From positions 10,025 through 44,675 of the forward strand of contig JAFLUL010000007.1 of NCBI GenBank assembly GCA_022508845.1: DNA of 34,651 nt, written 5' to 3'. Shown here one piece after another: positions 1 to 34,651 of the stretch. Origin of the DNA: Oscillospiraceae bacterium (GTDB taxonomy: Bacteria; Bacillota; Clostridia; Oscillospirales; Acutalibacteraceae). Numbering within the stretch: the stretch's first letter is position 1; each line of letters starts with the position of its first letter. A program made the position numbers and the translations under genes. Under the pieces are notes generated by a model. That model did no database searches and had not been told where the DNA came from. It worked only from the letters and a program-made list of their open reading frames with translations.

Positions 1-53
1 TTTTTTTGATCTGCCGATTCATAGTAAACGGCTTCGTCAAACGGGAAGTTTTT

Positions 54-620
54 TTAATCTGCCGATTCATAGTAAACTGCTTCGTCAAAGGAATGCAGTT
101 TAAGCGAATTTGAAAGCTCTTTCATCGGCTTATCCTTCATTTTATAAAAAATCTGATATCCGTCGTCCACTATCACACTGCCCTCATCCGCAACCTCGGA
201 AAAATAATCGGGGTTTATCAGAATGTTGGCGTCGCTCGGTTCGTCGGTGTTGGGGCCGTATATAATATATCTTCCGCCGGGATCGCTGTAAAGTATCCTT
301 GCCTCTAAAACGGCGTCTTGCGCTCCGAGAGCTTCAATGCTCTCCTGACTCGGCTGCCATAAAAAAACGTCATCGCTGAGAACCTTATATGAAACGCCTC
401 CCATCGATTCATCGGTTACGGTGGCTCTCTGGGCAAACTGAGCCATCATCCATCCGTCCGAGAGCATCATAAACATAAACACCTCGCCGTTTTCATCGCA
501 AAGCCCGGTAAGGTTATGAGCATTTATTGCATTTTTTTCAGAGCCTGTTTTTTTGCAGCCGCAAAATAAACTCAGGGCGAAAGCTGTTATAAGAATAAGA
601 GCGGTGATTTTGTTTTTCAT
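54..620 (-). CDS. Putative small secreted lipoprotein of unknown function
   Basis: 188 aa ORF; N-terminus MKNKITALILITAFALSLFCGCKK is a signal peptide with a lipobox-like FCGC; reverse-strand RBS CGGAGA upstream of the ATG. Confidence 0.8.
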   Translation of the reverse strand: MKNKITALILITAFALSLFCGCKKTGSEKNAINAHNLTGLCDENGEVFMFMMLSDGWMMAQFAQRATVTDESMGGVSYKVLSDDVFLWQPSQESIEALGAQDAVLEARILYSDPGGRYIIYGPNTDEPSDANILINPDYFSEVADEGSVIVDDGYQIFYKMKDKPMKELSNSLKLHSFDEAVYYESAD

Positions 621-653
621 TGTTTGTTCTCCGAATTTTTTAAGTATGATTAA

Positions 654-682
654 ATTATAAAAAGAAAAAATGAATCTGTCAA
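654..682 (-). promoter_or_regulatory. Sigma-A type promoter for the lipoprotein gene (TTGACA-17-TATAAT)
   Basis: Reverse strand reads TTGACA GATTCATTTTTTCTTTT TATAAT: perfect -35 and -10 at 17 bp spacing. Confidence 0.8.
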
Positions 683-702
683 TACGGACTGCTTTTGCGG
701 TC

Positions 703-730
703 TTGATTTTTTTTGTTTTGGTGATAAAAT
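703..730 (+). promoter_or_regulatory. Probable sigma-A promoter (TTGATT-16-TAAAAT)
   Basis: TTGATT at 703-708 and TAAAAT at 725-730, preceded by TGA (extended -10 like); divergent from the 654-682 promoter. Confidence 0.5.
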
Positions 731-911
731 AATAAGTAAATATATCTGAAATATTTTTAATGCGGTAAAGCAGGATAAGAATTATTTTCGGATCTGCAGG
801 TTTTATATATAAAAGTACAGCATTTAAGGTTAAAGCTTTGCGCTGTATTTATACCCGGTGTTTTTATTTTCCGTAAACAACAGAATGAACAATAAGAGAG
901 GAGAGAATATT

Positions 912-2180
912 TTGACGGGAATAAAGCGGTTTTTATCCGATCACAGATATTATTTTGCAATTCTTGCGTTTATTCTGTTGTATGAATGGGTCGTTGTTGG
1001 AAAGCTGCAGGTATGGCGCAGCGATGTGGTGGCCTATGAATTTCATTCGCTTGATTTCAGTATGGGCTTTTCAAGCTTCATTTTGCCGGGCGCTGTATAC
1101 CAGCTGATATGCGGCGCGCCGGATGTGGGATCGCTTTCGGTTTATCACACTGTGCTTTTCCTTGGGTTTAGTATTATTCTGGCGGGGTTTCTCGAACGGG
1201 TGTATCTGTGCGTGGCAAAGGAGCATAGGCGCATTGCAGGCGTTCTTATTTTTCTGTTTTTAACAGGTCCGTCAACATTTTCGATATTTGTAACAGATCT
1301 CGGTATGCCGGAGGTATACTGGGTGTATTTTGCTGCGCTGTTCTTTCTGTTTTTGGCATATAAGCCGCTGAATATTCTGATAGCTCCGCTTTGTGTTCTC
1401 TCATTGCTGGTAAATTATGCGGCCATTCTCTGTTATGTTCCCTTTTTTTGTATAATGATTCTTTATAAGCTGTCAAATGAAAAAACAAAAAGCGGAAAAG
1501 CTATGCTGCTTTGCACCTTTATTCTGTGCGTTACCGTTTCATTGTCTTTCTGGACATATCTCGTGTTGAGCAGTATGAAAAATATGAACTACACCTTTGA
1601 GCAGTTCAATGAGCTTATGCGCTCGCGCGGGGTTACGGAGCTCACCTATACCGATTCGCTGCTCTACGGAAAATACGAGGAGCCTTATCCGGGCTGGTTT
1701 ATGGAGCTTGCCGCCAGATTTCCGTTTTATACAGAGGGCGATGACCTAAGCCTTGTGCAGATGTTTTTCAATTTTATTGCCCGCCGCTGGGCTATGGTGT
1801 ATTCTCATCTTGCGGAGCGCAACCCTCTTAAAATCCTGGTTCCGCTGCTTGCTCTTTTCCCCGTGATCGGTCTTGTTTTCCGCTTTTGCTTCAGCGAACT
1901 GAAGAATAAAGAAAATGCAAAGCTCAGGCGCTTCGTATTTTTCTGTATACCTGCGCTGTTTTTGTTTGGGTTGGCGGCGGCCTGGCCGTTTTCATTTGAC
2001 GCTTTTAAGTGGCTGGATTTCACTTTTCTGCCGTTGTTTGCCTCTTTTTTGTATGTAGTGTATACCGAAAAAGAAACGGTTGCTCTTTATATCAAAAAAG
2101 CGGTTTCAATGCTTTCATTTCCGCAAATTGCGATGTATTGCTCGGTGTATGCCGTTTGTGTTCTTACGGCGTATTACTGA
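912..2180 (+). CDS. Multi-pass membrane protein, unknown function (possible glycosyltransferase-like or polymer assembly protein)
   Basis: Hydrophobic ORF; ATG at 858/885 lacks a good RBS, but TTG at 912 lies 7 nt after AGAGAGGAGAG (895-905), so TTG is the preferred start. Confidence 0.7.
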   Translation: MTGIKRFLSDHRYYFAILAFILLYEWVVVGKLQVWRSDVVAYEFHSLDFSMGFSSFILPGAVYQLICGAPDVGSLSVYHTVLFLGFSIILAGFLERVYLCVAKEHRRIAGVLIFLFLTGPSTFSIFVTDLGMPEVYWVYFAALFFLFLAYKPLNILIAPLCVLSLLVNYAAILCYVPFFCIMILYKLSNEKTKSGKAMLLCTFILCVTVSLSFWTYLVLSSMKNMNYTFEQFNELMRSRGVTELTYTDSLLYGKYEEPYPGWFMELAARFPFYTEGDDLSLVQMFFNFIARRWAMVYSHLAERNPLKILVPLLALFPVIGLVFRFCFSELKNKENAKLRRFVFFCIPALFLFGLAAAWPFSFDAFKWLDFTFLPLFASFLYVVYTEKETVALYIKKAVSMLSFPQIAMYCSVYAVCVLTAYY

Positions 2181-2193
2181 TATGAGGGAAATT

Positions 2194-2865
2194 ATGAAAA
2201 AAAAGCTTTTTTATTTGTTTCTTTCGCTTATTCTGAGCGTTATTTGGCTGTTTCCGTTTCAGTCGGGCGCTCATGAATGGATAATGACGGCGGGTTTCGC
2301 CGCATCGTTTATATGTTTATGCCTTATTCCGCAAATGTATATGGCTTTTGCTTCGGCCGCCATATTAACTGCCGGTATGTGCTTTTATGATTTCTCATAT
2401 CTTGCATATTTTGCGCCTTCTGTTTGCTGCATTGCCGCAGTGAGTGCTGTGAGCGGAGGTGATGATCGCGTTCCCTTGAAAAAGGATGTGTTCTTATTAA
2501 CTGTTCTGAGCCTGCAGTCGATTTGCTTTTGTTTTTCGCTGGTCTGCACTTTTGCAGTTTTGCGGCATATTGAGTTCAGTTTTGCGGTTGATCGCTCTAT
2601 GTTATGGCTGTGTTTTGCGGTTTGCTTTTCTTTATTTTTATTCTGCAGAGCTGTTCGAACTCGCGAAAACTCACCTTTTTTGCGTGAAAAGCGGATCGCT
2701 GTGTTCTTTATGATATTTTTAACGCTTGCCTTGCTCGCTTTGTCCTGTTTGAAGCATAGCTCAAATTTGCGTGTTTATACGCTTCCCGGACTTTTATGCG
2801 CTGCTTCGGTGTTTATGATGCCGAACAGATTAACAGACAAGGTTCTCAGACGTACAGAGCCCTGA
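2194..2865 (+). CDS. Multi-pass membrane protein, unknown function
   Basis: ORF 2080-2865 trimmed to the ATG at 2194 (MKKKLFYLFLSLILSV...) preceded by GAGGGA; several hydrophobic segments. Confidence 0.65.
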   Translation: MKKKLFYLFLSLILSVIWLFPFQSGAHEWIMTAGFAASFICLCLIPQMYMAFASAAILTAGMCFYDFSYLAYFAPSVCCIAAVSAVSGGDDRVPLKKDVFLLTVLSLQSICFCFSLVCTFAVLRHIEFSFAVDRSMLWLCFAVCFSLFLFCRAVRTRENSPFLREKRIAVFFMIFLTLALLALSCLKHSSNLRVYTLPGLLCAASVFMMPNRLTDKVLRRTEP

Positions 2866-2897
2866 GAGCTATTCTTATTCAGTGTAATTTAAGAGGT

Positions 2898-4736
2898 ATG
2901 ATCGTTTTTATGAAAAAGAATCTCTTCAACAGTACCGTAAAGATTTTAAAATGGCAGATCCGTATAACGGATATTGCTTTTGTTTTGATATTTGCCGCTG
3001 TTTCCGTTTTCTTTTTCTTAAACGCGCCGATCGGTATTACCGAATGCGATGAGTCCATTTATCTGTTTCCCTGCTTTCGTCTCTATCTCGGAGATAAGTT
3101 GATAGCGGACGACTGGACTTTTACAAACCTGAGCTCTGTGTTTTTATATTTACCGTTCCGAATTTTTTATGCGATCCTCGGAGGTGCTGAGGGGCTGATT
3201 CTTGCGATGCGGTATTTATATGTATGCATCAAGCTTATCCTGTTTTTTTATATCTACTTCAGGCTGCGTGAATACGGCTGGTGGGCTATGCTTGCCGGAG
3301 CGAGCTATGTCGGCACGGATTTTTTCGGTGTTAAAACAATAAGCTACTATTCGATATGTGCAAATGCTGTGCTGATTTCCTCAATGATTTTATTCGTGAG
3401 AAATGAGAAAAAAACGCGGCATTATATCTTTGCGGGATTTTTGTTCAGCTGCGCCGTAATAGCAGAGCCGTTTGCTGCAATTGTGTGGATAATATACAGT
3501 ATAGTTGTTTTAGCGGCGGAACTCAGAAAAAAGATGAACAAGCCCGTTCTTCAAGAATATAGTTTTATCCTTTCAGGGCAGGTGTGGCTGCGCATAACGG
3601 GAGGGGTATGCATTGCGGCTGCGCTTTTTATCGTTTTGTGCGCTGTTTTTTTTACAGGTTCAGATCTCGCTTCTATCTTTTCAGGCATCGGCCGGATGCT
3701 GCAGTATCTGAATTATGATTTCGGATTCGGAGTTTCTACCGCGCATATCCGATTTTTTGAAAAGCCTCAGATGTATTTGGAGCTGTATAATCGCGTGTTT
3801 GTGATACTGTTTTTGGCAGTTTTCTTTGCAGGAGTGATTTTACACAAATTTACCAAAAAATATGAAAGACTATGGTTTTCTCTGTTTGCCCTGCTCTTTG
3901 CCTGTTTGTCGGTTCACTTGATTTTATATCCTGTTGAGAGATACAGTTCTGCTGTTGGAGAAAGCAGCTGCCATCCGCTGCTTCTTTCTCTGCTTGCTGT
4001 GGCGGCTTACACGTTTACACGGCAAAAAGACAGGAGGATGTTTGCGTTTTTGGCGTTATCGTTTGCGGTATCGTTTGTTTCAGACTGTTCTTCCAACAAC
4101 AGCTTCGGTTCATTGCTTCTTCCCGGAAACGTGGCGGCTGTGATCATTATCTGCAAATATTTCCGGGAGCAATGGCAGGGCAGGGAAGTCAGAAGAAACA
4201 TTTTTGCACGGAAGGTCTTTATTTGCCTGCTGTGTTCTTTGATAGCTTTTATTCCGTCTTTTGAGTTATGGCACTATATCTATATGGGCGGTCTGCACGA
4301 AACAGAAGAGCTGTTTTGTCATTTGTCCGAGCCGCTGGACACCGAGATCACCTCCGGAACATTAAAGGGAATAGTAACAACGAAAACGCTCTGCGAAAAC
4401 TACAATAAATGTATGGCGGATATTGCTGTTATCAGGGAAAAATATAGCGGCAGCCTGTTTGTTGCTGATTATGATCCCTCTGTGTATTTGAATGCCGGGT
4501 TTTATGTTGCGGCGCCTTCCACTCATATGGTAAACCGATTTGATCTGGAGGAAAATTGGTGGGAGGATCACCCGGAACGAATCCCCGATGTTGTTTATAT
4601 TCCGTTTTTTTCTCTCAGTTATCTTGTTGCTCTTGATAATGTTAAACCCGAGGATTCGCTTGCTTTCTTTGAAGAATTCGCTGATACTGAGGTGTTTGAG
4701 GGTGAAATGGGATATATCGTAAAGATCGACCGATAA
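2898..4736 (+). CDS. GT-C/ArnT-like polytopic membrane glycosyltransferase candidate (paralog of 4929-6779 and 18163-19986)
   Basis: ORF 2796-4736 trimmed to ATG 2898 (or 2910). Multiple TM segments; ITECDESIYLFPCFRLYLGDKLIADDW aligns with IADEAFYYTVPQRLLQGDRMIIDEW of the paralogs; shared C-terminal EPL..E(I/L)..G..KG..TT motif. Confidence 0.65.
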   Translation: MIVFMKKNLFNSTVKILKWQIRITDIAFVLIFAAVSVFFFLNAPIGITECDESIYLFPCFRLYLGDKLIADDWTFTNLSSVFLYLPFRIFYAILGGAEGLILAMRYLYVCIKLILFFYIYFRLREYGWWAMLAGASYVGTDFFGVKTISYYSICANAVLISSMILFVRNEKKTRHYIFAGFLFSCAVIAEPFAAIVWIIYSIVVLAAELRKKMNKPVLQEYSFILSGQVWLRITGGVCIAAALFIVLCAVFFTGSDLASIFSGIGRMLQYLNYDFGFGVSTAHIRFFEKPQMYLELYNRVFVILFLAVFFAGVILHKFTKKYERLWFSLFALLFACLSVHLILYPVERYSSAVGESSCHPLLLSLLAVAAYTFTRQKDRRMFAFLALSFAVSFVSDCSSNNSFGSLLLPGNVAAVIIICKYFREQWQGREVRRNIFARKVFICLLCSLIAFIPSFELWHYIYMGGLHETEELFCHLSEPLDTEITSGTLKGIVTTKTLCENYNKCMADIAVIREKYSGSLFVADYDPSVYLNAGFYVAAPSTHMVNRFDLEENWWEDHPERIPDVVYIPFFSLSYLVALDNVKPEDSLAFFEEFADTEVFEGEMGYIVKIDR

Positions 4737-4739
4737 AAA

Positions 4740-4778
4740 TAGGGCGTTCGGCATTTTTTGCTGAACAGCCCTTTTTTT
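4740..4778 (+). terminator. Rho-independent terminator downstream of the 2898-4736 gene
   Basis: AGGGCGTTCGGC ATTTTTT GCTGAACAGCCC followed by TTTTTTT; stem with one bulge and a G-U pair. Confidence 0.75.
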
Positions 4779-4816
4779 ATTTAATAGGAAACTTCTCGTT
4801 TCCTATTAAATAAAAA
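4774..4816. repeat. Perfect 19-bp inverted repeat (AT-rich hairpin, 5-nt loop) between convergent genes
   Basis: TTTTTATTTAATAGGAAAC TTCTC GTTTCCTATTAAATAAAAA. Confidence 0.8.
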
Positions 4817-4928
4817 GATTTTAACGCCCGCCGAAATTTGCCCTGCGGGCAGCGGCGATGGCGTAATCGAAAGCGGACACGCCGCAGGCGTGCGGCGAAG
4901 CCGCTTCCTTGTTCCTTTTTTCTGTTGA

Positions 4929-6779
4929 TCACGCGTCCGGAAGCAAACGGGTAACGCGGATAATATAACCCATCTCTCCTTGAGTTATCTCCCCTTCAAT
5001 ATAACTGAAAAGCTGCTCCAGCTGAATAGAGAGAGTTCTGTTGTCATTGATTTGATAATACCTGCAATCGTAATAAGGAAGATAAATATAAGAAGCCTGA
5101 TGCGCAGGATTGATCTGCCAGTATCTGTAAAGGCGGTCCGTTTCATTTTCATACCAGGCAGAAAACGTTGCGTAAGGCAGATCCAGATGCAGATACATAA
5201 ACGGAACCACATTCAGAATTGCAACAGGAGCTCCGTTTGCGGTCTGCTTTATCGTTTCAAGATCGATCAGAGTTCCGTTATACATTTTCTGTATTGATTC
5301 AGTTGTGCGCAGATACTTTAAGGGGCCTGACGTCAATTCGCTTGACAGCGGTTCTTTTGATCCGAGCAGCGGTATTTCCGGGGGTTTATATATGCCCTCG
5401 GCGATAATATACGCGCTGTCCCACAGCAGAAAAACCGCAATGCATACGCTGATCACGGCGTTGCGGAGTTTTTCCGTCAGCTTTTTATCGCGATAGAGAG
5501 CGCGGGTTGGTTTTTTAGCGTCAGAGTTGTTTTTGCTTTCTTTTATATGTTCTGCAAAACCGAGGATCACGCATACTTCGGCGATTCTGGCACAGCTGGA
5601 AAAGATGACATAGGAGGATATGTCAATGCAGAGCGAACAAATAATACTTCCGATACATATTGCGAAAAAACGGGGATTAGGTTTTTTTGAAAGAAAAAAT
5701 TGCACGGGAGCAAACAGCAAAAGCGGGATTCCGTGATCCTGATAAAAATACATATAACTGTCGAGTCCGGTTGCAGATATGCTTTTAATTGCTCCGTGAA
5801 TAAAGCAGAGCGCCGCAAACACAAGCGATAGAATAAAAATCAGGTTCTTAACGGTTTTATTATTTGATTTTTTTATATAAATAACAGCCGAGGCGATCAG
5901 GCAAAGAGTTTGGCCGATTATAAATACGGCGCCGAAATATGACACGGCCTTTGCAAGCTTGCCGAAATCAATGATATTGGAAGCGTTATATTCAGAACCG
6001 GTAAACAGAAAAGGAAGCACATCCGTCAGTCCGGTAAAGCTGCCCGAAAATATCAATATCCCCATAAAGCATACGAATACCAATACCGTTCCGACTGTCA
6101 CATAAAAAAACATCTTTTTTTCGAGAATAAATGAATAGTTGCAAAAAAACGGTTTTTTCTTCTTTTCGCGCACCGCGCGGATCAAAACTGCAATGAACCA
6201 AACTCCGAATGCAATAATGAGCAAAGGTTCCGCCATAATACCTACAGCGAGGATAGCTCCGATAATAATAAGCCCCGGTCTGCTCTTTTTTTTCTCATCA
6301 ACAGCAAGTTCCAGAAACACCGTCATAAGCGACATCGTTGAAACAGTAAAGTAAGATACGGAAAGAGCTGTTTGCGGTATAAGTCCGCAAAAAAGAAATG
6401 TGCTGACAGCGCCGGGAAGCTTGAAGCGGCGCAGCTTTTTATACATAAAGATATAGTAACAAGTGTTTACGGCAATAAACAAATAGCGCATAAACAGTAT
6501 TATTCCGTCCGTTGAGCCCGTGAGGCGTGTGTAGAGCAGGAAGGCGGGAACATTGAGCAGATAAACAAACTGAGAAAGGCTCCATTCGTCTATTATCATC
6601 CTGTCGCCCTGCAGAAGCCTTTGGGGCACCGTATAATAGAAGGCTTCATCGGCAATACCTACCGTATAGCGCGCTGTGAGCAGCAAAAAAACAAACAGGA
6701 AAATTCCGAGGACTGCCGCGGCGGCATCAGAAAAAAAATATTCAGGCATATGTTTTTTTTGCGCATTTGATCGATCCAT
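4929..6779 (-). CDS. GT-C/ArnT-like polytopic membrane glycosyltransferase candidate
   Basis: 616 aa; TM-rich; GIADEAFYYTVPQRLLQGD and MYKKLRRFKLPG match ISDEAFYYTVPQRLLQGD and MYKKLRHFKLAG in the 18163-19986 protein; RBS GGAGGAGG upstream on the reverse strand. Confidence 0.75.
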   Translation of the reverse strand: MDRSNAQKKHMPEYFFSDAAAAVLGIFLFVFLLLTARYTVGIADEAFYYTVPQRLLQGDRMIIDEWSLSQFVYLLNVPAFLLYTRLTGSTDGIILFMRYLFIAVNTCYYIFMYKKLRRFKLPGAVSTFLFCGLIPQTALSVSYFTVSTMSLMTVFLELAVDEKKKSRPGLIIIGAILAVGIMAEPLLIIAFGVWFIAVLIRAVREKKKKPFFCNYSFILEKKMFFYVTVGTVLVFVCFMGILIFSGSFTGLTDVLPFLFTGSEYNASNIIDFGKLAKAVSYFGAVFIIGQTLCLIASAVIYIKKSNNKTVKNLIFILSLVFAALCFIHGAIKSISATGLDSYMYFYQDHGIPLLLFAPVQFFLSKKPNPRFFAICIGSIICSLCIDISSYVIFSSCARIAEVCVILGFAEHIKESKNNSDAKKPTRALYRDKKLTEKLRNAVISVCIAVFLLWDSAYIIAEGIYKPPEIPLLGSKEPLSSELTSGPLKYLRTTESIQKMYNGTLIDLETIKQTANGAPVAILNVVPFMYLHLDLPYATFSAWYENETDRLYRYWQINPAHQASYIYLPYYDCRYYQINDNRTLSIQLEQLFSYIEGEITQGEMGYIIRVTRLLPDA

Positions 6780-6809
6780 TTTTTTGCCTCCTCCGGAAAT
6801 ATTTATTTC

Positions 6810-6838
6810 ATTTTAGTCAATATTATTAAATTTGTCAA
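6810..6838 (-). promoter_or_regulatory. Sigma-A promoter for 4929-6779 (TTGACA-17-TAAAAT)
   Basis: Reverse strand TTGACA AATTTAATAATATTGAC TAAAAT. Confidence 0.75.
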
Positions 6839-6919
6839 TGCGGATTCTATGTTGATAATATTGCGGCATGTATCAAAAGAGTTTGCGTTCGGGTAAGAGA
6901 ATGCCTGACAAAAGAGGTA

Positions 6920-6948
6920 TTGCAATTTTACGACCCCGGTGATATAAT
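6920..6948 (+). promoter_or_regulatory. Sigma-A promoter for module A (TTGCAA-17-TATAAT)
   Basis: TTGCAA 6920-6925, TATAAT 6943-6948, with TGA immediately 5' of the -10 (extended -10). Confidence 0.75.
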
Positions 6949-6984
6949 AAATAATGGTATTTTGTTTATTGAGAGGAATGCATT

Positions 6985-7926
6985 ATGTCGGCAGTATTGT
7001 ATTTCGTGATACCTTGTTTTAATGAGTCTGAGGTATTGCCGCTGACCGTACCCGTGTTTTTGCAGAAGCTTTCAACGCTTGCTTCCCAAAAAAAGATATC
7101 TGCGGACAGCCGGATTTTGCTTGTTAACGACGCCTCAAATGACAGCACGTGGGAAGTGATAAAGGAGCTTCATAAGAAAGATAAACGTGTTACGGGTATC
7201 GACCTCGCTAAAAATATCGGTGAGCAAAGAGCATTGCTTGCCGGGCTTTTTACCGTTGAGGAAAAAGCAGACTGTGTTATAACAATGGACTGCGATCTGC
7301 AGGATGATATCGACGCTGTTGACTCAATGGTCGATAAGTTCCTTGAGGGTAACGATCTTGTTCTCGGCGTAAGGTCCTCCAGAGATCAGGCCGGTTTTTC
7401 CGAAAAGTTTTTTTCCGCCGGCTTTTATAAACTTGCTTCGCTCTTGCACACCGGCGTGATCAAAGAGCACGCAAACTACCGATTGATGAGCAAACGCTCG
7501 ATCGGTATGCTTAGGGAGCAGATCAGTATGCCGTTCTATTTTCCCGCTATTGCCGCCACAATGGGCTTGCCTACCGCAACAGTGACCCATAAACGCCTTT
7601 CGCGTGCGGCAGGGAAAAGCGGATATACGCTGAAACGGCGGTTCAGACTGGCGTTTGACACGATTTTCGCACATTCAACATTTCCTCTGACGCTGCTTAC
7701 CCTCTGCCCCGTTGTTTGTTCTGTGCTGACGCTCATTTGCGTGATCGCGTTTGTTTTGCTCAGCATAAGGGCGCGCGGGTTCCGGACGGATTTATGTATT
7801 CTTTCGTCAATTTGGTTCCTCGGTACAATTGTGAGCTGCGCGGTCAGAGTGTTGGGTGAATATATTTATATGATTTATACTAATTTACAGAACAAGCCGA
7901 TTTATCAAATCAGGGATGAGGTTTGA
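6985..7926 (+). CDS. GT2 family glycosyltransferase, polyprenyl-phosphate sugar transferase type (ArnC/GtrB/DPM1-like)
   Basis: VIPCFNESEVLPLTV..., ITMDCDLQDD catalytic motif, and two C-terminal hydrophobic segments (LTLLTLCPVVCSVLTLICVIAFVLL; LCILSSIWFLGTIVSCAV) as in GtrB/ArnC-like proteins. Confidence 0.85.
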   Translation: MSAVLYFVIPCFNESEVLPLTVPVFLQKLSTLASQKKISADSRILLVNDASNDSTWEVIKELHKKDKRVTGIDLAKNIGEQRALLAGLFTVEEKADCVITMDCDLQDDIDAVDSMVDKFLEGNDLVLGVRSSRDQAGFSEKFFSAGFYKLASLLHTGVIKEHANYRLMSKRSIGMLREQISMPFYFPAIAATMGLPTATVTHKRLSRAAGKSGYTLKRRFRLAFDTIFAHSTFPLTLLTLCPVVCSVLTLICVIAFVLLSIRARGFRTDLCILSSIWFLGTIVSCAVRVLGEYIYMIYTNLQNKPIYQIRDEV

Positions 7927-7949
7927 TAACCGTTTTCAGGAGGAATCAT

Positions 7950-9047
7950 ATGGAAGTGCCTGCCGTAAGGCTGAATCTGATTTTTGAAGCGCACAAAGAG
8001 GAATATATGCAGAAAGCGCTGGATATATTGTCTTCCGGCCGTTATATTATGGGAAAAGAGCTTGCCGCCTTTGAAAGTGCGTTTGCAGAATATATCGGCA
8101 CGAGGCACTGCGTTGGCCTTGCCAGCGGGCTTGACGCGCTTTGGATCACTTTCCGCATTCTCGGCATCGGCTCCGGTGACGAGGTTATCGTGCAGGGCAA
8201 TACTTTTATTGCCGGAGTTATGGGAATATCAATTAACGGGGCTGTTCCCGTTTTCGCTGAACCGGACGAACATTTTTCTCTGTCGGCAAAAGAGATCGAA
8301 AAACATATAACTTCAAAAACAAAAGCAGTTCTTGTAACGCATTTATACGGAATGATGACTCCGATGGATGAGATAGTTCAGCTCTGCAGGAAATATGATC
8401 TGAGGATCGTGGAAGACTGTGCGCAGGCGCACGGAGCTTCCTATCGCGGGAAAAAGGCGGGCTCTTTCGGCGACGTTGGATGCTTTTCTTTTTTTCCAAC
8501 CAAAAACCTCGGGGCGTTCGGCGATGGCGGCGCTGTTGTTTTGAATGACAGCTCTCTTTATGAAAAATTTCTCACGTTCAGAAATTACGGCAGCGAAAAA
8601 AAATATCATAACAGCGTTGTGGGAACAAACTCCCGTTTGGACGAGCTGCAGGCGGGCCTATTGGGAATTCGTCTTAAATATCTTGATGAAATGAATGAAG
8701 AACGCTGCCGCATTGCTGAAAAATATTTTAATAATATAACCAATCCGCTGTTGAGTCTTCCCGTGCCGCATACCGAAACCGTCAATGTTTGGCATCAGTT
8801 TGTTGTTCGGTGCGCGCAAAGGGATGCGCTGCAGCGTTTTCTCCGCTCGCGAAATATAGATACGATTATTCATTATCCTATCCCGCCGCATTTGTCCGAG
8901 GCATACAGATATCTCGGCCTCGGAAAAGGAAGTTTGCCGAAAACCGAAATGCTGGCTGACACGGTGCTCTCGCTGCCTTTATATAACGGTTTATCTGCCC
9001 CGGAGCAGAACAGGGTGATTGAAACGCTGAATGAGTTTTCCGAATAA
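7950..9047 (+). CDS. DegT/DnrJ/EryC1/StrS-family PLP-dependent sugar aminotransferase (FdtB/QdtB-like)
   Basis: EDCAQAHGASYRGKKAGSFGDVGCFSFFPTKNLGAFGDGG (PLP lysine region) and IHYPIPPHLSEAY; ATG 7950 preceded by CAGGAGG, preferred over 7923. Confidence 0.88.
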   Translation: MEVPAVRLNLIFEAHKEEYMQKALDILSSGRYIMGKELAAFESAFAEYIGTRHCVGLASGLDALWITFRILGIGSGDEVIVQGNTFIAGVMGISINGAVPVFAEPDEHFSLSAKEIEKHITSKTKAVLVTHLYGMMTPMDEIVQLCRKYDLRIVEDCAQAHGASYRGKKAGSFGDVGCFSFFPTKNLGAFGDGGAVVLNDSSLYEKFLTFRNYGSEKKYHNSVVGTNSRLDELQAGLLGIRLKYLDEMNEERCRIAEKYFNNITNPLLSLPVPHTETVNVWHQFVVRCAQRDALQRFLRSRNIDTIIHYPIPPHLSEAYRYLGLGKGSLPKTEMLADTVLSLPLYNGLSAPEQNRVIETLNEFSE

Positions 9048-9093
9048 AATTTCGGAAACGAATTTATGACACTTTTTGAGGATGATTTTCAAA

Positions 9094-11541
9094 ATGACAT
9101 ACAAACAGGGTTTTGACGCGGTTTTTATTGCTGCGGGTAGTGCGGAGCAGAAAATGATCTGTGAAGCACTGCTGTCGTCTTTGAAAGAAAAATACGATTT
9201 TCCCTTTTACGTGCTTGCCGACAACAACAGCGGCGCCCGAATCGGTTCCGGAGGCGCGCTTTTTCAGGTTTTGCATACGTTTAATTCCGAGGAGGAACTT
9301 CGCGAAAAAAAAATCCTTATCGTGCTGACCGGAGGAAAAAGTAAACGGGCGGCAAACTATGCCATACGCGGAAAAGCATTTATGTGTATCGCAGCTGATG
9401 AAAAAAATGAAGCGCTCACGTTTATCGACTATGCTTTGCTGAATGCGCTTCGGTTTTCTGCCGGTACGAACCGCGGAGTTGTTGTGTGCTGCGGGGATAT
9501 CATCGTGGATTTTACAGGCCGGGAGCTTTGCTTGCAGGACAGCGCCGCTGTCAGCGTTTATGCTGATTCGGCCACAGCTATGCGGCATGGAGTAATGTTT
9601 TCGGACTCAGAAGGTATGCTGTGCGATTATCTGCAAAAGCCGTCGGCGGATGGACTCCGAAAATATGCATTGAAATATAAAACGGAAAATGCTGTGCCGG
9701 TTGACGCAGGGCTTGTTTTTTTATCTTCCGATTATGTTACAGAGCTTTGGCGTCTTGCCCGGGAGGCGCTCTCCTATGTCCGGCAATGCGGCTCTGAGCT
9801 GAATTTGTTTACCGACATTCTTCCTGTTAATGCTCGTAATATTACTCGGGAGCAGTTTCTTTGTTCGGGAAAGGCGCGTATATGTGAACTTATTTGGGAT
9901 CGCCTGCGGAAGTATAAGCTCCGCGTTATTTGCGAAACGCAGCCGTTTCGTCATTTTGGCACTCCGTCGGAGATCCTGCGCAATGTTTTTTCAATGTCCG
10001 CCGAAACGCAGTCTGTTTGTATAAACAGCGAAGTCAGTGAGTCGGCTGTTATCGAAACGGGAAGCTTGCTCGATAATGTTCAGCTTGCCGGAAAAGCGCG
10101 GGTGGGTAAAGGATGTCTTGTTACCGATATTATGCTGCGCGATGTTGAAGTGCCGCCTGATTCCTCCGTGTTCGGTATTCGGCTGAAGGACGGCCGTTGC
10201 GTTGCCTGCGTTTTGCGTATTGAAAACGATCCCGGCGCAGCGGGAAAGCTTGCTCTTGAAAGCTGGGAGAGACCGCTGTATTATCCGGCTTCGTCATTCA
10301 CAGATTCTTTTCGGAAGTATATGCTGAATTCATCCTCTCAGGACGCGGTCAGCCTTGATTTCTGTGTTCGGAATGCAGATCCCCGTTTTTTCCTTGACTG
10401 GCGTCAGTATCTGGTTGATACGCTGAATGCCGCTCCGCGGGAAAATTCCGCATATGTTTTTGCAAGATCGCGGCTGATTGATGAATATTATGCAAACAGA
10501 AAACAGATGGAAAGCCTTCGCTGCGTAAAAGACTGTGCAAACGTGAAGCTGCCTGCCCGAATCAATTTTTCCGGAACCTGGACGGACTGTATGCCATACT
10601 GCATTGAGAATGGCGGCGAGGTTATAAATGCTGCCATTCGTATCAACGGTATAATGCCGATTTGCGTGTGTGCGGAGCGAATAGAGGAAAAACATATTGA
10701 AATGCGCAACGCCGATGTAAGCGGCGTTTCCGAAATTTATACGCCTGGCGGTGAAATGCAGGTGCTGTCGGACTGTAATCTGCACCGTGCTGTGTTTCAA
10801 ACGCTCGGTGTGGGGAAGAACACTGTGCTGGAGGACGGCATCCGGCTTACGGTTTCGGTGAGAAAAATTATGAAGGGCTCCGGCCTCGGAACGAGCAGTA
10901 TTGTGCTTTATGGCTGCTTTTGCGCATTGAGCGATTTGCTGGGAATGAACCTCTCCGAAAGCGATATTCTGTACTGCGTGTTTATTGCGGAGCAGCTGAT
11001 GCATACAGGCGGAGGCTGGCAGGATCAGGGGAGTCAGCTCGGCAGAGGATTTAAATCCGTGAAATCCCGGGCGGGTATTCCGCAGAAAATTACGGTTGCA
11101 CCGATCCCGTGCAGCGAAGAATTTTTAAAAAAAATATCGGACAGACTTGTTCTGATCTCTACCGGACAGCGCCATTTCGGCAGATTTATTGTTACGGATG
11201 TGATGAATCGGTATCTGGAAAGAAATTCAGACACGCTTCGCGCATTTTCCCGTCTTAAAATGTTGAACTCGGATATGAAAGACTGTATCCGGCGGGAGGA
11301 CGCCGAAAGCTTTGCCCGCTGTTTTAATTTGCACAGAGAAAATATTGATTTATTATCTCCTTTGATATATAATAATAAAATACGAAAACTTTCCGAAAAA
11401 TGTTTGCAGTTTGCGGACGGCTGCTCTATTTGCGGCGCCGGAGGCGGCGGGTATATGGCTGCGCTGCTCAAAGAGGGCGTTACCGTGCAGCAGCTTACCG
11501 ATACACTGCATACGGAAGTTCTTTCCGTTGAAATCATATAA
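9094..11541 (+). CDS. FKP-like bifunctional protein: N-terminal fucose-1-P nucleotidylyltransferase-like domain plus C-terminal GHMP kinase
   Basis: N-terminal ARIGSGGALFQVL and TGGKSKRAANYAIRGKAF resemble the fucokinase/FKP pyrophosphorylase; C-terminal NFSGTWTDCMPYCIENGGEVINAAI, MKGSGLGTSSI and GAGGGGYMAAL are GHMP (sugar) kinase motifs. ORF 9076-11541; ATG 9094 or 9076. Confidence 0.8.
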   Translation: MTYKQGFDAVFIAAGSAEQKMICEALLSSLKEKYDFPFYVLADNNSGARIGSGGALFQVLHTFNSEEELREKKILIVLTGGKSKRAANYAIRGKAFMCIAADEKNEALTFIDYALLNALRFSAGTNRGVVVCCGDIIVDFTGRELCLQDSAAVSVYADSATAMRHGVMFSDSEGMLCDYLQKPSADGLRKYALKYKTENAVPVDAGLVFLSSDYVTELWRLAREALSYVRQCGSELNLFTDILPVNARNITREQFLCSGKARICELIWDRLRKYKLRVICETQPFRHFGTPSEILRNVFSMSAETQSVCINSEVSESAVIETGSLLDNVQLAGKARVGKGCLVTDIMLRDVEVPPDSSVFGIRLKDGRCVACVLRIENDPGAAGKLALESWERPLYYPASSFTDSFRKYMLNSSSQDAVSLDFCVRNADPRFFLDWRQYLVDTLNAAPRENSAYVFARSRLIDEYYANRKQMESLRCVKDCANVKLPARINFSGTWTDCMPYCIENGGEVINAAIRINGIMPICVCAERIEEKHIEMRNADVSGVSEIYTPGGEMQVLSDCNLHRAVFQTLGVGKNTVLEDGIRLTVSVRKIMKGSGLGTSSIVLYGCFCALSDLLGMNLSESDILYCVFIAEQLMHTGGGWQDQGSQLGRGFKSVKSRAGIPQKITVAPIPCSEEFLKKISDRLVLISTGQRHFGRFIVTDVMNRYLERNSDTLRAFSRLKMLNSDMKDCIRREDAESFARCFNLHRENIDLLSPLIYNNKIRKLSEKCLQFADGCSICGAGGGGYMAALLKEGVTVQQLTDTLHTEVLSVEII

Positions 11542-11561
11542 TTCTTTCTGAGAGATCTGTT

Positions 11562-13475
11562 ATGCGAAATTTCTATCTTGTTCAGGCGGGCTGTCTTTAC
11601 GGCAACACATATTATTTACCTTACGCTGTCGGTATGCTGGCGGCTTTTGCGCTTGATGATGAAATTTTAAAACAGGAGTTCTCTCTGGGAAGGATCATTT
11701 ATTCTTTAGAAGATATCGATACCGCTATCGCGTCTATGGAGGAACCCTCCCTGGTGGGTTTTTCAAATTCAATTTGGAACTACGAATATAATCTTGAATT
11801 TGCGAAAAAGCTTAAAATGAAGTATCCCGATTGCGTTATCGAATTCGGCGGTCATCATGTTCCGCCGGACAATTCCTTTCTCAATGACTACGATTTTATA
11901 GACGTGTTGATCCACGGTAAGGGCGAAGAAGCTTTTCGCGATGTGCTTCTGGCTGTTTCGGGACGGATAGAATATTCCGATATACCTAATATCTCTTACC
12001 GCGATCCAAACGGAAATCCGCATAAAACGCAAACTCAGGCTATCCGCATATGCGATTATCCGTCCCCGTATCTTACAGGAGTTTTCGATCAGATAATCAG
12101 CGAGGGCGGATATCCTTTTTCCTGTGTGCTGGAAACGAACCGCGGTTGTCCGTATAATTGCAGCTATTGCGACTGGGGAGAGCTCAATTCGCAAGTGCGG
12201 ATGTTTTCTCTGGAGCGGGTATTTGCCGAGCTTGAATGGATGGCTGCCAATAAAATGGAATTTGTTTATCTGGTGGATGCGAATTTCGGTATGTTTGCGC
12301 GCGATGAACAGATAGCGCAAAAGCTGGTGGAACTGAAAGAAACGGCGGGATATCCGAATAGGCTGCAGGTTTCATATGCAAAGAATGAGCCGGATCGGGT
12401 GTTTCGCATCAATAAACTGCTTGCTGATCACGGCATCGGCAAAGGCGCCACACTCGCGCTGCAGAGCTTATCTCCCGAGGTTCTGAAAAATGTGGGACGT
12501 GCGAATATATCCAAGGAAGAATATGTTCGCAGGATCGCGCAGTTTCGAGGCGCCGGAATTTCTACATATACTGAGCTGATTATCGGTCTTCCCGGAGAAA
12601 CGCTTCAGAGCTTTGAGGAGGGGTTATGCGAGATCCTCGAGCTTGGACAACACTCTTCTGTTACTGCCTATCACTGTGAGCTGCTGCCCGGTTCCCGTAT
12701 GAGCACAAAGGAATATATGGAGCAATACGGCATTAAAACGGTTTGCACAACTCTGGATCAGTTCCATTGCAACGATATGAGAAATGTGCTTTCGGGATAT
12801 TCCAACATTGTTGTGGGAACAAACACCATGTCCCCCGATGAATGGATTGAAGCAAATTTCTTTGCGGGCGGGCTTCAGGGGCTGCACCATTTTGGACTTA
12901 CGCAATGCGCAGCCATGTATGTTCGCAAAGAACTGAATATTTCATACCACGATTTCTATACGGCTCTGCTCCGGTTTTTAACTGATGAAAGCAGCGTTTT
13001 CAGACCGCTTTTTCGCAATATTCGCAGGGTCCTCTATGATTTTGTGTATAACGGCGGTCCGCTTACCGTCATCGACGGCAGGTTTGGCAGCATAACCTGG
13101 CCGCTTGAGGAGGAAGTTTTTCTTGCATGCCTTTATGACCGTGAGCTTTTTTATAAAGAGATAGAAATTTTTCTTCGCAGGTATATTTACGATGCCGCTC
13201 TGCTTTCAGATCTCCTCTGTTATCAGCGCAGTGTTATCCTCCATCCCGATAATAACAGCGAGGAAATTATGCTGCATTTTGCGTGGAGAGACTATTTTAA
13301 CGCGATTATGGAAAACACCTATATACCTCTGCAAAAAAGAGATGTGATGTATCGATTTCAATCGCCTTTTAACGTTGAATCTTGGCCTGAATATGCAAAG
13401 CAGATCGTTTGGTACGGAAGAAGAAACAGCAGAATGCTCTATTCAAGCTCCCCGAATACGATTACGGAAGTGTAA
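11562..13475 (+). CDS. B12-binding-fold radical SAM protein (COG1032-like), paralog 1
   Basis: 637 aa; N-terminal Rossmann-like part with SNSIWNYEYN...FGGHHVPP; [4Fe-4S] motif ETNRGCPYNCSYCDWG; ELIIGLPGET; C-terminal EYAKQIVWYGRR. Confidence 0.9.
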   Translation: MRNFYLVQAGCLYGNTYYLPYAVGMLAAFALDDEILKQEFSLGRIIYSLEDIDTAIASMEEPSLVGFSNSIWNYEYNLEFAKKLKMKYPDCVIEFGGHHVPPDNSFLNDYDFIDVLIHGKGEEAFRDVLLAVSGRIEYSDIPNISYRDPNGNPHKTQTQAIRICDYPSPYLTGVFDQIISEGGYPFSCVLETNRGCPYNCSYCDWGELNSQVRMFSLERVFAELEWMAANKMEFVYLVDANFGMFARDEQIAQKLVELKETAGYPNRLQVSYAKNEPDRVFRINKLLADHGIGKGATLALQSLSPEVLKNVGRANISKEEYVRRIAQFRGAGISTYTELIIGLPGETLQSFEEGLCEILELGQHSSVTAYHCELLPGSRMSTKEYMEQYGIKTVCTTLDQFHCNDMRNVLSGYSNIVVGTNTMSPDEWIEANFFAGGLQGLHHFGLTQCAAMYVRKELNISYHDFYTALLRFLTDESSVFRPLFRNIRRVLYDFVYNGGPLTVIDGRFGSITWPLEEEVFLACLYDRELFYKEIEIFLRRYIYDAALLSDLLCYQRSVILHPDNNSEEIMLHFAWRDYFNAIMENTYIPLQKRDVMYRFQSPFNVESWPEYAKQIVWYGRRNSRMLYSSSPNTITEV

Positions 13476-13484
13476 AATAACGAT

Positions 13485-15386
13485 ATGAAACGAATCTATA
13501 TGGCTCAGCCGAATTCAAAATACGGAAATTCCGTATATTTCCCCTATGCTGCAGGATCTTTGATCGCCTATGCGTTTGCGAACACTGCGGTACGGGACAA
13601 TTATATTTTTGGCAGCTTTTTTTATAAAAAAGACTCAATTGATTCAGTGATCGCATCTGTGGAGGAGCCGTTTGTTTTCGGTTTTTCGTGCTATGTGTGG
13701 AATTATGAGTATAATAAAGCTCTGGCCGAGGCTGTGAAGAAAAAATGGCCGTCGTGTATCACCGTGTTCGGCGGACATCAGGTGTACGAAGGCAGCGATA
13801 TAATTAAAAACGGCAATGCGGATATCGTTATGTTCGGCGAAGGGGAAGAGAGCTTTAAGAGAATACTTCTTGCACTGGCGGGGCTTGATGAAATCGGCGA
13901 AATTCCGAATATTATGTATCGCAAGGACGGTATATCTGTTTTTACTCCCGAAGAAACAGTGTGCATTCCCCATCGGGTCTCTCCTTATTTAAACGGCTGG
14001 TTTGATGAAATGGTTCAAACCGAAAAGGAAGTTGTTTTTTCCGCAATCATTGAAACCAACCGGGGATGTCCGAATAAATGCGCATTTTGCGATTGGGGCA
14101 ATGTTAAGGCGCGGGTCCGTTTGTTTGACGAAGCGATGGTAAAAGCCGAGATCGACTGGATGGCGGAGCATAGAATTGAATACGTATATGCCGCTGACGC
14201 CAACTTCGGTTTGTTTGGGCGGGATGAAGGATATGTGGATTATCTGATCCAAAGGCACGATGAAACCGGTTATCCGCAAAAGTTTCAGGCAACCTACTCA
14301 AAAAACAATCCTGATACTGTTTTTTTGCTTAATAAAAAGCTGAATGACGCCGGTATGAGCAAAGGAGCCACGCTATCGTTCCAAAGCCTCAGCGAAGAAG
14401 TGCTTACCAATATTTACCGAAAAAATATGCCGCTTGAACACTTTAAGCGCCTGATGCAGCTTTATAATGAAAACGGGATCGCGGCTTACTCCGAACTCAT
14501 TCTCGGTTTGCCGGGCGAAACTTACGAATCGTTTCGCAGAGGGTTGGAGCTGCTGCTCCAAAACGGTCAGCATATGTCAATCAATATTTTCAGCTGTGAA
14601 CTGTTGACTAACTCCATTATGAACGATCCCGCTTATATTGAAAAATATCAGATCAAAACCGCCCGCATAGAACAGCATCAATACCATATTGTGCCATACA
14701 ATGTGGATATTCAGGAGTATTCAAATATAGTTGTTTCAACATCATCTATGCCGGAAAACCGCTGGATCGACGCAAACATCCTCGGCGTTTTTGTTCGGGC
14801 ATTTCATAATCTGGGGCTTTTGCAATGTTCGGCAATTTATCTGTTTTATGAAAAAGGCGTTGCATATATGGATTTTTACGAGAAATTGATCGCCTATTCC
14901 CGGCAGAATCCTCAGAGCGTGTGCGGCAGGGTCTATTCCTGGTTAAAAGAAAAATATTCCGAAGTTGTGCGGGGGGGCGGTTCGCTTACCTGGCATGAGC
15001 CTGCATTCGGTGAGCTTACGTGGCCGTTGGAAGAAGCGGCTTATTTAAAAGTTATGAAGGAGCTGCTCCTTTACAGATCTGAAATATATGAATTTATTCG
15101 CTGCTTTTTTGACGATGCGGAATTGCTTGAGGACTTAATGAAATATCAGGATTCCGTTGTGAAAACGCCTGCTTCGAAAGCAAGGCCGATCCAACTGAAA
15201 TATGACTGGTACGCATATTTTTCTTCTGTTTATGAAACAGATTATTCTGAGTTAAAAAAGTGTGACAATACTTTGATTATAGATCCGGGCGAAATTTCTG
15301 CCGATTTGTCGGAATTTGCCGTTAAAACGATATGGTTTGGGCGCAGGGGCAGTAAAAATATTATTACAGATATTCATTATGCTTAA
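13485..15386 (+). CDS. B12-binding-fold radical SAM protein, paralog 2
   Basis: 633 aa; CYVWNYEYN, FGGHQV, ETNRGCPNKCAFCDWG, ELILGLPGET, EFAVKTIWFGRRGSKN. Confidence 0.9.
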   Translation: MKRIYMAQPNSKYGNSVYFPYAAGSLIAYAFANTAVRDNYIFGSFFYKKDSIDSVIASVEEPFVFGFSCYVWNYEYNKALAEAVKKKWPSCITVFGGHQVYEGSDIIKNGNADIVMFGEGEESFKRILLALAGLDEIGEIPNIMYRKDGISVFTPEETVCIPHRVSPYLNGWFDEMVQTEKEVVFSAIIETNRGCPNKCAFCDWGNVKARVRLFDEAMVKAEIDWMAEHRIEYVYAADANFGLFGRDEGYVDYLIQRHDETGYPQKFQATYSKNNPDTVFLLNKKLNDAGMSKGATLSFQSLSEEVLTNIYRKNMPLEHFKRLMQLYNENGIAAYSELILGLPGETYESFRRGLELLLQNGQHMSINIFSCELLTNSIMNDPAYIEKYQIKTARIEQHQYHIVPYNVDIQEYSNIVVSTSSMPENRWIDANILGVFVRAFHNLGLLQCSAIYLFYEKGVAYMDFYEKLIAYSRQNPQSVCGRVYSWLKEKYSEVVRGGGSLTWHEPAFGELTWPLEEAAYLKVMKELLLYRSEIYEFIRCFFDDAELLEDLMKYQDSVVKTPASKARPIQLKYDWYAYFSSVYETDYSELKKCDNTLIIDPGEISADLSEFAVKTIWFGRRGSKNIITDIHYA

Positions 15387-15420
15387 ATTATTGCTCCGTA
15401 TGGAGAGATGAGGAAACCGT

Positions 15421-16146
15421 ATGCAGGATTTTAATGGCTTAACAGTAGTAATATTGGCGTCGAATGAACGAGAGCTGCTGCGCCGTACGATCCGCTTGGT
15501 GCTTGATTATGTTCAGACTGAGGATCTGGCGGAAATAATCGTATTTCTCAAGTCAGCCAACTGTCCCGCGGCGGATGAACTGAAATTGATACGTGCCGGC
15601 ATATCGGTTAATATTCCGATACGGGAGTATGTTCAGCAAGAAAAAAAATTGCCTGAAGCATTGATTGAAATTCCGCCGCTGATCAAAAGCTCGCATTTTC
15701 TGATTATGTTTTCAGATCTTGCCACTGACGCGGCGTCCATTCCGTTGATGGTGGAAGAAGCCAAGCGGTTTCCCGAAGCTGTTGTTTGTGCTTCAAAATG
15801 GCATAAAGATTCCGAAATCCATGATTACGGTTTTCTGCGAATGCTGTGTACAAGGTTTATGAATACTGCTGCCGCATTGATACTTAACTCAGACGGAAAA
15901 GATTTATTTTCTATTTTTCAGATCTACCCTCTGGAGATGGTCCTGCAATTGGACTTAAGTGATTCAAAATCCTTTGTTTTTGATTACACTTTAATGCCGA
16001 TCGCAATGGGAATAAAATATATTGAGGTTCCCACTCGATTTTTCAATCGAACGGAAGAAAAGTCAAATTATAATTTATGGGCTATGCTGAAAACAGGTTT
16101 TGCTTTTTTGAGGACTGCCGTAAGGCTTCGTATACGATACAGATGA
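15421..16146 (+). CDS. Small GT2-like glycosyltransferase with atypical DxD region
   Basis: 241 aa; starts LTVVILASNERELLRRTIRLVLDYV; FSDLATDAASIP in the DxD position; VPTRFFNRTEEKSNYNLW tail typical of DPM1-like GT2; RBS ATGAGGA. Confidence 0.7.
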   Translation: MQDFNGLTVVILASNERELLRRTIRLVLDYVQTEDLAEIIVFLKSANCPAADELKLIRAGISVNIPIREYVQQEKKLPEALIEIPPLIKSSHFLIMFSDLATDAASIPLMVEEAKRFPEAVVCASKWHKDSEIHDYGFLRMLCTRFMNTAAALILNSDGKDLFSIFQIYPLEMVLQLDLSDSKSFVFDYTLMPIAMGIKYIEVPTRFFNRTEEKSNYNLWAMLKTGFAFLRTAVRLRIRYR

Positions 16147-16212
16147 TCGGGGCTCAGGTTTTTTTCTCAGATGAAAAAACCGTGCGATATTTTAACAGAA
16201 CGGAGAATGAGA

Positions 16213-18132
16213 ATGAAAAACATATATTTGATCCAGCCAAATAACGTTATTTCCGGAAAAGTATATTTTCCTTATGCTGTTGGCGCAATTGCTTCATATG
16301 CATGGCAGTTCGATGAAATTAAAAGGGAATATCGGCTTTGTGATTTTATATATAAAAAAGATCCCGTTGAAGATGTATGCGCAACGTTTAAGGAGCCTTT
16401 TTTTGTTGGTTTTTCTTGTTATATGTGGAACATAGATTATAATCTTGATCTTGCGAAGCGTATAAAGCAGAAATGGCCTGAATGCATCATTGCCTTCGGC
16501 GGTCAGCAGGTTCCGGATGATACCGGGCTTTTGGAGCAGTATGAGTTTATTGATATTCTGATGCATGGCGAGGGCGAACAAACATTTTATAATCTTCTTA
16601 TGTGTTTTTCTTCGGATAACGATCTCAGCAGACTGAGCAATATTTCATATCGAAAAGACGGAACGCCAACGCATTTACCCCGGAAAATTTATAGGGATGT
16701 ATCATCTTATCCATCCCCGTATTCCACAGGGCTTTTTGACTGTATTCTTGCCGACGGAAGACGGCAAGGGCTGGATTTTGACGCGGTGTTGGAAACAAAC
16801 CGCGGCTGTCCTTACAGCTGTATTTACTGCTACTGGGCAGGAACTGAAAACAATTTCAGAATATTTCCTGTTGAGCGGGTTATGGCGGATATCGCATGGT
16901 TTGCAGAAAATAAAATATCGTTTGTGATTTGCGCCGATTCCAATTTCGGTATTTTGGATCGGGATAACGATATTGCAGATTATATCGTTCATTGCAAAAA
17001 AACTTTCGGATATCCGCAAAAGTTTGAAACAGCCGCTGCAAAGAACAAAGACGATATTGTTTTTGATATCCACAAAAAGCTGAACGATGCGGATATGTGC
17101 TGCGGTATCAGCGTTGCGGTGCAAAGCTTTTCTCCCACCGTGCTGGAGATAATAGGGAGAAAGAATCTTTCTCTCGATAATTATGCTCAACAGCTTGAAA
17201 AGTATAGGAATGAAGAAATGTCAACCTATACGGACTTTATTTTGGCGCTTCCCGGAGAAACCTATCAGAGCTTCTGCGAGGGGCTGTTTCGGGCGTTGGA
17301 GGCCGGACAGCATGATTCTATCAATATCCACCCGTGCGAAGTGTTGCCTAATACTATCCTGTATTCGGCTGAGCTCAGAGAAAAATATCAGATCAGAACA
17401 GTGCGCGGGCTGTATCAGGACCATACAAAATACGATTCCGACAGCAGCACCAATTCCTCACATGCAGAGTTAATCGTTTCAACTTCCACCTTGAACGAAC
17501 AGGAATGGTGCCGGGCGCTGCGTCTGGGAACCTGTGTGCAGAGTATACATTCGTTCGGATTGTTAAAATTTATCGCTATCTATCTGCGTAAAGCGCAGGG
17601 CGTATCGTATTATGATTTTTATATGAACCTTTACAAATGGATCGAATCGGAGAGCGGATTTTTGAAAGCAGTTTGTGACGATGTGTTTGAAAATCTTGAC
17701 CGTTTTGTTTCAGGGAAAGGCAGTCTTTGTTATTATAATCCCACCTTTTCCGATTCATATTTGTATTTCAGAGAAGGACTTTTCCTTTGCTGCGCGGAGA
17801 AGTTGGATCGGTTCTATGATGACGTTAAGGCGTATATCTCTCAGTATTTTTCAGATGATGAATTATATGCAGATCTTTTGAAGTATCAAACTGCGAAGGT
17901 TTTGCGCATCGGCGATCCGGCGTTGGTTTTGCATTTGGAATACGATTGGCAGGAGTATTTCAGCGATATTTTTGATTCCGCATATCTGACTCCGATCAAA
18001 AGAAAAACCGTGCTTGTTGCGGAAAAAAGCGATGTTGATAACTGGAGCGATTATACTTATCAGAAGATCTGGTTCGGTAAACGAGAAAATAAAATGCTCC
18101 GCAGATTCAAATATGCACCGGATAATCCGTAA
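16213..18132 (+). CDS. B12-binding-fold radical SAM protein, paralog 3
   Basis: ORF 16171-18132 trimmed to ATG 16213 (MKNIYLIQPN, matching paralogs; RBS CGGAG). CYMWNIDYN, FGGQQVP, ETNRGCPYSCIYCYW, LPGETYQSF, IWFGKRENK. Confidence 0.9.
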   Translation: MKNIYLIQPNNVISGKVYFPYAVGAIASYAWQFDEIKREYRLCDFIYKKDPVEDVCATFKEPFFVGFSCYMWNIDYNLDLAKRIKQKWPECIIAFGGQQVPDDTGLLEQYEFIDILMHGEGEQTFYNLLMCFSSDNDLSRLSNISYRKDGTPTHLPRKIYRDVSSYPSPYSTGLFDCILADGRRQGLDFDAVLETNRGCPYSCIYCYWAGTENNFRIFPVERVMADIAWFAENKISFVICADSNFGILDRDNDIADYIVHCKKTFGYPQKFETAAAKNKDDIVFDIHKKLNDADMCCGISVAVQSFSPTVLEIIGRKNLSLDNYAQQLEKYRNEEMSTYTDFILALPGETYQSFCEGLFRALEAGQHDSINIHPCEVLPNTILYSAELREKYQIRTVRGLYQDHTKYDSDSSTNSSHAELIVSTSTLNEQEWCRALRLGTCVQSIHSFGLLKFIAIYLRKAQGVSYYDFYMNLYKWIESESGFLKAVCDDVFENLDRFVSGKGSLCYYNPTFSDSYLYFREGLFLCCAEKLDRFYDDVKAYISQYFSDDELYADLLKYQTAKVLRIGDPALVLHLEYDWQEYFSDIFDSAYLTPIKRKTVLVAEKSDVDNWSDYTYQKIWFGKRENKMLRRFKYAPDNP

Positions 18133-18162
18133 CCGACAGCAGAACTGAGGAGTGTTATATAA

Positions 18163-19986
18163 ATGAAAAAAACAGAAGCTGTGCAAACAGAAAAAACTTC
18201 AAATTTGCGATTGGATTTTGCCGCGGTGTGTCTCGGCGCGGGTCTTTTTGTTTACTTTCTCTTAACGGCCGACAGGGGAATTGCTATTTCCGACGAGGCA
18301 TTTTACTATACGGTTCCTCAGCGTCTGCTGCAGGGAGATCTGCTGCTGGTACACGAATGGGGTGTTCAGCAGCTTCCGTTTTTATTCCTTGTTATACCCT
18401 ATTATGTTTATGTGTCTGTTGTGGGAACTACCGAGGGGATTTTATTGTTTTCGCGGTATTTCTTTTTGGTTATTGATATTCTTTTCTATGCGTATATGTA
18501 TAAAAAGCTGCGGCATTTTAAGCTCGCGGGGCTTGTCTGCGCATTTCTTTTCTGTGCGATCCTGCCGCCGTCCGGACTGTCGCTGACCTATTATTCAATT
18601 GCGCCGATGGCTATGATGACGGTCTGCCTGACCCTGTTTACGGGAAGCGAGAAAAAGCGCCTGCCTTCGCTTACGTTCAGCGGCGTTATTCTTGCCATGG
18701 CAATTCTTGCGGAACCGCTGCTGATTTTTGTTTATATCCTGTTCGCCGCAGCAACTGTCATCAGAACGCTTATGAAATGTGATACCGGCTCAGCCTGGCT
18801 TAATCTGAAATGGCTTTTTAGTATTACAGCCGGCAGTTTCGCCGTTTTCTGTGCGTTTATGATTTATCTGGCTGTGTCGGGCAGTCTTGCTTTGCTGCCT
18901 CAAACGATCGGTTATTTGCTGTCGTCGAAAGGATATACGCCATATGATATTATTGAGCCGGCGAGGTTAAAATTCGCGCTGGGACTTTTTGGGTACGGTT
19001 TTCTTCCCTGCGGCGTTTTTTTGAGTGTTGCTGCGTTTTGGTATTCGCGGCAGAGAAAGAAAAACAAAAAAATCAAGATCATTATTTTTATTATTTCGTG
19101 TTTGATGTTCGCCGCTTGTTATGTTCATGCGGCTGTGCTGACGCTGTCAAATACCGCATACAGGAATTTTGATTTTCTTGTCAATAACGGCGTGCCTGTT
19201 TTGCTGTTTTCTCCCGTTTGGTATTTTTTGCTGAACAAGAGAGATGCCCGTTTGTTTCCGGTATGGCTGATCGGATTCTTCAGCTCGCTGCTGATGGATA
19301 TTTCATCCGATGTGATTCTCGGAAGCTGCGGCGGTATCGCTCAGGTAACAGGACTTATTTCCTTCGCATCGCTGTGCCAAGAGCTTCGGAGCGATCTTGA
19401 TGAAGTAAAACACGACCGTAAGGCAATACGCTTTAACAAATTGTTTTCAAAAATACTTCTGCCAAGTGTGATCGTGTGTGTTTTAAGCTTTTCGCTCTGG
19501 AATGCCGGATTTATTTACGCGGAGGAGTATTGGGATCTTGTGGAAACGATCTATGGCGCCGGTGAAGGAGAGCCTCTTTCGGCAGAGCTCGAAAAAGGTC
19601 CGTGTAAAGGACTTAAAACAACAGAGCGTATCAGCGGAATTTATAACGCATTGCTGCAGGATCTGGACACTATAAGCGCGGCTTATACGGGTGAGCCGGT
19701 GTATATTGACGGATTATGCCCTTATGGTTATCTTTATCTTGATCTGCCTTACGGTGTTGAAACTGCTTTCTTTGTTCCGTATGACAGAAGGACGGGAGAG
19801 TACCTGACGGTTTTCCCTGAGAAACGGGCAAAGATCATTTATTTTCCTATGTATGATTTTGATGAATTCTGTTTGCGCACGGATATGACGAAAGATGATA
19901 TTCCAAAGGTCATGTCGTTCATATTCGGAGAATCCCGCTATGAGCTTACAGAAACTGCAGCCGGTTTTATTGTTGAATTGGTGTGA
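18163..19986 (+). CDS. GT-C/ArnT-like polytopic membrane glycosyltransferase candidate
   Basis: 607 aa; ISDEAFYYTVPQRLLQGDLLLVHEW; EPLSAELEKGPCKGLKTTERI...YLYLDLPYG shared with the 4929-6779 paralog. Confidence 0.75.
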   Translation: MKKTEAVQTEKTSNLRLDFAAVCLGAGLFVYFLLTADRGIAISDEAFYYTVPQRLLQGDLLLVHEWGVQQLPFLFLVIPYYVYVSVVGTTEGILLFSRYFFLVIDILFYAYMYKKLRHFKLAGLVCAFLFCAILPPSGLSLTYYSIAPMAMMTVCLTLFTGSEKKRLPSLTFSGVILAMAILAEPLLIFVYILFAAATVIRTLMKCDTGSAWLNLKWLFSITAGSFAVFCAFMIYLAVSGSLALLPQTIGYLLSSKGYTPYDIIEPARLKFALGLFGYGFLPCGVFLSVAAFWYSRQRKKNKKIKIIIFIISCLMFAACYVHAAVLTLSNTAYRNFDFLVNNGVPVLLFSPVWYFLLNKRDARLFPVWLIGFFSSLLMDISSDVILGSCGGIAQVTGLISFASLCQELRSDLDEVKHDRKAIRFNKLFSKILLPSVIVCVLSFSLWNAGFIYAEEYWDLVETIYGAGEGEPLSAELEKGPCKGLKTTERISGIYNALLQDLDTISAAYTGEPVYIDGLCPYGYLYLDLPYGVETAFFVPYDRRTGEYLTVFPEKRAKIIYFPMYDFDEFCLRTDMTKDDIPKVMSFIFGESRYELTETAAGFIVELV

Positions 19987-20090
19987 TTTTATTCTTAATT
20001 AAGTGCTGAAATGCGATCAAAGAATAATATTTATTTTGGTTTTGTAAGATTTATATAAAGAAAATTAAAAAATTTTGGTAAAAAAGCAAT

Positions 20091-20119
20091 TTGAATTTTT
20101 AGCCTTTGCTTGATATAAT
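20091..20119 (+). promoter_or_regulatory. Sigma-A promoter for the repeat-protein gene (TTGAAT-17-TATAAT)
   Basis: TTGAAT 20091-20096 and TATAAT 20114-20119, preceded by TTGA (extended -10). Confidence 0.75.
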
Positions 20120-20188
20120 GAATAATGTATGAATAGGGGGGTTTTTACCCTTAAGCCAATACTGAATATTACTGTAGGAGGATTCTTT

Positions 20189-23100
20189 ATGAAAAGCTAT
20201 GCAAGAAAAGCCTTGAGTGTGCTTTTGGCGCTTTTGATGTGCATCACGGTAGTTGCCCTCGATTATTCGAGCCTTGTTGCCGGCGCATACACTGCAAGCC
20301 CCACACACTCATACTATTTCCAGTTCGTAAGAACGTCTGCTGACAGCGATTTTGACGGTCAGGACGGCGGCGGAACGCTTACCATTTACGCAAAGAATCA
20401 GAATGGCAAGGGAACGCAAACAACGCTGAAAACAGGTTCGTTTGACGCCCGCTGGGCTGATGGTACAACTATTTCCACGGAAACATTTACCAATACTTAC
20501 TGGCCCACCAGTATTACCATCGGCTGCAATATCAATAATAACAACAGTATGTTTTATAGCGAGAAGACAATCAATGTCCGAGTTGATCTTTACGTTAAAG
20601 ACGATAACACCGGAACATATAATCGCTATGAATTCGGTAATTTCAGTCTTAAATCCAGCACAACCTCAGGCGGCGGCGGTTCAACCTACAAATCCACCTC
20701 GCTGAACTGTGCCGACGGTATTTACCCCAAAGCCACAAAGGTTGCCACCTCCAAAGGCGAAGCAAACGCAACCACCACCACATATAACGTTACTCTGAAC
20801 GCCACAGGCGGCGCAAACAAAACTCAGGCGATGAGCGCCTATGTTTACGACCAGTATAACGTTATCTGGACTGCGGCTCCAACCTCCTGGAGCCAGAGCG
20901 GCACCGTTGCCTGCACAACCTCTCTCACTACCACCGGCGCTTCCGAGACCAATACTCTCACTATGACTCCCACAAACGCGACCCGCGCAAAGGGAACGGT
21001 TACTGTACAGGCAAAATACGACAACCTGTATCACAACTTTGCCTTTAATATAACTCCCACCTATAAAATAACATATAACGTTTCCGGAAACGGAGGCACA
21101 TCCGCCGCTCCGGGACCCGACACCACTGCAAACACGAATACGTCCAGCGCTAATGTGAGCTATACCATCCCCTCAGGCACTAACTATACCGCCAAGAAAG
21201 AAAAGGGAAGCGATTCCACAGGCACCTGGGATTTCGTTGGATGGAACGGCTCTCAGAGCGCAACAAGCGGAACGAAGCCCGGTTCGGTCATAAGTATTGA
21301 TAATTTTAACGACACTCTTTACGCCATTTTCAGCAAAACGGCAAACGCCACGTTCTATTGGTATAATGCTAACGGCACAAGAACCTCCTCAACGGCGTCA
21401 AACACCGTATTTAACAACGCAACTCAGTATACCTTTACCGTTCCGAAGACTTCCGTCCCAACAACCTTTATTGCCAACGGAACAACCTATACCTTTGCCG
21501 GATGGGCGGTTGACAGCACCACCGCCACCGAAGCGGATTACGCTTCAACCGTAACATCCGCTTCCCGCCCGATAAAGAACGGCAATCTTACCGACACTTA
21601 TAACTTCTATGCCCTTTATACGGCAAGCGTGACCCTTTCCTATAATAACAACGGCGGCTCCGGCTTACCTGCGAGCCAGACGAAAAATCTTATTTTGAAC
21701 TGCGGCGCAAATGCGAACGCCGCGAATAACGCCAGCGGCAGAGCAACCTTTACCCTCAATCCGGATAATATTCAGATGAGAAGAGAATATTCTTCTGCTT
21801 TTGTTGGATGGAAAACCCAGGCTGTTGACGCAAACGGAATAGATGCGGAAACTGCCGAATATAAGGACGGCACCGTAACCTGGGAGGAAAGCAAAAATCT
21901 TCCTGCGGAAATCACCATAGCAAAAGACACCACCGTATACGCCGCTTACTATGACTTCCGCTATAACGTTAAGTTCTATGATAACACCGGCGCTCTGCTC
22001 GATATGCAGACCATTCGCCATAACTTCTCCGCCGTGGCTCCTTCAATGAAAACAAATTCCTCCGACCCGAGCCATACGGATTCAGGAAGCCACTATGTAT
22101 TTGACCATTGGGAATACACAGACGGAGCCGAATATAAGGATACTGATAAGCTTACAAAGCTTGTAAACGGTTATACCTATGAGGTCTGGGGCAAGTATGT
22201 GGGCCATAAACATATCTGGGGCGATCCCTATGATATTCACGGCGCAACAACCTGCACCAACGGTGCAATTTATAAGATGATGTGCACCGCCTGCGGATTT
22301 GTAAGAGAGTTTGAAGAAGAGCCTCTCGGCCACGACTTTGAACTTGTCGGCGTTGCCGAGGCAACCTGCACAAGACCCGGCTCCTACGGTAAGCTCATAT
22401 GCAAAAACTGCGGTGCGCTTGACCCGGATCAGACCGCTATAATTGACGGAGTTGAAACTCCCGTAACTGACGATAACCGCATTATTCCTCCTCTCGGTCA
22501 CGACTACGGCGTTGATATAGATAATTTCCTGGATGAAAACGGCAATTATATCGGCGATGTTAAATCCGTAAGCGCAACCTGCACGACCGCCGGATATTAC
22601 TATTATCAGTGCTCTCGCTGCAGCGAAGAATACAGAGTTGGAAATATCCCTGCAACAGGCCACAACTGGGATAAGCACGATGAGATCCCCGCAACCTGCA
22701 CCGAGGACGGCGTTTCCGCCTACACAGTATGCCTCAACTGCGATCTTTATCTGATTGAAAAAGTTGAATTGCCCGCAAAAGGCCATAATCCCGTTCTTAT
22801 TGATGAGACCGATTCAACCTGCGTTGTAAAGGGTCACACTGAATATTATCAGTGCGCCAACTGCGGCAAATATTATGAGGATGCCGATGCGGAAGTTGAA
22901 ATTGAAGATATAACCGTAAAGGATAAGGAGCTTTCTTCCCACGATTATCAGCCCGCTGAGGAAGATATTGAGCCAACCTGCACCGAAAACGGATATAAGG
23001 GCGCATATGTGTGCACCGTCTGCGGCGAGGTTGATCCCGACCGTCAGGGCGAAGTTGTTCCCGCTAAGAGCCACAATTATCAGCCGACCCGCCACGAGTC

Positions 23101-24985
23101 CGATGTTCCCTGCGCAACCCCGGGCTATACCGAATATGTCTGCTCCAATTGCGGCGACAGTTATATAGAAAATGATGAACTCGCAGAGCATACAAAGGGC
23201 GATTATGTTGCTCCCGTTCCCGCAACCTGCCTTGAAGAAGGTTACACGGAAGGCTACACCTGCTCTGTTTGCGGAGGCTATTATCAGGCTCCCGAGGTTG
23301 TAAAAAAACTTTCTCATCAGATGACAACCGTTCCCGGCTATGCCCCCACCTGCACAGAAGACGGAAAGCCCGATCGCTATCATTGCTCTCTCTGCGATAA
23401 GGATTATCTCGATAACGAAGGACTTATCCCGATTGAGGGATCCGACAGCATTATTCCCGCCCTCGAACACAACTGGACCGGATGGGTGACCGCGGTTCTT
23501 CCCACCGACACCGAGCCCGGACTGGAAAAACGCAGATGTATCCGCTGCGGCGAAGTTGAAGAAAATGAAATTGCCGCAACAGGGCATATAATGAACAAGG
23601 TTGAATATAAAGAGGCAACCTGCACTGAGGACGGCAATATAGCCTATTATGAATGCGCCGGATGCGGCAAGTATTTCAGAGACGAAGAGGGCACACAGGA
23701 GCTTAATTATGAGGATATCATCCTCAATGCCCCCGGCCACGATATGGATGTTCCGAGCGCTGTTGTTCCCGCAACCTGCGCCGAGGACGGATATGAAGAG
23801 TATGTATGCTCCAGATGCAATAATACCGTTGTTATAACCATACCGAAGAATAACGAACATCCCTCGGATAAAATTATTCCTTACGGCTTGAATATCATTG
23901 CAACCTGCGCCGCGGTAGGCCAGGAAGCAGGAACAATGTGTTCTCTCTGCGGCGAGGTATTAACTCAGCCCAAGACCCTGCCCAAAACAGCCCACACTCC
24001 GGAGCTCAGAGACGTTAGAGCTGCAAAATGCGCTGAAACGGGCTACACAGGCGACACCTACTGCTCGGTTTGCAACCAGATCATTTCAAAGGGCGCAAAG
24101 ATCGAAGTAAAGGGACATCGCTATAACCGCCAGACTGTTATTGACGCAACCTGCACCTCTTACGGTCAGAGAATAGTTTTCTGCGATGACTGCGATGCAT
24201 ATACCGTTTATGAAACTCCGATCCTCGGACATCAGGTAGTAACGGATAGCGCCGTAAGCGCAACCTGCGAGCATCCGGGACTTACCGCCGGTTATCACTG
24301 CGCTCGCTGCGACGAATATGTTCTTCCTCAGGAAGAGATCGCTCAGCTTGACCATAACTACGTTATTTCTGCCGAGGTTGCTTCAACCTGCACAGTTCTC
24401 GGCTACAGAGTTTACACCTGCACCGCCGGCTGCGGCGACTCCTACAGAGAGTATGACAGCGCAAAGCTTGACCACGAGATAGGAACTCCCGCCACCTGCA
24501 CCTCTCCCGCCGTTTGCGCGAACTGCGGCAGAACCTTTGGCGGCCATCTTGATCACAGCTACATTATCAATAACGATTTGGGCACTGATTCAACCTGCTC
24601 CGTTCACGGCATAAGAGTGTATGAGTGCGAACTTTGCGGCGATACCTACACCGAAGAAAAAGACCTTATCGAACATAGCTGGGATGAAGCTACGCTGGAA
24701 TTTGTTCCTGCCACCTGCACCGAAAACGGTCTTGCAACGATTTACTGCTCAGAGTGCGGCGCTTCAACGTCGGAGATAGTTGATGCGACCGGACATAGCT
24801 ATCAGGGCGGAGTATGCGTTAACTGCGGCGAACCTGAAAATGTTATTTCTGACGACACTCCCACCTCGTCGAAATGCTCCAAGTGCGGACTTAACCATAA
24901 CGGCAGAACCGGACTTTGGAAGGAAAACGGCCTTCTTTGCAAGTTTATCGCGTTCTTCAGAAGTTTGTTTGGCTTAAATAAATAA
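20189..24985 (+). CDS. Large secreted protein with InlB-like repeats and about 20 Cys-rich CxxC repeats
   Basis: Start at ATG 20189 (RBS TAGGAGG): signal peptide MKSYARKALSVLLALLMCITVVALDYSSLVAGAYTA. Beta-repeat modules (FVGW.../YAIF; FAGW.../YALYT) then repeated ATCTEDG...CxxCG...GH units; basic hydrophobic C-terminus LLCKFIAFFRSLFGLNK. Confidence 0.85.
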   Translation: MKSYARKALSVLLALLMCITVVALDYSSLVAGAYTASPTHSYYFQFVRTSADSDFDGQDGGGTLTIYAKNQNGKGTQTTLKTGSFDARWADGTTISTETFTNTYWPTSITIGCNINNNNSMFYSEKTINVRVDLYVKDDNTGTYNRYEFGNFSLKSSTTSGGGGSTYKSTSLNCADGIYPKATKVATSKGEANATTTTYNVTLNATGGANKTQAMSAYVYDQYNVIWTAAPTSWSQSGTVACTTSLTTTGASETNTLTMTPTNATRAKGTVTVQAKYDNLYHNFAFNITPTYKITYNVSGNGGTSAAPGPDTTANTNTSSANVSYTIPSGTNYTAKKEKGSDSTGTWDFVGWNGSQSATSGTKPGSVISIDNFNDTLYAIFSKTANATFYWYNANGTRTSSTASNTVFNNATQYTFTVPKTSVPTTFIANGTTYTFAGWAVDSTTATEADYASTVTSASRPIKNGNLTDTYNFYALYTASVTLSYNNNGGSGLPASQTKNLILNCGANANAANNASGRATFTLNPDNIQMRREYSSAFVGWKTQAVDANGIDAETAEYKDGTVTWEESKNLPAEITIAKDTTVYAAYYDFRYNVKFYDNTGALLDMQTIRHNFSAVAPSMKTNSSDPSHTDSGSHYVFDHWEYTDGAEYKDTDKLTKLVNGYTYEVWGKYVGHKHIWGDPYDIHGATTCTNGAIYKMMCTACGFVREFEEEPLGHDFELVGVAEATCTRPGSYGKLICKNCGALDPDQTAIIDGVETPVTDDNRIIPPLGHDYGVDIDNFLDENGNYIGDVKSVSATCTTAGYYYYQCSRCSEEYRVGNIPATGHNWDKHDEIPATCTEDGVSAYTVCLNCDLYLIEKVELPAKGHNPVLIDETDSTCVVKGHTEYYQCANCGKYYEDADAEVEIEDITVKDKELSSHDYQPAEEDIEPTCTENGYKGAYVCTVCGEVDPDRQGEVVPAKSHNYQPTRHESDVPCATPGYTEYVCSNCGDSYIENDELAEHTKGDYVAPVPATCLEEGYTEGYTCSVCGGYYQAPEVVKKLSHQMTTVPGYAPTCTEDGKPDRYHCSLCDKDYLDNEGLIPIEGSDSIIPALEHNWTGWVTAVLPTDTEPGLEKRRCIRCGEVEENEIAATGHIMNKVEYKEATCTEDGNIAYYECAGCGKYFRDEEGTQELNYEDIILNAPGHDMDVPSAVVPATCAEDGYEEYVCSRCNNTVVITIPKNNEHPSDKIIPYGLNIIATCAAVGQEAGTMCSLCGEVLTQPKTLPKTAHTPELRDVRAAKCAETGYTGDTYCSVCNQIISKGAKIEVKGHRYNRQTVIDATCTSYGQRIVFCDDCDAYTVYETPILGHQVVTDSAVSATCEHPGLTAGYHCARCDEYVLPQEEIAQLDHNYVISAEVASTCTVLGYRVYTCTAGCGDSYREYDSAKLDHEIGTPATCTSPAVCANCGRTFGGHLDHSYIINNDLGTDSTCSVHGIRVYECELCGDTYTEEKDLIEHSWDEATLEFVPATCTENGLATIYCSECGASTSEIVDATGHSYQGGVCVNCGEPENVISDDTPTSSKCSKCGLNHNGRTGLWKENGLLCKFIAFFRSLFGLNK
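22201..24840 (+). repeat. Array of about 20 degenerate coding repeats (roughly 35-55 codons each)
   Basis: Recurring gcaacctgcacc-gagga-ggc DNA words encoding (P/A)TCTE(D/N)G-x(3-8)-CxxC(G/D)-x(10-30)-(G/x)H. Confidence 0.85.
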
Positions 24986-25036
24986 GATCCCAAATCATTA
25001 AGGCGCTGCCGCATTAAGGCAGCCAAAAAGGAAACC

Positions 25037-25068
25037 AAGTGTCCCGGACTTCTGTCCGGGGCACTTTT
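25037..25068 (+). terminator. Rho-independent terminator after the repeat-protein gene
   Basis: AAGTGTCCCGGAC TTCT GTCCGGGGCACTT TT: 13-bp stem with one G-U type mismatch, then a short T stretch. Confidence 0.75.
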
Positions 25069-25070
25069 CC

Positions 25071-25099
25071 TTGACATTTTTTCTTAATAATGATAAAAT
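25071..25099 (+). promoter_or_regulatory. Sigma-A promoter for module B (TTGACA-17-TAAAAT)
   Basis: TTGACA 25071-25076, TAAAAT 25094-25099, TGA directly upstream of the -10. Confidence 0.8.
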
Positions 25100-25105
25100 T
25101 ATAAA

Positions 25106-25162
25106 GGATAGGTAGGCTCCGCAAACGGCAGCCGAAGGCTCCTCTTACCTGCCTTATTTTTT
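25106..25162 (+). ncRNA. Candidate structured 5' leader upstream of module B (function unknown)
   Basis: AGGTAGG(25110-25116)/CCtctTACCT(25141-25150) closing stem, CCG-CAAA-CGG and AGCC-GAA-GGCT hairpins inside, then the U-rich UUAUUUUUUG; located just after the predicted +1. Confidence 0.4.
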
Positions 25163-25182
25163 GATAAAAGGATAAGTTGGTT

Positions 25183-26118
25183 ATGTCAAAAATTCTTGTC
25201 ACCGGAGGCGCGGGTTATATCGGCAGCGTTCTTATTCCAATGCTGCTTCGCGCAGGGCACGAGGTTACGGCGCTTGATTCTTTTTTATACCGCCAATGCT
25301 CGCTTATTGATTGCTGCAATTATAAGTCGTTTAATATTGTAAACGGAGATTGCCGCAGCGAGGAAACTCTTAAAAAGCTTCTCCCCGGGAATGAGTTTAT
25401 TATTCCTCTCGCGGCAATAGTTGGTTTTCCCGCCTGCGAAAAGGATGAAACCGCGGCGGTTTCGGTTAATCAAACCGCGGTGGAAACGCTTATTTCTCTT
25501 CGGGAGCGGGATCAGAAAATTATTTTTCCCTGCACAAACAGCGGCTACGGTCTCGGGCAGGGGGAGGAATTCTGTACGGAAACTTCACCCATATCGCCCA
25601 TCTCGCTCTACGGAAAAACCAAAATGGCCGCCGAAAGGGCTGTTTTGGAGGCGGGAAACAGCGTAACGTTCCGTTTTGCAACTCTTTTCGGAGCCTCGCC
25701 GCGGATGCGGACCGATCTGCTTGTTAATGATTTTGTTTATCGGGCGGTTTTTGATCGCTCTCTGATAGTTTTTGAGGGGAATTTCAAACGGAATTATCTC
25801 CACGTTCGTGATGCTGCCCGTGCATTTATGTTTGCTATGGATAATTTTGATAAGATGAACGGCCAAACCTATAACTGCGGGCTGAGCAGCGCAAATTTAT
25901 CAAAGCTTCAGCTCTGCGAAAAGATAAAAGACGCTTTGCCCTCATTTCAGTTTTTTGAGGCGCCGGTCGGCTCTGACCCCGATAAGCGCGATTATATTGT
26001 TTCAAACGCCAAAATTGAAGCTCTCGGATATAAGCCTGAATTTTCTCTTGAGGACGGAATAATGGAGCTTACTAAAGTTTACTGCGTAATAAAAAATTCA
26101 TTCTACGGAAATGTGTAG
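25183..26118 (+). CDS. NAD(P)-dependent SDR epimerase/dehydratase (nucleotide-sugar)
   Basis: MSKILVTGGAGYIGS nucleotide-binding motif, TNSGYG and YGKTK (YxxxK) catalytic motifs; ATG 25183 preferred over TTG 25177. Confidence 0.85.
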   Translation: MSKILVTGGAGYIGSVLIPMLLRAGHEVTALDSFLYRQCSLIDCCNYKSFNIVNGDCRSEETLKKLLPGNEFIIPLAAIVGFPACEKDETAAVSVNQTAVETLISLRERDQKIIFPCTNSGYGLGQGEEFCTETSPISPISLYGKTKMAAERAVLEAGNSVTFRFATLFGASPRMRTDLLVNDFVYRAVFDRSLIVFEGNFKRNYLHVRDAARAFMFAMDNFDKMNGQTYNCGLSSANLSKLQLCEKIKDALPSFQFFEAPVGSDPDKRDYIVSNAKIEALGYKPEFSLEDGIMELTKVYCVIKNSFYGNV

Positions 26119-26123
26119 CAGGT

Positions 26124-26489
26124 ATGGAGCTTATTAAAATTTTAACCCCCGATTTTTTATATCCCGATGAAAGAGGTCTGCTTGTTCAGCTCTGCGGCGG
26201 CGGATATGAGCAGGTAAACGCCGTTTTTACCAAAAAAGGCTCTATTAGGGGAAATTTTCACTATCATAAAAACACCAAAGAGGCATATTTTGTTCTTTCC
26301 GGGAAAATTTTACTCACGGCAGAAAAAAACGGAGTAACCGAAAAAAGAGTATTTGAAACCGGAGAAATGTTTTTAATAGAGGAATTTGTTAAACACAGCC
26401 TCGATTTTATTGAGGACACCTATTTGGTTGTGCTTTATAGTAAATGCGTTGAAAACGCCGATGGAACCAAGGATATCCACACCTGCTGA
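26124..26489 (+). CDS. Cupin-fold sugar-modifying protein (WxcM/FdtA/CapF-C-terminal-like)
   Basis: 121 aa; GSIRGNFHYHKNTKEAYFVLSGKILLTAE cupin signature; directly downstream of the SDR. Confidence 0.7.
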   Translation: MELIKILTPDFLYPDERGLLVQLCGGGYEQVNAVFTKKGSIRGNFHYHKNTKEAYFVLSGKILLTAEKNGVTEKRVFETGEMFLIEEFVKHSLDFIEDTYLVVLYSKCVENADGTKDIHTC

Positions 26490-26512
26490 TTAAGCTTTAC
26501 AGCGAAGAGATT

Positions 26513-28432
26513 ATGAACAAAAAAAACATTTATCTTGCTCAGCCTTCATATATGAGTTCAAATTCCGCGCCATTCCCCGCTGCGATCGGCGCTTTGTCCG
26601 CTTATGCGTGGAGATATGAGGATATAAAAGAGTTTTTTTTGCTGAAGGATATAATTTTTCTCCGCGAAAAGCAGAGCGAAATAATAAACCGGCTTGACAG
26701 TCCCTTCTTGTTCGGTTTTTCCTCATATATGTGGAACATCGAATATAATAAAGCTCTCGCCGAGAAGGTGAAAGCCAGGTTTCCGAACTGCGTTATTCTC
26801 TTTGGCGGACCTCAGGTGCCCGAGGGCGAGGAGCTTCTTGAAAGCTGTCCGTTTATTGATGTGCTGATCCATAGCGAGGGAGAAATTCCCTTTTTGGAGC
26901 TTCTGCGCGCGCTTCGGGATAAAACGCCGCTTGATAAAATTAAAAATATATCCTTCCGTGACGGAGAAAAGCTTGTTTATACGGGCTTTGAACGCTGCTG
27001 CAGCACCGATTTTCCGTCGCCCGTAACATCGGGATTTTTTGACCGACTCATAAGCGAAAACCCCGGGCTCAGGTTTACTCCGCTTATTGAATCCGGACGA
27101 GGCTGTCCAAACCGCTGCGCCTATTGCAGCTGGGGAAATAAGGATACGGGGATGCGGCTGTTTCCTCTTGAACGTGTTTTCGGCGATCTTGAATGGATAA
27201 GCCGGCATAAGATGGAATATATCGGCTTTGCCGATTCAAATTTCGGTATGTTTAAGCGCGATGAAGAGATAACCGAAAAGATTCTCGAGCTGAACAAAAA
27301 AAACGGTTATCCGAAAAAGTTTCAGGTGTCCTATGCCAAGGATTCGGGCGAGCGGGTGTATAACATAACCGAAAAGCTGAACGAAGCCGGTCTTTGCAAG
27401 GGAGTAACGCTGTCGTTTCAAACGATGTCGCCCGAGGCTCAAAAAAATATAGGCCGCTCAAATATGGACATAGAATACTATAAATTCTTGCTCCGAAAAT
27501 ATGCCGATGCAGGAATTTCAACATATTCCGAGCTTATTTTGGGGCTTCCCGGCGAGACGGTTGAAAGTTTTATAAGCGGTATAGAACAGCTCCTTGAATA
27601 CGGACAGCACGCGCAGATGATGATCCATTTGTGCGAGTGGCTTCCGCTGTCGCCGATGGGAGAAAAAGAGTATCTTGAAAAGTATAAAATAAAATATATA
27701 AAAATCCCGCTCAATCAGCCGCACGTTGTTTTGAATGCCGATGATGAAATCCCGGAGTTTTCAAGAGTTGTTGTTTCAAGCTATTCTATGAGCGCGGAGG
27801 AATGGAAGCAGGTAACTCTGTTCGGCGCGAGCGTTTTGTGTTTTCATCATCTGGGGCTTATGCAGCTCCCGGCGCTCTATCTTTTTTTTGAAAAGGGAAT
27901 AAAGTATGTTGATTTTTATTCCCGTCTGCTTTCAAGTCTTCTCTCAAAGGAAAACAGCGTTTTTAATCGCATAAAAAAACAGCTAGATGATATGCTTGAA
28001 AACGGCGCCGGCGCAGTTGTTTTTGACGAACGCTTCGGAAAAGTGAGCTGGACGTTTGAGGAATACGCCTTTTTATCAGCCGTTTTTGAAAAAGAAGCTT
28101 TTTATAAAGAGATGGACGCCTTTTTATCGTTCTATATCTCCGACGACGCTTTCAGACGCGAATTGCTCAGCTATCAGGCGTTTACCGTTAAAGAGATAAA
28201 TCGTCCTTATGCCGAGTTTAAGGGGAATTATAACTGGAGAGAGTATTTTTCGTCTCTTTTGAAAAATAAGAGAGCCGAGCTTATAAAAAGGGAAGTTAAT
28301 TATTTTGTAAACGACGAATTTTGCTGCGCTTCGTGGAGCGAATATGCCGAGAAGGTAGTGTGGTACGGGCGCAGAGGAGGAAAAAATATATATTCCTCCG
28401 AGATAAAGGAGCGTTTTGTTGATGGACAGTGA
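26513..28432 (+). CDS. B12-binding-fold radical SAM protein, paralog 4
   Basis: 639 aa; SYMWNIEYN, FGGPQVPEG, ESGRGCPNRCAYCSWG, ELILGLPGET, EYAEKVVWYGRRGGKN. Confidence 0.9.
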   Translation: MNKKNIYLAQPSYMSSNSAPFPAAIGALSAYAWRYEDIKEFFLLKDIIFLREKQSEIINRLDSPFLFGFSSYMWNIEYNKALAEKVKARFPNCVILFGGPQVPEGEELLESCPFIDVLIHSEGEIPFLELLRALRDKTPLDKIKNISFRDGEKLVYTGFERCCSTDFPSPVTSGFFDRLISENPGLRFTPLIESGRGCPNRCAYCSWGNKDTGMRLFPLERVFGDLEWISRHKMEYIGFADSNFGMFKRDEEITEKILELNKKNGYPKKFQVSYAKDSGERVYNITEKLNEAGLCKGVTLSFQTMSPEAQKNIGRSNMDIEYYKFLLRKYADAGISTYSELILGLPGETVESFISGIEQLLEYGQHAQMMIHLCEWLPLSPMGEKEYLEKYKIKYIKIPLNQPHVVLNADDEIPEFSRVVVSSYSMSAEEWKQVTLFGASVLCFHHLGLMQLPALYLFFEKGIKYVDFYSRLLSSLLSKENSVFNRIKKQLDDMLENGAGAVVFDERFGKVSWTFEEYAFLSAVFEKEAFYKEMDAFLSFYISDDAFRRELLSYQAFTVKEINRPYAEFKGNYNWREYFSSLLKNKRAELIKREVNYFVNDEFCCASWSEYAEKVVWYGRRGGKNIYSSEIKERFVDGQ

Positions 28433-29147
28433 TTACAGTCTTTCGGTCGTTATCCCTGCGGTGGATGAAACATATTCGCTTGAAAACACCTTTAATAAGC
28501 TGGACAAAAATAAAGCCGCAAGCGAATATATCTTTATTCTTTCAAAAAGCTGTACCGAGGGATGCCTGAAAACCGTTCAAAAGCTCTGCGAAAGAGACGA
28601 CTGCCGCTGGATATATCAGAGCGGAAAAGGCTTTGGAAACGCCATAAGGGATTCGTTTTTTGAGGTAAAGGGCTCTCATATCGTTCTTTGGAGCGCGGAT
28701 GAAGCAACCGACGCTTCATCCTTTCCCGAAATGCTGAAACTTTCAAAGGAGAACCCCGAAAAAATAATTAAAATCAGCCGTTTTTTGCGAAAGGACGGCT
28801 TTGAGGGCTACGGAAGGATAAAAAAAGCCGTAAATTTTATTTCCCAGCGCGCCTTTGCGCTGTTATACCGTTCCGATTTAACTGAATTTACAAATCCAAC
28901 TCAGATAGCCCCTGTTAGAGTTTACAGAATGATAAAATGGGAGAGAAACGATTTTGCCTTTCTTCCCGAAATGACATTTAAGCCGATAAAGCTGGGGATC
29001 GATTTTATTGAGGTTCCAACCAAAAACGTTGTCCGCACTGAGGGAAAATCTCATAATAATTTCATAGGATGGCTTAAATATTATTATATGATACTCAAAA
29101 TTTTTTTGACGGATAAAAAAGATTTAATTTCGGAGGTGCAGGAGTGA
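28422..29147 (+). CDS. Small GT2-like glycosyltransferase with atypical DxD region
   Basis: LSVVIPAVDETYSLENTFNKL; WSADEATDASSFP in the DxD position; IEVPTKNVVRTEGKSHNNF tail; ATG 28422 overlaps the end of the upstream rSAM. Confidence 0.75.
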   Translation: MDSDYSLSVVIPAVDETYSLENTFNKLDKNKAASEYIFILSKSCTEGCLKTVQKLCERDDCRWIYQSGKGFGNAIRDSFFEVKGSHIVLWSADEATDASSFPEMLKLSKENPEKIIKISRFLRKDGFEGYGRIKKAVNFISQRAFALLYRSDLTEFTNPTQIAPVRVYRMIKWERNDFAFLPEMTFKPIKLGIDFIEVPTKNVVRTEGKSHNNFIGWLKYYYMILKIFLTDKKDLISEVQE

Positions 29148-31069
29148 AAAACGTATACTTTGTGTTGGCAAACAAGTCCTACGGAAAAGCCCTGTACTTT
29201 CCCTATGCGGTTGGATGCTTGGCGGCCTATGCCTTTGCCGACAGTGAAATAAAAGAGAGCTTTAACCTCGGCGGGTTTATTTACAGGCGCGATGAAATTT
29301 CGCAGGCGCTTGAAAAGATCAAGGAGCCGAGCGTTGTTGCGTTTTCCTGCTATATGTGGACAATAGAATATAATAAGCTGCTTGCAAAGGCCGTTAAGGA
29401 AAAATATCCAAACTGCATTATCCAGTTCGGGGGGCACGAAATTTCCCCTCAGAGCGAGCTTGAAAATTATCCCTATGTTGATATTTTCACCTTCGGAGAA
29501 GGGGAGGAGCCGTTTAAAAAGCTGCTCCTTGCCGTTAAAAAAGGCAACAGTCTTTTGAGCGTTCCGAACAGCGCGGTTCGCACTCCGAACGGACTTATAT
29601 TTACCGAAAAAGAAGTTTATACGGAGCTTAGCTACCCTTCGCCCTACACTTCGGGCATATTTGACGGTATTATAGCCGAAAACCCCGGTGTTGAATTTGA
29701 CGTTACAATAGAAACAAACCGCGGCTGCCCGTATATGTGCGCTTATTGCGACTGGTGCTATACCCCCAAGGTGCGCGAATTTCCTATGGAAAAAATAAGG
29801 GCGGAAATAGACTGGTGCGCCGAGCATAAGGTTGAATATATTTATAACGCCGACGCGAATTTCGGAATATTAAAACGCGATTATGAAATTGCAGAGTATG
29901 CCGTTCAGGTTAATAAACGAACCGGATATCCGCAGATTTTCAACGCCTGCTTTGCAAAAAACAGCAACGACAATGTTTTTGCCATTTCAAAGCTTCTTTA
30001 CGACAATAAGATTAACAAGGCGATAACTCTCGCCTATCAAACCGTTTGCAGCGACGCGCTTAAAAACGTCAACCGCACAAACTTTACTATGGATGCGTTT
30101 GCCGATCTCGTTTTGCGCTATAACGAATATGAAATTCCAACCTATACCGAACTTATTCTGGGGCTTCCCGGAGAAACCTATAACAGCTTCTGCGAGGGAA
30201 TATGCAAGCTTATTGAGGCGGGACAGCATAACGCGATGACCGTTTACGGCTGTCAGGTTTTTCAAAACGCCCTTATGGGAACAAAAGAGTACCGCGAAAA
30301 ATTCGGGATCGAAACAGCCCGCGTTAAGCAGGGAAGCGTCCATTCATCTCCTCTTCCCCCCGGAGAAATTCAGGAATATACCGACCTTGTTATCGCAACA
30401 AAGGATATGCCGTTTGACGATATGATACGTTCGCTGATGTTTTGCACCTGCGTTCAGGGATTTCATCATATCGGACTGCTCAAATGCTTTGCCATTTATC
30501 TCAGGCAGGAAAAGAACGTTTCTTATATTGATTTTTACAGGGCCCTGCTCCAATATATTTACAGCGCGAAGGGAACGTTTATAAACCGCCTGTTTCTCCG
30601 TTTTGAGGCTCAGTGCAGAGATTTATCAAACGGCGAATGGACATATATAAGCGATGAATTCGGAGATATGGGCTGGTACTACGATGAAGGGCTGTTTATG
30701 GAGGTTGCCAAACACTACGATGAATTCTGGCAGGAAATACCGCCGTTTCTCTCTTCCTTCGGAATTGAAGAGGAAATGCTCTCAGAGCTCAGCAGGTATC
30801 AGAAGTTTATTATAAGACTCATATGTCAGGAGCAGGTAAAAGACACCTTCAAATATGATTTTACCCCCTATTTTCTCTCAGCCCTTGAGCAGAGGCCTGT
30901 TCCGCTTAAAAAACGGGAAAACACCATAAGCATAACCATCCCGAATCCGGTGTATAACTGGCATGATTACAGCCGTCAGGTTATGCTCTTTGCAAAAAAG
31001 AAGAGCGCAACTCTTCTGATTAAGGATAAACAGAATATTATTGATATAAGCTATAAGGACGAGAAATGA
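29144..31069 (+). CDS. B12-binding-fold radical SAM protein, paralog 5
   Basis: 641 aa; GTG start overlapping the upstream stop (GTGA); CYMWTIEYN, FGGHEISP, ETNRGCPYMCAYCDW, ELILGLPGET. Confidence 0.9.
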   Translation: MKNVYFVLANKSYGKALYFPYAVGCLAAYAFADSEIKESFNLGGFIYRRDEISQALEKIKEPSVVAFSCYMWTIEYNKLLAKAVKEKYPNCIIQFGGHEISPQSELENYPYVDIFTFGEGEEPFKKLLLAVKKGNSLLSVPNSAVRTPNGLIFTEKEVYTELSYPSPYTSGIFDGIIAENPGVEFDVTIETNRGCPYMCAYCDWCYTPKVREFPMEKIRAEIDWCAEHKVEYIYNADANFGILKRDYEIAEYAVQVNKRTGYPQIFNACFAKNSNDNVFAISKLLYDNKINKAITLAYQTVCSDALKNVNRTNFTMDAFADLVLRYNEYEIPTYTELILGLPGETYNSFCEGICKLIEAGQHNAMTVYGCQVFQNALMGTKEYREKFGIETARVKQGSVHSSPLPPGEIQEYTDLVIATKDMPFDDMIRSLMFCTCVQGFHHIGLLKCFAIYLRQEKNVSYIDFYRALLQYIYSAKGTFINRLFLRFEAQCRDLSNGEWTYISDEFGDMGWYYDEGLFMEVAKHYDEFWQEIPPFLSSFGIEEEMLSELSRYQKFIIRLICQEQVKDTFKYDFTPYFLSALEQRPVPLKKRENTISITIPNPVYNWHDYSRQVMLFAKKKSATLLIKDKQNIIDISYKDEK

Positions 31070-33018
31070 AAAACGTTTATTTTGTGCAGGTAAACGATTT
31101 CTACGGGAGCGGGAGAAAAAGCACGTATATCCCTTATGCAGTTGGATGTATACAGGCCTTCTGCTTGCAGGACGAGGTTATTTCTTCCCGCTATAATTTC
31201 GGAAGAATAGTTTATTGCAGAGATAATATAGAAGATATCGTAAACCGTTTCAGCGACCCGTTTATGGTGCTTTTTTCCTGCTCCGTTTGGAACACGGAGT
31301 TTAATAAAGCTTTGGCTCAGGGGGTTAAAAAGGCGTTTCCTTCTTGCCTCATAACCTTCGGCGGGCATCACGTTTCGTCCGATCTCTCATTTTTATCGGA
31401 AAATCCGTTTGTTGATTTCGTTGTTCATAATGCCGGCGAGGAACCTACTGCCGCTCTGCTTCGGGCTTTGGCTCTCGGAGAAAACCTTGAAGAAATATCA
31501 AATCTCTCATTCAGAAGAAAAAACGGTTCTGCGTTTACAACCCCTATTCTCCCCCAAACGGGAAGCGACTATCCTTCGCCCTATTTAGCGGGGATATTTG
31601 ACGATATCCTTAAAGACGATATTGATTTTTCAATTATTCTTGAAACAAACAGGGGCTGTCCGAACGCCTGCGCTTTTTGCGATTGGGGGCTGCTTAAGAG
31701 CAAGGTCAGGCTTTTTCCTTTGGAGAGAGTTTTTGCGGAGCTGGACTGGGCGGTAAATCACAAAATTGAGTATATTTACTGCGCCGATGCAAATTTCTGT
31801 CTTTTCGGCCGAGATGAGCAGATAATTGATTATATTATAGCCTGCAATAAACAATACGGCTATCCTAAGATGTTTCATCTGAATTTCACCAAAAACCGCG
31901 CCGAATTTGTTTTTGACGTAAGCTCCAAGCTTATAAAAAACGGGCTTTCAAAGGCGCAAACCATAGCGTTTCAGAGTATGAATCCGGAGGTTCTTTCAAA
32001 CATAGGCCGAAAAAATATGTCTCTTGAAAACTTCCGCTCTCTTATGCGCCGCTTTAGCGAAAATAATATCCCAACCTACTGCGAGCTTATTTTGGGGCTT
32101 CCGGGAGAGACCTATGAGAGCTTTTCAAAGGGACTTTGCTCGCTTATTGAAAACGGTCAGCATTTTGCCGTTTATGTTTATCCCTGCGAGATGTTTCCCA
32201 ATTCCGAGATTTCCGAAAAGGGCTACCGCGAAAAGTTTAAGATAGGCAGCACCCGGGTTCCGTTTTTGCTTATGCACACCGGCAGCGAAAAATCTCCCGG
32301 AGCGGTAACGGAATATGTTGATATAGTAACTTCAACGTATTCCTTAAATAAGTTTGACTGGGCAAGAACATTTCTCTTTGCCTGCTTTGTTCAGGGGCTT
32401 CATAATATGGGGCTTTTAAGAAGCGTTGCGATATATTGCAGATATGCGCTGAGACTGAGCTTTAACGAATTTTACGAAGGACTTATTGATCACGCCAAAA
32501 ACTCTTCCGGATCCTTTCTCTCGCATCTGTATGAATATATTTTTTCCCTGTGTATCGGCGTTGCCGAGGGAAAAAATTCGTTTGTTGCCCCGTCGGAAGA
32601 AACAAACGGTATTCTCTGGGGCTTTGAAGAGCTGGTTTATATTGAGGTATTCAAAAGCCTTGCTCGGTTTTATGAAGAGGTTTATTTTTTCCTGCTTAAA
32701 AAATTCGGGAGAACCGATGAGCTTAACGCCCTTTTCCGTTATCAGTTTGATATAATAAAAAAAATCGGTCTGAAAGATATTGTTATTCAGTCGGATTATG
32801 ATTTTTATTCTTATTTTAACTGCGTTTATCTGAACTCTCCTCAGCCTCTGAAAAAGGAGAAGATCAGTTTGAGCGTGAGCGATCCCGACCCCGTTTATTC
32901 TTTGGCGGACTACGCGCGCAAGGCGGTGTGGTACGGAAGAAACCGCCGTGAAACGGACTATACGGGCGGCCATTATAGGGTTGAATATAAAAATTTTGCT
33001 TCCTCTTTTGGAGAATAA
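31066..33018 (+). CDS. B12-binding-fold radical SAM protein, paralog 6
   Basis: 650 aa; ATGA overlap with the upstream gene; CSVWNTEFN, FGGHHVSS, ETNRGCPNACAFCDWG, ELILGLPGET, DYARKAVWYGRN. Confidence 0.9.
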   Translation: MKNVYFVQVNDFYGSGRKSTYIPYAVGCIQAFCLQDEVISSRYNFGRIVYCRDNIEDIVNRFSDPFMVLFSCSVWNTEFNKALAQGVKKAFPSCLITFGGHHVSSDLSFLSENPFVDFVVHNAGEEPTAALLRALALGENLEEISNLSFRRKNGSAFTTPILPQTGSDYPSPYLAGIFDDILKDDIDFSIILETNRGCPNACAFCDWGLLKSKVRLFPLERVFAELDWAVNHKIEYIYCADANFCLFGRDEQIIDYIIACNKQYGYPKMFHLNFTKNRAEFVFDVSSKLIKNGLSKAQTIAFQSMNPEVLSNIGRKNMSLENFRSLMRRFSENNIPTYCELILGLPGETYESFSKGLCSLIENGQHFAVYVYPCEMFPNSEISEKGYREKFKIGSTRVPFLLMHTGSEKSPGAVTEYVDIVTSTYSLNKFDWARTFLFACFVQGLHNMGLLRSVAIYCRYALRLSFNEFYEGLIDHAKNSSGSFLSHLYEYIFSLCIGVAEGKNSFVAPSEETNGILWGFEELVYIEVFKSLARFYEEVYFFLLKKFGRTDELNALFRYQFDIIKKIGLKDIVIQSDYDFYSYFNCVYLNSPQPLKKEKISLSVSDPDPVYSLADYARKAVWYGRNRRETDYTGGHYRVEYKNFASSFGE

Positions 33019-33020
33019 TG

Positions 33021-34651
33021 ATGAAAAACGTTTATTTTGTACAGGTGGGCTTTGGGTTTGACGGCTCTGTTTATCTGCCCTATGCGGTAGGAACCATAAT
33101 AGCCAACTGCAAACGCTATTCCGAAATAACAGAAGAATATAACTTCCCGGATATAATCTTTTGCCGAGAAAATCTTGCCGATGCTCTCGGAAAAATCCGC
33201 GAACCCTTTATGGTGGCGTTTTCGTGCAGCGTTTGGAATATGGAATATAATAAGGCTCTGTCTTCGCTCATAAAGGAAAAATATCCGGACTGCCTTATTG
33301 CGTTCGGAGGCCACAGCGTTAAAAATAACGGCGAGCTTTTGGAGGAATTGCCGTGGGTGGATATGCTGAATTTCGGGGAGGGCGAGGAGGTTTTTGCCCG
33401 CCTTCTCATCGCGCTTAAAAACGGCGATATTAGTAAAGCCGGGTCGATAGCCTACCGCGAAAACGGAAAAACGGTTTTAACCCCCCTTTCCCCGGCATGC
33501 GATTTAAGCGTTTTGCCTTCGCCTTATTTAACCGGCGTTTTTGATAAGCTCATAAAGGAAAATCCCGGCAGAGAATTTTTATCCGTGCTTGAAACGAACC
33601 GCGGCTGCCCTTATTCCTGCGCTTATTGCGACTGGGTAACGGATAAAAAAATGAGATTTTTCCCCCTGGAAAAGGTAAAGGCTGAAATAAACTGGCTCTC
33701 TGAGCATAAAATAGCCTACTGCTTCTGCGGCGACTCAAACTTCGGTATGTTTGACAGGGATATTGAAATAGCCGAATATTTTGTTGAAGCAAAAAGAAAG
33801 ACCGGCTATCCCGAGGTGTTTCGCCCCTGTTATGAAAAAAACAGCGCGGACAGAGTTTTTAAGATATGCAGCATATTAAACCGCGAGGGGATGGACAAGG
33901 GCGCAACCCTTGCCTATCAGACCCTCTCTCCTGAGGCGCTTAAAAATATAGGCAGAAAAAATCTCACTATGGAGCATTTTTCCTCCCTTGTTAAACGCTA
34001 TAACGAAGCGGGTATCCCAGCTTATTCAGAGCTTATTCTCGGTCTCCCGGGAGAAACAAAAGAGAGCTTTTGCAGGGGTATCTGCCGTCTGCTTGAGAGC
34101 GGACAGCATAATTCCTTAAACGTTTACCACTGCGAAATGCTTCCGAACGCCGAGATGGCTTCTCCCGATTATATAAAAAAACACGGCATAAACGTTATCA
34201 AGGTCGGCTTTAATCATATCCACAGCGCTCCCGAGCAGAATGAAGAGGTTCAGGAATATTCATACCTCGTCCGCTCAACAAACTCTCTCAGCGCTGACGA
34301 CTGGGTTTATGCAAATCTGTTTTCCGTGTGCGTTCAGTGTTTCCACTCTCTCGGGATTTTGAGGTTTTTTGCTATCTATCTCTATTTCGAGCAAAAATTA
34401 AGTTATTATGATTTTTATACTTCGCTGCTTGAATATATTCTCGGCGGCAGCGGCGCGCTTACGGAGCTCTGGAAACAGTTTAAGAAAAAATATGAAGCCT
34501 CTCTTGCAGGCGACTGGAACTACCACAACGAAAAATTCGGAAACGTTACCTGGTTTTTTGAAGAGGGAGCTTTTTTGGAGATAATAAACGATTATGAGGG
34601 GATTTCAGCCTCTCTTGAACCCTTTTTGAAGAGCTGTAATATTCCATATGA
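33021..34651 (+). CDS. B12-binding-fold radical SAM protein, paralog 7 (3' truncated by window end)
   Basis: My translation from ATG 33018/33021: MKNVYFVQVGFGFDGSVYLPYAVG...CSVWNMEYN...FGGHS...ETNRGCPYSCAYCDW...ELILGLPGET; open to the last base, so it is missing from the supplied ORF track. Confidence 0.85.
   Translation, partial: MKNVYFVQVGFGFDGSVYLPYAVGTIIANCKRYSEITEEYNFPDIIFCRENLADALGKIREPFMVAFSCSVWNMEYNKALSSLIKEKYPDCLIAFGGHSVKNNGELLEELPWVDMLNFGEGEEVFARLLIALKNGDISKAGSIAYRENGKTVLTPLSPACDLSVLPSPYLTGVFDKLIKENPGREFLSVLETNRGCPYSCAYCDWVTDKKMRFFPLEKVKAEINWLSEHKIAYCFCGDSNFGMFDRDIEIAEYFVEAKRKTGYPEVFRPCYEKNSADRVFKICSILNREGMDKGATLAYQTLSPEALKNIGRKNLTMEHFSSLVKRYNEAGIPAYSELILGLPGETKESFCRGICRLLESGQHNSLNVYHCEMLPNAEMASPDYIKKHGINVIKVGFNHIHSAPEQNEEVQEYSYLVRSTNSLSADDWVYANLFSVCVQCFHSLGILRFFAIYLYFEQKLSYYDFYTSLLEYILGGSGALTELWKQFKKKYEASLAGDWNYHNEKFGNVTWFFEEGAFLEIINDYEGISASLEPFLKSCNIPY

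Follow-up and report, generated by a model that had tools for sequence, protein, structure and literature searches.

Why would one locus of an uncultured gut bacterium carry seven related B12-dependent radical SAM (B12-rSAM) genes, and on what would their products act? The window considered here is the whole stretch of 34,651 nucleotides analyzed from the Oscillospiraceae assembly GCA_022508845.1 (contig JAFLUL010000007.1), in which a sequence-only reading had described seven same-strand open reading frames of about 640 aa. Their positions and plus-strand orientation were all confirmed (Table 1). The motifs named in that reading hold in part: within RGCPxxCxYC the CxxxCxxC core is invariant but the Y varies (CAFC in paralogs 2 and 6), and variation is also seen in WNxEYN (WTIEYN in paralog 5, WNIDYN in 3, WNTEFN in 6) and LGLPGET (LALPGET in paralog 3, IGLPGET in 1). 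Pfam Radical_SAM (PF04055) scores above its cut-off in all seven, and B12-binding (PF02310) matches with E values of 7e-5 to 9e-10, exceeding the Pfam cut-off in four of the seven. Chance resemblance is excluded because all copies reach 860-970 bits with the family profile. Pairwise identity of 35-42%, the ortholog groups described below and a gene order kept in other genomes rule out both recent tandem duplication and an assembly artefact, since the copies are too divergent for the latter and the order is repeated in independently assembled genomes.

The window ends where its contig ends, and contig C113 of the same genome begins with the identical 18 bases. Bases 1-292 of C113 complete paralog 7 in a continuous frame of 635 aa, and the tandem of roughly 640-aa copies therefore stops there. 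The suggestion that the array might extend further to the right is thus not upheld, apart from a shorter, separate B12-rSAM five genes downstream. Besides that B12-rSAM, C113 contributes heptose-type genes, encoding a C4-reductase-like SDR, an HddA-like kinase and HddC-GmhB. Two further paralogs lie elsewhere in the genome, on contigs C103 and C28, giving at least nine in total; C14 and the remaining rSAM contigs belong to other families. The C103 copy falls into one ortholog group with paralog 3.

Table 1. Features of the window, by position; functional names are predictions.
Feature	Position	Strand	Evidence and remarks
GT-C-like polytopic membrane protein (cluster GTCb)	858-2180	+	~10 TM-like segments; homologue in 44 surveyed loci; no Pfam match
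GT-C-fold membrane glycosyltransferase (cluster GTCa)	2796-4736	+	Homologue of 18163-19986; no Pfam match
GT-C-fold membrane glycosyltransferase (cluster GTCa)	4929-6779	-	Divergent strand
GT2 with C-terminal TM segments, PgfS/ArnC-like polyprenyl-phosphate sugar transferase	6985-7926	+	Pfam GT2
DegT-type nucleotide-sugar aminotransferase	7923-9047	+	PF01041, 350 bits
FKP-like fused sugar pyrophosphorylase-GHMP kinase	9076-11541	+	PF07959 and PF00288; PDB FKP kinase domain, E 5e-36
B12-rSAM paralog 1 (module A)	11562-13475	+	637 aa; W72 and W205 conserved
B12-rSAM paralog 2 (module A)	13485-15386	+	633 aa
Small GT2 (GT2s-A), DPM-synthase-like	15421-16146	+	Groups with FKP loci
B12-rSAM paralog 3 (module A)	16213-18132	+	639 aa; upstream ATG at 16171 a possible start
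GT-C-fold membrane glycosyltransferase (cluster GTCa)	18163-19986	+	AlphaFold pLDDT 83.9
Large secreted repeat protein, possible surface glycan carrier	20129-24985	+	1618 aa; one N-terminal hydrophobic segment
SDR, GDP-heptose C4-dehydrogenase-like	25177-26118	+	PDB 6vo6 (which we take to be Cj1427), 351 bits, E 5e-104, residues 4-311 (whole length)
Small cupin, possible C3/C5 epimerase or isomerase	26124-26489	+	121 aa; PF07883; adjoins SDR in many loci
B12-rSAM paralog 4 (module B)	26513-28432	+	639 aa; ortholog group of 34 sequences, 34 loci
Small GT2 (GT2s-B), DPM-synthase-like	28416-29147	+	
B12-rSAM paralog 5 (module B)	29144-31069	+	641 aa, GTG start; ortholog group of 35, 35 loci
B12-rSAM paralog 6 (module B)	31066-33018	+	650 aa; ortholog group of 33, 33 loci
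B12-rSAM paralog 7 (module B)	33018/33021-34651 (contig end)	+	At least 544 aa in window; ortholog group of 29

Homology and structural modeling give good support to the prediction that the paralogs are class-1 cobalamin-dependent rSAM methylases of the TokK/CysS type, and the earlier placement in a methylating class of B12-dependent rSAM enzymes is borne out by TokK homology, fold and the computed cofactor-site residues. Among solved structures TokK matches best, with 463 bits across 16-581 of 638, the whole length; CysS reaches 286 bits. The AlphaFold model (pLDDT 94.6) has a TM-score of 0.91 to TokK, 0.77 to CysS and 0.51 to OxsB. It superposes on TokK along its whole length, including the N-terminal Rossmann cobalamin domain, and the C-terminal domain closing off the substrate channel is present (TokK profile alignment to 581 of 638, fold match over 676 columns). 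All 273 of 273 family members keep the three cluster cysteines of CxxxCxxC. W72 aligns with the lower-axial Trp below the cobalt (TokK W76, CysS W75); it is invariant in the genome's nine copies and is Trp in every member of eight ortholog groups that has a residue there. W205, two residues past the last cluster Cys, aligns with TokK W215 and CysS W206 and is also Trp in 9/9 own copies, although replaced in a few relatives; this second Trp is the one bridging SAM and cobalamin, and the first lies under the cobalt in TokK and CysS (PMC9692996, PMC12846815). The KedN5 family profile NF033712 is the top NCBIfam match for all seven paralogs at 227-270 bits, below its curated cut-off of 700 and covering only about the first 400 residues. 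With the MiaB/RimO methylthiotransferase profile TIGR00089 they score 28-60 bits, below its cut-off of 251. Elsewhere in the genome, corrinoid use is indicated by MetH on contig C95 and by DUF4430 genes downstream of a weak cobalamin riboswitch match; in the window itself no RNA element was found at the Rfam gathering threshold.

By computed membership, the seven genes divide into two modules. Module A comprises the FKP-like (fucokinase/pyrophosphorylase-like) fusion together with paralogs 1-3 and a GT2, and module B comprises the C4-dehydrogenase-like SDR, the cupin, paralogs 4-7 and a second GT2. FKP is present in 11/12 loci with paralog groups 1/2 vs. 0/93 other loci (Fisher p 5e-14) and the SDR in 13/15 congeneric genomes with at least four rSAMs vs. 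0/11 others (p 2e-5), p values that overstate the independence of the data because the surveyed loci share descent. FKP also occurs in none of the 67 loci with groups 4-7 when the window is left out. The FKP curated-profile score in the window is 243 against a cut-off of 721. For the computed heptose-type genes, HddA and HddC on C113 score 138 and 77 bits (curated cut-offs 600 and 300), and in another locus, L060, GmhB passes (TIGR00213, 156.9 vs. 149.6) with HddC at 189 vs. 300 and HddA at 132 vs. 600; the exact sugars are thus uncertain, as the kinase and nucleotidyltransferase scores fall below curated cut-offs. The cupin finds only weak matches among solved structures, to oxalate decarboxylase cupins, and may be either an epimerase or an isomerase. 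In Campylobacter jejuni, the GDP-heptose modification pathway employs HddA/HddC, Cj1427, Cj1430 and Cj1428 (PMC10680097).

It was initially thought that local serial duplication had produced a set of enzymes acting on one polymer, however, this is not borne out, as the paralogs fall into ortholog groups and two modules. The duplications must be old, because paralogs 4-7 represent four ortholog groups (34, 35, 33, and 29 sequences) with one member per locus. The order SDR-cupin-4-GT2s-5-6-7 is identical in two other genomes (L102/L048 and L083), and paralogs 5 and 6 form a single fused protein in four (G016, G019, G021, G024). In one uncultured genus, most members regularly carry three to ten diverged copies per genome. 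A mobile origin was rejected, with phage matches 21-24% identical and plasmid matches at most ~31%. The idea that copies are specialized for different substrates or positions is supported. In uncultured bacteria from the guts of grazing animals, different B12 enzymes occur in neighboring sets of three to four, and every set is co-inherited with genes of its own for building and attaching sugars. This suggests that these bacteria decorate their surface sugars with carbon-bound methyl groups, to an extent for which we found no earlier description.

The "glycan-type" character first proposed for the locus is supported by the sugar-nucleotide genes, the DPM-type GT2 and the GT-C membrane enzymes. 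The computed GT2 assignment rests on a family profile that matches the catalytic domain of dolichol-phosphate-mannose (DPM) synthase 5mlz (E 1.9e-24 over 5-233 of 244), and the C-terminal R..G.S motif is retained. In the GT2s tree three clades match three module types with support of 1.0 each, and GT2s is the most constant rSAM neighbor (60/105 independent loci). A point against the sugar reading is that in many loci with an rSAM and a GT2 no sugar-nucleotide gene lies within 10 kb, although edges and flank limits may hide such genes. The GT2 at 6985-7926 scores 131.9 bits against NF047588, below the cut-off of 500. By sequence the membrane proteins had no Pfam or PDB match, and their class came only from fold comparison: the leading Foldseek matches of the modeled GTCa protein in the PDB are all GT-C enzymes (OST/STT3, ArnT, AftA, PglB; best E 9.8e-6, TM 0.50), and the predicted structure is of the GT-C fold. 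The 1618-aa repeat protein has no Pfam match and has homologues in 12 rSAM loci.

Taken as a pathway, the two linked modules probably make C-methylated sugars that are loaded onto lipid and exported to a glycan or surface protein. Since the modules are tied to different sugar-nucleotide genes and GT2 clades, two or more sugars probably take part. In module A, a nucleotide sugar would be built in the cytosol via the FKP-like kinase/pyrophosphorylase, and in module B a GDP-heptose-type route would run through the HddA-like kinase, HddC-GmhB, the C4-dehydrogenase-like SDR, the cupin and the C4-reductase-like SDR. In each module, a set of three to four distinct TokK-class enzymes may then methylate unreactive carbons of that module's sugar, each paralog probably serving one position or one round of methylation. 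The chemistry would follow the known ping-pong mechanism: cob(I)alamin is methylated by one SAM, another SAM yields a 5'-deoxyadenosyl radical for hydrogen-atom abstraction, and the substrate radical thus formed accepts the methyl group of methylcobalamin. We infer that the substrate is a sugar, along with its identity and the carbons concerned, and methylation may fall at the nucleotide- or the lipid-linked stage. The module-specific DPM-synthase-like GT2 would load the sugar onto polyprenyl phosphate, and GT-C membrane enzymes would pass it, outside the cell, to the presumed final acceptor, a glycan or surface protein. Precedent exists in gentamicin biosynthesis, where methyl groups are placed on sugar carbons by the B12-rSAM enzymes GenD1 and GenK (PMC4340712). 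A point against a sugar substrate is that TokK and CysS, the closest relatives with solved structures, use pantetheine-linked substrates.

Other explanations should be considered. The modules might instead yield a secreted or lipid-linked small molecule, such as an antibiotic-like glycoside or glycolipid, with the rSAMs methylating its sugars or aglycone. TokK, CysS and GenK methylate in antibiotic pathways, to which the nearest characterized enzymes belong (PMC4340712), and some plasmid TokK-type matches lie in natural-product contexts, e.g., adjoining an NRPS in Streptomyces. However, we consider this unlikely, as the window contains neither a PKS nor an NRPS gene and none for a carrier protein or scaffold, the GT-C enzymes and DPM-type GT2 genes indicate envelope glycan assembly, and the operon includes a large secreted protein. 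Modification of the sugars without methylation, by epimerization, dehydration or ring contraction with cobalamin used otherwise, as in OxsB, had been allowed for in the sequence-only reading, and the profiles of the non-methylating members OxsB and BchE do match weakly. Yet OxsB aligns far worse than TokK in the TM-scores above, and the Trp under the cobalt is the TokK/CysS residue, where OxsB has an Asn-water arrangement at the lower position (PMC13331322), making this distinctly improbable. We give very little weight to methylation of the polyprenyl carrier or another lipid with the sugar genes as mere neighbors: GT2s probably uses polyprenyl phosphate and lipid-pathway B12-rSAM profiles (HpnR, ladderane type) match weakly, but a single carrier leaves separate ortholog groups with separate sugar-nucleotide genes and GT2 clades unexplained. 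A role of the rSAMs in RiPP or protein maturation, with methylation of peptides or the 1618-aa surface protein, is scarcely credible, for although the RiPP C-methyltransferase profile TIGR03975 ranks with the better weak matches and the large protein sits in the operon, every paralog (34.7-67.6 bits) is below the cut-off of 281.85, that protein is absent from most loci, and a RiPP cluster is also rejected because rSAM genes that abut or overlap their neighbors leave no room for precursor peptides.

We therefore return to methylated envelope sugars as the preferred reading. Searches of open-licence papers turned up no account of a comparable system. Tentatively, this may be new envelope-glycan chemistry, in which module-specific TokK-class sets allow uncultured Clostridia of the gut to make heptose- and fucose-type sugars that are heavily C-methylated (branched or alkyl-extended), and a B12-dependent combinatorial methylation code diversifies the surface. 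If the glycans are methylated, rare and costly radical chemistry would be a routine tool of surface diversification in the herbivore gut, and the cell surface would depend on corrinoid supply. The many orthologs and paralogs that nature provides here, a two-enzyme fusion among them, would then also help in learning how the TokK class chooses its carbon.

Among known systems, TokK (the carbapenem C6 methylase; PDB 7kdx/7kdy) and its relative ThnK share whole-length homology, fold and the C-terminal domain with the paralogs, and TokK also shares CxxxCxxC, the Trp under the cobalt and the Trp after the last cluster cysteine. CysS (cystobactamid; PDB 9n1b) has the same domain order and cofactor residues. 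However, TokK is ~28% identical, and its substrate is a pantetheinylated beta-lactam of an antibiotic pathway. The TokK class is known from antibiotic clusters that contain one to a few such enzymes, whereas in the present case as many as nine or ten diverged copies accompany sugar-nucleotide and membrane glycosyltransferase genes. GenD1 and GenK resemble the proposal in the chemistry of sugar-carbon C-methylation by B12-rSAM, but they act on a finished pseudotrisaccharide antibiotic, with two enzymes per pathway and without an envelope glycan. To our knowledge, the heptose decoration of C. jejuni proceeds without B12-rSAM enzymes. That pathway is matched by the C4-dehydrogenase-like SDR, cupin, C4-reductase-like SDR, HddA-like kinase and HddC-GmhB in or after module B, although the cupin here, at only 121 aa, is not closely related to any solved epimerase.

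Seven same-strand ORFs of about 640 aa had been read from the sequence alone as paralogous B12-binding radical SAM proteins (B12-rSAMs), and all seven were confirmed in place, each matching both Radical_SAM and B12-binding, with pairwise identities of 35-42%. The source genome (2.36 Mb, 157 contigs, estimated completeness 85%), in which the window forms the final 34,651 bases of contig C125, holds two more full copies, one on contig C103 and one adjoining a GT2 on contig C28 (4.4 kb); it therefore encodes at least nine. Contig C113 likely continues the window directly, a join based on overlap, reading frame and synteny, not on reads: its first 18 bases repeat those at the right end of the window, the frame of paralog 7 runs on across this 18-bp overlap for a total of 635 aa, and the portion encoded on C113 shares 58% identity with the matching part of the ortholog in locus L102. 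Paralog 7 is followed by a GT-C-like protein, a small membrane protein, an RmlD-like SDR, an HddA-like kinase and a 495-aa B12-rSAM, the order seen downstream of paralog 7 in genome G023, with HddC-GmhB later, at 8.9 kb. Given this content, the array of ~640-aa copies stops at paralog 7.

The paralogs are well supported as cobalamin-dependent radical SAM methylases of the TokK/CysS kind because of structure matches, model fold, and conserved tryptophan and cluster residues. The top solved structure for a profile of the genome's nine copies was TokK (463 bits, positions 16-581 of 638), followed by CysS (286 bits). Foldseek with the AlphaFold model of paralog 1 (mean pLDDT 94.6) gave TM scores of 0.91 for TokK, 0.77 for CysS and ~0.5 for TsrM and OxsB. 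In the profile alignment, W72 and W205 align with TokK W76, beneath the cobalt, and W215, between SAM and cobalamin (PMC9692996, PMC12846815). Both are invariant in the genome's nine copies; across an alignment of 273 relatives, the cluster cysteines are unchanged, and wherever a member of the eight ortholog groups examined has a residue aligned to W72, it is a tryptophan. Among named NCBIfam profiles KedN5 scores best, yet far below its cut-off. Methylation by the paralogs themselves would follow from class membership. The genome is able to use corrinoids, since it encodes MetH (contig C95) and, on contig C70, secreted DUF4430 proteins behind a sub-threshold cobalamin riboswitch match, which is probably a corrinoid-scavenging locus.

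What is new here is that methylase sets are co-inherited, as modules, with sugar-specific genes. Module A comprises an FKP-like (fused pyrophosphorylase-GHMP kinase) gene, paralogs 1-3 and the small GT2 GT2s-A; module B comprises an SDR, a cupin, paralogs 4-7 and GT2s-B. When the ORFs of 114 neighbourhood loci were clustered, a 245-aa GT2 (67 loci) was among the commonest partners, the others being GT-C-like membrane proteins, SDR, GHMP kinase, cupin and an HddC-GmhB fusion. In a tree of 273 rSAMs, the groups of paralogs 4, 5, 6 and 7 hold 34, 35, 33 and 29 sequences (supports 0.90, 1.0, 1.0 and 0.96) with one member per locus, and those of paralogs 1 and 2 reside next to the FKP-like gene. 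With duplicate records merged to 105 independent loci, FKP was present in 11/12 loci with group 1 or 2 vs. 0/93 others (p 5e-14). In a separate count over 26 congeneric genomes, the module B SDR was present in 13 of the 15 with at least four rSAMs vs. 0/11 others (p 2e-5). Both p values presume an independence that related loci lack. FKP was present in none of 67 loci with groups 4-7, the window left out. The small GT2 tree has three matching clades (support 1.0 each): GT2s-A belongs to FKP loci and group 3, GT2s-B accompanies groups 4-7, and the GT2 of C28 pairs with group 8. The module split agrees across three separate trees or gene sets. Gene order (SDR, cupin, 4, GT2s, 5, 6, 7) is identical in L102/L048, of the same genus, and in L083. 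In four genomes (G016, G019, G021, G024), which fall into two lineages with different linkers, paralogs 5 and 6 form one protein of 1271-1290 aa, a fusion suggesting that both work on the same molecule.

Coordinates of features in the window, the source genome and surveyed loci
Feature	Location	Positions
Paralog 5-6 fusion	L113	11007-14876
Paralog 5-6 fusion	L120	11221-15078
Paralog 5-6 fusion	L133	5143-9000
Paralog 5-6 fusion	L136	1-3813
Probable direct continuation of window	L146 (C113)	1-10142
~490-aa B12-rSAM family	L080	5950-12069
~490-aa B12-rSAM family	L085	3278-7736
~490-aa B12-rSAM family	L150	6030-7514
~490-aa B12-rSAM family	L146 (C113)	4171-5655
Secreted repeat protein	window	20129-24985
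Possible further envelope-glycan locus	L001 (C125, left of window)	5043-7110
Probable corrinoid-scavenging locus	L142 (C70)	3550-8892

Matches occur in 18 of 25 other genomes of the genus, fuller genomes carrying 3-10 copies. At E below 1e-90, only 1/296 other genomes matched in an order-wide sample and 0/298 in a phylum-wide one, searches that scored only the four best candidates per genome and so give presence, not copy number. The named records belong to uncultured Oscillospiraceae and further Clostridia, with sheep, goat, deer or buffalo gut the source of many. A second B12-rSAM family, of ~490 aa, accompanies the 640-aa arrays, in some cases with three or four members in tandem. In G274, a near-complete genome from another genus of the family, arrays are absent and two rSAM copies lie ~83 kb apart (L144, L145), each adjoining its own small GT2. 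Plasmid p2 of the alphaproteobacterium Azospirillum sp. TSA2s (L151, NZ_CP039644.1) carries a single TokK-type rSAM (30% identity over 98%) inside a nucleotide-sugar and glycosyltransferase gene cluster; this unrelated enzyme in a polysaccharide-type locus was counted as further support.

The GT2s family would probably load polyprenyl phosphate, given that its profile matches DPM synthase along its length (1.9e-24). The GT-C-fold membrane proteins (GTCa) had no sequence match among known structures, and the leading fold matches of their model were GT-C enzymes, e.g., OST, ArnT, AftA and PglB. Within the operon lies a 1618-aa secreted repeat protein with homologues in 12 surveyed rSAM loci, which, at a guess, could be the glycan acceptor. 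Left of the window, an alanine racemase gene is preceded by genes for an IspD/TarI-like cytidylyltransferase and a GT2-like protein, which may form a further envelope-glycan locus.

The multi-copy array of the sequence-only reading is thus confirmed and extended. Its interpretation, of serially duplicated tailoring enzymes for one surface polymer, holds for chemistry and setting but not for mode of origin, and "one polymer" is probably wrong if it means one sugar. HddA, HddC and FKP scores fall short of curated cut-offs, so "heptose-type" and "fucose-type" should be read as likely rather than proven designations. Over its whole length, the SDR of module B matches PDB entry 6vo6 (351 bits), which we take to be Campylobacter jejuni Cj1427, the GDP-heptose C4-dehydrogenase. 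The pathway of Cj1427, Cj1430 and Cj1428 has been described (PMC10680097), and GenD1 and GenK provide precedent for C-methylation of sugars by B12-rSAMs (PMC4340712).
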